From a virus: a DNA stretch of 64,000 bases. The notes beneath the pieces were generated by a model. That model did not search any database, was not told the origin of the DNA, and saw nothing but the letters and a program-made list of their open reading frames with translations. A program made the translations under genes and the position numbers. The stretch is taken from positions 1 through 64,000 of IMG/VR virus record IMGVR_UViG_3300044611_001195. One strand, written 5' to 3'. Shown here piece after piece: positions 1-64,000 of this stretch (position 1 is its first letter; each line of letters begins with the position of its first letter).

Positions 1-458
1 GCAACAGGTGCGCTGTAAGCAACACAGATCCAAGGACGCATACCCAGACGATAAGAAAGTTCCCACTCACGACCCATATAGGCGTAGATACCAATCAGGA
101 AGTGGAACACAACCAGTTGGAAAGGCCCACCGTTGTAAAGCCACTCATCTAGGGAAGCAGCTTCCCAGATGGGGTAAAAGTGCAGTCCAATAGCATTGGA
201 CGAAGGAATCACAGCACCAGAGATGATGTTGTTTCCGTACATGAGTGAACCAGCAACGGGTTCACGGATACCATCAATGTCCACAGGGGGAGCACCGATG
301 AATGCGATGATGAAACAAGTCGTAGCAGCAAGCAGGCAAGGAATCATCAGAACTCCGAACCAACCGACATAAAGACGATTATCGGTTGAAGTAACCCAGT
401 TGCAGAACTGTTCCCAAGTATTCGATTGTTGTTGACGTGAAGCAATTGAAGCAGTCAT
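1..458 (-). CDS. psbA: photosystem II D1 protein, 3' end outside window
   Basis: The first 152 codons of the D1 reaction-centre protein are present and the reading frame runs open off the left edge. It starts [15 protein letters not shown] and contains the D1 segments [26 protein letters not shown] and [21 protein letters not shown]1 binds the photosystem II cofactors in the thylakoid membrane and is the subunit lost fastest in strong light; cyanophages carry psbA to keep electron flow going during infection. The start at 458 matches host D1 proteins exactly, although no strong ribosome-binding site is visible. The gene lies downstream of a tail-fibre gene with a long leader of its own. Confidence 0.98.
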
Positions 459-620
459 TTGTTTAAAAGAGTAGTAAGACCATCAGGGAAATGGTGGTGA
501 TACTATTCCCCAGTCACCCTCAGACTGGGTATGAGAGACGTAATTTATACACCCATAGGTCTCGGTTAGCGGGTGTGAGCAATGTTAAGAATTATGAGAA
601 TTCCGTAACATTTGTTTACC
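459..620 (-). promoter_or_regulatory. psbA leader with two hairpins
   Basis: This is the roughly 160-base stretch between the promoter at 621-654 and psbA. It holds no gene. It contains a perfect 7-bp hairpin (509-515 with 523-529, loop 516-522) and a 6-bp hairpin with a 16-base loop (549-554 with 571-576). Neither is followed by a T-run on the minus strand, so they look like leader structure and not terminators. Confidence 0.45.
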
Positions 621-654
621 TATTTATCATAGCACCATCTGCTTCTGGTGTCAA
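621..654 (-). promoter_or_regulatory. overlapping early and late promoters for psbA
   Basis: Read on the minus strand, TTGACA (649-654) is followed after 17 bases by TATGAT (626-631), a near-consensus bacterial promoter. The late-type octamer GATAAATA (621-628) overlaps the -10 box. The -35 box covers the stop codon of the upstream tail-fibre gene. The overlap suggests psbA can be read both early by host sigma factor and late by the phage factor. Confidence 0.7.
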
Positions 655-1526
655 GGGGTATAAGCAAGCAAATATACGTCCCCAGTATGAATACACTGTG
701 TCGCAACGCCAGGAGCAGACTGTAACTGGTTTCCGATTCTACGCAAGCGACTGTCTGTATGGAAGTCATCTCCCCAGTAACTCCAAAAAGTTTGTTCTGG
801 GTTTTGACCTCTCCAAGCATCACCTTTTCCAGACTGTAAGTTCCCACTGAAAGCACATAATGCCTGAATGTCATTATCAGAGTCTCTATTGATTCCCATT
901 ACACAGAAACGACCTGGAATGCCTTGATCGGCGCCAGCTCTTGAAAATGCTTTAAATGCTGTTCCACCACTTGCGGATAGTAAACCAGAATATCCATTTG
1001 TTCCAGCAGTATGGTTTAAAACACTTGCGTTTGGCCAGACACTATCATTTGCCTGAAACTGTGCTGCGTCTCTCTGGTAAATATCCAGTCTTTTTAAAAT
1101 CGCATCAATAGATTCACTTCCTGTACTTTCTACCAAATCATAAACGAGATAGTTTGTATGAGAAGTTGGGTCTAGACTACTTCCACTTCCATCAACCAAA
1201 GCAATTTTTGTGATACCAGTTTGAGTAAAGAAAGCATTATATAAACCTTGACCTTGACCCAGAGCAGTTCTTCCATTCGCGCCTGTTGAAACAGCAGTCA
1301 TCGTCATAAACGTTGACGTGCCAGGAGAACCCATACTAGTTCTTAAAGTATTAACAGATGGTGTACCAGTAGCAGTCCAAGTTGTACTTGCTATTTTCTT
1401 TCCAGTGTACATCATCAGAATGTTCCAACCAGTTTCTGAAAAAACTGGTGGCGTTACAGGAGTTCTTCTTTTAGTTTGTTGTGAACGTCCTTGACGACCA
1501 GTGCTAACTCTGGAAATAAAAGACAT
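651..1526 (-). CDS. putative tail-fibre or receptor-binding protein
   Basis: A 291-residue protein with no recognised enzymatic domain. It is rich in Gly, Ser and Thr, begins MSFISRVSTGRQGRSQQ and ends in an aromatic region (FWSYWGDDFHTDSR, VYLLAYTP) of the sort seen in fibre tips. It starts one base inside the stop codon of the upstream fibre gene (1526), so the two are translationally coupled. By position and composition it is probably the distal or adhesin part of a fibre whose shaft is the 666-residue neighbour. The assignment to virion tail rests on context. Confidence 0.6.
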   Translation of the reverse strand: MSFISRVSTGRQGRSQQTKRRTPVTPPVFSETGWNILMMYTGKKIASTTWTATGTPSVNTLRTSMGSPGTSTFMTMTAVSTGANGRTALGQGQGLYNAFFTQTGITKIALVDGSGSSLDPTSHTNYLVYDLVESTGSESIDAILKRLDIYQRDAAQFQANDSVWPNASVLNHTAGTNGYSGLLSASGGTAFKAFSRAGADQGIPGRFCVMGINRDSDNDIQALCAFSGNLQSGKGDAWRGQNPEQTFWSYWGDDFHTDSRLRRIGNQLQSAPGVATQCIHTGDVYLLAYTP

Positions 1527-3526
1527 TAATTAAATCCCCCATTCAAACTTCCCAAAACAACGTAATTTGCTGTAGTACTTGCAGAACCTACTGTATTAAT
1601 TCCTGTGAATGTAAAAATATCAAATCCGTTATTTGTTGAGATTCCTGAAACTGCATTTGCAAGAGATCCCCCAGACCAACGAATAGTTCTAGAAACTCCA
1701 TTTAAGTTTACTGCAGTACAACTTCTGGCAGTTCCTGTTTGAGTTACAATTACAGAGAATGAAATGCTGTGATTATCAAAAGAACTATCTGTTGGAATCT
1801 CAGTTACATTAAGAGTGATATCTGCCGATGGGTTAGTACAAATGGCAACGTTTCCACCACCAGTGCTAAAAGCAAGTCCAACAGTATTTCCACTGACAAG
1901 TGTAGTCTTTTCTGCAACAGATCTTGTTCTTAACTGTGTAGGAATAGAAATTGTAGAAGTAAAGATTCCAACATTAATATTGGGAGTTCCTGTCAGTCCT
2001 TGTGCAACAGTAGCAATACCAGCAGTAGACGCATAGGTACTTAAACCAGCAGTGGAAGCATAAGTTGAAGTTGTGGCACTTGTTGCATTTCCACTTAAAG
2101 ATCCACTAAATGTTGTTGCAGTTACAGTATTATCAGTAAGTCTAATATTACCAACTGCCAGGCGAACTCCGTTAGGAACTTGTGTAGATCCAATACCAAC
2201 AGCATAGTTAAACAACCAAGCATCGGTAATACCAGCACCAATTGTATCACCCTTAAACCACATCATTTTCTTATATGTGGTTGGATTGGTTTCACCAGGA
2301 ACAATATTTAGATCTACAAGTGGAGATCCTTCTGTTGATGCAATCGCAATACCACCGTGATTTGCAGTATTATCCGATGGACTAAAAGTTGTACCAATAC
2401 CTAATACAATATCAGCATCAACAATATTAAGTTGTTCAGTATTCAGTTGAGTTACTGTGCCACCAAAAGAAATATTATTGCTTACATATAAGTCACCAAG
2501 AACAGTTAATGCATTCGTTGTTGAGATTCTGTCCTTATTAATGATGCCAGTAAGAATATTGGCGGCATCAGAAAGATTTGTTGCAGTCGTTGCTGTTCCT
2601 GCCGATGTTGCTATTCCTGCTGTTTGTGCATATGTGGAGATACCAGAAGTTAAAGCATAAGTAGCAATACCACTTAAAGATGCATAAGTGCTTATTCCTG
2701 CTGTTGAAGCATAAGTAGATACTCCAGAAATTGAAGAATATGTTGAAACCCCAGCAGTGGAAGCATAAGTTGCTATACCAGCAATATTAGCATATTCTCC
2801 ACTACCACCACTTCCAGAAGCTGCTTCAAAAACAAACTTACCAATAGTGTGGTCATATTTTAAAAACTTACCATCATAAAGACTCGCATTTGTGGCAATA
2901 CCTACAATATCATCAAGATATTTTAATCTAGTTTCTCCACCACCACCAATTGTTGAAAGTTGTTCTTGAACACGATTAATGAATAATGTGTAGTGCTTAT
3001 TTAAATCTTCGGTAGTTACAAAGTTTTGATTGAGTGGTGTAAGAGGATCTTCATTCTTTGTCTCAGGAGGTTCATTCAATAAACCTTCTTGAAGTTGTTC
3101 ATATATTTCTAAAACTTTGGAAATTTTATTTTTAATTTCAGGAAGATCTAATAAAGTTTGTTCTGATATTTCTTTGAATATCTGATCTCTAATTAAAATT
3201 AAATCTTTATTACTCTCTGAAATATAATTTTCAACTCTAGTTAAACTTGGAGTTTCATAATTATCTTCTAAAATTTCTTCTTCAATATTTTCTTCTAGAA
3301 GAGTCTCTCTCCAATTATATAACTTTTCTTCCTCCTTTACTACTTCAATTTCATCAATAATTTTAGGAATATTTTCCTCTTTCTTTTCTTCAACACAAAA
3401 AGTCTTAGCATCATTCTGCTCGGGAATGACACCTGTTTTCTTCAGACCTTCATCAAGACTTTTTATTTTACTATCTAGATCCTTAGAAGCCTTAGAATAC
3501 TTTACAGTCTTCTTAAAAATGCCCAT
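1526..3526 (-). CDS. tail-fibre-like virion structural protein with YAS repeats
   Basis: A 666-residue protein. Residues 1 to about 190 are charged and helical, with Lys/Glu-rich stretches and a predicted coiled coil near 100-190. From about 240 to 310 there is a tandem repeat of roughly eight residues (variants of STAGISTYA), recurring near 500. The middle (about 330-460) has LNTEQLNIVDADIVLGIG, a signature I associate with cyanomyovirus fibre proteins. The C-terminal 150 residues are beta-rich. A late promoter lies 28 bases upstream. This is likely a fibre shaft or baseplate-attached fibre. Confidence 0.75.
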   Translation of the reverse strand: MGIFKKTVKYSKASKDLDSKIKSLDEGLKKTGVIPEQNDAKTFCVEEKKEENIPKIIDEIEVVKEEEKLYNWRETLLEENIEEEILEDNYETPSLTRVENYISESNKDLILIRDQIFKEISEQTLLDLPEIKNKISKVLEIYEQLQEGLLNEPPETKNEDPLTPLNQNFVTTEDLNKHYTLFINRVQEQLSTIGGGGETRLKYLDDIVGIATNASLYDGKFLKYDHTIGKFVFEAASGSGGSGEYANIAGIATYASTAGVSTYSSISGVSTYASTAGISTYASLSGIATYALTSGISTYAQTAGIATSAGTATTATNLSDAANILTGIINKDRISTTNALTVLGDLYVSNNISFGGTVTQLNTEQLNIVDADIVLGIGTTFSPSDNTANHGGIAIASTEGSPLVDLNIVPGETNPTTYKKMMWFKGDTIGAGITDAWLFNYAVGIGSTQVPNGVRLAVGNIRLTDNTVTATTFSGSLSGNATSATTSTYASTAGLSTYASTAGIATVAQGLTGTPNINVGIFTSTISIPTQLRTRSVAEKTTLVSGNTVGLAFSTGGGNVAICTNPSADITLNVTEIPTDSSFDNHSISFSVIVTQTGTARSCTAVNLNGVSRTIRWSGGSLANAVSGISTNNGFDIFTFTGINTVGSASTTANYVVLGSLNGGFN

Positions 3527-3553
3527 TAACTAATATCAATTTTGCTCTTATAA

Positions 3554-3561
3554 TATTTATT
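3554..3561 (-). promoter_or_regulatory. late promoter AATAAATA
   Basis: Minus-strand AATAAATA, 28 bases upstream of the 666-residue fibre gene, overlapping the stop codon of the 54-residue gene upstream. It matches the T4/cyanophage late consensus NATAAATA. Confidence 0.6.
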
Positions 3562-3724
3562 ATACCCTATACTCATCAATCTTGTCCAATACTTTGTTCA
3601 AATAATGATGCGCTAACCACTTTGGATCATATCCAGATTTATTCATCCACTCATTATCTAAATCTTTTTTTAATTTAAGTACTTCACACTTAATAATATC
3701 TTTGGTCAAGTGTCCGCGTGGCAT
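3560..3724 (-). CDS. small conserved-type cyanophage protein, function unknown
   Basis: A 54-residue ORF starting MPRGHLTKDIIKCEVLKLKK and ending in DKIDEYRV. It is basic and helical, with a Trp pair (NEWMNKSGYDPKWLAHHYL). No domain is recognised. It lies between a terminator (3729-3762) and a late promoter, in the only open frame of this gap, and its codon use resembles neighbouring genes. Confidence 0.65.
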   Translation of the reverse strand: MPRGHLTKDIIKCEVLKLKKDLDNEWMNKSGYDPKWLAHHYLNKVLDKIDEYRV

Positions 3725-3728
3725 ATAC

Positions 3729-3762
3729 AAAAAAACTCTGCTGCCTATTTAGCAACAGAGTT
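3729..3762 (-). terminator. rho-independent terminator after peroxiredoxin
   Basis: On the minus strand an 11-bp stem with one G-T pair (3734-3744 with 3752-3762) is followed by seven T. It lies 21 bases past the peroxiredoxin stop codon and closes the hli/ferredoxin operon. Confidence 0.85.
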
Positions 3763-3782
3763 GAGTAGTATTAAGTGTTATA

Positions 3783-4310
3783 TCAAACAGTAGCACCCAC
3801 TTTTACATTTGCCGAAACATATTCTAGAACATTTTCTGGAGTAGTCTGCTCATAAGGGTCGGTGTCAGCGTTGTCCCGTTGCCCCACTTCAACGAATAGT
3901 TTCTCGATGATTCCGTTATCCACGACAGCAGCATAACGCCAAGAGCGATCACCGAAACCAAGGTTAGACTTATTGACGAGCATACCCATAGAACGTGTGA
4001 AGTAAGCATTGCCGTCAGGGATAAGAGTGACGTTCTTGATATTCTGGTCTTGTGCCCAGGCATTCATCACAAACCCATCATTAACAGAGATGCAGTAAAT
4101 ATCGTCGATGCCAAGACCAATAAAGTCGTCATATTTCTCTTCGAATCCAGGAAGCTGATAGGCACTGCAAGTAGGAGTGAAAGCACCAGGCAGACTAAAA
4201 ATGACCACACGCTTTCCATTGAAGAGTTCCGAAGATGTACGAGTTACAAATTCTCCATTTTCACGAAATTGAAATTGGACTTCGGGAATAGTATAACCTT
4301 CACTACGCAT
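3783..4310 (-). CDS. peroxiredoxin, Prx5 type
   Basis: A 175-residue thiol peroxidase that would reduce H2O2 and alkyl hydroperoxides. The hallmark PGAFTPTCS places the peroxidatic Cys at residue 48, with the active-site Thr (45) and the later Arg in DRSWRYAAVVDNG. There is no fused glutaredoxin domain. The frame extends upstream, but GGAGG lies five bases before the ATG at 4310, so that start (MRSEGYTIP) is chosen. The gene is last in an operon with hli, ferredoxin and another hli, which fits defence against reactive oxygen made by overexcited photosystems. Peroxiredoxin is not a standard core gene of this phage group as far as I recall. Confidence 0.9.
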   Translation of the reverse strand: MRSEGYTIPEVQFQFRENGEFVTRTSSELFNGKRVVIFSLPGAFTPTCSAYQLPGFEEKYDDFIGLGIDDIYCISVNDGFVMNAWAQDQNIKNVTLIPDGNAYFTRSMGMLVNKSNLGFGDRSWRYAAVVDNGIIEKLFVEVGQRDNADTDPYEQTTPENVLEYVSANVKVGATV

Positions 4311-4323
4311 TTTAACCTCCATT

Positions 4324-4427
4324 TCACCAAATACCAGGAATAATTTGGCCCGTAAATGCATACGAACCCATTGCAGCAACGACACCAATCATCGCTGCCC
4401 AACCATTAATACGTTCTGCTCTTTCGT

Positions 4428-4431
<4 letters not shown>
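4324..4431 (-). CDS. hli: high-light-inducible protein, short form
   Basis: A 35-residue protein consisting of little more than the single chlorophyll-binding helix: ERINGWAAMIGVVAAMGSYAFTG. The E-x-x-N-G-x-x-A-M-x-G pattern is the Hli/LHC signature. Hli proteins sit in the thylakoid membrane and dissipate excess light energy near photosystem II. The ATG overlaps the stop codon of the upstream gene (ATGA), and the peroxiredoxin start follows 14 bases after the stop. Confidence 0.93.
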
Positions 4432-4993
<562 letters not shown>

Positions 4994-5080
4994 TTAGTAA
5001 GTTTCTGAAAGTTGATTTATTGAATGTGCCAACAAAACAAAGAAGGCAACGGATGTTATTGTAAACAAAAGTGAAGTCAT
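4994..5080 (-). CDS. 28-residue membrane peptide
   Basis: The tiny ORF MTSLLFTITSVAFFVLLAHS followed by INQLSETY is one transmembrane helix with a short polar tail. It fills the space between hli (5090-5299) and ferredoxin in the same orientation, nine bases after hli and three before ferredoxin. Size and layout recall the single-helix photosystem or cytochrome b6f subunits, but I cannot assign it to any of them. Confidence 0.6.
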   Translation of the reverse strand: MTSLLFTITSVAFFVLLAHSINQLSETY

Positions 5081-5089
5081 TGTCAAGTC

Positions 5090-5299
5090 TCAGATTACAC
5101 CAAAAAACAGATGGCCTGTCAGGGCATAAGAGATAAAACCAGCCACGATCCCAAGCATAGCCCAGCGACCATTAGCAGATTCGGCTCGTTCAGCATAACT
5201 CTTCATTCCATACTTCTTTGCATCTTCATCAGAAATATAAACAGGTGGTTCAATTGCCCACATATTCATTTGTCCTCGATCATTAGTCGTTACAGTCAT
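5090..5299 (-). CDS. hli: high-light-inducible protein
   Basis: A 69-residue Hli. A polar N-terminus (PPVYISDEDAKKYGMKSYAE) leads into the chlorophyll-binding helix ESANGRWAMLGIVAGFISYA. The frame extends further upstream, but that would place the promoter inside the coding region; the ATG at 5299 (MTVTTNDRG) is the sensible start. It is the first gene of the operon hli, TM peptide, petF, hypothetical, hli, peroxiredoxin, driven by a strong bacterial-type promoter. Confidence 0.94.
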   Translation of the reverse strand: MTVTTNDRGQMNMWAIEPPVYISDEDAKKYGMKSYAERAESANGRWAMLGIVAGFISYALTGHLFFGVI

Positions 5300-5326
5300 T
5301 GTAGTATTGTAAAGAACTGTTACAAG

Positions 5327-5355
5327 ATTATATAGCAAAAATAAAGAGGGGTCAA
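5327..5355 (-). promoter_or_regulatory. sigma70-type promoter of the hli-petF operon
   Basis: Minus-strand TTGACC (5350-5355), 17-base spacer, TATAAT (5327-5332). The -35 box is made of the loop and right arm of the terminator at 5343-5365. Confidence 0.85.
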
Positions 5356-5365
5356 GCCCCTCTTT
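5338..5365 (-). terminator. terminator at the end of the glycan cluster
   Basis: A perfect 9-bp stem (5343-5351 with 5357-5365) with a 5-base loop, followed on the minus strand by ATTTTT. It sits 36 bases past the last glycan gene and overlaps the downstream promoter. Confidence 0.88.
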
Positions 5366-5401
5366 GTTCGGATGTCCTAACAAAATAAGTATAAATGCTT
5401 A

Positions 5402-6199
5402 CTATTTTCCTTCCCAACCAGGAGGAAGTCTACCAAGATATGGATCATAGTCAAAGAACGGATTCCAATCAGACACATCAGCAGATTGATTTCTCCAAAA
5501 CTGCCACAATCCATCGTGACTACTACGATGGAAAACATCAATATGAATATCGTGAATGTCAGATCCTAGATCAATCTTATACAAGAACAAAGGAATAGAA
5601 AAAGTATTACCAGAGTTATAAATCAAGTCATCAGCAACTGCTCTTGGTTTAACACCCTGATCAAGTTTATACTTATCACCACGACAATGAAGATTGATAA
5701 GTTTCTGTGCGTGATGGCGAGTGATCATATAACAAGCAGTTGAAAAGTCATTTACAAAACGACGATGCAACTGGACGTGAACCTGTGCAGGATTAATAAT
5801 AGCAAGTTGTATCACATCATAATCATAAGGAATTTTTGCATAGAAATCTTTCCAAGAAAATCCCCAATGAGTGACAGTGCTTATGTCACAATCATCCTCC
5901 ATCATTAAAGCACAAGGGGAATCAGAAGTTTCCAACCAATGCTTCATTGCTTTGAGATGTGAAGTTACACATCCAACTTCACCAGAAGACATCATATCAG
6001 GATAACGACCTTTAAGAATATCTCCAAGATCTCTATCTCCCCGACCATCATAGGCAGAGATACGAGTATAATTTTCAACTTCCCAGTATTTAAACTGATC
6101 TTCCATAAACTGTGCTCTCTCTGGTTTTTCACCCAGATTGATGTAGTAAATGGGGGGAAGACCTTTGAGTTTATGTACCGATTTATTTTTATCCATCAT
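5402..6199 (-). CDS. glycosyltransferase, family 25-like
   Basis: A 265-residue protein with the GT25 opening IYYINLGEKPERAQFMEDQ, the GCVTSH segment that precedes the active site, and ALMMEDDCDIS as the acidic metal/nucleotide motif. GT25 enzymes add galactose or related sugars to lipopolysaccharide. This is the last gene of the 20-kb glycan cluster, and its start overlaps the previous stop by four bases. The C-terminus (DYDPYLGRLPPGWEGK) is compact with no membrane segment, so it is probably a cytoplasmic enzyme. Confidence 0.85.
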   Translation of the reverse strand: MMDKNKSVHKLKGLPPIYYINLGEKPERAQFMEDQFKYWEVENYTRISAYDGRGDRDLGDILKGRYPDMMSSGEVGCVTSHLKAMKHWLETSDSPCALMMEDDCDISTVTHWGFSWKDFYAKIPYDYDVIQLAIINPAQVHVQLHRRFVNDFSTACYMITRHHAQKLINLHCRGDKYKLDQGVKPRAVADDLIYNSGNTFSIPLFLYKIDLGSDIHDIHIDVFHRSSHDGLWQFWRNQSADVSDWNPFFDYDPYLGRLPPGWEGK

Positions 6200-6948
6200 T
6201 CGGAAAGAATACTTTCAATAATTTGATTGAAGACTTTTGTTTTATTGGTAAGAGGATCTTCAGACCCTCTCCAATTAGAATGCCAATTAGTAGCAGCACG
6301 ATAATGAAGAAACTTACCATCCAAATGTAACTCAAAATTATATCCCTTGGTTACCTCTTCGTTTTGCAAATCAATTTCATTATAATTGGTTGGATATTGA
6401 ACATCGGTTTCTTTCATCCAAAAATTATTCTTTTTGAAATAATAATAAGTGTTTCCACCAACATCAGTAAGTTCTCCATTTACCACACCATCGGAAAAAT
6501 CAATATCAAGATCTTCCATCTTTGGCATATTAAAGAACATAATACCATTCCACATATAAGTGATAGATCCTCTATATTGTGGCAAACCTGAAATTATGGC
6601 ATCTTCCATATATTCAGTTATGCTAAAATTATCAATTAAGAATAAATCAGAATCACAAAAGAACACGATGTCATTTTGGTGATTGGCTTTAATAATAGTA
6701 TCATAGGTCCATTGAACAGTATCGGCACAAGCTTGTGCAGGATTTAATGATACTGTTCTTTCTGGTTTTTTATAATAAGAAAACCCATTCTCAGAACAAA
6801 TTGATTTAAATTGTTCTGTTATGGTTGATTCAATAGAATCATCAACAATATGAAATTTATAGTCATCCTTTAAAAACTTTTTAAAAAGTTGATTTTGCAA
6901 AGTTACAAAATCAGGACGATTAACAACCGAAGTGAAAATGTGAATCAT
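6196..6948 (-). CDS. putative GT-A type glycosyltransferase
   Basis: A 250-residue protein with no firm family match. The order of elements fits a GT-A fold: N-terminal MIHIFTSVVNRPDFV, a nucleotide-binding half, and VFFCDSDLFL with a DxD-type metal site near residue 100. A C-terminal LHYRAATNWHSNWRG resembles acceptor loops. Longer upstream starts exist, but the ATG at 6948 overlaps the epimerase stop (ATGA) and is preferred. Confidence 0.7.
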   Translation of the reverse strand: MIHIFTSVVNRPDFVTLQNQLFKKFLKDDYKFHIVDDSIESTITEQFKSICSENGFSYYKKPERTVSLNPAQACADTVQWTYDTIIKANHQNDIVFFCDSDLFLIDNFSITEYMEDAIISGLPQYRGSITYMWNGIMFFNMPKMEDLDIDFSDGVVNGELTDVGGNTYYYFKKNNFWMKETDVQYPTNYNEIDLQNEEVTKGYNFELHLDGKFLHYRAATNWHSNWRGSEDPLTNKTKVFNQIIESILSE

Positions 6949-7844
6949 AGTTGTGCGGAAAGCCAATCTTCAAGTTTCATTGTGGGTTCCCAACCAAAAG
7001 TCTTACGGAGTTTTTGATTATTAGCAAGACTTATACGTGCCTCACCTGGACGAGGAGCAATATTTACAGTCTCATGATCAAACATTCTAGCAATCTGGTT
7101 GATAGAATAATTATTTCCAGTTCCAACATTATAAACCTGCCCAAATGCTTCTGGATCTGGATTAGAAATTGCCGCCATAATATTTGCTTTTACAACATCC
7201 CCAACATATGTAAAATCACGGCGTTGATTTCCATCACCAACAATTGTTAAGGGTTCTCCCGCAGAACGTTGACGAAGGAAAATTCCAATTACGGGAGCAT
7301 ACTGTCCACGAAGAGGTTGACGTTCTCCATATACATTGAAATATCGGAAGCAAACAGTTTGAAGTCCATAGAGATTTGTGTACATCTTACACAGTTTTTC
7401 TCCATTAACTTTTGAAACTGAGTAAGGATTTAAACAATCATCAGGTTGAGTTTCCACATTAGGAGTCTGATTCATTCCATATCCAGAAGAAGTAGAAGAA
7501 TACATTACTCGTTTTACACCAGCCTCACGAGCACATTGAAGAACAGTAACTGTTCCAACAGAATTAATACTTACTGCTTCAATAGGATTTTCGATAGCTG
7601 GTTGAATACGTGCTTCTGCTGCAATATGAAACACATAGTCTACCCCATCATAAAGTGGGCGTGTGTTTACATAGTCACGAATATCATACTTATAATTTTG
7701 TGCTTTATCGTTCCAATAGAAATGATCATGAGCATCAGAATACTCATTATCAATCACCACAACTTCATGACCCATTTCAAGAAGGCGGTCTACAAGATTA
7801 GAACCAATAAATCCAGCACCACCAGTAACTAGTGATTTAGTCAT
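6945..7844 (-). CDS. NAD-dependent sugar-nucleotide epimerase/dehydratase
   Basis: A 299-residue extended SDR enzyme. It has the NAD site TGGAGFIGS (residues 7-15), the catalytic Ser/Thr region MYSSTSSGYG and the YSVSK dyad (YxxxK). RPGEARISLANNQKLRKTFGW is the substrate-binding end of UDP-hexose 4-epimerases such as GalE/WbpP. The likely job is interconversion of UDP-Glc(NAc) and UDP-Gal(NAc), but a dehydratase of another sugar nucleotide cannot be excluded. It would supply donors for the neighbouring GT6 and GT25 enzymes. Confidence 0.88.
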   Translation of the reverse strand: MTKSLVTGGAGFIGSNLVDRLLEMGHEVVVIDNEYSDAHDHFYWNDKAQNYKYDIRDYVNTRPLYDGVDYVFHIAAEARIQPAIENPIEAVSINSVGTVTVLQCAREAGVKRVMYSSTSSGYGMNQTPNVETQPDDCLNPYSVSKVNGEKLCKMYTNLYGLQTVCFRYFNVYGERQPLRGQYAPVIGIFLRQRSAGEPLTIVGDGNQRRDFTYVGDVVKANIMAAISNPDPEAFGQVYNVGTGNNYSINQIARMFDHETVNIAPRPGEARISLANNQKLRKTFGWEPTMKLEDWLSAQL

Positions 7845-8485
7845 ACAACTCTCTCAGGTAAAAAATAGTTTTTATTAAAGTTAAAACATTCTTCGGTGGG
7901 ATAACTTGTCAATGGATTGACAGTTCCATGATATCCACTTGTTTGGAAGAAAAATGGATCATCAAAAGTATAAACATTAAACCAACGCTGAATCTCAGCA
8001 AATCCAATGTCTTGATAACCTTCAATTACATATCCAGCATGATATGCAACTCTCTTACACATTCTAACATATTCATCAGTTAGATACAAGATAGAATGTC
8101 CACCTAACATATTATAAGTCCTGTATAAATCATCCTTTACATGATTATACTGAACATAAGGTCCAGAATGCCCATTCATTCTTCCCCAAGAAGAAATTCC
8201 AAGATAAACTGCGTCAGCATCATCAGGAATTTCAATCTCTGGACGGAAGTTCTTAATCATACAATCATCTTCAAACAAAATAAAAGGTGGATCGATTTCA
8301 CACAAACCCTTATAATGAGCAGAAGAACATCCTGCAACAGGACAATCTGGACGAGGAACTCCTTCTATACGGATGATTGTTTTGAATCCACATTCTTTGA
8401 GAATTTTTTGCATATTTTCATTCTTTTCAGTGTGCTGTTCAAGATTCATATAAACAGCAGGAATTTCTCTAAGATCTAAGTTCAT
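7841..8485 (-). CDS. GT25-like glycosyltransferase, divergent
   Basis: A 214-residue protein with AVYMNLEQHTEKNENMQKIL (like INL..R..R), GCSSAHYKGL in place of GCxxSH, and PFILFEDDCMI as the acidic motif. These follow the GT25 order, though the first motif lacks the usual Arg pair. It overlaps the GT6 gene by 17 bases. It is probably a paralogue with a different acceptor from the GT25 at 5402. Confidence 0.7.
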   Translation of the reverse strand: MNLDLREIPAVYMNLEQHTEKNENMQKILKECGFKTIIRIEGVPRPDCPVAGCSSAHYKGLCEIDPPFILFEDDCMIKNFRPEIEIPDDADAVYLGISSWGRMNGHSGPYVQYNHVKDDLYRTYNMLGGHSILYLTDEYVRMCKRVAYHAGYVIEGYQDIGFAEIQRWFNVYTFDDPFFFQTSGYHGTVNPLTSYPTEECFNFNKNYFLPERVV

Positions 8486-9164
8486 TGTGATTCTTCTTCA
8501 ATGCGATAATTTTAGGTTCATAAGGATAATCCGAATTGCCCATTTGTTCTTCGGCAAAACAATATGATGGAGACAGACTCAAAGTTGGTGAATTATCAAT
8601 CAGGTAACGATTCATCTGAGATTCATCGTGCCATAAAGCAATCACACCATTTTCAAGATCCTTGGTTACACGATCAGCAAGAACTTCTGCCATTTCAAGA
8701 AACCTCTTTGTAGATCCACCATTAAATCCACCAGCATAATAGTGCTCACCTTCCTCACCCACAGGCACGTATGCCAGCGATTGTGGGTTTCTATCATACG
8801 ACCTCTGTTCCTTAGGATAGAAGGACTGGTAGGGGTGCTGGGTAGCAACTAGATCGCTTAGAACCTCATCACCAACCTTATTCACCAGACCCATATCTAC
8901 ATCAAAGTAGAAACAATAATCAAACTGAGAGATAAACTCCTTTTCTTTTACAAAGTAGTTGTATCTTTTCAGAGTAGGCATTGGCCAAGGTTCGTGGTCA
9001 ATCTGGCAAACTCTTACATTATCAGACGCTTCTACTTCATGATCGGTAAAAAGTAAGCACTCAATATCATGCCCATTTAGAAAGTTCTCCTCAATATTAT
9101 CAAGAAGTCTTTCAACAAACTGAATATACTTGTTTGTTGCGATAGTTAAAATACAGATTTTCAT
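8469..9164 (-). CDS. glycosyltransferase family 6 (ABO/alpha-Gal type)
   Basis: A 231-residue protein aligning by eye with bacterial GT6 enzymes. It has CFYFDVDMGL (DVD metal motif), EHYYAGGFNGG and the signature ALWHDESQMNRYL followed by SPSYCF. GT6 members transfer alpha-1,3-linked Gal or GalNAc, the reaction that makes A, B and alpha-Gal antigens. Bacterial and phage versions lack the animal membrane anchor, as here. The start at 9164 (MKICILTIATN) overlaps the previous stop by four bases. A GT6 in cyanophage P-SSM2 has been noted before, to my recollection. Confidence 0.9.
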   Translation of the reverse strand: MKICILTIATNKYIQFVERLLDNIEENFLNGHDIECLLFTDHEVEASDNVRVCQIDHEPWPMPTLKRYNYFVKEKEFISQFDYCFYFDVDMGLVNKVGDEVLSDLVATQHPYQSFYPKEQRSYDRNPQSLAYVPVGEEGEHYYAGGFNGGSTKRFLEMAEVLADRVTKDLENGVIALWHDESQMNRYLIDNSPTLSLSPSYCFAEEQMGNSDYPYEPKIIALKKNHNELRS

Positions 9165-10369
9165 TTTTGAACATACCAAACGTGAACTGGACTTAACACA
9201 CCTGTTATTTCTTTATCTTCAAAAAATTCTTCTACTGCTTTTTGCACACCAGGATATGAAGGGTGTTCCCAATCATGACCCATAATATATCCACCAGGTT
9301 TTACTTTTGGTTCCCATGCAGTCAAATCTTCTAAGCAATTTTCATAAGTGTGAATTGCATCAACAAACACAAAATCTAATGATTCATCTTCAAAATTATC
9401 TACTGCATCCAGAGATGTCTTACGAATAATCTCAGATCTATCACCATATGGTTCTAACATTCCGACAATTTGATCATAAAGATTATCAAATCCACCATAG
9501 TCAGAATCTACATTCACACAATCCATATTTGAAATAGTCCACATCTCAGAAGTTAATGGATCAACTCCATAAACTTTTTCCAAGTTTGTTTTTTCCAAAA
9601 GACGTTTGATGTGTTGCCCACCAGCAATTCCGATTTCAGCACCAACTTTTAGTTCTGGGTGCTCATTGAAAAACTTATGGGTAAACTCATAAGTTGCATT
9701 CCAATAGAGTTGCTTACCATTTTTGGACGTATCTACAAGATCCGCCCTTTTAGACTTTTTTACGTAAAGAGCATCCCCCCACTTATACCAAGTTTCTGGC
9801 CAATGAGTTTCAACTCTTTCAAATCCATACTCACCTAAGAACTCATCAATATCTTCAATTAGAGGATTTCCTTCATACATTTCCCCACGATTGACTTCAC
9901 AATAAACATAATCAATGTTTTTTAGAGTTTCAACTGCACCTTTAAAAACTTCAAGTTCATAACCCTGAACATCAACATTCATAAAGTTAGCAGAACGAAG
10001 ATCAAAATTGTCGAGAAGATCAACTTCTACTTCTTCATCACCATCAAATGTAACATCAGGGTGATGTTCTAGATGATCTTTTGGTTTTAGAATTGAACTA
10101 CTTTGTGCTTCATTGCTACTCAAATACATCTTAGCAGTTCCTTTCTCGCTGCCAAGAGCGGTTTGATATCCTTGAATATCCGCATTTACATTTTGAAGTC
10201 TTTTAGCAAGAACATCAAAATTTTTAGACAATGGTTCAAAAACAGTAATGTTTTGAATTCCATTATCAACATATTCTTGAATTTCCTCACCATAGTGAGC
10301 TCCAATATGAACAATACCTTTGATGTTCATATTGTATTTTTTATACAAGTTTGTAAAATTAATCAGCAT
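9161..10369 (-). CDS. double methyltransferase: FkbM plus class I SAM domain
   Basis: A 402-residue fusion. Residues 1-215 form an FkbM-type methyltransferase (IVHIGAHYGEE, TVFEPLSKNF, NVDVQGYELEVFKGA). Residues about 225-402 form a second class I domain of the Methyltransf_24 type (VGAEIGIAGGQH, VYGVDPL, FVFVDAIHTYE, GGYIMGHDW). Both SAM motifs look intact. It probably O-methylates two positions of a sugar. The ATG at 10369 (MLINFTNLYKKY) overlaps the upstream stop by seven bases. Confidence 0.87.
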   Translation of the reverse strand: MLINFTNLYKKYNMNIKGIVHIGAHYGEEIQEYVDNGIQNITVFEPLSKNFDVLAKRLQNVNADIQGYQTALGSEKGTAKMYLSSNEAQSSSILKPKDHLEHHPDVTFDGDEEVEVDLLDNFDLRSANFMNVDVQGYELEVFKGAVETLKNIDYVYCEVNRGEMYEGNPLIEDIDEFLGEYGFERVETHWPETWYKWGDALYVKKSKRADLVDTSKNGKQLYWNATYEFTHKFFNEHPELKVGAEIGIAGGQHIKRLLEKTNLEKVYGVDPLTSEMWTISNMDCVNVDSDYGGFDNLYDQIVGMLEPYGDRSEIIRKTSLDAVDNFEDESLDFVFVDAIHTYENCLEDLTAWEPKVKPGGYIMGHDWEHPSYPGVQKAVEEFFEDKEITGVLSPVHVWYVQK

Positions 10370-11238
10370 ACTATTTTTGCAATTGTGTTTAGGCAACCAT
10401 CCCAGGTTAAATGTTTTTCATACATTTCTTGTCCATAATTAATCATATTTTGATATTCTCCACTTTCCAATAGAGCATCTACTCGTTCAGGAATCGTTTC
10501 AATTTCATCATTGTTAATCAATAGACACATTTTATCCCATTCAATATATTCCGTAAAGGGCAACCAAAACTCATCACTAATGTAAATGGGTACGCATTGC
10601 ATTTGAATTGCTTCATACATTCTAAATGAAGCAGGTCCAAATCCTCTTGGGGAGAGTGCAAATACTGAATTATATAGAATGTCACGAAAGACCTCAGTTC
10701 TATTATGATCAAGATTAACAGCAAACTTATAACCAGGTAAATGTGACAAAACTTGATTCATTTTAACTCTAAGTGGATGAGTATCTCTACCAGCATATCC
10801 AACTTTATATTGCCTTACTTCTTTGGGAATTCCACCATGAGGATCACATAAAAGTGGAATTGGTTCATAAGAAGAATTTTTTCCAAGAGGTGAACTAAAA
10901 TCACCAGAAGAAGCAAAGATTTTACAATTATCAATTGGGACTAATGTTCCACCATCATATTGAACAACTGTAAAAAACTTTTCATTAGGATGCTTTTCAG
11001 TTAGTTGATTGCAAAAATCAATAAGTGGTTGAGTATTTTGTCCATACTCACCACCAGGATTAATGTGCCACGAAGTCCATTGAATAGGAATGTAAATATA
11101 ATCCGATTCTAGTTCCTGCTTTGATTTAAAGAATGAATATGCTCGCTCCTCAATCATGGGACTATATCCTTGATGAGGAGGATATTGAACGGGCATTTCT
11201 GGAAGAAATTCCTGAGGCACATCGGCAATACGAATCAT
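10363..11238 (-). CDS. exostosin-like glycosyltransferase (GT47-like)
   Basis: A 291-residue protein whose second half has the exostosin signature FALSPRGFGPASFRMYEAI followed by CVPIYISDEFWLPF. YAGRDTHPLRVKMNQVL precedes it as in bacterial members. It is a GT-B type enzyme that probably transfers a sugar to a glycan chain in the cytoplasm; no signal peptide or membrane helix is visible. It lies between methyltransferase and GT2 genes in the same operon. Confidence 0.82.
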   Translation of the reverse strand: MIRIADVPQEFLPEMPVQYPPHQGYSPMIEERAYSFFKSKQELESDYIYIPIQWTSWHINPGGEYGQNTQPLIDFCNQLTEKHPNEKFFTVVQYDGGTLVPIDNCKIFASSGDFSSPLGKNSSYEPIPLLCDPHGGIPKEVRQYKVGYAGRDTHPLRVKMNQVLSHLPGYKFAVNLDHNRTEVFRDILYNSVFALSPRGFGPASFRMYEAIQMQCVPIYISDEFWLPFTEYIEWDKMCLLINNDEIETIPERVDALLESGEYQNMINYGQEMYEKHLTWDGCLNTIAKIVC

Positions 11239-11948
11239 AATTCTCTAATTAAATTTTTATGATAGTTTAAGGAGTCTGAATTTTTATTTCCAACAGAATG
11301 CGAATAACTATTACTCCGTAGTCTATGATTATACCATAGATCATCTACAACTTCAATAATATTTCCTTTCTTTAACCAATTGTAAGTAAACACTATTGCG
11401 TCTGCTTCAAAATAAGGATATGTTTGATCATCAATTATGGACTGCATTGACGATACATAGTCATCACGATTTATAAAAAAGTTTCCAGTATTGATCAACC
11501 ATTCAAACTCACCACTACCAGATTTTAATATATCTCTCGCCCTAGATCCGTCAACTTGACCAAAATCATATTTTACAATTTTACCATTAAGACTTTGATC
11601 CAATCCATCGTCAACTAAATGAAGTTGTGATGGAGAATAATACCTACCTCTTTGAGGTTTAATATTTTTTACAACTTCCAAAGAATTTTCAAAAAAATAA
11701 TTATCACTATCAAGAAGATACACCCAATCATTAGATGCTTTTGAAACCGCCAGATACTTATTTTTAAATGCACCTAGATTTGTTTGATTTCTATAAATCT
11801 TAATTTTTGGATGTGTTGATTCTATTTCATTTTCAGAACAATCATCGTGAATGATAATCTCAGATACAAAATCAGAACTCAGTGGCAATTCCAATGCCTG
11901 TTCTAAATATTTTTCACTATTATAGTAAGGTATTGCTACGGTAATCAT
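11235..11948 (-). CDS. glycosyltransferase family 2, copy 1
   Basis: A 237-residue GT2 with TVAIPYYNSEKYLEQAL, IIIHDDCSENE, the conserved NLGAFKNKYLA and VYLLDSDNYF as the DxD site. It closely resembles the next gene upstream over its whole length (INTGNFFINRDDY versus LNTGNFVFNREKY), so the pair arose by tandem duplication. It is soluble and short, with only the catalytic domain. Confidence 0.88.
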   Translation of the reverse strand: MITVAIPYYNSEKYLEQALELPLSSDFVSEIIIHDDCSENEIESTHPKIKIYRNQTNLGAFKNKYLAVSKASNDWVYLLDSDNYFFENSLEVVKNIKPQRGRYYSPSQLHLVDDGLDQSLNGKIVKYDFGQVDGSRARDILKSGSGEFEWLINTGNFFINRDDYVSSMQSIIDDQTYPYFEADAIVFTYNWLKKGNIIEVVDDLWYNHRLRSNSYSHSVGNKNSDSLNYHKNLIREL

Positions 11949-12688
11949 ACTAAGTCAATAATACGTTGATGATAATATTTTGCAGATAGATCAGAATTTC
12001 CACCACAAGCATTCCAATAACTATCATTACGAAGTCTATGGTAATACTCCATTTCTGGTGTCACCTTATAATATCCACCTTTACTCATCCAGTGATAAGA
12101 AAAAGCAATACTACAAGCATAAACTGGTTCCTCTAAATCTTCATAACCAGATCTTAATCTTTCAAGATATTTTTCACGATTGAATACAAAGTTTCCAGTA
12201 TTCAGAAACCAATCAAACCATTTTGTTTTTTTCAAAAGTGCATCTTGCGCTTCATCAATGCCAATTTTCTCATATTTAAAATCATAAAAGACTTCATTAC
12301 GATAACCATCATCTTTATAAAGAAGCAATTTCTGTGGAATATAACAGATGTCTGGATCTGGATCTTTTATGTTTTTGATAATATCTAAGGTTGTTTCTGC
12401 TGGATGATTATCACTATCTAACAGATAAACCCACTCACACGTTGAGTTTTGAACAGAATTATATTTGTTTCGGAATCCACCAAGATTTACTTCATTTCTG
12501 AATACTTTTATTTTATTACTATTCAAAGTACCTACAATTGAATTTAAATTATCCCATTCTTCTTCATAGGATCCATCATCATTAACGACAATTTCTTTTA
12601 CAAAATCATTATTTAATGCAAACTCTACTGCCTCTTTAAAATACTGAGATGTATTATAAAATGGTATTGCTAATGTCATTTCATTCAT
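11945..12688 (-). CDS. glycosyltransferase family 2, copy 2
   Basis: A 247-residue GT2: MTLAIPFYNTSQYFKEAV, IVVNDDGSYEEE, NLGGFRNKYNS and VYLLDSDNHP. It is the tandem paralogue of the GT2 at 11235, and the ATGA overlap links the two. Divergence between the copies suggests they add successive or different residues. No membrane segment is visible. Confidence 0.88.
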   Translation of the reverse strand: MNEMTLAIPFYNTSQYFKEAVEFALNNDFVKEIVVNDDGSYEEEWDNLNSIVGTLNSNKIKVFRNEVNLGGFRNKYNSVQNSTCEWVYLLDSDNHPAETTLDIIKNIKDPDPDICYIPQKLLLYKDDGYRNEVFYDFKYEKIGIDEAQDALLKKTKWFDWFLNTGNFVFNREKYLERLRSGYEDLEEPVYACSIAFSYHWMSKGGYYKVTPEMEYYHRLRNDSYWNACGGNSDLSAKYYHQRIIDLV

Positions 12689-13529
12689 AGTTTTTTAAAT
12701 TTTCCTCTATTGTATCAGTATACATTAAATGTTTGTATTTTTCAATCGTATCAATATATTGAACTGTATTTGTTTCAAAATCATAAGTCATATTTGGAAC
12801 TTTATACTCAAGGCATTCTCCTCTCCCAACTAAAGAGTATAATGGATTCCAGTCCAAACTACTACAACACCAATGAAATGTATCAACAAAAAAACCAATT
12901 TCATTCCTTGATATATGATTTCTTAATCTAAGCAAAGAATCGTGCCAATGCCAAACTTGATTGTCTAAAAATAAATTAAAATGCTTATGAGGACAATAAG
13001 TAATATTATGACATACGTGAGGAACATCCAGTTTAGAACCAAGTGCATCTAAAAATGATATTGATCCACCACTATCAATCATTTTATAACCTGCATCTAA
13101 GTGTGCATATAAAACTCTATTATCATCAACTTTAAATATTTCTGCGAAATACTTTTTAATGTAGCAATCTGGGCGAATCATCATTACAAATCTATAATCA
13201 TCAAGACCAAATTCTTTTAGAGATCTTGTTGTATCATAGACCAAACCAAGTTCATTTTCAAATCTTTTTGGATGTATAGCAACATTTACAACTCTTTCAC
13301 CATACCATTCCAATAATTTTTGATCATATTCATCGTTACAAGTATAAATGTTTAAATAAATTTCACATTTAACTCCTAACTTTTTTTCAATAGATTCAAA
13401 AAAATTATTATGAGAATCGGTTGCCAACTTTTGTCTGTTGATGGATTCTTCTCCACCCTTACCAACGGATCCTTGACCACCCAAACGAAAGGTGTCACCA
13501 TTAATAACAAATAAACATTTATCTTTCAT
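12681..13529 (-). CDS. WavE-like putative glycosyltransferase, copy A
   Basis: A 282-residue protein beginning KCLFVINGDTFRLGGQGSVG. The central FVMMIRPDCYIKKYF holds an R-x-D motif like that of WavE-type lipopolysaccharide proteins. The protein at 16912 has the same plan (FLFVPMGETFRYLFDGDPRG, ILFVRADFFLKPYF, and a shared WNPxF/Y-V-GR near the end), so they are paralogues. Function is inferred from the cluster and the RxD motif; no firm family was recognised. Confidence 0.65.
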   Translation of the reverse strand: MKDKCLFVINGDTFRLGGQGSVGKGGEESINRQKLATDSHNNFFESIEKKLGVKCEIYLNIYTCNDEYDQKLLEWYGERVVNVAIHPKRFENELGLVYDTTRSLKEFGLDDYRFVMMIRPDCYIKKYFAEIFKVDDNRVLYAHLDAGYKMIDSGGSISFLDALGSKLDVPHVCHNITYCPHKHFNLFLDNQVWHWHDSLLRLRNHISRNEIGFFVDTFHWCCSSLDWNPLYSLVGRGECLEYKVPNMTYDFETNTVQYIDTIEKYKHLMYTDTIEENLKNYE

Positions 13530-13547
13530 AATTACCTTTTAATATAC

Positions 13548-13577
13548 ATTATAGTTCAAGAAACGTAATCACTACAA
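13548..13577 (-). promoter_or_regulatory. possible internal promoter
   Basis: Minus-strand TTGTAG (13572-13577), 18-base spacer, TATAAT (13548-13553), overlapping the end of the GDPD-like gene and 20 bases upstream of the WavE-like gene at 12681-13529. The -10 is perfect but the -35 is weak. Confidence 0.4.
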
Positions 13578-14002
13578 ACACCATAACAATTCAATGATTT
13601 AAAATTTTTATATTCTAAGTCATCAATCAATTCTGGCATAACAATAATTGATTTCATTGTATATGGCTTTCCAGGATAAGTCCAGATGTAATTTTTACTA
13701 GTTAATGTAAAATCATCCTCTTGATGCCAAAAATAGTTAAAATCTTCAGAACTATTGGAAAAAATTTCAAGAGATTTTAAATCTTTACAGTGTATCCAAA
13801 GATTGTCCTTTCTTTCCTCCAACCAGGATATAGAAACTAGATATTGAGGGTTGTCGTGTCCAAGATAAAAATCGCCATCTACATTTCTTACATCAATCTC
13901 AACATCAAATCCATTTGATATTGCAATATCAATATACTCTGGATTATTTTCCAACTCGTGATTGGGACCATTGATATTACCGCGATGTGCAATAAGTTTC
14001 AT
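13556..14002 (-). CDS. GDPD-like protein, copy A
   Basis: A 148-residue protein with the start of a glycerophosphodiester phosphodiesterase barrel: LIAHRGN, a Glu-Asn pair (ELENNPEY), VEIDVRNVDGDFYLGHD. These correspond to the catalytic HRG, EN, E-x-D and HD residues. Full GDPDs are about 240 residues, so this is a short form lacking the distal barrel. The ATG at 14002 (MKLIAHRG) overlaps the HAD gene. A paralogue lies at 16162. Likely a hydrolase of a phosphodiester-linked polyol, but that is inference. Confidence 0.75.
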   Translation of the reverse strand: MKLIAHRGNINGPNHELENNPEYIDIAISNGFDVEIDVRNVDGDFYLGHDNPQYLVSISWLEERKDNLWIHCKDLKSLEIFSNSSEDFNYFWHQEDDFTLTSKNYIWTYPGKPYTMKSIIVMPELIDDLEYKNFKSLNCYGVCSDYVS

Positions 14003-14639
14003 TATTTTCAAATATAAAAGGTGTTAATTGATCAAATCTTGAAATTTCATAAACATTAGCTTTACTTGCATAAGCAGATTGTTTCCCAACCTCACTATCT
14101 TCAAATATTAAAGTATGATCTGGAGATATATCAAAGTAATTCATAGCATTTATATAAATTGCAGGATCTGGTTTTGGTATTACAGATTGAGCACTAAGAA
14201 TCAAATCAACATATTCTCCAATATCTAACTTGTCTACAACTTTATTTAAAAAACTATATCTAGCATTTGATGCTAATGATATTTTAATTTTATTAGATTT
14301 TAGTATTTTAAATAGAGGTTTAATTTGAGTATTGATTACAATATTATTTTCAAACAATTCACATGCATAATTATCTTTAAGATCCCAAATACAATCAACA
14401 GAATCTTTTTCAATCTTACCATGTTCTGCTAGAAGATTTAATTTTTGCCTAGTAGGTATAGTGCCAAAATTTTCATCTTCTTCTCGGGAATAAAAATATC
14501 CATAATCCTTTAAGGCAAGCATGGTTGCAGGATAATGAAGAGATCTACTATCAACTAAAACTCCATCTACATCAAATATGCAAAGTTTAATTTGATTAAG
14601 ATTTATTTTAATGAAAAATTGATTAGATTTTTCCTTCAT
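13977..14639 (-). CDS. HAD-superfamily phosphatase/mutase
   Basis: A 220-residue HAD hydrolase of the beta-phosphoglucomutase/GPH type. Motif I is FDVDGVLVDS, motif II ISLASNA, motif III the KPDP loop and motif IV LIFEDSEVG. The cap domain lies between residues about 35 and 105. It probably dephosphorylates or isomerises a sugar phosphate feeding the nucleotidyltransferase gene that overlaps it by 17 bases. Confidence 0.85.
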   Translation of the reverse strand: MKEKSNQFFIKINLNQIKLCIFDVDGVLVDSRSLHYPATMLALKDYGYFYSREEDENFGTIPTRQKLNLLAEHGKIEKDSVDCIWDLKDNYACELFENNIVINTQIKPLFKILKSNKIKISLASNARYSFLNKVVDKLDIGEYVDLILSAQSVIPKPDPAIYINAMNYFDISPDHTLIFEDSEVGKQSAYASKANVYEISRFDQLTPFIFENNETYCTSR

Positions 14640-15348
14640 AGTTCTCTAAGAAATATCCGAGATCTTCTGGTGTTCCTAAACCCCACATATCATCAACACC
14701 AATTTCTTTGATACAGATTTTTTTACCATCTCCAATTGCTTCATTATATACAGGACAAACATAAAATTCATTATTTACACGAATATCCTTAGCAATCATT
14801 TGTTCGGCATACTTTACATAATCAGAACCATTCTTCCAATAGTAAATTCCAGCAGTTGCATGTTCCGAAATAGGATTTTTTTCAGCAACTTCACAAACAT
14901 AACCATCATCACCAAGTTTAGCAAAAGACCATTTGGGATGAGTTGCGGAGAAAGTAACTATACCACCATCAACATTATCCCTATTAAAGGCATAAAGAGT
15001 CTCTTCACTATTCCATAAAATCAATTGATCTGAATTGGTGATAATTAAAGGTTCTTGATTATCAATAAACTCTCGTGCCAATAGAGTTGTACAAGCAGCA
15101 CCTTCGGTAATACCATCAACTTGAACGATATTACAATTAGGGGTAATTGAATTTAAAAGATATTGAAGATTGTACTTTTCATAATGTTCTTTCTGGACAA
15201 CATAAGTATATTTGGCATCTACATTTAGTCCCTCAATGACTACTTGAATCATTGGTTTACCACGAACTTCAATTAATGGTTTCGGAAGAGTATATCCTAC
15301 CTTAGCAAATCGACTGCCAGATCCAGCCATAGGCACAAGAACGTTCAT
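14623..15348 (-). CDS. sugar-phosphate nucleotidyltransferase
   Basis: A 241-residue NTP_transferase. It has the nucleotide-binding signature MAGSGSRFAKVGYTLPKPLI, TNSDQL as the metal Asp, and the EFYVCPVYNE and GTPEDL ends seen in short capsule-type enzymes. It activates a sugar or polyol phosphate as a nucleotide derivative. Two related domains are fused in the protein at 21009. The next gene is a HAD phosphatase. Confidence 0.86.
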   Translation of the reverse strand: MNVLVPMAGSGSRFAKVGYTLPKPLIEVRGKPMIQVVIEGLNVDAKYTYVVQKEHYEKYNLQYLLNSITPNCNIVQVDGITEGAACTTLLAREFIDNQEPLIITNSDQLILWNSEETLYAFNRDNVDGGIVTFSATHPKWSFAKLGDDGYVCEVAEKNPISEHATAGIYYWKNGSDYVKYAEQMIAKDIRVNNEFYVCPVYNEAIGDGKKICIKEIGVDDMWGLGTPEDLGYFLENYEGKI

Positions 15349-15382
15349 CTTTTTAAGACCTCACAAAAATTTTTTAAAGATT

Positions 15383-16165
15383 TTAATTCCAGAAAATTTC
15401 CCAATTTTCAAGTTTAGGTAAAAGTAACATATTTAAAAATTGATTGTTACATTCAGGACTATCACACCTACGATGTGATTCTTTTCTTGCATAGGCATGT
15501 AAATGAACTTTAAAATCGCTCAATAAAAATGCTGATTGCATATGATAAACAAATAAAGATACTGTGTTCTCGATAAGATGAATATCATCAGAATTTTCTA
15601 GTATCTTTAACACATCCACCAAATTTGGTGAAATATTATGAAGATTGACAACCTTAGAATGTTTTAAATACTTTCTATCTATAAGGTTTTCACCATAGTC
15701 ACATACGACTGAATATGGTTCAGTTAAGTCTAAACTGTCGAAAAGTTTTTCTTCAAGATCTACTTTTCTAGAAAAAAAGAAATGTTTATTTTTAACTTCT
15801 GGATTTATGCCAAGTTTAATATAGAAATTATCAGAATTTGATGTTGGTCCAATATGGTTATAATCTTCTAAGGGATTCTGATTACTCCAATAATTACCAC
15901 TACCAATTCTAGGATAATACTCATTAACCCTAGTATCAATTACATCCTCATTAGTACATACTCTCTCAAACTCACGATCCATTATTGTGGATATTTTTGG
16001 TTCATCCCCATACAATAACTCTACAAAGTTTTTACGAGTTTCATTATGTTCTAAAACAAGATAGACTTGTTTATAATGATATTGTTGAATTAAATATCGC
16101 ACAAGACCATTGATACTTACCCAATCACCAAAGGCATCATAATGCCTTACAAATATTGTTTTCAT
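15383..16165 (-). CDS. GT-B-like protein, copy A
   Basis: A 260-residue protein of no certain family. The N-terminus MKTIFVRHYDAFGDWVSING looks like the G-D-x-x motif of heptosyltransferase-type (GT9-like) enzymes, and the end (IHLIENTVSLFVYHMQSAF, HLHAYARK) matches the protein at 20153 (VHFYDSLYGILCYFLYF, YLHKYARM). Both may be GT-B transferases. It overlaps the GDPD-like gene by four bases. Confidence 0.6.
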   Translation of the reverse strand: MKTIFVRHYDAFGDWVSINGLVRYLIQQYHYKQVYLVLEHNETRKNFVELLYGDEPKISTIMDREFERVCTNEDVIDTRVNEYYPRIGSGNYWSNQNPLEDYNHIGPTSNSDNFYIKLGINPEVKNKHFFFSRKVDLEEKLFDSLDLTEPYSVVCDYGENLIDRKYLKHSKVVNLHNISPNLVDVLKILENSDDIHLIENTVSLFVYHMQSAFLLSDFKVHLHAYARKESHRRCDSPECNNQFLNMLLLPKLENWEIFWN

Positions 16166-16602
16166 ACAAAGGCAGGATAATCAGTGCATATACCAAAAGG
16201 TTTTTCACCGATAGGTATAAAGCACTCAACATCATCACAATCAATGAGAGGAATAATTACATTTCCATCAATCTTCATTGAAAGATCATGTAACCAAATC
16301 TTTCCAGTTGAAGTGTAAGTAAATGGATCTCCTGTATGGCAAAAAGAATGATATACCCAACACTCTTTTGCCGCTTCAAGATTTTTGCAATGCAACCACA
16401 GATAATGCCTACGCTTATCTAACCAGTTATGGTCAATTTTATATTGTGGTTCATCATGACCCAACCACAACTCACCATCAATTGAACGAACATCAATTTC
16501 TACATGATATCCATTTCCAATCGCACAGTCAATGTAACTTGGACGATTTTCTTTATCAGGAACTGGTCCCCGAATATTGCCGCGATGAGAAATAATAATC
16601 AC
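16162..16602 (-). CDS. GDPD-like protein, copy B
   Basis: A 146-residue paralogue of the protein at 13556, with IISHRGNIRGPVPDKENRP, VEIDVRSIDGELWLGHDEP, LWLHCKN and GICTDYPAF. The HRG, EN, ExD and HD residues of the GDPD active site are all kept, but the barrel is only about 60 percent of full length. It is flanked by a GT-B-like gene and a HAD gene, as copy A is flanked by HAD and WavE-like genes. Confidence 0.75.
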   Translation of the reverse strand: MIIISHRGNIRGPVPDKENRPSYIDCAIGNGYHVEIDVRSIDGELWLGHDEPQYKIDHNWLDKRRHYLWLHCKNLEAAKECWVYHSFCHTGDPFTYTSTGKIWLHDLSMKIDGNVIIPLIDCDDVECFIPIGEKPFGICTDYPAFV

Positions 16603-16910
16603 AGTTCTTCAATCCTTAGCGATTTATCTTCAATAAACAAATCATAAAATGGTTTGTCTGTTTTCAATTCGTGATACTTGGCACCCCATTCGGAAAGTTG
16701 CTTTGCAGTAAGGTCAAACCAATCTATTTGCTTTCTACTACCACGAGCAGTCCAATAAACTATTGTATGACCTTCATCATAAAGTTTATTAATTTTTTCT
16801 ATGTTTTCTGGTATTGGTTTTGCCTTCGAATAATCATGAGTGGTTCCAAAATCAACAGAGGTCTCTCTATGACAAATTGTTTCATCAATGTCAACATATA
16901 TTACTTTCAT
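16599..16910 (-). CDS. small HAD phosphatase, capsule type
   Basis: A 103-residue HAD protein. VIYVDIDETIC is motif I and TIVYWTARGS is motif II; the end has DLFIEDKSLRIEEL as motif IV. It has no cap domain, like the small phosphatases found in capsule loci. The ATG at 16910 (MKVIYVD) starts one base after the upstream stop and is chosen over earlier codons inside that gene. Confidence 0.83.
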   Translation of the reverse strand: MKVIYVDIDETICHRETSVDFGTTHDYSKAKPIPENIEKINKLYDEGHTIVYWTARGSRKQIDWFDLTAKQLSEWGAKYHELKTDKPFYDLFIEDKSLRIEEL

Positions 16911-16911
16911 T

Positions 16912-17709
16912 TTAATTATAGAAGTCATTGTTTTTTAAGTTGGAATAGATATTATCATTTTCAATAAAATATGGTTGCCTTGTTTCTGGATTAACTCTAT
17001 ATCCTCTATCAATCCATTCTTTATTTTCAGGTCTACCTACTTGATGAAAAATAGGATTCCAAACATATTCAGTGTTTGATGAGTGATAAGTATCTAAAAT
17101 AAACCAAATATCGTCATGAGATAAACCATTACGCAAACAATGTGCATAAGAACTATGATAGTTCATTATTTGACCATTCAATAGTTTATCAAAAAATCTA
17201 TTTGGAACATGAAAGATCATATAATTAACAAATGGATTAACACCATCTGGGTCAAGATGATATCCTCTACAAATTTCATTCACATGAGTAAATAAAATTC
17301 TCTGATCATTATGATCATATACATTTTTAAAATAAGGTTTGAGGAAGAAATCTGCTCTAACAAAAAGTATGCTCTTATACTCAGATAAATCCTTACTTCT
17401 TAATAAGTCATATGTCTTATTATAGAAATTAACCTCACCAATCAATCCATCCGTAAAAGCGCCATCTACATTATAATTTTTTGAGGAGTATAAATTTACT
17501 AAATCTTCATCATACTGCGAATTCATACCATAAAAATGGTAAAATATATCAGTTTCACAGTCGTTATTAATTTGATTTAATAATTTAAGATGGGAATTAG
17601 ATACCTCCATCTGTAAATTATAAGATTCAATTCCACCTCTTCCTCTAGGATCTCCATCAAATAGATACCTAAAAGTTTCTCCCATAGGAACAAACAAAAA
17701 TTTATTCAT
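16912..17709 (-). CDS. WavE-like putative glycosyltransferase, copy B
   Basis: A 265-residue paralogue of the protein at 12681: FLFVPMGETFRYLFDGDPRG at the start, ILFVRADFFLKPYF with the R-x-D motif, DDIWFILDTYHSSNTEY and WNPIFHQVGR near the end. It overlaps the aldolase stop by four bases. A sugar transferase role is inferred. Confidence 0.65.
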   Translation of the reverse strand: MNKFLFVPMGETFRYLFDGDPRGRGGIESYNLQMEVSNSHLKLLNQINNDCETDIFYHFYGMNSQYDEDLVNLYSSKNYNVDGAFTDGLIGEVNFYNKTYDLLRSKDLSEYKSILFVRADFFLKPYFKNVYDHNDQRILFTHVNEICRGYHLDPDGVNPFVNYMIFHVPNRFFDKLLNGQIMNYHSSYAHCLRNGLSHDDIWFILDTYHSSNTEYVWNPIFHQVGRPENKEWIDRGYRVNPETRQPYFIENDNIYSNLKNNDFYN

Positions 17710-18371
17710 TGATACATATTTCTCCTATAATTTTCATTTGGGCAAGTATCAACATCGGCAACTTCTTGTTTTGTTAAGAACTTAACTCCACCCAAAAGTT
17801 TTGCTCCAATAAAAATATCGGCAGACTTTTCACACATTAAAGTGGAAGCTGCACAATCTTTCTTAGATGTCGATGCTGAGATTATACCATGATTTTGTAG
17901 AAGAATCAACTTAGGAAAATAACCTTCATCATCCACAAACTTTGACACATGCTTATCAACTAACTTTAAAATTGATTCGCCAGGAGGAGCATAAGGAACA
18001 ACACAGGACTTAATTCCATTCCTCACAATTTGATCTGGAAACCATCTGTGGTCTGCAAAATCATAAATTGCTTCTGAACAAAGAATCTTAGTTGTATGTG
18101 GAGGGTGAGTATGTGCAATAAAATTAATATCAGGAAATGTCTTCATAATCCAAGCATGAAATGAAGTTTCAATACTTGGTTTCTTATGGAGAAGTTCTAT
18201 CTGAGCACCATTTGTATTGCATAATGTCAAGTCTTCTTCTGATAGTGTATGAAGACTTGTTCCACTTGCTTTAATGAGGAATGTATTTTCATCTACTCTT
18301 ACTGATACATTACCTTCACCACAAATAGTGTAGTCACTAATTTCTCTTGCTAGTTCTAGTATTTCAGACAT
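17706..18371 (-). CDS. class II aldolase (AraD/FucA family)
   Basis: A 221-residue protein with the whole family signature: GEGNVSVRV, IKASGTSLH, the zinc ligands HTHPPH and LLQNHG, and length close to FucA. Members cleave or condense 2-hydroxy aldehydes such as L-fuculose phosphate or epimerise pentose phosphates. In this locus it probably makes or trims an unusual sugar phosphate for the glycan. Confidence 0.88.
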   Translation of the reverse strand: MSEILELAREISDYTICGEGNVSVRVDENTFLIKASGTSLHTLSEEDLTLCNTNGAQIELLHKKPSIETSFHAWIMKTFPDINFIAHTHPPHTTKILCSEAIYDFADHRWFPDQIVRNGIKSCVVPYAPPGESILKLVDKHVSKFVDDEGYFPKLILLQNHGIISASTSKKDCAASTLMCEKSADIFIGAKLLGGVKFLTKQEVADVDTCPNENYRRNMYQ

Positions 18372-19446
18372 CTTTAAGGAATAATGCTAGTTTATTTAGA
18401 TTTACCTTCCAAGGAGAGTTTAGACCACCAGAGATAGAAAGAGCACCATCACTTTCCACACTTTCCTCTACTTTCTCCACAAACTCAGTATCATTAAAAT
18501 GATGTAATTCTGTATGAGACATTGAATACTCAAAGCGAGTATTGACATCAAAAAACAAAGGACTATTGATAGAAATAACTTTTGTTTCTGGTGGTGAGAA
18601 GATTACATTACACATACCACCACCAATTGGTCCAGCAACATACTTAGCAGAGTTGAATAAACCAATCTTCTCTTTCATCGTCATATTTTCACAGAAGACT
18701 TCTTCATATCCATGAGACTTGAAAAGTTCTGCTACTTCATCCTCATTCACACAACGACGGCGCTCAGTATAGTTGGTTCCAATATTATCGAAGTTATTAT
18801 GCAACCAAGTGCGCCGTGAGATATAAATCTTCTCTGGACCCTGATATTCACCTTTCATACGGTTGATAATATCAAATACACCAGAATGTGGTGGAGTATT
18901 TGAAAGACCGTTATGGGTCAATGACGACCCCACTACAACAGTATTATAAAGAGTGTCTGGGTTTAGAAATACAACATCTTTTCTTCTAATACCAAGAAGT
19001 TCTAGCGATTCCCAAACAAAAGGATAAAGATCATCTTTACCTTCTGGCGGACTCACAAGAAGTTTAAGATCTGGATGAATCTCTTTCTCATTGAAGTAAG
19101 AGTAGAGATAAGGCAACGTATCGTAGATAAAATGATAGTAGTTCGCCATATTATACACAAAGTAAAATACAGGAACTGAGCAGAAATTCTTAAAATGAAA
19201 AGGAAGTTCTACTTGATACTCCATCGTTTCTTCATAGACAGTTCCTCTACCCAAAGACATAAACATTTCTTTGGTTGGAAGAGTCAGTCTCTGAGTTTGA
19301 TGCGAATAGATTAGTGGTTGAGGATAATGCTTAGAAAGACCAGTAAATTGACAAGTGAAGAAATATGAAACTTCAATGTCCCTACCATTCTCATCTTTTT
19401 CTTTAATAACTCTAGTTTTTCTAGAATTCCAATGTTCAATATTCAT
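18364..19446 (-). CDS. glycosyltransferase family 61
   Basis: A 360-residue protein with the GT61 (DUF563) signatures: NMANYYHFIYDTLPYLY, KIYISRRTW, and KYVAGPIGGGMCNVIFSPP. Family members transfer xylose, GlcNAc or related sugars. The length is typical. No membrane helix is evident. Confidence 0.88.
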   Translation of the reverse strand: MNIEHWNSRKTRVIKEKDENGRDIEVSYFFTCQFTGLSKHYPQPLIYSHQTQRLTLPTKEMFMSLGRGTVYEETMEYQVELPFHFKNFCSVPVFYFVYNMANYYHFIYDTLPYLYSYFNEKEIHPDLKLLVSPPEGKDDLYPFVWESLELLGIRRKDVVFLNPDTLYNTVVVGSSLTHNGLSNTPPHSGVFDIINRMKGEYQGPEKIYISRRTWLHNNFDNIGTNYTERRRCVNEDEVAELFKSHGYEEVFCENMTMKEKIGLFNSAKYVAGPIGGGMCNVIFSPPETKVISINSPLFFDVNTRFEYSMSHTELHHFNDTEFVEKVEESVESDGALSISGGLNSPWKVNLNKLALFLKDV

Positions 19447-19471
19447 ACTCTACTAATATTATTTTTTAAAA

Positions 19472-20113
19472 TTACCAAGGTTCAGAATTAAAATAATTTT
19501 TATTATATGCGACAATATTACACCATCTCCACAGATCTTCCCTATCAGAAATTGGAGTTAATCCACCATGGTCTTCAAAAAACATATAACTAAATCCAGT
19601 GAATCCATATGGTTCTAGGTAAGAAAGCATAATATCTAGATTATCACCAACTTCTTTTTGCCCGGGTCCATATTCAAATTGAATAATTTTTACGTTGTTC
19701 AAATAGTCTCCAAATCCACGAAAAACTTTGGTTTCCATGCATTCAACGTCAATTTTTAAAAAGTCAATCTCCTTAATATTATTAGATCTGCAATATTCAT
19801 CTGCTCTACGTAATTCGCATTTTATTGGATCACCAGTAGAATTTGGTCGTTCAATAAAAGAATATGTACTTACCCAAAAATCAAAAGATGTATTTTCATC
19901 ACTCAAACCAAAAGCATTAAAAAATGATTTTTCATTATTATTCGACAACTGCTTTAGTTGTTCTAGATATTTCGGAAAAGGTTCAAAATAATGAACTTCA
20001 CCTCCCGTTTGGACATATGGAGAATCATTATATGCCCCAACATCAAAAATTACTTCCACCTTATCAGTAATTTTGTTAAAAAAATTAACTTCCGATATTA
20101 GAATAGGATCCAT
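19472..20113 (-). CDS. FkbM-family methyltransferase
   Basis: A 213-residue SAM-dependent methyltransferase. EVIFDVGAYNDS is the SAM loop, VHYFEPFPKYLEQL the acidic motif and IDFLKIDVECMETKVFRG the FkbM signature. It is the second FkbM gene in this cluster and is the first gene behind an internal promoter. It probably O-methylates a glycan sugar. Confidence 0.86.
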   Translation of the reverse strand: MDPILISEVNFFNKITDKVEVIFDVGAYNDSPYVQTGGEVHYFEPFPKYLEQLKQLSNNNEKSFFNAFGLSDENTSFDFWVSTYSFIERPNSTGDPIKCELRRADEYCRSNNIKEIDFLKIDVECMETKVFRGFGDYLNNVKIIQFEYGPGQKEVGDNLDIMLSYLEPYGFTGFSYMFFEDHGGLTPISDREDLWRWCNIVAYNKNYFNSEPW

Positions 20114-20137
20114 ACATTAAAAATATTATATACTACG

Positions 20138-20166
20138 ATTATACCACATAAATTATGCAATAACAA
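20138..20166 (-). promoter_or_regulatory. internal promoter in the glycan cluster
   Basis: Minus-strand TTGTTA (20161-20166), 17-base spacer, TATAAT (20138-20143), overlapping the end of the upstream gene. It may boost the distal two thirds of the cluster. Confidence 0.6.
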
Positions 20167-21028
20167 TCCAATCACCACTCTCCTCCATTTTTTTATAATC
20201 AAAAAATTTGGGTATTTTCATTCTGGCATACTTGTGTAGGTAGAACTTTGGACCCCTCAACTGATTTGAAAAATATAAAAAATAACAAAGTATTCCATAA
20301 AGACTGTCATAAAAATGAACTTCTTTTGCATTTTCAATAATCTTTATCGTATCAATAATTTTAGTTGAATTATTATTTAAATAAACCAAATTATACTCAA
20401 TATTAGAAAGATCCATACCATCAACATGATGAACAACAGAATATTCATTAAATTTAACTAACTCAGAATATTTTCTTTGTTCATCATCCTCATTCCTTAT
20501 AATTTTAAAATAATCAAATGCAATAGAATAATCAAGATTTGAAAGCGTATAGAATCCTATTCTTTGGTCAAATGTTGGATCACTTGCATCTCTTTCATTA
20601 ATTTGTAATTTTTCTTGCAAGTTAAATTTTTTTAATATTTGACAATTTTTATATTGAATATTAGTTTTAGGAATTTCATTTTGAATATTCATTCTCAGGC
20701 AAGCTTGTTCAAAATTCCAACAATTTTGATGCCCATGTTCTCCAGGTTTTCCTTCATTCAAAAATAGATAATCCTCATCAAAAAGTTTTTTAGCCAACTT
20801 ATCAATATCATTACTCGCTGTTCCATCTGGACAAGAAACGAAAATTAAATTAAAGTCTGGATACAATGCTTCCAAAAATTCTTTTTGATGGGGAAGACAT
20901 ATTAAACTTACAGATTTATATTGAGTTTGATAATACCTAACCATACCAACAAGTTGAATAAGATCAGTCCAACCCCAATACAACATTAAAACTGCATTTA
21001 TATCTTTTTTAGATGGTAAAGTAGTCAT
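20153..21028 (-). CDS. GT-B-like protein, copy B
   Basis: A 291-residue paralogue of the protein at 15383. VLMLYWGWTDLIQLVGMVRYY is the N-terminal Rossmann start and VHFYDSLYGILCYFLYF with YLHKYARMK is the C-terminal signature. No firm family was recognised. The ATG at 21028 (MTTLPSKKD) is chosen because it limits overlap with the upstream gene to 20 bases. Confidence 0.6.
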   Translation of the reverse strand: MTTLPSKKDINAVLMLYWGWTDLIQLVGMVRYYQTQYKSVSLICLPHQKEFLEALYPDFNLIFVSCPDGTASNDIDKLAKKLFDEDYLFLNEGKPGEHGHQNCWNFEQACLRMNIQNEIPKTNIQYKNCQILKKFNLQEKLQINERDASDPTFDQRIGFYTLSNLDYSIAFDYFKIIRNEDDEQRKYSELVKFNEYSVVHHVDGMDLSNIEYNLVYLNNNSTKIIDTIKIIENAKEVHFYDSLYGILCYFLYFSNQLRGPKFYLHKYARMKIPKFFDYKKMEESGDWIVIA

Positions 21029-22562
21029 TTTCGTATTCGTAAGAGTGCCAATCAACTTTATTAAAAAATCTTTGCCAGTATTGGTAAGTCTTTAAATCAT
21101 TTGGAGTTCCCCAACAAATATAATTATCAATCTCAAAGTTTTTAACTTTATATCCCAATTCTATTGCTTCATTAAGCATACTATCAACATAGAATTCGCC
21201 ATTAGTTCTATTATCATTATCATATAAAGATTTTAAAGAACGGAAAAAGATTTCCCTTGAACGGAAAAACATAGTTCCAGTAATGGCAAACTCTTTTACA
21301 GGATCAGTTCCAGTAAATTTTTTAACATCGACACGACTTACATTCCCATCCTCATCACATTTAACCCAAGAATATGCCTCTGGTTGCAAATGACTCGTAT
21401 AGTTATTTCTATAAGTCCAAACTATTATATCATTTTCTTCATCATTTACCAAATCTAAAAACTTATCGGCATCATAGAATACACCATTATCACAAGCTGA
21501 AATTAAAATAGAAGAATCTGGATCAATCACATTGACAATTCTTTCTGTTGTGCAAGCCTGACCTTCAAGAACTTCATCAATCCAGACTGTATTTTGACCA
21601 GGTGATTGATGACCTTTCAGACAGGCATAAATGACATCATCAGTTTTTGGTAAGCAGCGAACTGCCTGATCTACCATATCTTTACCATTGACTTGAATGA
21701 ATGGTTTTGGTTCGGTATATCCTTCTTTTGAGAAGCGACTCCCAGCACCTGCCATTGGAAGAGCAAGAATACAGTTTTCAAGTCTAACTTCTTTCTGACC
21801 TTCTAGTGCTTTACGATAATAATTTGACCAACTATTATAAACATCAAGATCAAATGGAGTTCCCCATTGAAGCATATAAGGAACTTCATAAACAAGACTT
21901 ATAAGTTCATCACGAACAAGTAGGTTATAAATCAGGCTTACATAATACTCACCGTTGATGTTAATATCTTCATCCATCAACTGTTTAAAGTATTTCTTTA
22001 CATAACTACCTTTCCTGAAATAGTAGTTTCCAGCAGAAGCAAATTCAGACATTTTATCTTCTGTGAATGGTTGCTTCTCACGAACTTCTAAAATCTTATT
22101 GTCCTCATCAGTGCGGCAGAATGCATAATTATCACTACCCAGCATATGGGGATGAAATCCAGTATAACAAATTACACATCCATCACACTCCGTTGCATCA
22201 ACAAAACCTTTGAAATGACGATAATCCCAATATATTGAGAAATCACAATAATTGACAATTACTTCTTCTTCATCATCAATCAGATTCTCAAACTCAAATA
22301 CAGAAAATACTGGGCCATTTTTATGTCTAGGAATACTAACTATTTCTTTTTTCTCTACAAGTTTATCCAATACCTCAACTATATTAGTTTCTTCTTTATG
22401 CTTATCGTTGATAATAAAAACAAATTTACTATCTTCTGGATAAAGATCGACGATATGTTCTATAACCTTTCTTCCATCAACTTCAATAAGATATTTTGGA
22501 ATGTCATATCCAGCAGCAGCAAATCTACTACTCATACCAGACATTGGAATAATAACTTTCAT
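21009..22562 (-). CDS. tandem fusion of two nucleotidyltransferase domains
   Basis: A 517-residue protein made of two homologous NTP_transferase domains. Domain 1 (about 1-250) starts MSGMSSRFAAAGYDIPKYLI; domain 2 (about 262-510) starts PMAGAGSRFSKEGYTEPKPF. Each ends with the NGEYYVSLIYN / NGEFYVDSMLNE and WGTPxDL segments. Domain 2 keeps the G-x-G-S-R loop; domain 1 has G-M-S-S-R and PKYL, so its specificity or activity may have changed. Both resemble the single-domain enzyme at 14623. Confidence 0.86.
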   Translation of the reverse strand: MKVIIPMSGMSSRFAAAGYDIPKYLIEVDGRKVIEHIVDLYPEDSKFVFIINDKHKEETNIVEVLDKLVEKKEIVSIPRHKNGPVFSVFEFENLIDDEEEVIVNYCDFSIYWDYRHFKGFVDATECDGCVICYTGFHPHMLGSDNYAFCRTDEDNKILEVREKQPFTEDKMSEFASAGNYYFRKGSYVKKYFKQLMDEDININGEYYVSLIYNLLVRDELISLVYEVPYMLQWGTPFDLDVYNSWSNYYRKALEGQKEVRLENCILALPMAGAGSRFSKEGYTEPKPFIQVNGKDMVDQAVRCLPKTDDVIYACLKGHQSPGQNTVWIDEVLEGQACTTERIVNVIDPDSSILISACDNGVFYDADKFLDLVNDEENDIIVWTYRNNYTSHLQPEAYSWVKCDEDGNVSRVDVKKFTGTDPVKEFAITGTMFFRSREIFFRSLKSLYDNDNRTNGEFYVDSMLNEAIELGYKVKNFEIDNYICWGTPNDLKTYQYWQRFFNKVDWHSYEYENDYFTI

Positions 22563-22583
22563 AAGAAAAATATTTTTAAATAT

Positions 22584-23318
22584 TTATTGGTGCCTGGAAG
22601 GATCAATAGTATATGGTGCAGAAAAATATTTAACTTCTAAACCCTTATCATAAGCGTTCTGAGTCACAGATGGCTCAAAGGCAATTGGATATAAACCCTT
22701 CCACAATTCATTCATTTCAATACAATAATTATATGTCTGCATATATGCTTCCATTGAATTTCTGTTTCCATATACTATTGCATCAGAAACCCATGGAGCA
22801 TTTACTGTATCTGGAAGTCTCCAATCTCCAGGAGAATTGTATATGGTTGGATTTTGTCTGTCTATTATGGGTGAATAGTGATTACACCAAGGAATTACCG
22901 AAAAAATTTGATATTCATCAGATTTTTCAATATCTGGTAATTTGTTAGTAACAATATCAGAACGATATTTCATATATGCATCATATTCGAAGTTATTATC
23001 ATCAGCATATTGAGTTGCTAATTTAAAAGCATTCATATCATTGAAAAACATCGATAATTGATTATATGGCAATGGTTCATTAGTTCCCGTTCCCATATTA
23101 ATAAAAATATCTTTATAATGCTGGGGAATAACATAAGGACAAATATATTCACCCTTCAACCATTTTGAGAGATTATTCAATGCTTGATTGTGATAATCAT
23201 CTCTCTCAGCATTAATTGAAATAAACAAATCAACATCATAGTCACACGACTCCAATAAAGGAATCAGACAACTTTCATAACACTTCAATCTTCCAGATAT
23301 TAAAACTGCAACTCTCAT
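22584..23318 (-). CDS. WavE-like putative glycosyltransferase, copy C
   Basis: A 244-residue protein beginning RVAVLISGRLKCYESCLIPL, the SGR start typical of short LPS transferases, with YDAYMKYRSDIVTN as an R-x-D motif. It shares the general plan of 12681 and 16912 but is more distant. The ATG at 23318 overlaps the GT11 stop by four bases. Confidence 0.65.
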   Translation of the reverse strand: MRVAVLISGRLKCYESCLIPLLESCDYDVDLFISINAERDDYHNQALNNLSKWLKGEYICPYVIPQHYKDIFINMGTGTNEPLPYNQLSMFFNDMNAFKLATQYADDNNFEYDAYMKYRSDIVTNKLPDIEKSDEYQIFSVIPWCNHYSPIIDRQNPTIYNSPGDWRLPDTVNAPWVSDAIVYGNRNSMEAYMQTYNYCIEMNELWKGLYPIAFEPSVTQNAYDKGLEVKYFSAPYTIDPSRHQ

Positions 23319-24115
23319 ATGATAATCCATCCTTGTAAATATAAATCGCTGAGATCTTTAGAAGCATCTGGTCCAGCAAACCAAGTACTTGGGGCAACTG
23401 TTTTTTTACTTTTTGCCAACCAAGCACCCCACCAAGAGAATGAAGAATTGGCAATGATGTGATATGTGCAAAGGGATTGGAGACAAAGATCTACGCCAGT
23501 GCTGTTTCCTTCTGCAAAAATAAAACGATCTCCCTGAAAAACTTCTTGCTCCTTACACCACTCAATTCCATCAGAAAAAATCATAACTGGAATGTCTTCT
23601 GGCATATGAGACAATCCCTGAGCATAATACTCTAACGTTTGTACTGGGTGATGTGGATATTGTAGATAATCTCCCCTACGAAGATGAATTGCAATTACTT
23701 CTTCATTACCAAAATTTGATTTAAATGCTTCTTCTGTTGGTTCACGAATTTCATCGGCAAAAGTAAATGCCTCACGAATTTGCTTTTCAATATGCTTGAA
23801 ATATTTTTCTGTTTGGAAATATCCATAAAGACTAATATTATCTGGACAGTTGTTCCAAAGATTTTGATCTAATCCAAAATTTGATTCCATTACCTTTGGA
23901 AAATTAGTCACATGCTTTGGTGCTTCAGGAATCTTAAAGCACTCAAACATTGTAATATCTGAGTTTACACAATTAATATCTCTTGTTGCAACAACTGCTC
24001 TTGGTGGTAAGCAATACTCATATCCGTGTCTTTGGGCAAGACCACGAAGAGCAGTATATTGAAACATCTGGTTACCAAGTCTTCCCAGATTTCCTAGATC
24101 ATCATTTGCAAGCAT
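23315..24115 (-). CDS. alpha-1,2-fucosyltransferase-like, GT11
   Basis: A 266-residue enzyme with GRLGNQMFQYTALRGLAQ near the N-terminus, the donor motif AIHLRRGDYL, PVMIFSDGIEWCK and SSFSWWGAWLA. These are the four GT11 motifs in order, and the length fits bacterial members such as FutC/WbsJ. It would transfer fucose from the GDP-fucose made by the two genes just upstream. The ATG at 24115 overlaps fcl by 14 bases. Confidence 0.92.
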   Translation of the reverse strand: MLANDDLGNLGRLGNQMFQYTALRGLAQRHGYEYCLPPRAVVATRDINCVNSDITMFECFKIPEAPKHVTNFPKVMESNFGLDQNLWNNCPDNISLYGYFQTEKYFKHIEKQIREAFTFADEIREPTEEAFKSNFGNEEVIAIHLRRGDYLQYPHHPVQTLEYYAQGLSHMPEDIPVMIFSDGIEWCKEQEVFQGDRFIFAEGNSTGVDLCLQSLCTYHIIANSSFSWWGAWLAKSKKTVAPSTWFAGPDASKDLSDLYLQGWIII

Positions 24116-25037
24116 TTTCTTTATACCATTGATAAGTTGACCCAATACCTTCACGGAGACCAATCTTTGGTTCCCAACCAAGCGATTTAATCTTATCTAC
24201 ATTCAAGACTTTACGTGGAGTACCATTTGGTTTTGTAGTATCCCAATTAATATCACGATCATACCCAACAACATCAGCAACAGTTTCCGCAAGTTCCTTA
24301 ATCGTCACATCTTCACCTGTACCAACATTGATATGTTCTGCTTCATTATAGACCTGCATACAGGTATAACACGCTTCTGCAAGATCATCAACGTGCAGAA
24401 ACTCTCTCATCGCAGAACCATCACCCCAAAGTTTGACTTCCCAATACTTACTATGGTCAAGAGCAGCATGAAACTTAGCAATCATTGCTGGAAGAACGTG
24501 AGACGTTTCCAGGTCAAAGTTATCGTTAGGACCATAAAGGTTCGTAGGCATCAAGGAGATGGCATTAAACCCATGCTGTTGGCGATATGCCTGACACATC
24601 ATAATACCAGCAATCTTTGCAATCGCATAGGCATCATTGGTTGGTTCCAGAGCACCAGTCATCAACTGATCTTCGGTGATTGGTTGAGTTGCAAACTTGG
24701 GATAGATGCAGGATGAACCAAGAAACAAAAGTTTCTTTACACCCCAACGATATGCAGAATCAATAATATTCGTCTGAATACGGATATTCTCAGTCAAGAA
24801 ATCTGCCTTATATGTATTGTTTGCCATAATACCACCAACCTTGGCAGCGGCAACAAAAACATAATCAGGTTTTTTAAGTCTAAAAAATGTATCAGTCGCT
24901 TCTTGATCTGTAAAATCTACAGTCTGACGAGTTCCCCTAATAATATCACTATAATCTTTACTTTCAAGATTTCTAACAATTGCAGATCCAACCATCCCAT
25001 TGGCACCAGCAACTAATACTCTGGAATCACTGTCCAT
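24102..25037 (-). CDS. fcl: GDP-L-fucose synthase
   Basis: A 311-residue SDR enzyme that epimerises and reduces GDP-4-keto-6-deoxymannose to GDP-L-fucose. It has [15 protein letters not shown] (NADP site), [10 protein letters not shown] (catalytic Ser and Cys region) and YAIAKIAG (YxxxK). The ATG at 25037 ([11 protein letters not shown]) overlaps gmd by 11 bases. Confidence 0.95.
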
Positions 25038-26028
25038 AAATGCACATATCCTCAACTAATTGTTTGAAAGAAATCTTAGGTTCCCAACCTAATTTTTCTT
25101 TTGCCTTAGAGGCATCACCTAATAAAGTCTCTACTTCAGCAGGTCGAAAATATTTAGGATTGACTCTAATGACCGTTCTGCCAGTAAGTTTATCAATACC
25201 AACCTCATCAAGACCCTCACCTTCCCATTCAATCTTCATTCCAAAGTAAGGTGCCGATTCTTCCACAAACTCCTTTACAGAGTACTGAACACCAGTTGCA
25301 ATCACATAATCTTCTGGTTCATCTTGTTGAAGCATCAACCACATTGCTTCTACAAAGTCCTTAGCGTGTCCCCAGTCACGTTTAGCATTTAGATTACCAA
25401 GTTCAAGAACATCTTGAAGTCCGCAAGAAATCTTTGAAAGACCACGAGTAATCTTACGTGTTACAAACGTTTCTCCACGTCTTGGTGATTCGTGATTAAA
25501 CAGAATTCCAGTACAAGCATACATCCCATATGCTTCACGATAGTTTTTGGTTATCCAATATCCATAGAGTTTTGCTACCCCATAAGGAGAACGGGGATAA
25601 AAAGGAGTAGTTTCACTTTGAGGAGTTTCTTGAACCAATCCGTAAAGTTCGCTGGTAGATGCCTGATAGATGCGTACACGGTCTTCCATACCCAAAAGAC
25701 GCACTGCTTCAAGAACCCGAAGAGTTCCCACACCATCCACATCAGCAGTGTATTCAGGCATCTCAAAGGATACTTTGACATGACTTTGAGCACCAAGATT
25801 ATAAATTTCATCAGGTTGGACTTTCTGTATGACTCTTACTATATTAGTAGAGTCTGTTAAGTCTCCGTAATGTAACTTAACATTTTGATACAAATGATCT
25901 ATACGATGCGTATTAATCAAAGATGCACGTCTTACAATACCATGAACTTCATATCCTTTCTCCAAAAGAAGTTCGGCAAGATAAGAACCGTCTTGACCTG
26001 TGATTCCAGTGATTAATGCAACCTTCAT
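25027..26028 (-). CDS. gmd: GDP-mannose 4,6-dehydratase
   Basis: A 333-residue SDR enzyme making GDP-4-keto-6-deoxymannose. The sequence [19 protein letters not shown] is diagnostic, with [20 protein letters not shown] (YxxxK) and [15 protein letters not shown]. It is the first gene behind the promoter at 26049-26077 and therefore opens the glycan cluster. The chosen ATG at 26028 excludes a TTG two codons upstream. Confidence 0.96.
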
Positions 26029-26048
26029 AAACAAGAATACTTTTTACC

Positions 26049-26077
26049 ATTATACTAAAAAAGATGGGTTTATGCAA
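26049..26077 (-). promoter_or_regulatory. sigma70-type promoter of the glycan cluster
   Basis: Minus-strand TTGCAT (26072-26077), 17-base spacer, TATAAT (26049-26054). The -35 box lies in the loop and arm of the terminator-like hairpin. Confidence 0.75.
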
Positions 26078-26083
26078 CCCACC
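26057..26083 (-). terminator. terminator before gmd
   Basis: A 6-bp core stem (26065-26070 with 26076-26081, loop 26071-26075) is followed on the minus strand by a T-run. It would stop transcripts from the small genes upstream. Confidence 0.75.
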
Positions 26084-26219
26084 TCTGTAACTCAGGCTCG
26101 CCACCAATTCTTTAACTGGAAATTGGAAACCAGGCGGGAGAGAGTCCCATCCGCACCACTTGCTCTTGAGAAAAGCAAGAAAACAATAGGGTCATATTTG
26201 ACTCCACCACTTAGTTTTA
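26084..26219. other. non-coding stretch with inverted repeats
   Basis: No credible gene. It holds two perfect 6-bp inverted repeats (26105-26110 with 26122-26127; 26160-26165 with 26175-26180) and a 4-bp one near 26139-26151. The plus-strand segment 26149-26163 reads like a tRNA 3' end with CCA (TCCCATCCGCACCA), but no matching 5' acceptor strand is present. It may be a structured leader, a tRNA relic or simply the spacer before gmd. Confidence 0.35.
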
Positions 26220-26444
26220 CTAAACTAAGAAAAGTTGGGTTAACTTTGATATCTCGGTAATACCAAAGAATGCACATAAGAATAGTACATCCCAAAGTTT
26301 AAGTTTAATAGCAAAAGGCACTGTGAGTAAACCTCCAATAACCTTTATTAATAAACCATATTTAAATTCTCCCCATAACATAGTTTGATAACCAATTATA
26401 AGAAGAATATTTCCAATCCACCGAAGTAAATCAGATTTTGACAT
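26220..26444 (-). CDS. small membrane protein
   Basis: A 74-residue protein with three hydrophobic segments (IGNILLIIGYQTMLW, LLIKVIGGLLTVPFAI, VLFLCAFFGITEI). I recognise the type as a common small cyanophage protein of unknown function. It lies downstream of two other small genes and before the terminator at 26057. Confidence 0.75.
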   Translation of the reverse strand: MSKSDLLRWIGNILLIIGYQTMLWGEFKYGLLIKVIGGLLTVPFAIKLKLWDVLFLCAFFGITEISKLTQLFLV

Positions 26445-26491
26445 TAGGGGTTTGCTCCCGACCAGTGCTGTTAAAGTCCATCCGTGACTAT

Positions 26492-26728
26492 TTAATCATC
26501 ATCTCTTACATAACAAGGAACTCTATCTGGATCTAACCAACGCGCATAGTCAATGTCTTCCATAGCAGTAGTACATTGTAGACCATTATCAAAAAGATAA
26601 ATGTCATTCCAGCGTTTGGTGTATTCGTTTTGTTTTTGTAAACGGTAATCAGGTTTACCGTTAATTTCAAGGATACCTGCCTCTACGAAACGATATCCTT
26701 CACGCTCCAGAAGAACTTTGGTTTTCAT
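26492..26728 (-). CDS. conserved-type small protein
   Basis: A 78-residue soluble acidic protein (TKRWNDIYLFDNGLQ, DYARWLDPDRVPCYVRDDD). No domain recognised. The four-base overlap with the gene upstream shows co-translation. Confidence 0.75.
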   Translation of the reverse strand: MKTKVLLEREGYRFVEAGILEINGKPDYRLQKQNEYTKRWNDIYLFDNGLQCTTAMEDIDYARWLDPDRVPCYVRDDD

Positions 26729-26940
26729 GCAACCTCAACAGATTCAAGATCCTGATCAATATACTCCATAAGAATTTCGTAATCATCAAGAGGATCACCG
26801 GAAAATACCACCCCTTCATTTTCATAGAAGCGGCGAACCTTTTTATAAAGTTTCGGATTCTTTACATCAAGGTAGATTTCCCCGTTAGCAGCAGAACGTA
26901 GAGTGCTAACATCCTTTTTGAATTTTTGAATCAGAGACAT
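26725..26940 (-). CDS. conserved-type small protein
   Basis: A 71-residue acidic protein (MSLIQKFKKDVSTLRSAANG, DYEILMEYIDQDLESVEVA) of unknown function. It is the first gene behind a perfect bacterial promoter at 26964-26992, so it is probably expressed early. Confidence 0.75.
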   Translation of the reverse strand: MSLIQKFKKDVSTLRSAANGEIYLDVKNPKLYKKVRRFYENEGVVFSGDPLDDYEILMEYIDQDLESVEVA

Positions 26941-26963
26941 TGTTTTGTTTTGTTTACCCTAGT

Positions 26964-26992
26964 ATTATAAGGTGTTTGAGTTTTTGTGTCAA
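26964..26992 (-). promoter_or_regulatory. consensus sigma70 promoter
   Basis: Minus-strand TTGACA (26987-26992), 17-base spacer, TATAAT (26964-26969): a full match to the bacterial consensus, just downstream of tRNA-Pro. A perfect 6-bp hairpin (26997-27002 with 27009-27014) lies between the tRNA and the -35 box. Confidence 0.9.
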
Positions 26993-27016
26993 GTGTGCCA
27001 GTGAAGTAACTGGCGA

Positions 27017-27087
27017 TCGGGGCGGCAAGAATCGAACTTGCACCTCCGCTTCCCAAAAGCGGCATTCTACCACTATACTACGCCCCG
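27017..27087 (-). tRNA. tRNA-Pro (UGG)
   Basis: A 71-nt cloverleaf: 7-bp acceptor CGGGGCG/CGCCCCG, anticodon arm CCGCT-TTTGGGA-AGCGG with anticodon TGG, T-arm GCAAG-TTCGATT-CTTGC. CCA is not encoded. Its 5' end is overlapped by the HNH gene. Confidence 0.93.
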
Positions 27088-27404
27088 TAGTAATGAAGTT
27101 TTCTGTGACAGTTAGAACAAAGACAGATACATTTTTCCATCTCTTCTAAAATTGATTCTTTACTTCTATTACAAAGTAAAAAAGCAATATCGTGTTCTTT
27201 TTCTTTTGGATTGAGATGATGCCAGTCTAAACAGGCATTATCATTTTCTCCACATCTCTCACAGGACTTTTCATCCATAATATTATTATACCACATTCTC
27301 TTCCTTTGTCTAGCCTCTTTTGATCTTTGAGCGGTAATAGACTTGTTTTTCTCATACCACTGCTTCTGTGCGGCTTTTTGTTGTTCTGGATTTGAATACG
27401 GCAT
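27078..27404 (-). CDS. HNH endonuclease
   Basis: A 108-residue protein. A basic N-terminus is followed by an HNH fold with paired Cys (CERCGENDNACLDWHHLNP and CLCSNCHRKLHY): two zinc CxxC knuckles, the catalytic DWHH and the distal N/H. It looks like a free-standing homing endonuclease. The last codons and TAG stop lie inside the tRNA-Pro gene (10-base overlap), which may help maintain it. A hairpin with a late promoter in its loop precedes it. Confidence 0.83.
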   Translation of the reverse strand: MPYSNPEQQKAAQKQWYEKNKSITAQRSKEARQRKRMWYNNIMDEKSCERCGENDNACLDWHHLNPKEKEHDIAFLLCNRSKESILEEMEKCICLCSNCHRKLHYYGA

Positions 27405-27421
27405 AAAAACTTATCAAGTAA

Positions 27422-27448
27422 GTTCAAAACTATTTATATGTTTTGAAC
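27422..27448 (-). promoter_or_regulatory. late promoter inside a perfect hairpin, upstream of HNH gene
   Basis: A 9-bp perfect inverted repeat (27422-27430 with 27440-27448) encloses TATAAATA (27431-27438, minus strand). The HNH start is 27 bases downstream. The same arrangement is found before the GIY-YIG gene at 54684-55367. Confidence 0.65.
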
Positions 27449-27450
27449 CT

Positions 27451-27603
27451 TTACTTCTTGTGCCCTTTGTCAAATGGTGCCCAGTGCTGCCATTCGTATT
27501 TATGAATCGCCCATATACCCATAATAGGAAGAACAATCAAAATATATCCAAGAAATCCAAGTGTATATGGGTTTTCCAATACCCATCGTGCAAAGTGTCC
27601 CAT
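27451..27603 (-). CDS. 50-residue membrane protein
   Basis: MGHFARWVLENPYTLGFLGY begins a protein with one clear transmembrane helix (FLGYILIVLPIMGIWAI) and a His/Lys-rich tail (FDKGHKK). The start codon shares a base with the upstream stop. Function unknown. Confidence 0.7.
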   Translation of the reverse strand: MGHFARWVLENPYTLGFLGYILIVLPIMGIWAIHKYEWQHWAPFDKGHKK

Positions 27604-27824
27604 CAGTATCCTCTCCAAGTTTTAAATTCATAATAGAAATATTGATCCAATACTCTATCATCCAATGGTGCGTTTTCAGTTCTATGCGCCCATACCTCAC
27701 AGAATTCTACGATACGACGATCGTGTAATGAACTATGCCCCCACATTCTTACAAATGCTGATGTTGCAAAGTGATACCGCTGCCTAATGTGCGGTTCCGT
27801 TTCCTTTATACTTTTCGGTATCAT
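27603..27824 (-). CDS. conserved-type small protein
   Basis: A 73-residue protein rich in His, Arg and Trp (HIRQRYHFATSAFVRMWGHS, LDQYFYYEFKTWRGY). No domain recognised. It overlaps the genes on both sides. Confidence 0.72.
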   Translation of the reverse strand: MIPKSIKETEPHIRQRYHFATSAFVRMWGHSSLHDRRIVEFCEVWAHRTENAPLDDRVLDQYFYYEFKTWRGY

Positions 27825-27903
27825 AATACCCTCCTTTTGTTCCGAAATAAAGAGTTGTTAATACGAAAGGAACTGAAACAAATAAAAGTACTTTACCTAA
27901 CAT
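27784..27903 (-). CDS. 39-residue membrane protein
   Basis: MLGKVLLFVSVPFVLTTLYF is a signal-like or single transmembrane helix, followed by GTKGGYYDTEKYKGNGTAH. It overlaps the end of gnd by 11 bases and the next gene by 41. GGAGG before that next gene lies inside this ORF. Function unknown. Confidence 0.65.
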   Translation of the reverse strand: MLGKVLLFVSVPFVLTTLYFGTKGGYYDTEKYKGNGTAH

Positions 27904-28936
27904 GATGTCCACCGAACATATAACGCATTCCGTTTAGGATCTTTGCTCCGAACGATCCGAGATTGCGTGAGTTAAATCTTTCAAATAGTGCAGTAGTAAT
28001 GACAGGAGCGGGAACCCCCAAATCCACAGCGGCAGAAACAGTCCAACGACCCTCACCACTGTCGGATACGCCTCCAGAGAACTGTTTAAGCTCACCATCC
28101 CTGCGTAACACATCAGCAGTAAGATCAAGTAACCAAGACCCAACCACGCTACCACGACGCCACAACTCAGCAACCTCAGCAACATCAATATCATAACAAT
28201 AGGATTCTGGATCCGCCATTGGGGCAACCTCTGCATCTCCTTCTCTGACATACTGAGCACCTGCATTAGCGTTCTTGAGAATATTGAATCCTTCGGCATA
28301 TGCCTGCATAATGCCGTATTCGATTCCATTGTGAACCATCTTCACAAAATGTCCTGCCCCTGGTCCGCCACAATGTAACCAACCAAACTCAGCAGAGGTT
28401 ACGTCTGAGTTAAATTGAGTCCTGGGGGCAGCGTCAATTCCTGGTGAGAGGGCATCAAAAATGCGCGAACAAGTGGCGACTGCAGTATTTCCACCTCCAA
28501 CCATAAGACAGTATCCACGATCCAGACCATAAACACCACCGCTAGTGCCACAATCAATATATTGGATACCCAACTTTGCCAAACGTTCTGCTCTTTTCCT
28601 ACTGTCTTTAAAATTGCTATTGCCATGATCAATAATAATATCTCCTTCGTCACAATATCGTAGTAACTCATTGATTGTCTCCTCTACTGTTTCTGCTGGT
28701 ACAACCATCATAAAGATGCCTGGTCCATATTTGTCTGATACTCCACTCTGAGTATGTTTTACTACCTGAGCAAGGCTTTGTATAGAAGTTGTAACACCGT
28801 TAACATATCCGTTTTCATATGCTTCTTGTGCTTTCTCATAATTCCTCCTATAACCCCAAACCTCAATACCTGCTTTCATCATTCGACGGGACATTCCTTC
28901 TCCCATCCGTCCTAGTCCGATTAATCCTACTTTCAT
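27893..28936 (-). CDS. gnd: 6-phosphogluconate dehydrogenase, decarboxylating (short type)
   Basis: A 347-residue enzyme turning 6-phosphogluconate into ribulose 5-phosphate with NADPH. It has GLIGLGRMGEGMSRR (NADP site), DHGNSNFKDS, IDCGTSGGVYGLDRGYCLMV and GHFVKMVHNGIEYG with the catalytic Lys and Asn. The length fits the short bacterial Gnd group. In cyanophages this supports pentose phosphate flux for nucleotide synthesis, which fits the nrd genes in this window. The ATG at 28936 overlaps the upstream stop (ATGA). Confidence 0.95.
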   Translation of the reverse strand: MKVGLIGLGRMGEGMSRRMMKAGIEVWGYRRNYEKAQEAYENGYVNGVTTSIQSLAQVVKHTQSGVSDKYGPGIFMMVVPAETVEETINELLRYCDEGDIIIDHGNSNFKDSRKRAERLAKLGIQYIDCGTSGGVYGLDRGYCLMVGGGNTAVATCSRIFDALSPGIDAAPRTQFNSDVTSAEFGWLHCGGPGAGHFVKMVHNGIEYGIMQAYAEGFNILKNANAGAQYVREGDAEVAPMADPESYCYDIDVAEVAELWRRGSVVGSWLLDLTADVLRRDGELKQFSGGVSDSGEGRWTVSAAVDLGVPAPVITTALFERFNSRNLGSFGAKILNGMRYMFGGHHVR

Positions 28937-29028
28937 ACAACTCCTGGATATGCGTGTGTAAGTCCCCAATAAATGAACGATGCAATAGAACTAAAAAGTA
29001 AAAGTGAAGATATAAAAGTTTTAATCAT
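28933..29028 (-). CDS. 31-residue membrane peptide
   Basis: MIKTFISSLLLFSSIASFIY plus WGLTHAYPGVV: one hydrophobic helix. The four-base overlap with gnd and the overlap with the preceding ORF support it as real. Function unknown. Confidence 0.62.
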   Translation of the reverse strand: MIKTFISSLLLFSSIASFIYWGLTHAYPGVV

Positions 29029-29134
29029 CTTTCTCATCCTCATAAGTAGATGGTTCTTCAAATAACTCTTCCATTTTTTGCCGCATGACTCTTTCTTGCA
29101 ACTCTTGCAAATCTTCTTCGGTTAAAGTTATCAT
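29021..29134 (-). CDS. 37-residue acidic peptide
   Basis: MITLTEEDLQELQERVMRQK followed by an acidic tail (TYEDEKDD): a helical, possibly coiled-coil peptide. The ATGA overlap with the upstream gene and the 8-base overlap downstream support expression. Function unknown. Confidence 0.62.
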   Translation of the reverse strand: MITLTEEDLQELQERVMRQKMEELFEEPSTYEDEKDD

Positions 29135-29310
29135 TTGTCCTTTAAAAGTTCTTCTATTCGTTTACGCATACTTGAACTTTCTTGTTTCATATAATCTCTG
29201 AGTGAATATCCTCTTTGACCTCTCATAATACAAGTTCCTTGATAGAACATAGTGGCAGCAAACACCAGAAGGAAAAAGATTCCTATTATTTCAGGGTAAT
29301 GTTTAACCAT
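29131..29310 (-). CDS. 59-residue membrane protein
   Basis: MVKHYPEIIGIFFLLVFAAT is an N-terminal transmembrane helix, followed by a basic helical tail (RDYMKQESSSMRKRIEELL). It lies in the chain of overlapping small genes upstream of gnd. Confidence 0.65.
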   Translation of the reverse strand: MVKHYPEIIGIFFLLVFAATMFYQGTCIMRGQRGYSLRDYMKQESSSMRKRIEELLKDK

Positions 29311-29492
29311 GGCAAAACTGGTGGAATGACGCCTATCAACCTTAAAAGTCCCTCAGCAAATAAAGCAAGAACCACCCAACCGACGCACATACTAATGATA
29401 GAAGCATTACGGTTGTGTCGTCGTATTGCTGCATCGATCATCTCCTGCACTTCTGTGCGAGTTACATAATCATCATCAAATGGTTCCATCAT
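29286..29492 (-). CDS. 68-residue membrane protein
   Basis: A soluble N-terminus (DDDYVTRTEVQEMIDAAIRR) precedes one or two hydrophobic segments (IISMCVGWVVLALFAEGLL, LIGVIPPVLPW). It overlaps both neighbours. Function unknown. Confidence 0.68.
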   Translation of the reverse strand: MMEPFDDDYVTRTEVQEMIDAAIRRHNRNASIISMCVGWVVLALFAEGLLRLIGVIPPVLPWLNITLK

Positions 29493-29638
29493 TTCTCATC
29501 TCCAAGAAACTTTGCAAGAGGATCTCTGCGGGTTTTGACTATTTCGACTGCTCTCTTATAGAACATATTATCCATGTTCCCAGAGGCTTCAAAAGTCTCC
29601 TTGATCTTCACCCAATTATCGTAGGTGCGCTGATCCAT
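29489..29638 (-). CDS. 49-residue protein
   Basis: MDQRTYDNWVKIKETFEASG begins a small soluble protein ending DPLAKFLGDEK. It is the first gene of the gnd operon behind the promoter at 29665-29692. Function unknown. Confidence 0.65.
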   Translation of the reverse strand: MDQRTYDNWVKIKETFEASGNMDNMFYKRAVEIVKTRRDPLAKFLGDEK

Positions 29639-29664
29639 AGGGTTTAGGTTGAATACTACTAGTT

Positions 29665-29692
29665 ATGCTAGTGGGTATTTGTACTATGTCAA
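29665..29692 (-). promoter_or_regulatory. probable promoter of the gnd operon
   Basis: Minus-strand TTGACA (29687-29692), 16-base spacer, TAGCAT (29665-29670). The -35 box is perfect and the -10 box weaker. Confidence 0.6.
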
Positions 29693-29750
29693 GTTTGTGT
29701 TGATACAAAAATATAGATTAAGAAAATCTAAAATTTTGTAATATTTGTAA

Positions 29751-29837
29751 CGGAAGCGACTGGATTCGAACCAGTGGAGGTCTTACCCTCATTTGTTTTC
29801 AAGACAAACGCAATAAACCGGACTCTGCCACGCTTCC
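29751..29837 (-). tRNA. tRNA-Ser (UGA)
   Basis: An 87-nt class II tRNA with acceptor GGAAGCG/CGCTTCC, anticodon arm TTTGT-CTTGAAA-ACAAA (anticodon TGA), a long variable arm and T-arm ACTGG-TTCGAAT-CCAGT. CCA is not encoded. A weak hairpin (TAGATT/AATCTA) with a T-run follows. Confidence 0.93.
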
Positions 29838-29848
29838 AATAAAAGTCC

Positions 29849-30106
29849 TCAACGGACTTCAAAATCTAAACGTCTTACTTTACGTTGTCTTCTTGCCTCT
29901 TGGAAGGCAAGATCTTCGTTAGTAAGAACACCAGGTTTTGATTTATGACCATAAGAGTTTAACATAATAACAGCAGATAAGTCAACTGCTGAAATCTTAT
30001 CACCACGAATGGATGCCATATTAGAGCAACCACAAGACACAGTTTTCGTAGGATGCCCCTCTAACTCCTTTCCACAGGAGCGGCATCTGATTCTTAAATT
30101 TTCCAT
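29849..30106 (-). CDS. small zinc-ribbon-type protein
   Basis: An 85-residue protein with an N-terminal four-Cys motif (CRSCGKELEGHPTKTVSCGC) likely to bind zinc, then a basic C-terminus (FQEARRQRKVRRLDFEVR). I know this type as common in cyanomyoviruses, without known function; DNA or RNA binding is plausible. It sits between two tRNA genes. Confidence 0.78.
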   Translation of the reverse strand: MENLRIRCRSCGKELEGHPTKTVSCGCSNMASIRGDKISAVDLSAVIMLNSYGHKSKPGVLTNEDLAFQEARRQRKVRRLDFEVR

Positions 30107-30151
30107 TTGTATAATCAGTTATACTTCTTCAATTTTTTTAAATATTTATAA

Positions 30152-30223
30152 TGGGCAATATCGGATTCGAACCAATGACCGTCTGCGTGTAAAGCAGCTG
30201 CGCTACCGCTGCGCCAATCGCCC
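30152..30223 (-). tRNA. tRNA-Val (UAC)
   Basis: A 72-nt cloverleaf: acceptor GGGCGAT/ATTGCCC with one G-T pair, anticodon loop TTTACAC (anticodon TAC), T-arm with TTCGAAT. CCA is not encoded. Confidence 0.92.
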
Positions 30224-30231
30224 ATAAAAAG

Positions 30232-30396
30232 TCAAGATTGACTCATAAGATATTCAACTGTATTTGCTACATCATTCATAGCGTCACGGAGATTTTCCCT
30301 TTGCCCAGATTCTTGTTTGATAATTGGACGATGGTCATCTGTCAGAGTCCAACGCCATTGATTCATTTCAATGCAGAACCAGAGATTAATTTTCAT
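30232..30396 (-). CDS. 54-residue protein
   Basis: MKINLWFCIEMNQWRWTLTD begins a Trp-rich small protein ending EYLMSQS; it resembles small cyanophage proteins of unknown function. It overlaps the upstream gene by 11 bases. Confidence 0.68.
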   Translation of the reverse strand: MKINLWFCIEMNQWRWTLTDDHRPIIKQESGQRENLRDAMNDVANTVEYLMSQS

Positions 30397-30544
30397 TCTT
30401 AAAGTACTCCAGTTCTATCCAACGAAGAAGTGTATTATATGCATAAATTGATGCTTCTGTACAATTATCTTCTTTTAGTTTATGAATATAGTATTCAAGC
30501 GCCTCAATGACCATTTGACGGTCTGTTTGGGAAATAAGAGACAT
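30386..30544 (-). CDS. 52-residue helical protein
   Basis: MSLISQTDRQMVIEALEYYI begins a helical acidic protein ending WIELEYFKNEN. AGGAGG lies seven bases before the ATG. It is the first gene behind the promoter at 30566-30594. Function unknown. Confidence 0.7.
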   Translation of the reverse strand: MSLISQTDRQMVIEALEYYIHKLKEDNCTEASIYAYNTLLRWIELEYFKNEN

Positions 30545-30565
30545 AAACCTCCTAACTCGTTATCT

Positions 30566-30594
30566 ATAATACATTAAAAAGGGGGTTTTGTCAA
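30566..30594 (-). promoter_or_regulatory. sigma70-type promoter in terminator loop
   Basis: Minus-strand TTGACA (30589-30594), 17-base spacer, TATTAT (30566-30571). The -35 box is formed by the loop and left arm of the pstS terminator. Confidence 0.85.
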
Positions 30595-30599
30595 CCCCC
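30576..30599 (-). terminator. pstS terminator
   Basis: A 7-bp stem (30581-30587 with 30593-30599) and T-run directly after the pstS stop codon. Confidence 0.85.
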
Positions 30600-30608
30600 C
30601 TATGTATG

Positions 30609-31571
30609 TCAGTTACCGATGCGACCAACAGCAAGACGTGCTTTGTTCAGAACGCTACCAGAAAGAGGAACATATCCAAGATCATCAGCAATAGATTGTG
30701 CCTTTGTGCTTAGAGCATAGTTAATAGCGGCACGAATATCATCTGCCTTTGCACCATTACCTTTCTTATAAGCAAGAATCCAAGTCAAAGTAGAAATGGG
30801 ATATGCATTTACACCAGCAGGATTGGGGTTCTCGCCAGCAAGGTTTGCATCCAGAGTAATACCATTCAGAGCAGCAGAACCAGTTGCAGCAGAAGGTCCA
30901 ACAAACTTACCTGCCTTGTTTTGAAGAACTGCTGCTTGGAGTTTGTTAGCACGAACAAATCCAGTATTCACATAGCCAATCGCACCAGCAGTGTTCTTGA
31001 TGGTTCCAGCAACACCTTCGTTACCTTTTGAACCAACACCAGTAGGCCACTTGACTGCCTTACCAACACCAGGAGCCCAACCACCGAATGCATCCAGAGA
31101 GTTGGTGAATGCAAAGGTAGTTCCAGATCCATCAGAACGATACACCACTTGAATAGGACCAGCGGAGCAACCAAGTGCTTTCCAATCCTTAATGCGTCCA
31201 GAGAATACATCAACGGTTTGCTTCTGGGTCAGTTTTAGTTTGCATCCAGGTTTGTTATAAGCGACAGCAATCGTTCCACCCACCATAGGGATTTGAACGA
31301 CACCACGCTTCACCTTTGCTGCTTCCGATGCTTTGATCGGTTCATCAGACGCACCAAAATCGACGGTCCCAGCGATGAACTGACGAACACCAGCACCAGA
31401 ACCAACAGATTGGTAATTAACACGATTTCCAGTAGACGAAGCAAAATCCTGGAACCATCGTTGATAAATTGGGGCGGGAAACGTAGCTCCAGCACCATTC
31501 AGAGCAGGTCCAGCAAGAGCAGCAGCAGGAGCAGCAACCAGACCAATAGCAATAAGATTTTTGAGTTTCAT
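30609..31571 (-). CDS. pstS: periplasmic phosphate-binding protein
   Basis: A 320-residue PstS. The signal peptide MKLKNLIAIGLVAAPAAALA is followed by GAGATFPAPIYQRWFQDFA, YQSVGSGAGVRQFIAGTVDF, GASDEP and RSDGSGTTFAFTNSL, which are the phosphate-contacting segments. It would feed phosphate to the host PstCAB transporter. The start at 31571 is set by the signal peptide. A Pho-box-like array lies upstream, so host PhoB is likely to control it. The porin gene upstream completes an outer-membrane-to-periplasm route. Confidence 0.96.
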   Translation of the reverse strand: MKLKNLIAIGLVAAPAAALAGPALNGAGATFPAPIYQRWFQDFASSTGNRVNYQSVGSGAGVRQFIAGTVDFGASDEPIKASEAAKVKRGVVQIPMVGGTIAVAYNKPGCKLKLTQKQTVDVFSGRIKDWKALGCSAGPIQVVYRSDGSGTTFAFTNSLDAFGGWAPGVGKAVKWPTGVGSKGNEGVAGTIKNTAGAIGYVNTGFVRANKLQAAVLQNKAGKFVGPSAATGSAALNGITLDANLAGENPNPAGVNAYPISTLTWILAYKKGNGAKADDIRAAINYALSTKAQSIADDLGYVPLSGSVLNKARLAVGRIGN

Positions 31572-31607
31572 AAAAAGTTTTTTGGAAGTGAATTGACTTC
31601 GTAAGTA

Positions 31608-31652
31608 ATAATACTGGAAGAGAACCTTAAAGTCCACTAAGATTTGGTTAAG
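31608..31652 (-). promoter_or_regulatory. Pho-box-like array and -10 box of pstS
   Basis: On the minus strand three 8-bp units, CTTAACCA (31645-31652), CTTAGTGG (31634-31641) and TTAAGGTT (31623-31630), are each separated by three bases. They are followed nine bases later by TATTAT (31608-31613). Spacing and first-unit sequence match cyanobacterial PhoB boxes (CTTAACCT repeats); the third unit is the motif inverted. Confidence 0.7.
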
Positions 31653-31665
31653 GTTCTGGTTTCAT

Positions 31666-31693
31666 AAAAAAGCACCCCTTTCTGGGGTGCTTT
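31666..31693 (-). terminator. porin terminator
   Basis: A perfect 10-bp stem (31669-31678 with 31684-31693), five-base loop, and a T-run on the minus strand, 23 bases after the porin stop codon. Confidence 0.93.
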
Positions 31694-31715
31694 CACTCAA
31701 CTTATGAGTGGTTTA

Positions 31716-33209
31716 TCAGAAACGGAAGGTAGTTTGAATTACACCACCATAGTTGGAAGAGGTATCCGAAAGTGCCTGATTGTTCGAAACATAGAACACT
31801 GCAGGAGTAACAGTGATGTTGTCGCTCACACGATACTTATAGAACAGTTCCCACATAGTTGCTTCCTTAGTAAGTCCTTCTGCATTACCAGGCTGACCGA
31901 TAGCAAAACCAGCAGAATTACCCTTAGCAAGTACATCAGACCACTGGAGACCAGCGTACCAAGTTTGCGAATCGGTAGCGCCATTAGGAGTTGCTTCACC
32001 TTCGGCATTCAGACTTACAGTATTCCAACCATAACCACCACTCACAGAAGGAATGATGCCAGACTTGGAAGGTTGCCAGTAAGCACTCAGAGCATAACCA
32101 TTAGAGGTTTGACCAGGAGCAAGAGCACCAGAAGAACCCAGAACACCATTGAAGGTGCGAACACGAGTGCCTTCAGTACCATAACGATAACCGAATGCAA
32201 CACCATAATTAGGAGCACGGTAACCAATCTGAGCAAGAGTGTTCAGAGCACCTTTTTCGTTAAACTCACCTTTGGTGGAATCAGAACCACCTTGTGCAAC
32301 ATAGTTCAGACCAGCAACAAAACCTTTCTTACCTTGCACCCATTGAGCACCAAAACCAGAACCAGTTGCCTTGTTGTAGACACCAGGAGCACCAGCAAGT
32401 TGGAAGAAGTCCAGAACATCCGACTTATAAGCAGAAGGAATCCAGGTCATCTCAGTGTTACGAACCAGAGCACCAGCAGTCAGAGTTACACCCTTAGCAA
32501 GAGCAGGGAAACTATAATACAGACGATCCAGTTTAACTACATCAGCAGTGCTCTCTGCCTTATCCAGTTTGAACAGTGAAGAACTGGAACCAAAGGGTTG
32601 AGAAGAGAAATTACCAGAACGCAGACGAGTGCGAAGAAGATCCTTTCCAGTGAAAGAAGTATCAAGATTGATACGAAGATCGTAATTGAAAGCAGTATTG
32701 CCTACATTGGTACTGGCATCCTTACCAGGAACCCAAGCATTATCAACACCACCAAGAACGAAAGATGCTTCACCTTTCAGTTTGGTAGTGGTGGAGAATT
32801 GAGTTGCTTCCAGAGCACCCACTTTTGCTTCCAGTTTATCTACACGACCACGAATTACTGCAAGTTCATCAGCAAACTCCTTTGCAAGACGTTGAAGTTC
32901 ATCAGTAACTTCGGTTACACGGTCAAGGCAAGCATTCAGAAGTGCTGCTGCCTCAAATCGGGTCATTGCCTTACCACCACCATAGGTGCCGTTAGGATAA
33001 CCAGCAACGCAACCATAACGCTCTACAAGGTTGCTGAGTGCCTGATATGCCCAATCCGAAGGTTGAACATCAGACAGTTGTGAGACACTTGTAACCTGCT
33101 CAGAAGAGTATTGGTTGACTGCTGCCATATTCAGATCTGCGGCATTCGCAGCAACAGGAGCAACCATTCCCAGAGCAACAGGTGCAAGCATCAGTTGTTT
33201 GAGTTTCAT
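31716..33209 (-). CDS. SLH-domain outer-membrane porin, cyanobacterial Som type
   Basis: A 497-residue protein with the build of cyanobacterial porins. A signal peptide (residues 1-23) is followed by an SLH domain near 45-100 (PSDWAYQALSNLVERYGCVA, GYPNGTYGGGKAMTRFEAAA) and a coiled-coil stalk (LQRLAKEFADELAVIRGRVD). A roughly 350-residue beta-barrel then ends in the aromatic VIQTTFRF. SLH anchors the barrel to peptidoglycan. The gene is complete, with its own promoter and terminator. It was presumably acquired from a host, and pairing with pstS suggests uptake of phosphate or phosphate esters. The frame extends upstream, but the signal peptide fixes the ATG at 33209. Confidence 0.93.
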   Translation of the reverse strand: MKLKQLMLAPVALGMVAPVAANAADLNMAAVNQYSSEQVTSVSQLSDVQPSDWAYQALSNLVERYGCVAGYPNGTYGGGKAMTRFEAAALLNACLDRVTEVTDELQRLAKEFADELAVIRGRVDKLEAKVGALEATQFSTTTKLKGEASFVLGGVDNAWVPGKDASTNVGNTAFNYDLRINLDTSFTGKDLLRTRLRSGNFSSQPFGSSSSLFKLDKAESTADVVKLDRLYYSFPALAKGVTLTAGALVRNTEMTWIPSAYKSDVLDFFQLAGAPGVYNKATGSGFGAQWVQGKKGFVAGLNYVAQGGSDSTKGEFNEKGALNTLAQIGYRAPNYGVAFGYRYGTEGTRVRTFNGVLGSSGALAPGQTSNGYALSAYWQPSKSGIIPSVSGGYGWNTVSLNAEGEATPNGATDSQTWYAGLQWSDVLAKGNSAGFAIGQPGNAEGLTKEATMWELFYKYRVSDNITVTPAVFYVSNNQALSDTSSNYGGVIQTTFRF

Positions 33210-33245
33210 AAAAAATTTGTTTTTAGTACTAAACGACATAGTGAA

Positions 33246-33272
33246 AATCGTGCAAGTAGTTGCGGCACGATT
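33246..33272 (-). promoter_or_regulatory. hairpin in the porin leader
   Basis: A perfect 8-bp inverted repeat (33246-33253 with 33265-33272) lies between the porin promoter and start codon and is followed by only a few T. It may be an mRNA-stabilising or attenuating element. Confidence 0.45.
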
Positions 33273-33285
33273 GATCACGGTATTT

Positions 33286-33314
33286 ATCTTAACATTTTCT
33301 TTGGGATCAGTCAA
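33286..33314 (-). promoter_or_regulatory. sigma70-type promoter of the porin gene
   Basis: Minus-strand TTGACT (33309-33314), 17-base spacer, TAAGAT (33286-33291), 16 bases downstream of tRNA-Gly. No Pho array is visible here. Confidence 0.75.
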
Positions 33315-33330
33315 GCTTTTTGGTTTTATA

Positions 33331-33402
33331 AGCGGAGTATCGGATTCGAACCGACGACATCTAACTTGGAAGGATAGCGTTCTACCACTGAACTAACTCC
33401 GC
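33331..33402 (-). tRNA. tRNA-Gly (UCC)
   Basis: A 72-nt cloverleaf: acceptor GCGGAGT/ACTCCGC, anticodon loop CTTCCAA (anticodon TCC), T-arm TCGG-TTCGAAT-CCGA. One mismatch in the anticodon stem. CCA is not encoded. Confidence 0.92.
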
Positions 33403-33406
33403 AATG

Positions 33407-33477
33407 TGAGAGTGGAAGGTTTCGCATCCTTCTACTGTATCCCTTGTCGGGGTGCCTTACTTTTGGCTTCACTCTCA
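33407..33477 (-). ncRNA. tRNA-sized cloverleaf-like RNA A
   Basis: An 8-bp closing stem (33407-33414 with 33470-33477) encloses three small hairpins: GCC/GGC, CCC/GGG and GAAGG/CCTTC (33415-33419 with 33428-33432). Overall length is 71 bases. The anticodon-position arm is too short and the T-loop lacks TTCRA, so it is not a working tRNA. It lies between tRNA-Gly and tRNA-Thr and would be cut out by the same processing enzymes. Confidence 0.5.
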
Positions 33478-33531
33478 GCACTTCACTTCACACGGACTTG
33501 TAAAGTATAAGACATAATGAATATTATGTCA

Positions 33532-33603
33532 AGCCCCCGACAAGATTTGAACTTGCGACATCGGCTTTACAAAAGCCGCGCTCTACCACTGAGCTACAAG
33601 GGC
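33532..33603 (-). tRNA. tRNA-Thr (UGU)
   Basis: A 72-nt cloverleaf: acceptor GCCCTTG/CGGGGGC with two G-T pairs, anticodon arm CGGCT-TTTGTAA-AGCCG (anticodon TGT), T-arm GCAAG-TTCAAAT-CTTGT. CCA is not encoded. Confidence 0.92.
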
Positions 33604-33676
33604 AACTAGCGGGGGTGATCAAATCCCCGACCTAAGTAAACTTAGGATTTAGAGGAAGTCCCAGACATTTCTAGTT
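33604..33676 (-). ncRNA. tRNA-sized structured RNA B
   Basis: A 6-bp closing stem (33604-33609 with 33671-33676) encloses two hairpins: CGGGG/CCCCG (33610-33614 with 33625-33629) and CCTAAG/CTTAGG (33631-33636 with 33641-33646). Length is 73 bases and the order mimics a tRNA with T-arm-like and anticodon-like arms but no clear D-arm. It abuts tRNA-Thr directly. It may be a decayed tRNA or a stable RNA like T4 species C and D. Confidence 0.45.
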
Positions 33677-33683
33677 CTCCCTA

Positions 33684-33755
33684 CTCCACAACCTGGATTC
33701 GAACCAGGGACCAAATGATTAACAGTCATCTGCGCTACCGCTGCGCCATTGTGGA
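33684..33755 (-). tRNA. tRNA-Asn (GUU)
   Basis: A 72-nt cloverleaf: acceptor TCCACAA/TTGTGGA, anticodon loop CTGTTAA (anticodon GTT), T-arm CCTGG-TTCGAAT-CCAGG. CCA is not encoded. Confidence 0.93.
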
Positions 33756-33782
33756 TTATAAATTTGGAGAATAAATCTCCAA

Positions 33783-33856
33783 CGGACCAGGTAGGATTCG
33801 AACCTACGGCTAACCGCTTAGAAGGCGGATACTCTTGTCCACTGAGTTACTGGTCC
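33783..33856 (-). tRNA. tRNA-Arg (UCU)
   Basis: A 74-nt cloverleaf: acceptor GGACCAG/CTGGTCC, anticodon arm CCGC-CTTCTAA-GCGG (anticodon TCT), T-arm GTAGG-TTCGAAT-CCTAC. It is the first gene of the tRNA cluster. Confidence 0.94.
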
Positions 33857-33873
33857 AATTGAATCACTTGTTT

Positions 33874-33911
33874 ATTATAGATGGGAGGAGGGCATCTGTC
33901 AAGCCCCCCTC
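33874..33911 (-). promoter_or_regulatory. consensus promoter of the tRNA cluster inside a hairpin
   Basis: Minus-strand TTGACA (33897-33902), 17-base spacer, TATAAT (33874-33879), a full consensus match. The -35 box is in the loop of a 9-bp hairpin with one G-T pair (33885-33893 with 33903-33911) that follows the tail-lysozyme gene by 14 bases. Confidence 0.9.
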
Positions 33912-33925
33912 ACCTATTCAGTTTG

Positions 33926-34558
33926 TCAAACTTCTACCGTGATCAGTCGGTTAGCATATTCATGAGCATAAGATGTACGAGCACCATGAATGCCCCAACC
34001 AATCCAACTGTACGCATAGTTCATGTAGCGATCGATAGACTTACCAGGAGTTTTCATTCGGTCTTCGATTCGTTTCCATTGAACTTCATTCGTCAGATAA
34101 CGAAGTTGCGTTGGAAGTGTTGATGGAGAACCACCAAACTTCTTAGCAAAATCACCCAATCCATAATAACGATCGGCAGATGTCCATTGGATCAGTCCAT
34201 AACCACGACCGCAGTGATGGTACTGAGTCCTGCTACCACCTTCACAAATATTAGGCACGAACATAGATTCCTGCTTAATATTGCCCATGATAGTAGCAAG
34301 GGCGTTTCTGTCTTTAATTCCTTGATCTTGGAAATAATCCAAGGCAAGTTGTTCATGTTCTGAACACCCTTTACAAATTAGCCTTTTCTCTTTTGGCTTT
34401 TCGGGAGCAACCTCTCGGATCGCTGTCGTAGTTTCAAACTCCTTAACAACAGAAAATGGCGCTGGTGGTGCCGTCAAAGGAGGAAATACAGGCAGTGTTG
34501 CCATATTGGTTGTAACCGATGCCAGAAGGGGCAGGGCTACAGTAAAGATGTTTTGCAT
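33926..34558 (-). CDS. phage tail-lysozyme-type peptidoglycan hydrolase
   Basis: A 210-residue protein with an N-terminal hydrophobic segment (QNIFTVALPLLASV) and a Pro-rich linker. A catalytic domain spans about 85-210: ALATIMGNIKQESMFVPNIC holds the catalytic Glu, and GYGLIQWTSADRYYGLGDFA is the family signature of phage tail lysozymes. It would cut peptidoglycan at entry or exit. The start at 34558 (MQNIFTV) is chosen because the longer frame lacks a signal. It is divergently transcribed from the secreted-protein cassette. Confidence 0.82.
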   Translation of the reverse strand: MQNIFTVALPLLASVTTNMATLPVFPPLTAPPAPFSVVKEFETTTAIREVAPEKPKEKRLICKGCSEHEQLALDYFQDQGIKDRNALATIMGNIKQESMFVPNICEGGSRTQYHHCGRGYGLIQWTSADRYYGLGDFAKKFGGSPSTLPTQLRYLTNEVQWKRIEDRMKTPGKSIDRYMNYAYSWIGWGIHGARTSYAHEYANRLITVEV

Positions 34559-34657
34559 TAAAATTAATTGAACTCTACATCCGTATAGAAGGGGGGTACA
34601 CCACCTCTCTCGAAGGGCACCTTCCACGGCTCTAATGTCACATCACAGACTCATAAT

Positions 34658-34679
34658 AAAATCCCTGATATGGGATTTT
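34658..34679. promoter_or_regulatory. perfect hairpin in the divergent spacer
   Basis: An 8-bp perfect inverted repeat AAAATCCC/GGGATTTT (34658-34665 with 34672-34679) lies between divergent genes; role unknown. Confidence 0.4.
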
Positions 34680-34735
34680 CCATATTAAGTTTTTATTTAG
34701 GATTTGTCAAGTAGACCACTTCTAAAAATGGTTGT

Positions 34736-34743
34736 GCTAAATA
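34736..34743 (+). promoter_or_regulatory. possible late promoter GCTAAATA
   Basis: A variant of the late octamer 26 bases upstream of the first secreted-protein gene, at the spacing seen for the clear late promoters. Confidence 0.45.
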
Positions 34744-34769
34744 CTTGTAGTGTTTATTACTCAAGAAAA

Positions 34770-35234
34770 ATGAAGAAAGTTCTTTTAGTCCTTTCTACAT
34801 TATTCTTAGTTAATCCTGCTGGTGCTGCTGAAATTACATCAAAAATTACTGATTCCGTTCAACTTGGTGTTCAGGGTGCAGCGATTCAAACCGAAAGAGT
34901 AGGTGCTTCCTATTCTGTTTCAGGTACAAATATTGACGTTACTACTCTTGGTGGAGTTGGTGGCGCAGGTTCATATGGCATTGATACAAACGGTCAAGCA
35001 TTTACTTTCTCAGAAACTCAACGCGCTGCTGATACAGCAGTCACCACTCAGTCGGTCTCTGGTGGAGTTATTGCTTCTCCCAACCTTTATGGGAATTCTA
35101 CTACTCAGTTAGCAGGAGATAAAGGTTCTCTTGCAGGTTCTCTAAGTGGAACTGGCGTTCCTAGCGTAACTGCTGGTGGTCCTGGTACAACTGCAACAGC
35201 ACAAAGAACAATCGAATTAAGTGTATTCAAATGA
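34770..35234 (+). CDS. secreted protein with GTNI motif, copy 1
   Basis: A 154-residue protein. The signal peptide MKKVLLVLSTLFLVNPAGAA is followed by a small Gly/Thr/Ser-rich beta domain with SYSVSGTNIDV and GQAFTFSETQ. The gene downstream has SYTVTGTNINI and GAPFQFSETT at matching places, so the two are paralogues. The ATG at 34770 is set by the signal peptide. Function unknown; export to the periplasm or cell surface is likely. No virion role can be shown. Confidence 0.78.
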   Translation: MKKVLLVLSTLFLVNPAGAAEITSKITDSVQLGVQGAAIQTERVGASYSVSGTNIDVTTLGGVGGAGSYGIDTNGQAFTFSETQRAADTAVTTQSVSGGVIASPNLYGNSTTQLAGDKGSLAGSLSGTGVPSVTAGGPGTTATAQRTIELSVFK

Positions 35235-35596
35235 GATACATAACTCCCGTTCTGCTTTTAGCAGCGGGAGTCATTTGTACTCCTGCATATGCTGAAAGTG
35301 TTGTACCTAATTTTACCAGAGGAACAATCACAGCAGAAACTAAGACACGCACAGAAATCGTTGAGACGATTAAACAAATAGAATATACCACTGGGACATC
35401 TTATACAGTCACAGGCACGAATATCAATATTCCTGGTACTCCTACGCCTGGTGCTAATTATAGCGTTATGACTCAAGGTGCTCCGTTCCAGTTCAGTGAA
35501 ACAACACTTGGGCCTGGGGTGGCTAAGGAAACATGGATAGAAAGAACCACTACACAAGATTCAACAACAAACTCAGTATCAGTCTTTACGCAATAG
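35231..35596 (+). CDS. secreted protein with GTNI motif, copy 2
   Basis: A 121-residue protein with signal peptide MRYITPVLLLAAGVICTPAYA and the GTNI and FSET motifs of the preceding gene. The four-base overlap couples it to copy 1. Function unknown. Confidence 0.78.
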   Translation: MRYITPVLLLAAGVICTPAYAESVVPNFTRGTITAETKTRTEIVETIKQIEYTTGTSYTVTGTNINIPGTPTPGANYSVMTQGAPFQFSETTLGPGVAKETWIERTTTQDSTTNSVSVFTQ

Positions 35597-36147
35597 CAAC
35601 TATACTATTATTAACACTTGCAGGTTCGAGTAGAAGTAAAGCACAACAAGCTCCATCCAATACAAATATAGCAGGACCTTCGGCATCTGCCACTGGTAAT
35701 GTTACAAACCAGGCAGTTCAGGTGTTACAAGGTCCTTACGCCATGAATACTTTCGGTAGTGGAGTTAGTTGTCAAGGTCCAACAATGAGTCTCTCTCCTT
35801 TCATTTTAGGAAGTCTAAATGGGGGAGCAGATCCATCACAATATCAATCTCATAGTGGAAATGCTGGATTTTCAATGGGATTTAACTTCCCACTTGATGG
35901 AAGTCTTACTGAGATCTGTAAATCAAGAGCTAAAGTAGAAATTGCAAGACAACAAGCAGAAGCAGATAAAGCAAGACTTGATTTTGAACTTGTAAGATTA
36001 TTAAAATGTGGTGAAGCGATTAAAAATGGAATTAGTTTCCATCCAGAAAGTCCATATTTTAAAATTTGTGCTGATGTTGTTGTGAAGTATCCACGAGTAC
36101 AGGATGTCGTCAATGGAAATACAACCAATCAAATCAGTAAAAATTGA
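35533..36147 (+). CDS. secreted protein with a helical C-terminal region
   Basis: A 204-residue protein. A signal-like hydrophobic segment (ISLYAIATILLLTLAGSS) is followed by a Gly/Asn-rich domain with one Cys (GSGVSCQGPTMSLSPFILG), then a helix (KVEIARQQAEADKARLDFEL). Two further Cys (KCGEAI, KICADV) could form a disulphide. It overlaps the previous gene by 64 bases in another frame, and it is the third member of this cassette. Confidence 0.75.
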   Translation: MDRKNHYTRFNNKLSISLYAIATILLLTLAGSSRSKAQQAPSNTNIAGPSASATGNVTNQAVQVLQGPYAMNTFGSGVSCQGPTMSLSPFILGSLNGGADPSQYQSHSGNAGFSMGFNFPLDGSLTEICKSRAKVEIARQQAEADKARLDFELVRLLKCGEAIKNGISFHPESPYFKICADVVVKYPRVQDVVNGNTTNQISKN

Positions 36148-36934
36148 TTCTCCACGAATCATACCTACAATAGAACCTCCTGTTACTCAAACTACACAAC
36201 AACCACTTATTCGTGGATTGGAAGTACCAGTTATTAATATTACAAATCCATCAATCAATTATCCAGTCATCAATGTTCCAACACAAGAAGAATTTGATGC
36301 TGCCGTAAAAGCAGAAAAACAAAAACAAGAACAAGAACAACAAGAAAAAAGTAGAGGTTTTCCAGATCCTACTCCCCCTCCTGAACTTCCACAGATTGCT
36401 CAAACCCCTCCTACTCAAACACCCATTGCTGAAATACCAGCAGACAAACCAACAACAACACCAACAACTTTTAGTGTTTATGGAGTCGATATTAATTTAC
36501 CTGACCCTTCTCTTGTTGCTACGGCTGGTGCTGTCGCAGTAGTAACGACTGCTGCTACAATAGCATCAACAACTGTTCTGAATGCTTTGAAGAATGCAGC
36601 AGAACCAATCATCAAAGAAGCAACAAAGAATAAGTTTAAGATTAAAATCAAACAAGTAAAGCCAGTACTACATTATGTCCTAGCAGAAGGTGGACATGTA
36701 GATGTTTTTGAATACTCTGCCGAAGGAACTCGTTTAATAGAACAAGTAACTAATGTAGAGCAATATATTCGTGACCAAGTTGAAATCAATGCTCTCTATG
36801 AGATTGATAATAAAATCATTATTGACGATGTAATCAAAGATAAGTTCACAAAAGAAGGCAAAGAAAGATTTAAACCTCTCTTTGCCCCTGCTAAAAAAAT
36901 TGCTAAAAAATTATCTGCCAGATTATCTTTCTGA
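36113..36934 (+). CDS. Pro-rich protein with an internal hydrophobic helix
   Basis: A 273-residue protein: a Pro/Thr/Ile-rich N-terminal half (VIPTIEPPVTQTTQQ-like runs, a KAEKQKQEQEQQEK charged helix), one hydrophobic helix near 135-160 (VATAGAVAVVTTAATIAST) and a basic C-terminal domain. This recalls TonB-like envelope-spanning proteins, but no TonB box partner is known here. The ATG at 36113 has AGGA eight bases upstream and is preferred over 36104. It ends overlapping the opposite-strand gene at 36923. Confidence 0.68.
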   Translation: MEIQPIKSVKIDSPRIIPTIEPPVTQTTQQPLIRGLEVPVINITNPSINYPVINVPTQEEFDAAVKAEKQKQEQEQQEKSRGFPDPTPPPELPQIAQTPPTQTPIAEIPADKPTTTPTTFSVYGVDINLPDPSLVATAGAVAVVTTAATIASTTVLNALKNAAEPIIKEATKNKFKIKIKQVKPVLHYVLAEGGHVDVFEYSAEGTRLIEQVTNVEQYIRDQVEINALYEIDNKIIIDDVIKDKFTKEGKERFKPLFAPAKKIAKKLSARLSF

Positions 36935-37060
36935 TGTAAATTGTGTGATAATCCATCCAATCACTAGAACTGGTAACTGAACTAAAACGTTATAAAGAAT
37001 TTCTAGAAAAATATTATTCTTCTCTTTTTTACGTTTATCCTTTGCTGGTGCCGTGGTCAT
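36923..37060 (-). CDS. 45-residue membrane protein
   Basis: MTTAPAKDKRKKEKNNIFLE, a basic N-terminus, leads into a transmembrane helix (LVQLPVLVIGWIITQF). Its last 12 bases overlap the 3' end of the convergent gene. It overlaps the gene upstream by 26 bases. Function unknown. Confidence 0.62.
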   Translation of the reverse strand: MTTAPAKDKRKKEKNNIFLEILYNVLVQLPVLVIGWIITQFTSER

Positions 37061-37268
37061 TTTGTAACACCTTAAACAAATCTTTACTATTTAACAAACT
37101 AGTATCAAATTGTAAAGATTTTTTGCGCCCTCTTCGTGCTGGTCTCCTAACAAAACGAATAACTTCTGGCGGTTGTTTTTTAGGAATAGGTCTTCTATTT
37201 TCAAGTATTATTCCATCGTGAGTTAGGAGTCTTGCTAAAATTAAAAAATGTAAAGATATTCTTTTCAT
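37035..37268 (-). CDS. small basic protein
   Basis: A 77-residue protein with many Arg and Lys (FVRRPARRGRKKSLQF). No domain recognised; nucleic-acid binding is possible. It overlaps both neighbours in a chain of small minus-strand genes. Confidence 0.68.
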   Translation of the reverse strand: MKRISLHFLILARLLTHDGIILENRRPIPKKQPPEVIRFVRRPARRGRKKSLQFDTSLLNSKDLFKVLQNDHGTSKG

Positions 37269-37462
37269 TTTTTCTTCAACTTAAAGGCAGCATCACCAAG
37301 AAAAGAACCAACAGCAAGAACAAGTACTTTTGCATATGCATCTCTACTTGTACTTTCAAGTTCTACTTGACCTTCTGTACGAATCGCAACAGATTCCACA
37401 GCAGAAATCATTAGGGCACTCCAAATAATTAAGAATAGTCTTACAATATTAAAGTAAATCAC
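37265..37462 (-). CDS. small membrane protein
   Basis: A 65-residue protein with an N-terminal helix (FNIVRLFLIIWSALMIS) and a second hydrophobic stretch near the end (AKVLVLAVGSFLGDAAF). Four-base overlaps on both sides. Function unknown. Confidence 0.7.
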   Translation of the reverse strand: MIYFNIVRLFLIIWSALMISAVESVAIRTEGQVELESTSRDAYAKVLVLAVGSFLGDAAFKLKKK

Positions 37463-37872
37463 TTCTTACGCTTTGCATCAAGTTCGGCAAAGTTCTTCTT
37501 CTTTGTACCACCATCATAATTCCAAGCATATCCTTCGGAAATCATCTGATCATTGAGTGAAGTTGGTTCATCATTGATAAACAGATGACCAATGATTCTT
37601 CCATACTTTTCTGTGGAGTCAGGAAGTTCCGTCTTGATTAGAATGTTTTTGGCACCTTCGCAACGATGCTTCAACCATTCTTTTGATTCGAGTCCGTATT
37701 TTTTTTCGTTCGCATCTGCTGTGCGACTTTCTGGGGTATCGACACCAGCAAGACGAATTCTCTTAGTAAGGGAGATATCAAAACCCAAATCAATATCAGC
37801 GTCAATAGTGTCACCATCTACAACCTTATGAATTTGACGTATTCTGTAGATATAGGGATCTTTATTGTCCAT
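37459..37872 (-). CDS. thermonuclease-like (SNase) nuclease
   Basis: A 137-residue staphylococcal-nuclease fold protein. VVDGDTIDADIDLGF holds the calcium Asp, RIRLAGVDTPE the catalytic Arg and Glu, and STEKYGRIIGHL the second Arg. No signal peptide, so it would act in the cytoplasm, perhaps on host DNA or RNA. The length is that of the bare catalytic domain. Confidence 0.9.
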   Translation of the reverse strand: MDNKDPYIYRIRQIHKVVDGDTIDADIDLGFDISLTKRIRLAGVDTPESRTADANEKKYGLESKEWLKHRCEGAKNILIKTELPDSTEKYGRIIGHLFINDEPTSLNDQMISEGYAWNYDGGTKKKNFAELDAKRKK

Positions 37873-38084
37873 TAGAAAGGAAACTTAATACTCCCAGTAT
37901 TTAGTTTGGGGATAGGTAGTTTCTCAAATGCTTTGGTGACTTGCTTCTCTACAACAGCACCAACAAATGCTTCTGGATTATCTAGAATTTTTTGTGCTTT
38001 CTGGTAAGTGATATAAGCACCCACGCCAATAGCAGCACTAATGCCTAGACTTGTGATTGATAGAATTAGACTCAGATGTTTCAT
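37872..38084 (-). CDS. small membrane-anchored protein
   Basis: A 70-residue protein with an N-terminal helix (SLILSITSLGISAAIGVGAY) and an amphipathic tail (FVGAVVEKQVTKAFEKL). The type is common in cyanophages, function unknown. It overlaps the nuclease by one base. Confidence 0.72.
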   Translation of the reverse strand: MKHLSLILSITSLGISAAIGVGAYITYQKAQKILDNPEAFVGAVVEKQVTKAFEKLPIPKLNTGSIKFPF

Positions 38085-38190
38085 CTTTCATCTCCTCAGA
38101 TGCTAACTTTAATATGTAGTAAATGATGTATGCAGTAAAAGTAAGTCCACAAGATAATATTATAAAAACACCCCAAGGAAATTCGTCCAT
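38038..38190 (-). CDS. 50-residue membrane protein
   Basis: MDEFPWGVFIILSCGLTFTA begins a single transmembrane segment, followed by an acidic tail (SEEMKDETSESN). It overlaps the next gene by 47 bases in another frame and ends with its own TAG. Function unknown. Confidence 0.62.
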   Translation of the reverse strand: MDEFPWGVFIILSCGLTFTAYIIYYILKLASEEMKDETSESNSINHKSRH

Positions 38191-38191
38191 A

Positions 38192-38383
38192 TTACCATCC
38201 TTCCTCTTTATGTATCCAAACTTTCAGATCTTTTACATATTTTCTTAATATTTCTGCTTGTGATAAGTGCCAGTCATCTCCTGTTTTAATATATGCCTTG
38301 ACGTGTTCATCAACAGCATCAAGGCATTTTTTAATTACAGGATTCCAAGGTTGCCGAATTGGAGTATTCCATTCACGTGGCAT
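38192..38383 (-). CDS. 63-residue protein
   Basis: A small Trp-rich helical protein (MPREWNTPIRQPWNPVIKKC, DDWHLSQAEILRKYV). No domain recognised. It lies one base upstream of the next gene in the chain. Confidence 0.7.
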   Translation of the reverse strand: MPREWNTPIRQPWNPVIKKCLDAVDEHVKAYIKTGDDWHLSQAEILRKYVKDLKVWIHKEEGW

Positions 38384-38392
38384 AAAACCTCA

Positions 38393-38506
38393 TTACTTTT
38401 TCTTACCACCGTTCTTCGCTTTCTTAGCAGTAGCATTTCCCTGGTTCTGCTTGGATTGTTTTCCACCAGCAGAACCTTTCTTACCTTTGTTTGGTGACTT
38501 AGACAT
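38393..38506 (-). CDS. 37-residue Lys-rich peptide
   Basis: MSKSPNKGKKGSAGGKQSKQ followed by further Lys/Gly/Asn residues: about a third of the residues are Lys. Highly basic tails like this bind nucleic acid. Its ATG shares a base with the stop of the gene upstream, supporting expression. Confidence 0.65.
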   Translation of the reverse strand: MSKSPNKGKKGSAGGKQSKQNQGNATAKKAKNGGKKK

Positions 38507-38844
38507 TATGCTCCTGGAGTACGTGGTTGAACTTGACCCTCTTCAAGAGCTTCAACTCTTTCTTCAAGAGATGGAGCTGCTGCTTCGGGAGCAGGTGGTT
38601 CTGGTGGAGTTTCTACAAACTCTTCCCTTTTAGGTTCTGCTTTTTTTTCATCTTCTTCATCTCCACCTTTCTTCATAGTATTAATTCCAAAGGTTGCGGC
38701 AGAGGCAGTAAAAACAGTCGCAATAAAAGTGGGGTCCATCTTGGATAGAGCCCCAGCATAACTAGCGGTAAGAAGAGCAGCAGACCATCCAAGGATGGCA
38801 ATACGAATCACTTGCCCCAAAGCATTCTCCTTTTTCTTGTCCAT
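38506..38844 (-). CDS. membrane protein with acidic Pro-rich tail
   Basis: A 112-residue protein: two hydrophobic segments (VIRIAILGWSAALLTASYAG, PTFIATVFTASAATFGI) and a Pro/Glu-rich tail (ETPPEPPAPEAAAP). The ATG at 38844 (MDKKKENALG) is 27 bases after a late-type octamer, so longer starts are not used. Function unknown; size and layout could suit a lysis or head-associated membrane protein. Confidence 0.7.
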   Translation of the reverse strand: MDKKKENALGQVIRIAILGWSAALLTASYAGALSKMDPTFIATVFTASAATFGINTMKKGGDEEDEKKAEPKREEFVETPPEPPAPEAAAPSLEERVEALEEGQVQPRTPGA

Positions 38845-38870
38845 CAGTGTCCGTGTGATGAAGTCTGTAA

Positions 38871-38878
38871 TATTTAGG
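38871..38878 (-). promoter_or_regulatory. possible late promoter CCTAAATA
   Basis: Minus-strand variant of the late octamer 27 bases upstream of the gene at 38844. Confidence 0.45.
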
Positions 38879-38881
38879 ATT

Positions 38882-41053
38882 TTAGAACTTAAATTTAACC
38901 TTTGCAGATACTGCTGTGTTAGAAACCCCATCATTAATTTGATGAATTCCTTCAATAATTATCATTTCCTTATAATCAACAGAAGCATTTGCCTCGATCA
39001 TTCCGCTGGTTTCATAAGAACCACCGACAGTTATGCCGAATAAATCCTTCTTCTTACCACCAAAACGATGCGAAATATTTAGACCAACCTCACCAGAATG
39101 TGAAGTTTTGTTTATAGTATCTACGGTTCTTCTTGATTGAATAGAACCAGTTTCAGTAAAACCATCTCTCTGGTAATTACCAACGGTATATCCAACAAAT
39201 GAAGTTATGTTCTTATTGAGATGCCAGAATAATCTGTTATTTACAAACCATTCTTTTCCTTGTGTTGAACTTTCATTATTAAAGATACCCTGAACATTTC
39301 TTGATACATTATATTTGTTCTGAGAGAAACCAGCATTAGTTAAGAGTGAGAATGTATTTCCACGGAACATATTAAAGAAACCATAATGACCCTTAACAAG
39401 ACTAGAAGTACTATCAACACCACCTAAATCAATATTCACATTATTATACTGACCACCAATAGTCCAAGTTGGTTTGATATCAATTTCTAATCCACCACCA
39501 ATAATCAACGACTTACCAGTGTATCCATAGTCACCATAAGACCAAGCATAATAATTGTTGCTGAATACTCTTACTTTATCTGTGGTTGGTTGAGATGGTT
39601 CGTGAATGAAAAGATTTTGTAATCCACCACCAATCTTATCTAAAACTTCGTGCTGATCAATACGTCCAGAAAGAACATCGTGAGTATTGTTTGTATCAAC
39701 AGAAAGAAGTAATGAACTTATAACAGTTCCATCACTATAAGTATCTTGCTGTAATAAAGGAGTTTGACTTGTAGTTGCAAAATCTCTTCTAATCTTTTGA
39801 ACTCCATCTTTTTCAGATGCTGTATGAGTAACCTCAGTAGTAACAACAACTGGAAGTCCTGGTGCAGGAACAGTTACAGAGTTTAATAATGTTGGAGATT
39901 CTGGTTCAGGAGTGGGTTCTGGTGTGGGATCAGGTGTGGGCTCAGGAGTAGGTTCTGGTGTGGGCTCAGGTGTAGGTTCAGGAGTAGGTTCTGGTGTGGG
40001 TTCAGGAGTAGGTTCTGGTGTGGGCTCTGGGGTAGGTTCAGGAGTTGGAGTTGGATCAGGGGTTGGTTCTGGTGTGGGCTCTGGGGTAGGTTCTGGTTCA
40101 GGTGTTGGAGTGGGTTCTGGTTCTGGTGTAGGTTCAGGAGTTGGGGTTGGTGCTACTTCATCAACAGATGGTGCATCTGGATTGTTTGGAGCAACAGGTG
40201 TAAATGCTTGACCATTCTGTGTTGTAGTTCCAGGCTGACTATCAACTAAGAGAACTGGTGATAATGCAGTGTCTCCGAGGTTGAATACTGCAAATCCTAA
40301 GAGATAATCTCCATCAGCACCTACTTGATATGTTGAATACTGCCATCCAGTAGAACCATAAGTTCCAGTTGAATAGTCACCAGTTCCAGGATTAGTAAAC
40401 CCAAGCAGTGCATAGTTTTGAAGTTGATTATTAACTGTTACTGTTGGAGATGAACCTGTTCCTTGATAAACAAGTGATGTAATAGAACCATCATTGAAAG
40501 GAACATAATCAGTTCCAATGTAGTTCCAAGACATTGTATAAACTGTTCCAGTTTGCAAAGTCACTGACTTTGTAATCCAAGCAGCATCAGTTGGATTTGG
40601 ATTTCCTAATCCAGATGCTTGTTGTTGTTGGATGAGAAGATCTTTGATTGCTTGGTTTTCTGCCGCAGTTAATCCAAGTGCTTCTGTTGCTTGGTTAAAT
40701 GTTGCTTGACCATTTGGTTGCAATGCAGCACCAGCATCTCCATAAGGAGCAAACTCCCAAGTTGTTGGTGTTACTGCGGGTGCGTGGTATGGGTTAGGAG
40801 AACCATCTTGGAGAGTTGGACTTCCTACTGCTCCGTGAGAGGGTGCATTGAAGATTACTGGATTATCGACAACACTAACACCAGTTCCCTGCCCAGTGAT
40901 TGTGCTGTCTAATGTTCCTGTTTGATTTCCAGTATTCCAACCTGAGGTATTTCCAGACTCAAAATCTGTACCAGAAATAGTATCTGCAAATGCAGTTGGT
41001 GCTCCCATTAAAAGAGCAGACGCTAAAACAAGCGCCTTCTTAGCGTAAGACAT
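38882..41053 (-). CDS. secreted protein with PEPT linker and beta-barrel-like C-terminus
   Basis: A 723-residue protein. A signal peptide ([19 protein letters not shown]) is followed by an N-terminal domain to about 295 with a carbohydrate-binding-like look ([15 protein letters not shown]). A rigid (PEPT)n linker spans about 300-385. The C-terminal region of roughly 310 residues has alternating beta-strand pattern and ends in Phe (SAKVKFKF), as outer-membrane barrels do. The plan is that of an autotransporter-type surface protein. No family was recognised with certainty, and a secreted virion fibre is the alternative. A late promoter (41194-41201) lies upstream. Confidence 0.72.
39895..40155. 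repeat. tandem repeat encoding the PEPT linker
   Basis: About 21 units of a 12-base repeat (variants of GGTTCAGGAGTA on the plus strand) encode the Pro-Glu-Pro-Thr repeats of the 723-residue protein. Such DNA repeats can change length by slippage. Confidence 0.9.
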
Positions 41054-41124
41054 AAAAAGTCCTCTATGACTCAGTGTGTACTAAACGAAACAAACCGAAG
41101 TTTTGTTTAAAAGTAAAGTATTCA

Positions 41125-41143
41125 CCAAGTCCAGAGGACTCGG
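41125..41143 (-). other. hairpin in the leader of the 723-residue gene
   Basis: An 8-bp stem with one G-T pair (41125-41132 with 41136-41143) and a three-base loop lies between the late promoter and the gene. A second hairpin with a TTCG loop lies at about 41086-41108. Neither has a clean T-run. Confidence 0.4.
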
Positions 41144-41193
41144 GGTATGTAGATTCAGACCAGTTAAGATCAGGAATCAGTATTGATTTTAAC

Positions 41194-41201
41194 TATTTAT
41201 C
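41194..41201 (-). promoter_or_regulatory. late promoter GATAAATA
   Basis: Minus-strand GATAAATA overlapping the lysozyme stop codon, 141 bases upstream of the 723-residue gene; the long leader contains two hairpins. Confidence 0.55.
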
Positions 41202-41868
41202 CTTTTTTCCATGCTTCACCTTCTGCCTTTCTTCTACGAGCAAGACCTGCTTCTACATTTGAACCAGGATTGCGATAGAGATAAAGAGCATCGGGAACTA
41301 AGTCCCATTCTTTATTCTTTAGGCGTTTAGTAATAGTATTAAAGTTATCACCACCGTAGAAACCAGCGCCGAGATTATAAGCAAAGCTGAGCAGAGCGCC
41401 TCTTTTTCCATCTGACATTTCATTCCAATGAGGGATCTTACGAAGTGAAGGAAGAAACTGATTCTTACACTGACTGATCAGTAATTCATCTGCTTCTGCC
41501 TGAGTAATGGTATCGCCCATATGAAATGGCGATCCATCCTTCTTACGAGTAGAACCCCAACCAATTGTGATTGGAAGTCCACCAGTCAGAGGATCTGGAT
41601 ATGCTTTAAGGTGGCATCCTTCAAACTCTTTGATGAGTTTTAGACCCATCATAGGCATATCGTCACCACCAGATACAGAAGCGGCAGCAGATGGTGCTGA
41701 TGCTGGTGCCGCATTACCCTTTTTTCCGCGATAAATTTCTGCCCAATCAACATTATCTTCAAGATACTTAACTGGTAAATTATCTTCCAACCACTGAACT
41801 GCTTTTACATGATTAGGGTTTTTCTCGTCGTAAAATTTAAAAAAGTTGTGTAGATCAATTCTTGCCAT
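41197..41868 (-). CDS. lysozyme (GH24) with shared N-terminal domain
   Basis: A 223-residue endolysin. Residues 1-45 (LHNFFKFYDEKNPNHVKAVQ plus WLEDNLP) form a domain also found in the C39-like peptidase at 41967. After an Ala/Ser linker, the muramidase (about 75-223) has LIKEFEGCHLKAYPDPLTGG, with the catalytic Glu, and ITIGWGSTRKKDG, with downstream Thr/Asp sites, as in GH24 enzymes. It would degrade peptidoglycan at lysis or from the virion. No signal peptide. Confidence 0.9.
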   Translation of the reverse strand: MARIDLHNFFKFYDEKNPNHVKAVQWLEDNLPVKYLEDNVDWAEIYRGKKGNAAPASAPSAAASVSGGDDMPMMGLKLIKEFEGCHLKAYPDPLTGGLPITIGWGSTRKKDGSPFHMGDTITQAEADELLISQCKNQFLPSLRKIPHWNEMSDGKRGALLSFAYNLGAGFYGGDNFNTITKRLKNKEWDLVPDALYLYRNPGSNVEAGLARRRKAEGEAWKKG

Positions 41869-41995
41869 TGTTACCTCCGAAATACCTTTGATAAAGATCG
41901 TTTGCTTCCTTGTGTTTACCGTTATTAGTCAGATCCTTAATTACTTTAAGTATCTTTCTCTTAAAATTAATCGAAGATTCTTCCCCATCCATCAT
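41855..41995 (-). CDS. 46-residue basic helical protein
   Basis: MMDGEESSINFKRKILKVIK begins a short helical protein ending in a Tyr/Phe/Gly-rich tail (YQRYFGGNNGKN). The ATG at 41995 keeps overlap with the upstream gene to 29 bases. It lies between two hydrolase genes. Function unknown. Confidence 0.6.
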   Translation of the reverse strand: MMDGEESSINFKRKILKVIKDLTNNGKHKEANDLYQRYFGGNNGKN

Positions 41996-42638
41996 TGCCT
42001 CCTGGGCACCACCGGTGCTTGAGAACTGCTTTGGTGTAAATGGTCTTCTTACCATTCGTTACAGGACCAGTATAGTTATCGTTGAGAGAACCATATGGAT
42101 CGTTGATGTAATATCCTTTGCCATCTGGTGTCTTACCAATGACTACACACATGTGCCCACCAGTAGGAGCAGATAGAGAACCACGATGGAGAATACCAAT
42201 AACAACAGGTTTACCTCTATCAAGGCTCTTATCAATATCAGCAAAAGAAAGATTGTAACTAAAGTGTGACTTAATACCATAACCTGCGAGAACTTTTGTC
42301 TGTACCGCATGGTCAGTCGTATCGCCAATCGCAAATACTTTCTTGACATATTCATCATCACCTTTAATGCTTCCTGGTTTGAGGAAAGCAAGACACATAG
42401 CACACGATGAACTATTGCAAGTTCTGTGTGCATCTCTATAATTATCTACTTGATTGAAGTAGGGAACTGCAAGAACTTCTGGAGTTGGTGGTTTAGTTCT
42501 ATACATTCCAATCCAATCAGTCTCAGCATCATCTAAGAATTCAGCAGGAAGGTTATCTTCTAACCATTGAACTGCTGCTACGTGATTTGAATTGTTTTCG
42601 TCGTAATACTTGAAAAAGTTGTGAAGGTCAAGTGTCAT
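41967..42638 (-). CDS. C39-like cysteine peptidase with shared N-terminal domain
   Basis: A 223-residue protein. Residues 1-45 (LHNFFKYYDENNSNHVAAVQ plus WLEDNLP) match the lysozyme downstream. Residues about 60-223 look like a papain-fold C39-type peptidase: PYFNQVDNY, TCNSSSCAMCLAF with the candidate nucleophile Cys, GGHMCVVIG with the catalytic His, and YYINDPYGS with the Asp. It may cut peptidoglycan peptides or proteins. No signal peptide. Confidence 0.82.
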   Translation of the reverse strand: MTLDLHNFFKYYDENNSNHVAAVQWLEDNLPAEFLDDAETDWIGMYRTKPPTPEVLAVPYFNQVDNYRDAHRTCNSSSCAMCLAFLKPGSIKGDDEYVKKVFAIGDTTDHAVQTKVLAGYGIKSHFSYNLSFADIDKSLDRGKPVVIGILHRGSLSAPTGGHMCVVIGKTPDGKGYYINDPYGSLNDNYTGPVTNGKKTIYTKAVLKHRWCPGGNDGWGRIFD

Positions 42639-42816
42639 CTTCCTCTCCTATGTATTCTAATGAGAAAATATCATGCTCTACAATTTCAGGATCCAACCAC
42701 TCACAAAATTCGGTTTGGATCGCACGGGCATCTTCAATATTTTTCTCACAGAGAGTATGAATACGGTCAACTGCCCAATCATGCGTCTCTCGAAGAGTCT
42801 GTTCCAAAGTTACCAT
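42628..42816 (-). CDS. small acidic protein
   Basis: A 62-residue protein (MVTLEQTLRETHDWAVDRIH, IVEHDIFSLEYIGEEDDT). No domain recognised. It overlaps both neighbours. Confidence 0.68.
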   Translation of the reverse strand: MVTLEQTLRETHDWAVDRIHTLCEKNIEDARAIQTEFCEWLDPEIVEHDIFSLEYIGEEDDT

Positions 42817-43228
42817 AATCTTTTCGCATATAGCGGCCTAGAATATTGCTATTGTAGTACGCAGGCGATCCGTCGTCAAGAGATTCTTTCAACACATTAT
42901 TTAGAAAAAGTTGTTTTGTTTCTTCATAATTACAATCACCCTTTGTCTTATGAAGACTTATAATTTCTCTATTGAAAAACTCTTTACCATACTTTTTTAT
43001 ATCTTCTTTGAGTTCTGGACAAGATCCGTAGTACTTCTTCCAATCAGATTCTTGTTTAACTCTTCTAGATTTACCTTTTGGTGTGCGGTAAGACCAAAAA
43101 TACTTCCTACCCCAATATTTACGATTATTCTTATTACAAGATATAAGATATACAAAACCAAAATTATCTTGAATATCAGAAGACTCAAAAATTTCCCCAT
43201 TGAATCTCCAAGGGTTTTCATAACTCAT
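42779..43228 (-). CDS. GIY-YIG-like putative homing endonuclease
   Basis: A 149-residue protein with NFGFVYLISCNKNNRKYWGR, a GIY-YIG-like start (FVYLI...YWGRK), then basic stretches and NREIISLHKTKGDCNYEETK. The form resembles Seg-type freestanding endonucleases of T4-like phages. Its 3' end overlaps the next gene by 38 bases. Its start codon lies in a 6-bp hairpin (43224-43229 with 43242-43247). Confidence 0.75.
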   Translation of the reverse strand: MSYENPWRFNGEIFESSDIQDNFGFVYLISCNKNNRKYWGRKYFWSYRTPKGKSRRVKQESDWKKYYGSCPELKEDIKKYGKEFFNREIISLHKTKGDCNYEETKQLFLNNVLKESLDDGSPAYYNSNILGRYMRKDYGNFGTDSSRDA

Positions 43229-43259
43229 ACTATAAGATCTTTATGAGCTATTATTTATC
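43224..43259 (-). promoter_or_regulatory. late promoter and start-codon hairpin of endonuclease gene
   Basis: Minus-strand GATAAATA (43252-43259) is 23 bases upstream of the start. CTCATA/TATGAG (43224-43229 with 43242-43247) pairs across the ATG (43226-43228), which would be hidden in longer transcripts. Confidence 0.55.
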
Positions 43260-43312
43260 TTCAACGGGAACAAAGCGATTCTACTTATGTTTTGAGTGTT
43301 TGTCAAGGGGTT

Positions 43313-43320
43313 GATAAATA
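43313..43320 (+). promoter_or_regulatory. late promoter GATAAATA
   Basis: Plus-strand GATAAATA 19 bases upstream of the 314-residue gene; it opens the plus-strand adhesin operon. Confidence 0.7.
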
Positions 43321-43339
43321 TTCAATAAAGAGTTATAAT

Positions 43340-44284
43340 ATGGCGGTATACGTCAATAATATTACTATCAATACGGGGGAGTATTTTTCAAGGGACTTCT
43401 ATTTGGATAATGTTGATGGAACTCCTTTGAATCTTGTTGGATATGCAGCGTCTTCTTATATCCGCAAGCACCCAGAAAGTTTGACTCCAACCGCAAAGTT
43501 TAATGTTGGATTCATTGATAGAGCAAACGGAAGAATAAGAGTATCGTTAGCGTCAACGGTAACGGCAGAGATTAAACCAGGAAGATATGTTTATGATGTT
43601 TTATTCACAGATACTGAAAATAAGAAGAATATAGTTATAGAGGGTAATGTATTAGCAACGGAGGATATTTCTACTGGTTGCATAAAAACTGTTTATGATA
43701 AAAAATGGGGGGCAATAACTAATGCACCTGGCAGTGGTGGAGATCAGGGAAGAAGAAATAATGTACTTGAAGATGCTACAATTAATACAATAGGAAATTA
43801 TGGAGTTGTTATCTTTGGATATCATTCCGCTTGTGGAAGTATACCAAATACTGTAGCAACTGTTCAGCAAAATATTGATGCTATTCATCAATACCTTATA
43901 AATGGGGGTGTTGTTTGGTTTAGGGGAGAACATACATCCTGCGGAAATCAAACCCAGTCAAATCAAGTTCTTGAACTATTAGGAACTGTTATGAGATTAA
44001 CAAATCCTGGTTCAAATGAAGCTTATAGTGCCACAACTCTCATAAAAGCAACTTCAAGTACATTAATGCCGGAAATGACCAGTGGTGCTTCAAACTATGT
44101 TGAATTAAATGGTGCTTATGGTCTTTATAAATTTGGTAGTGGATATACTGCTGCTTATGAGAAAATAGGAAATGGTGTAATATTTGTTCAATCGGATGTT
44201 GATGGAAGTTGGGAATCTCCGTCAGATGATTTGTATATAGGACTTAGAGATTTAGTTGTATCTGGATATTATTCATATACATAA
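43340..44284 (+). CDS. virion adhesin-like protein, N-domain copy 1
   Basis: A 314-residue protein. Residues 1-115 form a beta domain shared with the proteins at 44302 and 48132 (AVYVNNITINTGEYFSRDFY, KPGRYVYDVLFT, IVIEGNVLATEDISTGC). It is like the N-terminal baseplate domain of phage upper-baseplate proteins. Residues 120-314 have a Rossmann-like feel (NYGVVIFGYHSACGS, NGGVVWFRGEHTSC), as in ThuA/DJ-1-type folds. The ATG at 43340 is chosen for fit to the paralogues and promoter spacing. Confidence 0.72.
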   Translation: MAVYVNNITINTGEYFSRDFYLDNVDGTPLNLVGYAASSYIRKHPESLTPTAKFNVGFIDRANGRIRVSLASTVTAEIKPGRYVYDVLFTDTENKKNIVIEGNVLATEDISTGCIKTVYDKKWGAITNAPGSGGDQGRRNNVLEDATINTIGNYGVVIFGYHSACGSIPNTVATVQQNIDAIHQYLINGGVVWFRGEHTSCGNQTQSNQVLELLGTVMRLTNPGSNEAYSATTLIKATSSTLMPEMTSGASNYVELNGAYGLYKFGSGYTAAYEKIGNGVIFVQSDVDGSWESPSDDLYIGLRDLVVSGYYSYT

Positions 44285-44290
44285 TAAATA
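44283..44290 (+). promoter_or_regulatory. late promoter AATAAATA
   Basis: AATAAATA just upstream of the 196-residue gene. The surrounding text (ATACTTAAAAAACGATG) recurs before 48132. Confidence 0.65.
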
Positions 44291-44301
44291 CTTAAAAAAC
44301 G

Positions 44302-44892
44302 ATGTCCGTATATGTAAATAACCTTACCATTAATATCGGAACAGATTTTGTGCAGACTTATGATCTGTATCAAAGTGGTGGAAAGGTTATTGATCTTACT
44401 GGATACAGTGCAGCATCGAGTCTCAGAAAGCATAGAGACAGTGGAACTGCTGTAAGTTTTACTGTTGGTTTTACTGACCGTAAAAATGGAAAAATAAAAA
44501 TATCTATTCCGAGTTGGACAACAGCACGTCTTAAACCTGGGAGATATGTTTATGATATTTTGATGACAAAACCAAATGGTGATAAAGGAATTATTGTTGA
44601 AGGAACAATCAATGCACGTGCTGGTATTTCAACTGGTTGCTCATTCTCAACACCAACAAGTGCTCAAAGACTTTGTATTGCAGTGATCGACGAAAATAGC
44701 AATACTTCTGCGTCTGGAATGGGGACTTTATGGGGACAGTTTAGATCTTCATACCCCAACAGGACTTTTTATCTTTTACAACCAACAACAGTTGGATTTG
44801 GAAATAGTGTAAATAATGATAATTACATTCTTCTCGCCTGTCCTGATAATTTCTTGAATGAAACAACTGTAAACGTCTCACCACTAATCTAA
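44302..44892 (+). CDS. virion adhesin-like protein, N-domain copy 2
   Basis: A 196-residue protein. Residues 1-110 match copy 1 (SVYVNNLTINIGTDFVQTYD, KPGRYVYDILMT, IVEGTINARAGISTGC). The remaining 85 residues (LCIAVIDENSNTSAS, FYLLQPTTVGFGN) form a short C-terminal domain that is not recognised. The next gene starts two bases after its stop. Confidence 0.72.
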   Translation: MSVYVNNLTINIGTDFVQTYDLYQSGGKVIDLTGYSAASSLRKHRDSGTAVSFTVGFTDRKNGKIKISIPSWTTARLKPGRYVYDILMTKPNGDKGIIVEGTINARAGISTGCSFSTPTSAQRLCIAVIDENSNTSASGMGTLWGQFRSSYPNRTFYLLQPTTVGFGNSVNNDNYILLACPDNFLNETTVNVSPLI

Positions 44893-44893
44893 G

Positions 44894-46363
44894 ATGTCAC
44901 AAACAGGTTTTCCAAATGGTGGTATATTACCAGATGATACAGAAACACACACATATTCAAATCTAATTTTGACAGAAGGAGAAATACAAAGTATTGGTGA
45001 TGAAATTAGAAAATATGTATTTGAACCAGGTGTGGTAGATCCGACAGTTCAAATTACACTATCAAATCAAGCAGAGGGTATAGTAACAGCAGTATTGGGA
45101 CTTGCACAATATTATCATCAACAAATATCATATCAAGGTGTAGATGGATATGGATCTGTGAATAATCCTGTAAGTCCAGTTATGAGTGAATCTACTAATA
45201 CAATATTTGCACAATCATTGGGATCTGATCCAGATCCACAAAGTTTATATAACTCATATCAAAATCGTGCTACTGGGCCAAGAGAATTAGTAGGAGTTCA
45301 AAACTTTTTCTTTAATCTTGGTCTTGGACCTGAAGCATTTAGTTGGGATGCTAATGGAAATTTAAATATTAATGACACTTATGTTTTTACTGGACTCAAT
45401 GACTTTGGTGTTTCTCCTCCCGAAAGTTTGAAGGCGAGAGCTTCTTCTGGTGATGTGGGAGCGATCTTACAAACTATTCCATATGTTATTGGTGGAATGG
45501 TTGGTGTTGTACTTGGCGGTGTTATATTTGGAGGTCAAGCAGTCATAAGAAGCACCGCAGATGGTATTATAGGAATTATTGCAAATGTATTTTTTAATGG
45601 ATTGAGACCAAATGCGGATCCAACTCAAGGATTTGATTGGAGTCTTTGGAGAGATGAAAATGGAAATCCATATACTGATAATCAACTTGGTTCCATAGAA
45701 CCAATGGCAATCAGAAAAAGATTTACCCCTCAGGAACTTTATGATTCAAATCCAGAATTATTCTGGAATGCTGTGAAGAGAGGTCTTATACCATTTGAAG
45801 CCTTGCTAAATATGCCCGATTTTATATGTAATTCTATTGAAGTTGGAACTGGTCCAACTTTCTTCCTACCAAATTATGGTTCAGTTTCAGGAAATGTTGG
45901 ATCAAACTGGACTTACGGTGGTGGAGGAAATTATCCAAGACCTTTTACAAGTTTTTCACAAAGAATAGTAGAAGCAACTTACTCTCTTGGTCCATTTGCA
46001 AAATTTGGTCCTATATCTGGAAGAGTAGTGATTCTAGGTACAGTTTGTAATGTTGGTTCTAATTATTCTGCACAAGTTGGATTTATAAGGCAAGCTTGGT
46101 CTGGTGCAGATATTGGAAATTCTCAGTATACTGCTAATAATGAATTATTCAAAAATGATTGGTGGAATCAAGCAGTTAAGACTAAACATAATTTAAGATA
46201 TGGTCATCTACCTGGGCACCCAATTTTACCTATTGAAGTAGCTACTGCTTCGTATACTACTGGTGCTCCAGAAAAGTATGATCCAGACTTACCAGCACCA
46301 GAAGATTATACTCTTCTTCTCGGAACAGTACTTGCCGTAGCAGCGTTAGGAGCAATAATATAA
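44894..46363 (+). CDS. putative structural protein with membrane-like segment
   Basis: A 489-residue protein starting MSQTGFPNGGILPDDTETHT. A strongly hydrophobic stretch near 197-230 (VIGGMVGVVLGGVIFGGQAV) and a hydrophobic C-terminus (LLLGTVLAVAALGAII) flank Gly/Asn/Trp-rich domains. No family recognised. The neighbours suggest a virion or tail-tip role; the hydrophobic segments may be used in membrane insertion during entry. Confidence 0.65.
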   Translation: MSQTGFPNGGILPDDTETHTYSNLILTEGEIQSIGDEIRKYVFEPGVVDPTVQITLSNQAEGIVTAVLGLAQYYHQQISYQGVDGYGSVNNPVSPVMSESTNTIFAQSLGSDPDPQSLYNSYQNRATGPRELVGVQNFFFNLGLGPEAFSWDANGNLNINDTYVFTGLNDFGVSPPESLKARASSGDVGAILQTIPYVIGGMVGVVLGGVIFGGQAVIRSTADGIIGIIANVFFNGLRPNADPTQGFDWSLWRDENGNPYTDNQLGSIEPMAIRKRFTPQELYDSNPELFWNAVKRGLIPFEALLNMPDFICNSIEVGTGPTFFLPNYGSVSGNVGSNWTYGGGGNYPRPFTSFSQRIVEATYSLGPFAKFGPISGRVVILGTVCNVGSNYSAQVGFIRQAWSGADIGNSQYTANNELFKNDWWNQAVKTKHNLRYGHLPGHPILPIEVATASYTTGAPEKYDPDLPAPEDYTLLLGTVLAVAALGAII

Positions 46364-48111
46364 TGCCAAATCCAACTAGTAGTAATAGATTATCTTTTAA
46401 AACGTATTTAAGAGCGAATAAACAAAAATTCACTAGTGGAATACAGACTTGTATTCTAGGTGATATTCAAGATGCTATTTTAACAATCAATTCTGGAGTT
46501 GATACATCTCAGGTAACAAGAGTTATTTTATTTGATGATGGTGAAAGAGTTGGTCTATCAACTGTTTTAAAAGAAAAACAACTTTTTTATGTGCCTGCAC
46601 TTCCAGATGATTCAATTATTATTGGAGTTGGGACTGATGGAGAGGGTATAGGAAAATCTTATAGAGGTTACAAACTTACCTTTGTCGGTGATGGGCAAGG
46701 TATTCAATATGGAAATAAAGTATATGGATTAAATTCCACCATTGGACTTGGGACCGATGCATCTTTAACAGTTCTTGGTCTTGGTGGTGGATTATTTTTA
46801 CCAGGAGATCCACCAACATATACAATAACTCCTTCATCGACAAATGTGTATGAAGGAAATACGGTATCTTTCGCAGTTACAACGACAAATGTTGGGGCAG
46901 GAACTACCTTATTCTATTCCATTGTTGGATCTGCATCTAGTACAGATTTCCTTGATAACAGTTTAACGGGTTCCTTTGCGGTTCAAAGTGTATCTGGTGG
47001 AGTTGGATATGCAAATTTCACAAAAACAATAGCAAGTGATTCATCGTATAATGAAGGAATTGAAGCATTTGAAGTTAATATTTTAACAGGATCTTCTGGA
47101 AGTGGTGGTAGTGTTGTAGGAACATCAAGTACAATATTCATCACTAATCTAGGACAACCTACATACACTCTCACTGCTTCAACGACAACTGTTAATGAAG
47201 GTGGTTCGGTCAATTTTACTGTCAATACAGTCAACGTTGGGGATGGAACTACACTTTACTACAGCACTGGCGGCAGTATGGAAGCCGCAGACTTTTCCAA
47301 TAATTCACTTACTGGTTCTTTTAGTATCGTAGGCACCGGTGCAACAACTGGAATTGCAACAGTCACAAGAACTATATCAAATGATATTAATACAGAAGAT
47401 ACAGAATCTTTTACATTTGTTGTAAGAACTGGATCAACCTCTGGACCAGTTGTAGCAACTAGTCAATCTATTAATGTCATTGATGTTGTTCCAACTTACA
47501 GTGTTGTACCATCAACAACTTCTGTTAATGAAGGATCAACAGTAACATTTACAGTTACAACAAGCGGTGTTCCAAATTCCACAATACTGTATTGGACAAT
47601 ACTTCCAATTAGTGGAACACTATCAGCATCAGATTTTACCGATGCTACAATAAGTGGATCATTTACAGTTAATAGTAATACGGGAACTATTACAAGAACA
47701 CTTGCAGGAGATAGATCTACAGAAAGCTTAGAGTCATTCCAGATTGAAATTAGAAGATCTTCAACAACTGGAACTGTTATAGCAACTTCCGAAACAGTTT
47801 ATATTAACGATACCTCTCTTAATATTGGGCAAAATGCAAATGGTCTTACATTTGGTCCAGTTCAAGTCAATAGAGATGGTGGAAATACTGCTCTTGCATC
47901 TGATTGGTATACTATATGTGGAATAGATAATCTTCCAGAAGGATCTAAGATTGCATTGTTTATTGATAATTCTGGTAGCATGACAACAGCAACTATCCAG
48001 GCATCGTACAATCTTTTAGTATCAAAACTTGCAGCAAAAAATATAACAATTATTGCAGTAGAAAATGAAAATGAAGACTGGATCACACCGTTCCTAACAG
48101 ATCTAAGTTAG
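46363..48111 (+). CDS. adhesin with Calx-beta-like repeats and MIDAS-like end
   Basis: A 582-residue protein. An N-terminal domain (1-145) is followed by three beta-sandwich repeats of about 105 residues, each with a V-x-E-G-x-x-V-x-F signature (VYEGNTVSFAVTT, VNEGGSVNFTVNT, VNEGSTVTFTVTT) and a distal acidic EAFEV/ESFTF/ESFQI, as in Calx-beta calcium-binding domains. Residues about 510-582 resemble a truncated von Willebrand A domain: KIALFIDNSGSM has the D-x-S-x-S metal site. The gene starts in the previous stop (TAATG). It is probably a calcium-dependent adhesion protein of the virion. Confidence 0.76.
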   Translation: MPNPTSSNRLSFKTYLRANKQKFTSGIQTCILGDIQDAILTINSGVDTSQVTRVILFDDGERVGLSTVLKEKQLFYVPALPDDSIIIGVGTDGEGIGKSYRGYKLTFVGDGQGIQYGNKVYGLNSTIGLGTDASLTVLGLGGGLFLPGDPPTYTITPSSTNVYEGNTVSFAVTTTNVGAGTTLFYSIVGSASSTDFLDNSLTGSFAVQSVSGGVGYANFTKTIASDSSYNEGIEAFEVNILTGSSGSGGSVVGTSSTIFITNLGQPTYTLTASTTTVNEGGSVNFTVNTVNVGDGTTLYYSTGGSMEAADFSNNSLTGSFSIVGTGATTGIATVTRTISNDINTEDTESFTFVVRTGSTSGPVVATSQSINVIDVVPTYSVVPSTTSVNEGSTVTFTVTTSGVPNSTILYWTILPISGTLSASDFTDATISGSFTVNSNTGTITRTLAGDRSTESLESFQIEIRRSSTTGTVIATSETVYINDTSLNIGQNANGLTFGPVQVNRDGGNTALASDWYTICGIDNLPEGSKIALFIDNSGSMTTATIQASYNLLVSKLAAKNITIIAVENENEDWITPFLTDLS

Positions 48112-48112
48112 A

Positions 48113-48120
48113 AATAAATA
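48113..48120 (+). promoter_or_regulatory. late promoter AATAAATA
   Basis: AATAAATA 12 bases upstream of the 114-residue gene, in the repeated sequence context also found before 44302. Confidence 0.65.
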
Positions 48121-48131
48121 TTTAAAAAACG

Positions 48132-48476
48132 ATGGCAATAACTTATACTGCAAATTTAGTCATCTATACCGGAACTGATTTTGATCAGACTTTTGTTTTG
48201 GAGGATGATAAAACAAATTCAGTAATGAATCTAACTGGGTATAGTGGTTGCTCCCAACTAAAAAGATATGAATCCTCCTCAAAAGCAGGGGATTTTACTG
48301 TAACTTTTTCAAATGACAGAACAACTGGAAGAGTAACTCTTTCTTTAAGTTCTGCAGAGAGTGCTGCTATTAAACCAGGAAAATATTTTTACGATCTACT
48401 ACTAAACAGTCCAACTGGAACTACAACAAGAGTTGTAGAAGGTACTGCATTAGTTAAGAAATCAGTTACTAGGTAA
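48132..48476 (+). CDS. stand-alone N-domain protein, copy 3
   Basis: A 114-residue protein consisting only of the shared N-terminal domain (AITYTANLVIYTGTDFDQTF, KPGKYFYDLLLNSPT, RVVEGTALVKKSVTR). Alone among the three it has no C-terminal extension, so the domain can stand by itself. It may be a decoy subunit, a cap, or the remnant of a longer adhesin. Confidence 0.74.
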   Translation: MAITYTANLVIYTGTDFDQTFVLEDDKTNSVMNLTGYSGCSQLKRYESSSKAGDFTVTFSNDRTTGRVTLSLSSAESAAIKPGKYFYDLLLNSPTGTTTRVVEGTALVKKSVTR

Positions 48477-48477
48477 T

Positions 48478-48502
48478 AAAAAAGAGGGTCGAAACCCTCT
48501 TT
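48478..48502. terminator. terminator between convergent genes
   Basis: A perfect 9-bp stem (48481-48489 with 48494-48502) with a four-base loop. On the minus strand six T follow; on the plus strand only three, so it is stronger for the minus-strand gene. Confidence 0.88.
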
Positions 48503-48505
48503 GAA

Positions 48506-50218
48506 TCACTTGTTTCTTTCTTCTGCTTCTTTTCGCATTGTTTGAAGTTCTTTCACCTGAGCAGCAAGACTTTCTCTCTTTTTAGGTGCCTCTGGTTTAA
48601 GATCCGGAGTTGGTGACTTTGCAGCAACTTTATTTGATTTGGCAACATCAACCGCGGCCTTTACACCTGCCTCACCACCACCTGCTGCCTTAGCGGCGGC
48701 AAGTTCTGCTGAGGTTGGAGTTCTTCTTTCATAAGAAGTTCCAGTAGAAGTTACATTCTTAGACTGAATGGTTGGTGGTTGAGGTTTTGGTTTTGGTGCA
48801 GTAGCAATTGGTTTTGCGGCAGGTCTTGTGCTAGGTCTTGTGCTAGGTCTTGGGGTAGCAGGAGAAGCACTAGGTTGTGTAAAGGTTTTTGTATTTTTAC
48901 GAGCGCCTGCAAATTCATCACCAGATGGTTGATTTACACCATACTTTCTATCAAATGCAGCATCGGCAGCAGCATCTCTTTTTGCCTTATCTTTCATTGC
49001 ACGATTTGCAAGATCATCAATTTGCAGCTGCTCACGACCACGAACAGTTACATATCTGTCAATGTTCTGTCTTCTAAAAGCATCAGAACCTGGTGCATAT
49101 CTCTGCCAAGTTTCTGGTTTGCCTGGTTCCATAGTTCCAACAATACCACCTCTTGGTGCAATCACACCAGTTGCTCTTGTTTGATCTTTTGCTGTTGGAT
49201 TATAAGTTCTACCAGTGTTAGGGTTATATGATCCACCAGCACCAGTTGCAGTTGATTTTGCTTTTTCTACTGCTTTTTCATTCTTAGTCATAAAAAGACC
49301 AGCTGGATCCCACCAAGCACGCTCTTGAATAACAATATTCTGAATGTGTTCGGCATCCATTTGCATCATTACATAATGTGCTTCTGAAAGAGTATCAGCG
49401 TGACCCTCAGAAAGAAGATAATCTAGAACAATATCATATGCTTCTTTTTGAGTTTTCTTTGGAAGTGGATTTTTTGAAAGAGTTTCGGCAGTCTTATTCA
49501 TTGTAGCATCTTTACTTGCAGTAACTGGTGGAACTTGTGGTTTTGGAGTTGCAGCAATTGCTGCATTAGGGTTCTGAGAAAGTGATTGTTGCCCAGATCC
49601 AAGATTCTTAACTGCTGGTGCCTGAACACTAGGAGTGAGAGAAAGACCACCTCTCATATCTTTCATAAGAGGATTATCAGTCTGAGCGGTTCCACGAATT
49701 CTTTCTCTCTCAGCAGCGGCGGCCGCAAGTTTTGGATTTGATTTTCTCCAAATCTCCATACCCATATCCCTTACCTTCGCCATCTCAGCGGGGTCTCCGC
49801 TCTTTCTAGCATCAGCAGCAGCCTTCATATACGCCGCTACTGGTGATGGTTTAGGTGCCGTAGGAGCGGGTGCAGGGGTTGTTCCAGAGGGTCCAGAGGG
49901 TCTAGCAGGGGCAGGTGCAGGTGCTGCTGGTGGTGTGCTAGAGGGTCTTGGGGGTGGTGCTGCTGGGGGTTTAGACCCCCCATCAATTTTTGATAATCTA
50001 TCTTTTTCGGCAGATCTTATTTTCTCTGCCTCCTTTTTAAAGAAGGCAGATTTGTTTGCTTGTGGTATTCCGCCAGGAACTTCCTTTTCTGGTCTCCAAG
50101 ATCCTGGAATAGGTTTACCAGTTTTTGGATCAATAAGAACCGCTCCAAGTTTTCCACCTTTGCGGGATACAACTACCTTTCCAGTATAAGTTGCTTCGTT
50201 TACGTTTTCGGATTTCAT
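48506..50218 (-). CDS. large Pro/Ala-rich virion protein
   Basis: A 570-residue low-complexity protein with long Ala/Pro runs (APAPAPARPSGPSG) and Lys/Arg tails. A short structured part lies near 265-315 (AYDIVLDYLLSEGHADTLSE, YVMMQMDAEHIQNIVIQ) and resembles the helical end domains of other cyanophage head or tail proteins. The ATG at 50218 shares a base with the upstream stop. It is probably a virion-associated protein. Confidence 0.72.
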   Translation of the reverse strand: MKSENVNEATYTGKVVVSRKGGKLGAVLIDPKTGKPIPGSWRPEKEVPGGIPQANKSAFFKKEAEKIRSAEKDRLSKIDGGSKPPAAPPPRPSSTPPAAPAPAPARPSGPSGTTPAPAPTAPKPSPVAAYMKAAADARKSGDPAEMAKVRDMGMEIWRKSNPKLAAAAAERERIRGTAQTDNPLMKDMRGGLSLTPSVQAPAVKNLGSGQQSLSQNPNAAIAATPKPQVPPVTASKDATMNKTAETLSKNPLPKKTQKEAYDIVLDYLLSEGHADTLSEAHYVMMQMDAEHIQNIVIQERAWWDPAGLFMTKNEKAVEKAKSTATGAGGSYNPNTGRTYNPTAKDQTRATGVIAPRGGIVGTMEPGKPETWQRYAPGSDAFRRQNIDRYVTVRGREQLQIDDLANRAMKDKAKRDAAADAAFDRKYGVNQPSGDEFAGARKNTKTFTQPSASPATPRPSTRPSTRPAAKPIATAPKPKPQPPTIQSKNVTSTGTSYERRTPTSAELAAAKAAGGGEAGVKAAVDVAKSNKVAAKSPTPDLKPEAPKKRESLAAQVKELQTMRKEAEERNK

Positions 50219-50763
50219 CAGGGAGTGCTCCAAGTTGTAGTTCCGTTTGAATTTCTTCTCCTGTCATCCGCAGCAGGAACTGCTTGACCTTGAGCAGCCT
50301 TAATTGCTCTTCCTGCGGCATCTATTGGACCACCACCAGTTGGTTTAGTTGCGCCTTGATAAGCACCCTTAACTGCTCCACCAACTGTTCCAGTAGCAAT
50401 ATTCAAAGTTCTTTCTGGTTGAACAACCGCAGCACCGGTAGCTAGAGTTTGACCTGTTCTTATTACTCTTCCTACTCGCGTTGTTGGTTTTGTACCAATA
50501 CCTGTTACTTGTTTGATAACTGGTTTAATTACGCCCCAAGCACTTTTAACAGCAGACGTTAGTTTTCCTTCTTTAATAGTAGTTTCAGATATAACTTCAC
50601 CTTCTAGCAAACCTTCTTCAATGAGGGCATTGCAAATTTCAATTGCTAAGATATCACAAAAATCTTCTTCTGATATATTTTCAATGCTTTCCTGTCCATC
50701 TTGGTAAATTCCTTCATACAAAGATTGAATATCCAGCACTTGTTTTGACGATAAGTTACCCAT
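50218..50763 (-). CDS. virion-associated protein, function unknown
   Basis: A 181-residue protein: an acidic helical N-terminus (LSSKQVLDIQSLYEGIYQDG, SEEDFCDILAIEICNALIEE) and a Gly/Thr-rich basic tail. It resembles the N-terminal segments of large cyanophage structural proteins. A late promoter lies 26 bases upstream. Confidence 0.68.
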   Translation of the reverse strand: MGNLSSKQVLDIQSLYEGIYQDGQESIENISEEDFCDILAIEICNALIEEGLLEGEVISETTIKEGKLTSAVKSAWGVIKPVIKQVTGIGTKPTTRVGRVIRTGQTLATGAAVVQPERTLNIATGTVGGAVKGAYQGATKPTGGGPIDAAGRAIKAAQGQAVPAADDRRRNSNGTTTWSTP

Positions 50764-50788
50764 TTTTTTAAAAATTTTTTCTTAAAAA

Positions 50789-50796
50789 TATTTATA
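50789..50796 (-). promoter_or_regulatory. late promoter TATAAATA
   Basis: Minus-strand TATAAATA preceded by a T-run, 26 bases upstream of the 181-residue gene. Confidence 0.72.
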
Positions 50797-50808
50797 AAAA
50801 AAGAAGAA

Positions 50809-50982
50809 CTAAAAAACAAACCGCAAAATAAGTCCAATTAGAATTCCGAGAATAAAATAACGTTCTAATAATAGTTTTTTAAATGTACGGATAATGCCAT
50901 TACAAATATAAACAATATCAGAACAAAATTCTTTTGCTTCCTTTTTCAAAAGACAATTTGTTTTCTTAACAAAAGTTTTCAT
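50809..50982 (-). CDS. 57-residue membrane protein
   Basis: MKTFVKKTNCLLKKEAKEFC begins a basic N-terminal half, and the end is a hydrophobic helix (YFILGILIGLILRFVF). The gap before it holds a short hairpin. Function unknown. Confidence 0.55.
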   Translation of the reverse strand: MKTFVKKTNCLLKKEAKEFCSDIVYICNGIIRTFKKLLLERYFILGILIGLILRFVF

Positions 50983-51036
50983 AATAAAAATGTGGTATGG
51001 TATCCCACACCATCCTAGCATACACTTACAAAAATT

Positions 51037-53076
51037 TCATCTATTCAATGGTCTGATTTGAGCAGGTTTTCCAGAAACGTCGGTTCTTCCTGATGGAACT
51101 AACTGATTTAATCTTGCTTGCTGTGCCTGCCTTCTTTGTTGGGCCAATTTAACAGCAGCAGGTGCTAGTACTTCTGTACCTAATGTATACCCAACAGCCG
51201 CAGGTCCTGCAACACGCCCAAGACCAACTCCGGAAGTTGCAATATCAACTGCTTTTCTTACAATCGGATTATTTCCACTTGCCTTTTTAATAACTTCACC
51301 TCCAATCTCGGCACCAGCAGATTTAGCAAATTTTCCAGAAATCGTCTTTATATTAAATTCATCTAATTGGTATTCTTCTTTTTGTTGTGATCTCTGCCAA
51401 TCACCATAAGTTTTTCCAGCAGATTTTACGAAATCAGTAAATCCCTTTCTTACATTTGCAGGTACTTGTGCTCTGATTTCTTGTGGAACTGCCTTTCTAA
51501 TATTAGTGAGAACACCCTGAGTCGTTACCTTTTTCTTAGGATCACCAGTAATTACATCATATGCTCTTGATCCAAGTTGTGATCCTATGGTTATTCCAGC
51601 AGTTGCACCAACAGCAGAACCAATTGGTCCAGCAACAGATCCAAGTGTTCCTCCAACTACACCACCAAGACCACTTCCAATCGCTCTTGCAGCACCAGCA
51701 CCTATTGATCTTCTTTCACTACTACCCATTGCCTTAGCAATATCATAACCTTTCTTCGCTTCTATTCCAGTCTGAACAGCACTAAGAACTTTTCCAGCAG
51801 TGCCAAGACCTTTCATCATCTTTGCTCTTTCTGATGCTCTTTCTGCTGCAATATCAGATCTAATTTGCTTAGATGCTTTAATTACGGTATCAGCAAGTTT
51901 TTGAGATTGTGTAGTTCTAGTAGCAGATAACGGTTTAATTTTTGGTGCAGCAGGACTTGGAATTTTTAATGCTGTTGATTTCTGTACCTTTACTGGTGTT
52001 GGTTTTAAATTAGTCTTTGCCTGCACAACAGGTTTAGGTGGTGCTGGTATAGAAAGTGGTTTTGTTTTTACAACGCCTTGACCAGTAATCTTTGGAGTTT
52101 TAGGAGTAACATCGGCAACTTTTACTGGTTCAATTTTAGCGCCAACCATTTGCCCAGCTTTTGGTTTTCCAAGAACACCAGTTCTTCCAGGTCCTTTTTG
52201 TGGTCGAATTGTTTTTGATTCTCCTGGACGATTAGATACTAATGGACCAGCAGGTTCTGTACCAAGTTTTAAACCTGGTAATGTTTTTGCTTTTGGTTCT
52301 GCAACTTTTGTTCCAGGAACTTCTGTTGCCTTAACATCTAAAACAGAAGTCCTTGGTGATACCGAAGTCTTTGATCTAGTTGGAGTTGAGAATGATACTG
52401 CTTTTTTAGTTCCACCAAGTTCAGTCTTAGGTGGTGATGGAGGTTTCTGAGACGCTCTATATGATGCCTGCTTCTTAGAAACGTCTGCCTGACTTACTGG
52501 TTTTGGTTTTGGTGGTGTTGTTGCAGTTTCAGATGGTTTCCAAGGATCTGGTGTTGCAGCAACTGGACTTGCAAAAGGCGTTGCTGATTTTCCCTTCATC
52601 ATATTTGCAATGATCTCATCAGTAGAAGTTCCAAGTTCTTTTGATGACTGATTAATGAAATCTCTAAATGCTCTTTCTCTATGACCTCTTGAAGGACCAG
52701 CTGGTGGAACAAGTTTTCTCATTCCACGATCAAAAGTTTTTTGACCAGCACCAGCACCACCTGGCATATCCCAAGGATTTGGTCCAAGTAATTTACTTGC
52801 TCTTTCTTGTCTTCTTTGAGTTACAAAAGATGGTACATTTCTAGTATCCAATCCACCAGATCTTGCGCCTGCAAATCTCTTTGCCGCTTCAATTTCACCC
52901 TTTACTTGAGTAACTGTTTTAGGTGATTTTTGAACCTGTGCTCTACGACCTGGTTCATTTGGTCCAGGTCTTTTTGTATACATTGGTTCACCTTGTGCGT
53001 CAAAACGACTTGGTGTGCCAAATGCCTTACGAGGTTCCTCTACAATATTATATGCAAAATTCTGAAACGACTTCAT
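51037..53076 (-). CDS. large virion protein with CTS-like N-terminus
   Basis: A 679-residue protein that is mostly disordered, rich in Lys, Pro, Ser and Thr (about 150-420), with a Gly/Ala-rich hydrophobic segment near 460-540 (GSGLGGVVGGTLGSVAG) resembling a glycine zipper. It starts MKSFQNFAYNIVEE, similar to the T4 capsid-targeting form MKTYQEFIAE. It may be a packaged internal or tail-tube protein. It is driven by the late promoter at 53100. Confidence 0.72.
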   Translation of the reverse strand: MKSFQNFAYNIVEEPRKAFGTPSRFDAQGEPMYTKRPGPNEPGRRAQVQKSPKTVTQVKGEIEAAKRFAGARSGGLDTRNVPSFVTQRRQERASKLLGPNPWDMPGGAGAGQKTFDRGMRKLVPPAGPSRGHRERAFRDFINQSSKELGTSTDEIIANMMKGKSATPFASPVAATPDPWKPSETATTPPKPKPVSQADVSKKQASYRASQKPPSPPKTELGGTKKAVSFSTPTRSKTSVSPRTSVLDVKATEVPGTKVAEPKAKTLPGLKLGTEPAGPLVSNRPGESKTIRPQKGPGRTGVLGKPKAGQMVGAKIEPVKVADVTPKTPKITGQGVVKTKPLSIPAPPKPVVQAKTNLKPTPVKVQKSTALKIPSPAAPKIKPLSATRTTQSQKLADTVIKASKQIRSDIAAERASERAKMMKGLGTAGKVLSAVQTGIEAKKGYDIAKAMGSSERRSIGAGAARAIGSGLGGVVGGTLGSVAGPIGSAVGATAGITIGSQLGSRAYDVITGDPKKKVTTQGVLTNIRKAVPQEIRAQVPANVRKGFTDFVKSAGKTYGDWQRSQQKEEYQLDEFNIKTISGKFAKSAGAEIGGEVIKKASGNNPIVRKAVDIATSGVGLGRVAGPAAVGYTLGTEVLAPAAVKLAQQRRQAQQARLNQLVPSGRTDVSGKPAQIRPLNR

Positions 53077-53099
53077 CGCCTACCGACTACCTTTTTAGA

Positions 53100-53107
53100 T
53101 ATTTATA
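53100..53107 (-). promoter_or_regulatory. late promoter fused to terminator T-run
   Basis: Minus-strand TATAAATA (53100-53107) begins in the T-run of the terminator at 53108-53135. Confidence 0.8.
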
Positions 53108-53135
53108 AAAAAAAGGGGGATCCGAAGATCCCCCC
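53108..53135 (-). terminator. terminator after the nrd genes
   Basis: An 8-bp stem (53115-53122 with 53127-53134) closed by a TTCG loop, with seven T on the minus strand. Confidence 0.9.
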
Positions 53136-53142
53136 TATAAAT

Positions 53143-53304
53143 TTAATACACATCGTTACTTTTAGAATCTTTCCAAACATAAGAGTAATCGTAATCACCA
53201 AATAAAAAAAGATCTGCTTCAGCAGCATCTTTATAGGCACTAATAATTTCTTGTTCTACCCATTCATCATAATTGGAATCCTGAGAAAGTATCTTTGGTA
53301 ACAT
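53143..53304 (-). CDS. 53-residue acidic protein
   Basis: MLPKILSQDSNYDEWVEQEI begins an acidic, Tyr/Asp-rich protein (EADLFLFGDYDYSYVWKDS). It overlaps the end of nrdB by 38 bases in another frame. I know the type as a small gene next to nrdB in cyanophages; function unknown. Confidence 0.68.
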   Translation of the reverse strand: MLPKILSQDSNYDEWVEQEIISAYKDAAEADLFLFGDYDYSYVWKDSKSNDVY

Positions 53305-54409
53305 CTTGCTTGATTCCCCCGACAATATAAGATTCGACTTCTGTTTCTTGTGGTGCAACTTGAAGACCCTTAGAACTAATCCAATGCTCAGTCCAAGGAA
53401 GTGGATTATTCTTTGCAGAAATATCATAAAGTGGTTTAAGTCCAATTGCCTTCATTCTACGGTTCGCAATCCATTCAACATACTGCTGTAACAGTTTGTC
53501 ATTGAGTCCAATCATCGATCCATCCTTGAACAGATACTCTGCCCAAAGTTTTTCTTGATTGACAGCGTTTTCAAAGGTCTTATAAACCCACTGCTCTTCT
53601 TCTTTACAAATACGTGCCATATCAGGATCATCACCCTCTTTCCACTTATTAAGAATATTCTGAGTGATGACTAAATGCTGATTTTCATCCCTAGCAATTA
53701 ATGAGATAATCTTTGCACTTCCTTCCATAAGTTTGAGTTCGCCAAACGCAAAACTGCAAGCGAAACTGACGTAAAAGCGAATACCTTCAAGAATATTAAC
53801 GTTTGCAACTGCTCTGAAAAGTTTTCTTTTGAGTTCATACCTTGCCTCTTGTGCGTATGGTACTTGTTCTAATGCATGAATCCATTCATTAGTTGAACCA
53901 TAATGCTGAGCACTATTGATGAAATCATTATATGCCTCAGTGACACTAACAGCACGTTCTACAATACGATCATCACTAAGAATAGTATCAAAAACCTCAG
54001 AAGGATCTGAATAAACATTCTTGATGATGTAAGTATATGATCGGGAGTGGATCATCTCCATAAACTCCCACACCTTCATACATGCTTCTAGTTCAGGGAG
54101 AGAGCAGTAAGGCGCGAACGCCATACCAGGTCCACGTCCCTGAACAGAATCCAACATTACCTGATACTTCAGGTTACTGGTAAAAATGTGCTTCTGCTCA
54201 GAGCGAAGCATATGATAATCACCCCTATCTTTTTGAAGAGAAACTTCTTCAGGTCTCCAGAAATAACCCAGTTGTTGTGTTGTTAGTTTATCGAAGATTG
54301 GGTATTTGTAAGAATCATATCTTTGAATTCCTAGTGGTTGACCAAAAAACATAGGTTGCTTTTTAGTATCTACTTCCTGAGGATTGAAAACGGTCATTGA
54401 TTCGACCAT
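53267..54409 (-). CDS. nrdB: ribonucleotide reductase, class Ia small subunit
   Basis: A 380-residue R2 subunit that houses the di-iron tyrosyl radical. LRSEQKHIFTSNLKYQVMLD carries the E..H iron ligands and the radical Tyr (in NLKYQ), followed by QGRGP; EMIHSRSY and ARDENQHLVIT supply the other ligands. The ATG at 54409 follows GGAGG by nine bases. It works with nrdA, from which it is separated by an endonuclease gene. Confidence 0.97.
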   Translation of the reverse strand: MVESMTVFNPQEVDTKKQPMFFGQPLGIQRYDSYKYPIFDKLTTQQLGYFWRPEEVSLQKDRGDYHMLRSEQKHIFTSNLKYQVMLDSVQGRGPGMAFAPYCSLPELEACMKVWEFMEMIHSRSYTYIIKNVYSDPSEVFDTILSDDRIVERAVSVTEAYNDFINSAQHYGSTNEWIHALEQVPYAQEARYELKRKLFRAVANVNILEGIRFYVSFACSFAFGELKLMEGSAKIISLIARDENQHLVITQNILNKWKEGDDPDMARICKEEEQWVYKTFENAVNQEKLWAEYLFKDGSMIGLNDKLLQQYVEWIANRRMKAIGLKPLYDISAKNNPLPWTEHWISSKGLQVAPQETEVESYIVGGIKQDVTKDTFSGFQL

Positions 54410-54431
54410 TAGTTTTTCCTCCAAACCTGTT

Positions 54432-54464
54432 TTAAATCTTACAAGACTCACAATCTTCCTCCTC
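54432..54464 (-). pseudogene. possible remnant of a second nrdA C-terminal tail
   Basis: Directly upstream of nrdB the minus strand reads EEEDCESCKI and a stop codon (TAA at 54432-54434). This is the redox-tail form of class Ia NrdA proteins (E. coli ends CESGACKI). The intact NrdA here ends CDSCTI. The frame upstream is closed by a stop at 54468-54470, so only ten codons survive. Confidence 0.45.
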
Positions 54465-54499
54465 CGTTTAAATTAACTTTTGGAAAAATTCTACACATT

Positions 54500-54697
54500 C
54501 TATTTACCTCCAAAAAATATTTGGGTTTCATAATACATTTCTTCTTCATAAGCAACATAATCACTTTGAAGATAGTTAAAGAACTCTCCGTCTTCACTTC
54601 TCATAGTATAGCACCATTCATCAAAGATTTCTCCAATCCACCACCAACCAACTTGGAGTTTCTCAAAGAAGTTCATAGGTCTATTATATTTTAACAT
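54500..54697 (-). CDS. small protein in the nrd locus
   Basis: A 65-residue Trp/Tyr/Glu-rich protein (FFEKLQVGWWWIGEIFDEWC, YETQIFFGGK). The ATG at 54697 (MLKYNRPM) overlaps the endonuclease stop by 14 bases. Function unknown. Confidence 0.65.
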   Translation of the reverse strand: MLKYNRPMNFFEKLQVGWWWIGEIFDEWCYTMRSEDGEFFNYLQSDYVAYEEEMYYETQIFFGGK

Positions 54698-55367
54698 AAC
54701 TCCACCTATATCCTTTACAGTGATTGAATTTTCCTTCACAGGTATATTTAATGTTAGAAGGATTTGTTTCTACAAATTTAGCAGCATCACTAATAGATTG
54801 AAACTCTCTTAAAAAGTTTCCTTCAATATCATACTGGAATACTTTGGTTCTTTTTATGTTTGGATTGTTTTTTAGTGTTTGAGAAGTTTTAGATTTACTT
54901 TCTTCTTTATGTGATTTTCCAGCAAATCCACAAGGAGATGGTTGTCCCTTTCTCATTTTACTCCACTTTTCTTTTTGTTCTTCGGTATGTGTTTGATTGT
55001 AGAATGAATTTTTATGTCCCACAAACTTTCCTTTTCTTTTTAAAGATAAAAGTTTTCTTGTATCTTTCGTATGAGAATATCCAAGAATTCCTCCATCACC
55101 ACCAAGAGTTTGATTATATTTTGGTTTTAATTTAGAAATCCAAAACATTTCTCTAAAACCTAAATTATCTTCACATTTTTCAATTTCTTCAATAATAAAA
55201 TTGTCTTTTCCATACTTTCTAATTGCCCGATGAAGATATGTTGTTGAACTTCTTTTAGTGGCATCATAGCAGTGACTATAAAATCTTTTTTTCAAAGAGT
55301 TCATTGTCTTTCCAACATAAGTTTTATTATTGATTTTATTGGTTATTAGATAAATGCGTCCAGACAT
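54684..55367 (-). CDS. GIY-YIG homing endonuclease
   Basis: A 227-residue protein with RIYLITNKINNKTYVGKTM (GIY-YIG), the catalytic Arg in LKKRFYSH and the Glu region FIIEEIEKCED. It then has two or three NUMOD3-like DNA-binding elements (GYSHTKDTRKLLSLK, NQTHTEEQKEKWSKM) and a C-terminal NUMOD1/helix-turn-helix (FREFQSISDAAKFV-like). It is freestanding between nrdA and nrdB, a position also favoured by mobile elements in T4. A late promoter sits in a hairpin just upstream. Confidence 0.92.
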   Translation of the reverse strand: MSGRIYLITNKINNKTYVGKTMNSLKKRFYSHCYDATKRSSTTYLHRAIRKYGKDNFIIEEIEKCEDNLGFREMFWISKLKPKYNQTLGGDGGILGYSHTKDTRKLLSLKRKGKFVGHKNSFYNQTHTEEQKEKWSKMRKGQPSPCGFAGKSHKEESKSKTSQTLKNNPNIKRTKVFQYDIEGNFLREFQSISDAAKFVETNPSNIKYTCEGKFNHCKGYRWSYVKI

Positions 55368-55377
55368 AGATATTATT

Positions 55378-55409
55378 AAAACCTATTACTATTTATAATA
55401 ATAGGTTTT
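55378..55409 (-). promoter_or_regulatory. late promoter inside a perfect hairpin, upstream of GIY-YIG gene
   Basis: An 11-bp perfect inverted repeat (55378-55388 with 55399-55409) holds TATAAATA (55390-55397, minus strand) in its 10-base loop. The endonuclease start is 23 bases downstream of the octamer. The hairpin may also stop nrdA transcripts. Confidence 0.72.
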
Positions 55410-55419
55410 TATAGTTTTG

Positions 55420-57720
55420 TCAAATGGTGCAACTATCGCACGAAGATTCATCACTCTCCAAAATATCATTAAGAAGTGATTGAAGGTCTTGTTTTGGTTC
55501 TTCAATTACCTCATCAGTTTTGTGGTCATAAGTATTTTGATAGTATGCTGTTTTCCATCCCATCTTCCAGCACATAAGAAGGTCCTGCGCCATTACTGAA
55601 GTAGGAACTTCATTATCGGGATAATTTTCTGGATTATATGACCAGTTTCCAGAAATCGCTTGATCGAAGAATTTTTGCATAACAGCAACAATATGAATGT
55701 AACCACGATTGCTAGGCATATCCCAAAGAAGCGTATAATTGTTCTTAAGAGTTTGATACTGTGGGACAATTTGCTTAAGTGGTCCTTTCTTCGATTTCTT
55801 AACGGACAAGTATCCCCTAGGAGGTTCGATGCCATTGGTGGCATTTGACACAACGGAACTGCTCTCCGATGGCATCTGTGCGGACAGAGTGCTGTTCCTG
55901 ACTCCATATAGTTTAACTTGTGCTCTAAGACCTTCCCAATCATATTTTAACTCGTTGGGGACGATTTCGTCAACGTCCTTCTTGTATGTATCAATTGGGA
56001 GAATTCCCTGCCCATACTTGGTTCTGTGACTATACTCACAGGCACCCTTTTCTTTTGCAAGGTTTACAGTTGCTTGAATCAGATAATACTGGAACGCTTC
56101 AGTGAGATCGTGTACCAGTTTCCAGGCACCAGGATCATCATAATGCTCGCCGTGCTTGGCGAGATAGTGTGCTAAACCAATATAACCCACCCCAAGAGAA
56201 CGTCGTGCCCTAGTGGCGATTTCTGCTGCCTTGACGGGGTATCCCTGAAAATCAATAAGTTCATCAAGGGAGCGAACGGCAAGATCACAAAGAACTTCAA
56301 GATCGTCATTACTCTTGATTTTACCCACATTAATGGCACTAAGAATACAAAGAGCAATTTCTCCATCAATATCATCAATGTGTTGAAGTGGTTTAGTGGG
56401 AAGAGTAATTTCTTGACACAGATTACTCATCTCAACTTTATCAATAAAAGATGAGTGAGAGTTACAGTGATCAATATTCATAATGTAAATACGACCAGTT
56501 TCTGCACGTTCTTTGAGCAAATCTAGAAATAATTCTTGAGCTCCGATAGTCTTTCTTGGAATAGACTGATCTCGTTCGTAACGTACATATAAATCGTCAA
56601 AAGAATCAGTTCCAAAAGCATCATACAGACCAGGAACTGAGTGGGGCGAGAAGAGGGAAATCTCTTCGTTGCGGATGAATCGTTCATAGAACAGTTTAGA
56701 GATTTGAATAGAGTAATCTAACTTACGAACACGATTATCTTCAGTTCCTTTATTATTTTTCAATACTAGAATATCTTCTATTTCTTGGTGCCAGATTGGG
56801 AAGTGTACTGTCGCGGATCCACCTCGTATGCCATTTTGCGTGCAACATCTGACAGTTGCTTCAAACTTCTTGAGAAATGGTACAACACCCGTGTGTTGAA
56901 CTTCTCCCCCTCTGATTTTACTGTTGATGCCACGGATGCGACCAGCGTTGATGCCGATCCCCGCCCTCTGTGCAACGTATCTGCCAATAGCCATATCGCT
57001 AGTAAAGATACTATCGAGGGTGTCATCAACATCAACAAGGACGCAGCTAGCATATTGTCTAAGTGGTGTTCGCACTCCCGCCATGATAGGTGTTGGGATG
57101 TTGATTTTGTGCTTGGAGATTGCATCGTAGTACTTCCTCACGTACTCTAAACGTGTTTCTTTTGGATACTTTGAAAAAATAGTCGCAGCAATCATCAAGT
57201 ACATAAATTGTGGCGTTTCATAAAGTTCGCCAGTACTTCTGTCTTGTACAAGATACTTGTCTACTACTTGTCTAAGTCCAGCATACGTGAACAAGTAGTC
57301 ACGACTATGATCGATAAACGACTCAAGTTTATCAAATTCTTCATCGGTATATAAATCAAGGATTTCGGAGTCATAAACACCCCTACCAACGGCACGAAGA
57401 ACATGTTGCTTTACTGTTGGACATTCGTGCATACGACCATACAGTTGCTTGCGTAGAGCAAACAAAAGCAGACGAGCAGCGACGAATTGATAGTTAGGGT
57501 GATCTAAATCGATCAAGTCAGAAGCAGAACGAATTAGAATCTCCTGAATTTCTGCTGTTGTAATACCATCATAGAACTGAATACCAGACTGCATTTCAAC
57601 TTGACTTGCAGAAACTCCAGCAAGATCTTTACACGCTTCTTCCACCATAACGTGGAGCTTATTCAAATCAAGAAGTTCAGTTTTACCGTCTCTCTTGATA
57701 ACTTTGGTGCCGTTACTCAT
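55420..57720 (-). CDS. nrdA: ribonucleotide reductase, class Ia large subunit
   Basis: A 766-residue R1 subunit. Residues 1-90 hold an ATP-cone (KVIKRDGKTELLDLNKL). The catalytic Cys appear in YASCVLVDVDD, in SNLCQEITLP (the N-x-C-x-E active site) and in ALCILSAINVG. The C-terminal redox pair is SCDSC. It reduces ribonucleotides to deoxynucleotides, supplying DNA precursors with gnd-driven pentose flux. It overlaps the primase gene upstream by four bases. Confidence 0.98.
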   Translation of the reverse strand: MSNGTKVIKRDGKTELLDLNKLHVMVEEACKDLAGVSASQVEMQSGIQFYDGITTAEIQEILIRSASDLIDLDHPNYQFVAARLLLFALRKQLYGRMHECPTVKQHVLRAVGRGVYDSEILDLYTDEEFDKLESFIDHSRDYLFTYAGLRQVVDKYLVQDRSTGELYETPQFMYLMIAATIFSKYPKETRLEYVRKYYDAISKHKINIPTPIMAGVRTPLRQYASCVLVDVDDTLDSIFTSDMAIGRYVAQRAGIGINAGRIRGINSKIRGGEVQHTGVVPFLKKFEATVRCCTQNGIRGGSATVHFPIWHQEIEDILVLKNNKGTEDNRVRKLDYSIQISKLFYERFIRNEEISLFSPHSVPGLYDAFGTDSFDDLYVRYERDQSIPRKTIGAQELFLDLLKERAETGRIYIMNIDHCNSHSSFIDKVEMSNLCQEITLPTKPLQHIDDIDGEIALCILSAINVGKIKSNDDLEVLCDLAVRSLDELIDFQGYPVKAAEIATRARRSLGVGYIGLAHYLAKHGEHYDDPGAWKLVHDLTEAFQYYLIQATVNLAKEKGACEYSHRTKYGQGILPIDTYKKDVDEIVPNELKYDWEGLRAQVKLYGVRNSTLSAQMPSESSSVVSNATNGIEPPRGYLSVKKSKKGPLKQIVPQYQTLKNNYTLLWDMPSNRGYIHIVAVMQKFFDQAISGNWSYNPENYPDNEVPTSVMAQDLLMCWKMGWKTAYYQNTYDHKTDEVIEEPKQDLQSLLNDILESDESSCDSCTI

Positions 57721-58688
57721 ATTTTTTTCCAGTTGTTAAACTTAATTTTTGCTTCTAAACCCGAGTAGGTATTTAATTTTAACACATCCATAATGTTGTG
57801 TCCAGCAAGGACCATATCATTGATGTCTTTCTCTACGATTCCTGTTGGCCAGATGACGACCTTTTCCCCTCTTGATACACATTTGGCAATACGATTGACA
57901 ATTTCTCTATTGCGAGGTTCATTATCGTAAACAAAAACAATACTGCTTCCTTCAAGACAACGAACATCACCGTCACTACCACACAAAGCCACACTATTGT
58001 TGACGAAAGTGCTATCAAAGGGTCCTTCAACCACGTAGATCGGTAGTCTTTCATTGACTGTATTAAGTCCATAAATTTTCGGTGCCTCCTCATCAAGCAT
58101 CACAGTGATATATTTAACAGAGTTTGGACCTAGTGCTCTTCCCTGAAAACCAATAAGATTATCGGATTTATCATACATTGGTATAACTATGCGACTTTCA
58201 TCCCTACCAATAGTGTCGAAAGTTTCTTTTTGAGAGTTAGTCCACTCTTTAAATTTGTTAGCAAAGTAAAACTTTTCTGGATCAAGTTTTCTCTTCTCCA
58301 AGTATTCTTTTGCAACTGGATTAGTAGATGCTTTTGGTAAATCCAGTGATTTTTTAAATACTGGTTTTTTAAAATCAAACTTTGGTTCTTCAACAACAAA
58401 GTTTCTACCAGTATGCCCTTCTTTAAACTTTTCAAGTGTGTATTGCTTATGAAGTGTAAGGTCAATCTCTTTTAGAAAGTTATTAAAGGACGAACTAGCG
58501 CCACAGTTGTGGCACTTAAAGTTGGTATTGTTCTTCACTGCGTAAATATATCCGCGTGCCTTGTTTTTATTACGTTGGGAATCCCCACAGATAGGACAGC
58601 GGAAGTTGTAGAGATCCGCTTTGACCCTCTTAAATTTTTGTAGGCGTGATGAAACTAATCCAATATACTTGGAATCAACCAAATCCAT
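57717..58688 (-). CDS. DNA primase, T4 gp61-like
   Basis: A 323-residue primase. The N-terminal zinc site is CPICGDSQRNKNKARG with CHNCG; the Toprim domain follows with YVVEGPFDSTFV (Glu) and FVYDNEPRNREIV (Asp), and GFQGRAL. In T4 the gp61 primase acts with the gp41 helicase to make RNA primers at the replication fork. It overlaps nrdA by four bases. Confidence 0.92.
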   Translation of the reverse strand: MDLVDSKYIGLVSSRLQKFKRVKADLYNFRCPICGDSQRNKNKARGYIYAVKNNTNFKCHNCGASSSFNNFLKEIDLTLHKQYTLEKFKEGHTGRNFVVEEPKFDFKKPVFKKSLDLPKASTNPVAKEYLEKRKLDPEKFYFANKFKEWTNSQKETFDTIGRDESRIVIPMYDKSDNLIGFQGRALGPNSVKYITVMLDEEAPKIYGLNTVNERLPIYVVEGPFDSTFVNNSVALCGSDGDVRCLEGSSIVFVYDNEPRNREIVNRIAKCVSRGEKVVIWPTGIVEKDINDMVLAGHNIMDVLKLNTYSGLEAKIKFNNWKKI

Positions 58689-58700
58689 TATGAAAGGATA

Positions 58701-59057
58701 TTACTTCGTTCGTTCTATTGTAGCAGGGGCAGGGGCAGGAGTCAATAGTCTGGGAACAAATGCATTTATGATTCCAATCAGAGCAACTATTACAGCAATA
58801 ACTCCACCAGCTTGCCACCTAAATTTATATAATCCATCAACCTTTAATTCAATATCATCAACTTTTTTACAAATATCTTCATCTACTTTTGCTTGAACAC
58901 TTATTCTTTCATCATGAACGGCAAGCATTTTACAAATATTCTGATTTGTCTCACTTAGAGTTTGAATAGCAGTATCAACTTTATCGATAATCTGCTCATG
59001 TGCTTTAAATCTTTCTTGAAGCACGGCTAGTTGAACCTCAGAATTATTGCCGAACAT
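58701..59057 (-). CDS. coiled-coil protein with one membrane helix
   Basis: A 118-residue protein: a helical coiled-coil region (FKAHEQIIDKVDTAIQTL) to about residue 75, then one membrane helix (AGGVIAVIVALIGIINAFV) and a Pro/Ala tail. The plan resembles small phage membrane proteins such as holin-like or lysis-timing proteins. Function unknown. Confidence 0.68.
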   Translation of the reverse strand: MFGNNSEVQLAVLQERFKAHEQIIDKVDTAIQTLSETNQNICKMLAVHDERISVQAKVDEDICKKVDDIELKVDGLYKFRWQAGGVIAVIVALIGIINAFVPRLLTPAPAPATIERTK

Positions 59058-59058
59058 T

Positions 59059-59262
59059 TTAGGACTTCCTTTTCTTTTTACGATTTTGTCTTACAAGACC
59101 TCTAAAAAAGATATTCCAACCTCTTGCATTTTTTTTCCTTAAATCAACTGGGGGATCATCACCTGCCTCTACTGTTCCAGCAATCTGCCCAGCACCAAGA
59201 CTCATTCCACCGTTTTCCTCTTTAAGAGTACGAACAATATCAATAACTCTTTCGATATCCAT
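59059..59262 (-). CDS. small basic protein, conserved type
   Basis: A 67-residue protein (MDIERVIDIVRTLKEENGGM, ending VRQNRKKKRKS). The ATG at 59262 shares a base with the upstream stop. Possibly virion-associated; no domain recognised. Confidence 0.68.
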   Translation of the reverse strand: MDIERVIDIVRTLKEENGGMSLGAGQIAGTVEAGDDPPVDLRKKNARGWNIFFRGLVRQNRKKKRKS

Positions 59263-59633
59263 TAGATTGTTTGCAGTTGTTTTAAACAATTATCATCTAA
59301 ATCAATTTCATTAATTCTAGTTCTCGGATATTCTGGAATACGATTCAGAAAAACCAAAAAACTTTTAATTGCTGGCCAAAGATCTTGTTCTAGATGATAA
59401 AAAAGAAGAGGAACTGTCGCATCATCAAATACATTAAACAAGATGATAAGATGATTCAATATTAAATGAACCTTCAACTCACCAGTATTTTTATATCTTT
59501 TCAGCAATCTTTTAATATAACGAATACGTTTAAGATCTGCCTCAAAATCATCTCTGGTGACTGCCTGAGGATTATTGTAGAATTTTATAGCAAAGAGTAA
59601 ATAATTACTCTCATTCAACTCGTCAAATCTCAT
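59262..59633 (-). CDS. conserved-type protein, function unknown
   Basis: A 123-residue mostly helical protein with a basic cluster (DLKRIRYIKRLLKRYKNTG) and VHLILNHLIILFNVFDD. I recall the same small protein in many cyanomyoviruses, without function. It is flanked by virion genes. Confidence 0.75.
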   Translation of the reverse strand: MRFDELNESNYLLFAIKFYNNPQAVTRDDFEADLKRIRYIKRLLKRYKNTGELKVHLILNHLIILFNVFDDATVPLLFYHLEQDLWPAIKSFLVFLNRIPEYPRTRINEIDLDDNCLKQLQTI

Positions 59634-59642
59634 ACCATATTA

Positions 59643-60203
59643 TCAGGCGTCTGGGAATCTGGTGTCATCAACGGCGTCACCAGTTATCATACTTCCAGCA
59701 ACTAACGTTTCAGACTTAACTCTGAAGTTACCGTGCATATCAGTATATGTAGTAACTCCAACCCAACCAGCGTGAGCAACTTTATAAGCACCTGCCTTTC
59801 CACCAACTGTGGTTACACCAGCAACTGTCGTCTCAGCCGTATCTACACCAAAGACTGAAGAATATCTGTTTGATTTTGCATCAGGTGCTTTATAAACAGA
59901 ATCTTCAATTGAATAGATAGGTCTTTGTGTAATGAAATAAGATGCTGCTGTGATGATTCCAGTTGTTGGGTGTGGAATCAAATATTGAGTTGTTGCGATC
60001 GATGCAATAGTGTTGCTTGTTACAGATGAGATAACTGCGTGACCATAGGTTGCGCCAGCACCAACTACAATAACATCACCTTCACTTACAGTAAATCCAG
60101 TAGTAGCAAAAGTAGTTCCAGTACCAGTGATAACTTCTGTTGAAAGGTTGATTTGAACGGTTCCAGCCTGTCCAACTAAATCTTTATTGCCCCAAAGAGA
60201 CAT
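59643..60203 (-). CDS. virion structural protein
   Basis: A 186-residue beta-rich protein starting MSLWGNKDLVGQAGTVQINL. Its Gly/Thr/Val composition with GTTFATTGFTVSEGDVIVVG is typical of a known class of cyanomyovirus structural proteins. It is under the late promoter at 60235 and is likely a capsid decoration or baseplate part. Confidence 0.8.
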   Translation of the reverse strand: MSLWGNKDLVGQAGTVQINLSTEVITGTGTTFATTGFTVSEGDVIVVGAGATYGHAVISSVTSNTIASIATTQYLIPHPTTGIITAASYFITQRPIYSIEDSVYKAPDAKSNRYSSVFGVDTAETTVAGVTTVGGKAGAYKVAHAGWVGVTTYTDMHGNFRVKSETLVAGSMITGDAVDDTRFPDA

Positions 60204-60234
60204 GTTTCCTTACCCTATAATTCTTTTATATTGA

Positions 60235-60242
60235 TATTTATA
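60235..60242 (-). promoter_or_regulatory. late promoter fused to terminator T-run
   Basis: Minus-strand TATAAATA (60235-60242) directly continues the T-run of the terminator at 60243-60274. Confidence 0.82.
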
Positions 60243-60274
60243 AAAAAAGGAGACCTTTACTTTTGGTCTCCTTT
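60243..60274 (-). terminator. terminator before structural gene
   Basis: A perfect 10-bp stem (60246-60255 with 60265-60274) overlapping the stop codon of the 54-residue gene, followed by T. Confidence 0.85.
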
Positions 60275-60421
60275 ACGTAAAACTAATCTTAGAAAATTTG
60301 TTGTTAAATCAAGTAATCCATTTTCCTCAAATCTTTTTGTTTTTGCTAACCACTCGGAAGCAGTTAGTAATAGACCAAGAACAATGGTTACTCCCCAGTT
60401 AGTTACAAAGCAAGTAATCAT
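60257..60421 (-). CDS. 54-residue membrane protein
   Basis: MITCFVTNWGVTIVLGLLLT begins a transmembrane helix, and the rest is basic/amphipathic (SEWLAKTKRFEENGLLDLTT). The ATGA overlap couples it to the gene upstream. Function unknown. Confidence 0.65.
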   Translation of the reverse strand: MITCFVTNWGVTIVLGLLLTASEWLAKTKRFEENGLLDLTTNFLRLVLRKGDQK

Positions 60422-60591
60422 GCTTGTGGTGTAAAGAGTTTCTCTTTAACCAATTCAAGAACCACATCATCAATACTATTATCAGTGGATTTTACATACT
60501 TAGTTAAAAGTTCAACAACAAGATTTTTAACTGCTGGGTGTGTCGCAATCTGAATCAGAAGTGGTTTTACCACTGCTACTACTGCGCCCAT
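60418..60591 (-). CDS. 57-residue helical protein
   Basis: MGAVVAVVKPLLIQIATHPA begins a helical small protein ending LVKEKLFTPQA. GGAGG lies seven bases upstream of the ATG and a late promoter lies at 60622. Function unknown; I know it as a common small cyanophage gene. Confidence 0.68.
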   Translation of the reverse strand: MGAVVAVVKPLLIQIATHPAVKNLVVELLTKYVKSTDNSIDDVVLELVKEKLFTPQA

Positions 60592-60621
60592 AATGGCCTC
60601 CGTGCGAAGAGTGTCCTGGCT

Positions 60622-60629
60622 TATTTATC
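60622..60629 (-). promoter_or_regulatory. late promoter GATAAATA
   Basis: Minus-strand GATAAATA overlapping the stop codon of the 663-residue gene, 31 bases upstream of the 57-residue gene. Confidence 0.6.
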
Positions 60630-62619
60630 AATCTGCTGGTTTAGCTTGTGATCCAGGTCCAGGATTTTCTGGTTTTGGTTTACGAGTTCCCCTATACTTA
60701 TTATACCCACCACGATATCCTACTGCTTTATTATGAGCACGAACATCTGGTCTCCAATCCTCTTCACCTGGTTCATCATCTCTTTCAGAAATTACATTAC
60801 CTGTTGGTTCAAAACCAGCATTTTGAAGGGGGGGAAGTTTTGCACCAGTTGCCTTTGGTTCTTGGCCCTTTGGATAAACTCTCTTACCTTTTTCACCAGG
60901 AAGAATTGGACCTGCCTCAACATTCTCATTAGCAACCATTACGATTGGATTCTTAGCACCCATCGCCCTCAACTTATTCTTGATCAAGTTAATCTTTGCA
61001 TAATCGCCACGAGTGTCCTTCTTCTTTTCGTCTTCGGATGAGCACTGCTCTTCATTAACCTTAGTCTGATTTTTGACTGTTCTGTGTTTTACTTGTCCTG
61101 GCATACCATCACGACTTAATGCATACTTTTTCTCATCTGCTCTCTGAGACTCTTTAGATGGAAAATATCCAGATTCTTCAATCTTTTCAGGAAGACCCTT
61201 GTGCTTTGTCTTAGCAAATTTCTTTGCTTCTTTCTTGGTCATACCTTTTGCTGCTGCTTCAACCTCAGGTGATGCCTCACCTTTTTTCATCTCACCCTTT
61301 TTACGGGCATAAACCATTCCCATAAAACGCTGTTGTGCTTTACTCATTGCTTTTTCAGAAATCAGTTCACCTTCAAGTTCAGTATGTGCATAAACTGCTT
61401 TTGGTCCAGTTGAAATAGTTTGAGTTCCATCTTCTGGAGAAATTTTAACAACACCAGAAGAATAATTGTCAACTTTGGTTGGATTTATTTTCTTACCTTG
61501 ACCTTCTGTACTATCAGTTCCTTCAGCCCACAGATAATCTTCTTTTTTTACATCTTCACCAGGTTCATACCATTTACCATCACCATCACTATCTTGCCAG
61601 CGTGGTTCGGATGTTTTTTTATGCTTCTTAGATTTTTTAGATTCGACTAATTTACCCTCTGGTTCAAAATGAGCAACTTGTGTAGTTTTTTTAGTGTCCT
61701 TTTTAACAGATGGAAATCCTTTAACTCCATATGGTCTCATCTTCAAAAGATTTAGATTAATCGCATCCATATTTTGTTTGATATCATCAGCATCACCATG
61801 AACTCCTTGACGCTGATCACGAACAACTCTTCTTGCTCTATCACCAATTTCACTCTCATCAATCATCTGCCCATCCATTTCATAAGAAGAAGAAACTGTC
61901 TTTCTCTTCTCAATGGCAGCACCAATTGCAGCACGACGCTTCATAATGTACTTGTCATTTGGATCATTATGCTTACCATCATTGTCTGGATCACTATCTT
62001 CCTTGCCAACTGGATCTAGTTTTGGTTTTTTACCACCAGGGCGTCCACCACCGGTAGCACGTGCAGTTTCTTCACCTCTCTTTTTTTCTCCCTCTCTTGG
62101 TTCACCATACTCGGTGAGTTCAACTTTCAGACCTTTTGATCTAAGTTGAGTGATTTTTTCACGAGTTCCATATCTGACATAAGAGTTTCCAGTCTTAGGA
62201 TCTGTAACTCTAATCTTATATTTCTTGTCGTCTAGTCCGTGCAGTTCCTCTAAGTAATCTGGAACAATTTCTTCAACACCCTCAACAAAAACCTTAAACA
62301 TTGCATTTGCAATATTAATTGCAGCAGCATCTTCCATCATAGGAATAAAATCTTCCGCAACAGCGGCTTTCTTAGAAACCATTTGTCTTGCTCTTGCCTT
62401 TACAGCAGGAATTGCAGTTGATTTAGCAATTCTTCCAAGAACCATTCTTTCTTGCGATGCAGGATCCGCTCTTTTACCTGCTAACATTTTTTTAACTTCA
62501 TAACGAGAATCATAAACAAGCTGTCTTGCCTTCTTTTCAATGCCAGCAGCAGCATCTGCACCAGGTTTTGCTTCACCACCTTTTCTGGATGGAAGTTCCT
62601 CAAAAATATTGTTACTCAT
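60628..62619 (-). CDS. large virion protein with calcium-type and DUF3008-like segments
   Basis: A 663-residue Lys/Glu-rich protein. A helical N-terminus (1-130) is followed by EF-hand- or dockerin-like acidic loops (DSDPDNDGKHNDPNDKY, DSDGDGKWYEPGED). A DUF3008-like segment (SKAQQRFMGMVYARKKGEMK) lies in the middle, and the C-terminus is disordered. It is probably an abundant virion protein in the head or tail; enzymatic function is not evident. Confidence 0.76.
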   Translation of the reverse strand: MSNNIFEELPSRKGGEAKPGADAAAGIEKKARQLVYDSRYEVKKMLAGKRADPASQERMVLGRIAKSTAIPAVKARARQMVSKKAAVAEDFIPMMEDAAAINIANAMFKVFVEGVEEIVPDYLEELHGLDDKKYKIRVTDPKTGNSYVRYGTREKITQLRSKGLKVELTEYGEPREGEKKRGEETARATGGGRPGGKKPKLDPVGKEDSDPDNDGKHNDPNDKYIMKRRAAIGAAIEKRKTVSSSYEMDGQMIDESEIGDRARRVVRDQRQGVHGDADDIKQNMDAINLNLLKMRPYGVKGFPSVKKDTKKTTQVAHFEPEGKLVESKKSKKHKKTSEPRWQDSDGDGKWYEPGEDVKKEDYLWAEGTDSTEGQGKKINPTKVDNYSSGVVKISPEDGTQTISTGPKAVYAHTELEGELISEKAMSKAQQRFMGMVYARKKGEMKKGEASPEVEAAAKGMTKKEAKKFAKTKHKGLPEKIEESGYFPSKESQRADEKKYALSRDGMPGQVKHRTVKNQTKVNEEQCSSEDEKKKDTRGDYAKINLIKNKLRAMGAKNPIVMVANENVEAGPILPGEKGKRVYPKGQEPKATGAKLPPLQNAGFEPTGNVISERDDEPGEEDWRPDVRAHNKAVGYRGGYNKYRGTRKPKPENPGPGSQAKPAD

Positions 62620-62633
62620 TGGGGAAAGATTGA

Positions 62634-63863
62634 TTACTTACTTTTTCTATACTTATTTATGAATTGTCTTCCCCAAGTACGTCCAGGAACCATCGTCTCA
62701 ACATATTCACGATATGCATCAGTTCCAACAAGTCTTTGATCAGCAGGAACACCACTTCTATTTGTAAGTTTTGCTTCCATCACATCCTTAATCCAAGACT
62801 TAAACATAATATGGTCTTCTGTGACACAGATCAAGTAATTAGTTCCACGACGTATAATGCGTCCAATAAGACCAGTATTTAGATTCTCAACCAACTGCCC
62901 AATCTTAAAGATTGCTTCTCTAACATAGTTTTCGCGCAAAGTACCCTGATCAAACTTAGGTGCAATCTCCCAAACTTCTGCAACCTGATCTTGAATGCCC
63001 ATTGCAGCACGAACAGTATCAAAAACTGCTCTTGCATCTTTTGGTCTCATATCTGGTGGCATTCCTAAACGAAATGTTTTGAAATCACCTTCAGCAGCAG
63101 CAAGACGCATTCTGGATGCAGAAAGACCTTCAACACCATCAGAGTCTGGATCTCGGTCACCAGCAGAAACTACCTCAATATTATCAAAGGCATAAAGATT
63201 TCCATTGTAATTATTGGCAAGTTTGTTAAATTCATTCACTCTATCGGCACCACCAACGATTCTCACATTCGTATATCCATCATTATGTGCTTTTTTAAGA
63301 ACATCAAAAATAGTTCTGGTGTTGGCATCATTTACAATTCTCTCACTATGCTGAGGGAACATTGATCTCATCAATGCAACTTTTGTATCAGCATCAAGGG
63401 GATTCTTTTTCTTATCTTGTGTACGAGAAGGAATAATCATATAGTCACTACCTTCTTGCTCTGCCGATGCAGCAGCAGTATCCATCAGTTGAAGATGTCC
63501 CAGATGTGGAGGATTGAAACGACCAAATGCAATCGTTAATGTTCCTTTTGTCTTTTCAACAGGAAGGAAATTTACAGGTGGTGCTTCCTGAGCAACTGGT
63601 TGAGGAGCAGGTGCTTGCTGTTGTTGTAATACGGGATCTACAAAATTTGGATCTGAGATATTCTTTTCAGTCTCTGTCTGAGCAGGATCTTTACCAATTC
63701 CTTGACGCTTATTATAAAACTTCAACCTACCTTTTTCAGTCTTTGCGACAAACTCTCCCGTTTTTCTATCATACCATCCGCCGTGCCCATCACCTTGCAA
63801 CCCAAGTCTTGCTGCCTGTTGGGAAGCAGTTGTTTCTGTTAAAAATTGGAAAAAACTTTTCAT
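62634..63863 (-). CDS. virion-type protein with nucleotidyltransferase domain
   Basis: A 409-residue protein. The N-terminus MKSFFQFLTE resembles the T4 capsid-targeting sequence (MKTYQEFIAE). After a Pro/Gln-rich linker comes an HxGH-type nucleotidyltransferase domain (about 108-270): IAFGRFNPPHLGHLQLMD with the HxGH motif and SASRMR as the I/S-x-x-S-R region. This family includes pantetheine-phosphate and nicotinamide-nucleotide adenylyltransferases. The last 130 residues are not recognised. It may be packaged into the head and injected. Confidence 0.82.
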   Translation of the reverse strand: MKSFFQFLTETTASQQAARLGLQGDGHGGWYDRKTGEFVAKTEKGRLKFYNKRQGIGKDPAQTETEKNISDPNFVDPVLQQQQAPAPQPVAQEAPPVNFLPVEKTKGTLTIAFGRFNPPHLGHLQLMDTAAASAEQEGSDYMIIPSRTQDKKKNPLDADTKVALMRSMFPQHSERIVNDANTRTIFDVLKKAHNDGYTNVRIVGGADRVNEFNKLANNYNGNLYAFDNIEVVSAGDRDPDSDGVEGLSASRMRLAAAEGDFKTFRLGMPPDMRPKDARAVFDTVRAAMGIQDQVAEVWEIAPKFDQGTLRENYVREAIFKIGQLVENLNTGLIGRIIRRGTNYLICVTEDHIMFKSWIKDVMEAKLTNRSGVPADQRLVGTDAYREYVETMVPGRTWGRQFINKYRKSK

Positions 63864-64000
63864 TACTTATATTTCTTATTGAGTTCAATAGTTATTGCTT
63901 TTTCGTTTGCAATAATATAATTTAAAAAATTTTGTCTGACCTTTATATATTTATCCTTATCCTGCTTTTTCTTTTTTAAATCAATATCTTTTTGCATTTT
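63863..64000 (-). CDS. small Lys-rich protein, possibly continuing past the window
   Basis: The minus strand reads MQKDIDLKKKKQDKDKYIKV and ends ELNKKYK at 63863-63865, where TAATG overlaps the next start. The frame is open to the window end, so an upstream extension is possible. Helical and basic; function unknown. Confidence 0.5.
   Translation of the reverse strand, partial: KMQKDIDLKKKKQDKDKYIKVRQNFLNYIIANEKAITIELNKKYK

Follow-up and report, generated by a model that had tools for sequence, protein, structure and literature searches.

The window, i.e., the whole 64,000-nucleotide stretch analyzed here (positions 1 to 64,000 of IMG/VR record IMGVR_UViG_3300044611_001195), is a contig from a P-SSM2-like cyanophage, a virus closely akin to those of cyanobacterial hosts. 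All five genes that the original prediction had assembled into a blood-group-like set (gmd, fcl, GT11, GT6, and an epimerase) were found where it had placed them, on the minus strand, with family matches far above chance. They form part of a glycan island with the following features:

25027..26034 (first Met codon at 26028), minus strand: gmd, GDP-mannose 4,6-dehydratase (TIGR01472)
24102..25055, minus strand: fcl, GDP-L-fucose synthase (3,5-epimerase/4-reductase; 1e6u, NF047922)
23315..24115 (ORF to 24181, likely ATG at 24115), minus strand: GT11, predicted GDP-fucose alpha-1,2-fucosyltransferase (PF01531, fold)
9161..23330, minus strand: GT11-to-GT6 stretch with two cassettes, two GT2 genes, GT47, and methyltransferases (tblastn, Pfam, paralogue pairs)
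8469..9164 (ORF to 9179, ATG at 9164), minus strand: GT6, predicted to transfer GalNAc (or Gal) in alpha-1,3 linkage by a retaining, metal-dependent mechanism (PF03414, model)
7841..8485, minus strand: conserved partner gene between GT6 and the epimerase (phrog_24091, E 1e-80)
6945..7844, minus strand: GalE/WbpP-like SDR epimerase (Pfam Epimerase, E 4e-58)
6196..6966, minus strand: hypothetical protein, possibly a glycosyltransferase (no match in Pfam or PHROG searches)
5402..6199, minus strand: GT25-type glycosyltransferase, the island's final gene (PF01755, E 4e-10)

Polysaccharide-type genes crowd the island, with GT2, GT25, GT47, GT61, FkbM, and nucleotidyltransferase families recognized by Pfam among 26 proteins. 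The glycan island of P-SSM2 (PSSM2_257-271) has the same ends, gmd-fcl on one side and GT6-unknown-epimerase-GT25 on the other, with GT11 between them. Its GT6 is 80% identical to that of the window, its gmd 79%, and its GT25, likewise the final island gene, 71%, whereas its GT11 is only 43% identical, and it lacks the gene found at 6196-6966 between the epimerase and GT25 in the window. The partner gene was also detected by tblastn in P-SSM2, AG-345-E02, and AG-345-F15. P-SSM2 has two genes between GT11 and GT6, where the window has two extra cassettes. In tblastn comparisons of the 26 window proteins with 11 phage loci, one of these (genes 21009/18364/17706/16599/16162) resembled Bellamy and the other (14623/13977/13556) resembled S-8S55, S-CAM9, and DSL-LC03. 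Two intervening cassettes known from Synechococcus phages apparently account for the 14 kb between GT11 and GT6 in the window. We consider it somewhat probable that the locus is an LPS/O-antigen-type cell-surface glycan island of a P-SSM2-like cyanophage that contains the parts of a blood-group-A-like module.

The GDP-L-fucose pathway is represented by full-length gmd and fcl genes, in agreement with the GDP-fucose supply that had been proposed. The gmd product passes the TIGR01472 equivalog cut-off (569 bits against 415), and the fcl product matches the E. coli GDP-fucose synthetase 1e6u at 343 bits (E 2e-101), with its SSCIYPK and SHV stretches aligned, although its score of 468 bits for NF047922 falls slightly below the cut-off of 500.

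The assignment of GT11 was borne out by its PF01531 match (E 6e-29), the motif H-x-R-R-x-D, and a predicted fucosyltransferase fold. The residues H145, R147, R148, and D150 of this motif, which we take to be that of the GT11 family, were invariant among 42 aligned rows. As the sole match of the protein to PDB sequences was at chance level (E 0.78), fold comparison was used instead. The predicted model (pLDDT 95.8) matched NodZ best (3siw, Z 15.1, 3.2 A over 218 residues), followed by POFUT1, A. thaliana FUT1, and FUT8. The window GT11 is most likely an alpha-1,2-fucosyltransferase acting on terminal galactose (H-like). A different linkage, giving Lewis x type products, is described for the GT11 enzyme HhFT2 in PMC4202792.

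Judged from sequence and model, the GT6 protein, for its part, stands structurally close to BoGT6a and the ABO enzymes and has a donor pocket of the A type, which upholds its family assignment. It matched PF03414 over residues 5-236 (E 6e-41) and, among PDB sequences, 4ayj and ABO chains (E about 1e-36). Its model superposed on 4ayj_B, the Bacteroides ovatus A-antigen synthase BoGT6a, with a Z score of 33.6 (1.6 A, 223 residues), and on human ABO transferases with a Z score of about 31. The fit to alpha-3-galactosyltransferase, the acceptor of which lacks fucose, was practically a tie (Z 30.4 versus 31.3). The window GT6 carries a DVD metal motif, a catalytic Glu within WHDE, and the donor pocket Ala-Gly-Gly found in the aligned BoGT6a. 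All 80 close relatives keep the equivalents of DxD, R188, H233, A266-G267-G268, W300, D302, and E303 together with an Arg among the final four residues, in the place of R352, and 76/80 keep that of H348. The pocket is of a GalNAc-permissive kind, with a residue other than Met at 266, Gly at 268, and AGG throughout the set.

BoGT6a is 33 to 37% identical to the window GT6 and shares the catalytic Glu, but it has NxN and is metal independent according to PMC3961637, where it is also described as converting UDP-GalNAc and 2'-fucosyllactose to A-type products; the phage enzyme has DVD, and metal dependence is therefore expected. In human GTA and GTB the DxD motif, WHDE, the donor site, and the C-terminal KNH and Arg align with the phage protein, which differs in its identity of about 32%, in having no membrane stem, and in an Ala, shared by 72/80 relatives, in place of ABO Asp326. 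By its description, the GT11-GT6 pair WbwK and WbnI of E. coli O86, which builds an H and then a B structure (as reported in PMC4202792), is comparable to the phage pair, but its genes belong to the host rather than a phage and its donor is of the B type. A second clade of phage GT6 (clade II; S-8S55, S-CAM9, DSL-LC02, B23, ACG-2014f, and others) keeps DxD and the catalytic Glu but has Gln-Gly-Cys instead of Ala-Gly-Gly in 45/45 loci and in the aligned named members, and His348 and the tail Arg are missing in those 45. As potential markers of a fucosylated acceptor, His348 and DxD were discarded: among 80 bacterial GT6 loci neither was positively associated with a nearby GT11 (11/27 versus 34/53 for His348, 10/31 versus 35/49 for DxD), and they are hence not used as proof of the acceptor.

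Less could be retained of the claim that the fifth gene encodes a 4-epimerase for UDP-Gal(NAc). Membership of the epimerase superfamily stood, but the curated models gave no backing for the substrate class: of the 43 matched, 25 were listed, and the protein scored below the cut-off for each of these. For the GalE equivalog TIGR01179 the protein scored 140.2 bits against 262.3, and its homologues from P-SSM2, ACG-2014f, and AG-345-F15 scored 150 to 176 bits for the galE model, which ranked first or second among the curated models for all four proteins. The best PDB match was the UDP-glucose 4-epimerase 4zrm, with WbpP ranking fourth. At the key positions given for the UDP-GlcNAc 4-epimerase WbpP in PMC12820599 (G102, S103, V104, Y166, N195, A209, and S306), the window protein has A, R, I, Y, N, A or P (the column being unsure), and S, respectively, so that the small gatekeeper Ser matches WbpP, S103 is replaced by Arg, and agreement at the remaining positions is partial.

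GT11 and GT6 repeatedly occur as neighbors in other cyanophages. They lay within 1.5 kb of each other in 11/11 records examined (10 Kyanoviridae and one unplaced marine virus), and GT11 was directly upstream of GT6 in 45/45 clade II loci on viral contigs, all fetched with one S-8S55 protein, so that the uniform gene order and Gln-Gly-Cys pocket partly reflect common descent rather than 45 independent events. In clade I, to which the window belongs, GT11 was directly upstream in 17/69 loci against an expected 5.1, a rough yardstick obtained with a simple ORF picker on nonindependent loci closely related to the window. Where a relative carries a GT11 of the window type (72 to 95% identical), this too lies at a distance from GT6, 7 to 12 genes away. 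Overall, 70/80 clade I loci had GT11 within 10 kb of GT6, a count that, like that of adjacency, includes five very divergent matches (L027, L044, L056, L077, and L087) which, to judge from their sequences, may not be GT11, BLASTP having failed to match two of them to the window GT11. Among the ten loci without GT11 in that range, seven carry one farther off on the same contig, the contig starts just upstream of GT6 in L053 and L089, and L085 is a true miss. In bacteria, GT11 was the gene next to GT6 in 22 of 34 placeable loci, and in two further loci of the 34, from a Planctomycetota and a Hoeflea MAG, both domains were in one reading frame, the GT6 part being in both cases NAN-type, not DxD. 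As regards a host origin of GT6, the record titles of the best 80 of 226 bacterial GT6 loci named neither Prochlorococcus nor Synechococcus.

By tree, the main GT11 groups track the two GT6 clades, with the window GT11 in the clade I group. The match is not clean because the GT11s of islands without GT6 fall into three groups, of which one is nested in the clade I group and another stands next to two rows from clade I; the second GT11 tree, from which the five divergent matches were omitted, was a FastTree tree printed without support values.

Mere co-presence of the two genes was rejected as evidence. In complete gmd/fcl-to-GT25 islands, GT11 was present in 83/83 with GT6 and in 17/18 without it, these 101 islands including several loci that share one contig and many that were retrieved by GT6 or GT11 itself. 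After clustering by GT25 protein at 95%, 50 islands had both genes, none had GT6 only, 10 had GT11 only, and one had neither (p 0.18). GT11 was no commoner with GT6 (38/51) than without it (22/29) among GT25-anchored loci. Since GT11 is common without GT6, only gene order and fusion were retained.

Taken together, a blood-group-A-like product of a GT11-GT6 module served by the GDP-fucose genes is plausible in this phage and is the reading toward which we lean. It rests on the enzyme families, the GDP-fucose route, the donor and catalytic residues of GT6, and the GT11 fold, and the GT11-GT6 neighborhood in relatives and the two bacterial fusions lend the module support at the sequence level. 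Beyond these we infer the alpha-1,2 linkage, the galactose acceptor, the use of one acceptor for both transfers, the GalNAc donor, and a purpose at the host surface. Gmd and Fcl would convert host GDP-mannose to GDP-L-fucose, which GT11 would use to fucosylate a terminal galactose, and GT6 would then add GalNAc (less likely Gal) in alpha-1,3 linkage to the same galactose with the aid of a divalent metal. The branched cap would be put on host polysaccharide in infection, its purpose being most likely to alter or mask receptors for other phages.

GT11 and GT6 might instead modify separate sites of one polysaccharide, with GT6 adding Gal or GalNAc in alpha-1,3 linkage to a nonfucosylated galactose, in the manner of alpha-3-galactosyltransferase, and no ABO-like trisaccharide being formed in this phage, which we hold to be unlikely, if deserving of some weight. 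The separation of the two in the window by 14 kb that include many glycosyltransferase genes, the crowding of the island by other transferases, the nearly equal fit of alpha-3-galactosyltransferase to the GT6 model, and the commonness of GT11 without GT6 would all agree with this, but it leaves out of account the recurrent direct adjacency in relatives, the two bacterial fusions, and the alignment of the AGG pocket and C-terminal KNH...R tail with ABO, AGG aligning also with BoGT6a. A B-like product, made on the same H-type acceptor from UDP-Gal that the epimerase would supply from UDP-Glc, seems to us rather improbable. Its best arguments are the 4zrm and galE matches of the epimerase, whereas Gly at 268 in the 80 relatives is shared with the GalNAc enzymes GTA and BoGT6a, GTB having Ala, and the Ala at 266 contrasts with the bulky Met of GTB and, being small, still allows GalNAc. 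Both positions are given a role in donor choice in PMC4692239, but the weight of Gly268 is disputed because PMC4202792 assigns residue 268 no part in A/B donor choice and credits 266. Host UDP-Gal, moreover, would presumably lessen the need for a phage epimerase.

T4-like phages glycosylate their DNA with phage-encoded transferases, and the island enzymes could similarly have a phage component, either a virion protein or the phage's DNA, as their target in place of the host surface. This appears very improbable, given that Pfam searches of the 26 island proteins gave no match to a DNA-glucosyltransferase family, that the gene content is of the polysaccharide type, and that the island ends are those of the P-SSM2 glycan island. 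Counted against the A-like product itself are the 14 kb gap and the similar distances in relatives with a window-type GT11, the control counts of GT11 without GT6, the alpha-3-galactosyltransferase fit, the lack of a positive association of His348 and DxD with GT11 in bacteria, the dispute over Gly268, the HhFT2 linkage, the NAN-type fusions, and the ambiguous specificity of the epimerase.

The GT11/GT6/GDP-fucose set is neither unique nor altogether novel: it recurs in P-SSM2, and PMC3961637, in print by 2014, mentions GT6 for two cyanophages. In a literature search that lacked most subscription papers, no title dealt with the pairing of GT11 and GT6 in cyanophages. The phage GT6 proteins, being small (about 230 residues) and of two pocket types, with bacterial fusions as counterparts, should be useful for studies of donor, acceptor, and metal choice.

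Serotype-converting phages change the serotypes of enteric bacteria. We tentatively suggest, as a possibility that is still rather doubtful, that cyanophages carry a recurrent ABO-like module with two donor types (the A-type AGG and Gln-Gly-Cys, of which we found no description), the swapping of which would produce phage-dictated, blood-group-like serotypes of picocyanobacteria in infection. If the A-like prediction holds, the two enzymes that underlie the ABO antigens would also be a common tool of viruses of photosynthetic bacteria, the infected cell would show an altered surface to other viruses and to grazers, and the sugar genes of cyanophages would have a concrete product.

The original prediction read gmd/fcl, a GT11, a GT6 and a 4-epimerase as a route to an ABO-like trisaccharide. 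Its gene list was right, the named assignments being made by curated models far beyond chance. From gmd-fcl to GT25, which closes the island here and in P-SSM2, the genes concerned are as follows.

25027-26034, minus strand: gmd, passing its equivalog cut-off
24102-25055, minus strand: fcl, slightly below its cut-off and matching E. coli GDP-fucose synthetase nearly end to end (343 bits)
24115 (ATG) to 23315, minus strand: GT11, downstream of fcl and followed by many sugar genes
9164 (ATG) to 8469, minus strand: GT6
7841-8485, minus strand: unknown gene between GT6 and the epimerase
6945-7844, minus strand: epimerase
between the epimerase and GT25, minus strand: unknown gene
5402-6199, minus strand: GT25

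The source virus record (G000) is 65.1 kb long. Megablast of the island matched nine records, i.e., eight Prochlorococcus/Synechococcus phages (P-SSM2, P-SSM5, S-SRM01, DSL-LC02, and DSL-LC03, some in several copies) and one marine virus, all confined to the gmd-fcl part. PstS, 6-phosphogluconate dehydrogenase-like and peroxiredoxin-like proteins, ribonucleotide reductase, lysozyme, and a tail-fibre-like gene are also present, as expected for a T4-like cyanophage. An Ig-like domain (PF13927, E 1e-7) occurs in the 582-residue protein encoded at 46363-48111.

The window GT6 matched the Bacteroides ovatus A-antigen synthase BoGT6a and the human ABO transferases (GTA/GTB) with E values of 1e-37 to 1e-35. 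An AlphaFold2 model based on the window sequence plus 26 relatives (mean pLDDT 95.4) superposed on BoGT6a (4ayj) over 223 residues at 1.6 Å (Z 33.6). GTA/GTB and bovine alpha-3-galactosyltransferase follow with nearly equal scores (Z about 31 and 30.4, respectively), so the acceptor cannot be chosen from the fold alone. In all 80 close GT6 relatives the metal motif is DxD, positions 266-268 (human numbering) are Ala-Gly-Gly, the equivalents of Arg188, His233, Trp300, Asp302, and Glu303 are retained, and an Arg lies within the last four residues; the His348 equivalent is present in 76. H acceptor binding is reported to involve His348 and a Trp181-Arg352 stack, and A/B donor choice to be governed by 266 and 268 (PMC4692239), although PMC4202792 credits 266, not 268. 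BoGT6a is described as making A-type products and as metal free owing to its NxN motif (PMC3961637). Read with these reports, DxD and Ala-Gly-Gly make the phage enzyme look like a metal-dependent A-type GT6, an A-type product being more likely than a B-type one. Where human ABO enzymes have Asp326, the window GT6 has Ala, but bacterial GT6s, including BoGT6a, mostly have Pro (68/80).

No PDB chain matched the GT11 sequence beyond chance. Its model (42 rows, pLDDT 95.8) matches fucosyltransferases, namely NodZ (Z 15.1), POFUT1 (14.2), A. thaliana FUT1 (13.9), and FUT8 (13.3), and a His-x-Arg-Arg-x-Asp motif is invariant across the 42 rows. Family membership suggests an alpha-1,2 linkage; one GT11 family member is reported to make a different one (PMC4202792).

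Among 71 GT6-bearing records, mostly ACG-2014f isolates, 11 were examined (10 Kyanoviridae and one marine virus without family), and GT11 lay at most 1.5 kb upstream of GT6 in every one. The two are adjacent by coordinates in S-PRM1, S-8S53, and S-8S56, and gmd, fcl, GT11, and GT6 stand together in DSL-LC03, spanning the record start. Three further GT6 records, none a known cyanophage, were also examined. The stretch read around GT6 contained no GT11 in a human faecal contig or in a 635-kb uncultured phage (L011; none within 8 kb). In a 642-kb uncultured phage (L457), GT6 is followed about 4 kb downstream by a GT11-like gene; the GT6s of these two huge phages are 43-44% identical to that of the window.

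IMG/VR loci were taken as two sets: the best 80 of at least 554 matched GT6 loci (identity to the window enzyme 69-100%), and 45 loci retrieved with the S-8S55 GT6. GT11 lay within 10 kb in 70/80 of the first set (upstream in 67) and immediately upstream in 45/45 of the second. Against random placement in a packed gene run, adjacency was observed in 17/69 versus 5.1 expected and in 45/45 versus 8.0 expected, respectively. Only this order is informative: in complete gmd/fcl-to-GT25 islands GT11 occurs in 83/83 with GT6 and also in 17/18 without it, so mere co-presence says nothing. GT25-anchored loci gave the same picture (GT11 in 38/51 with and 22/29 without GT6), whereas gmd-anchored loci differed (16/16 versus 25/64), a comparison confounded by contig ends.

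In bacteria (L217-L296), GT6 occurs in many unrelated groups, e.g., Akkermansia and relatives (L244, L245, L252, L266, L286), Gemmiger, Dependentiae, and Chlamydiae. Among the 80 best of 226 bacterial loci, GT11 lay within 6 kb of GT6 in 45; where gene order was readable (34 loci), it was the next gene in 22 and shared the GT6 reading frame in 2 more. These fusions are a 544-codon frame of a Planctomycetota MAG (L277, 5998-7629; GT6 residues 2-213, GT11 251-528) and a 647-residue Hoeflea MAG ORF (L262, 5650-7593) with N-terminal GT6 and C-terminal GT11, both with a GT6 of NAN type. Such naturally occurring fusions provide good evidence for a link between the two reactions. In E. coli O86 a GT11-GT6 pair is reported to make the H, then the B structure (PMC4202792). 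The first metal-motif position is Asp in 31/80 bacterial loci and Asn in 49/80; neither His348 nor DxD was commoner near a GT11 across these 80.

In the second phage set (L093-L137) the donor pocket is Gln-Gly-Cys in 45/45, which may reflect a new GT6 specificity, and the KNH...R tail is missing. In a GT11 tree, 23 rows, all from this set, form a supported group (100/99), and 43 first-set rows, window GT11 included, form another group (94/70), with a few first-set rows elsewhere; a second, faster tree spread the GT11s of GT6-less islands over three positions, one of them within the first-set group. The pairing therefore looks old, though not clean. First-set GT6s are 69-96% identical to the window, their island GT11s often only 40-55%.

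Between GT11 and GT6 (9161-23330), two adjacent sugar-nucleotide cassettes with separate closest relatives make the island a mosaic: one (nucleotidyltransferase, GT61, aldolase, HAD, GDPD-like protein) is 61-82% identical to Bellamy, the other (nucleotidyltransferase, HAD, GDPD-like protein) 56-88% to S-8S55, S-CAM9, and DSL-LC03. All four phages carry their cassettes downstream of GT11-GT6, whereas here the cassettes lie between the two; most simply, a P-SSM2-type island would have acquired both there. The island also holds a 517-residue protein (21009-22562) whose two halves are both nucleotidyltransferases, sharing 26% identity with one another and about 31% each with the single-domain gene 14623-15348, and the paralogous pairs 12681-13529/16912-17709 (28%), 13556-14011/16162-16602 (40%, both phrog_34507), and 11235-11948/11945-12688 (37%).

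The best curated models for the epimerase, LegB and GalE (about 140 bits each), both fell far below their cut-offs, and its P-SSM2, ACG-2014f, and AG-345-F15 homologues likewise stay below that of galE. Among solved structures its best match is 4zrm, a UDP-glucose 4-epimerase, with WbpP fourth. Of the residues that PMC12820599 names as key for WbpP, the Tyr, Asn, and small Ser gatekeeper are retained, and Gly102, Ser103, and Val104 are changed to Ala, Arg, and Ile, respectively; UDP-GlcNAc could be a substrate.

Overall, we regard the ABO-like route as the best single explanation, with confidence a little better than even. This kind of system is already known from P-SSM2, and GT6 is reported in two cyanophages (PMC3961637); that cyanophage LPS genes alter the infected-cell surface against other phages has also been suggested (PMC9602691). 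The present analysis adds the match in structure, the order of GT11 and GT6 together with its control, the GT6-GT11 fusions in bacteria, and the two types of donor pocket.
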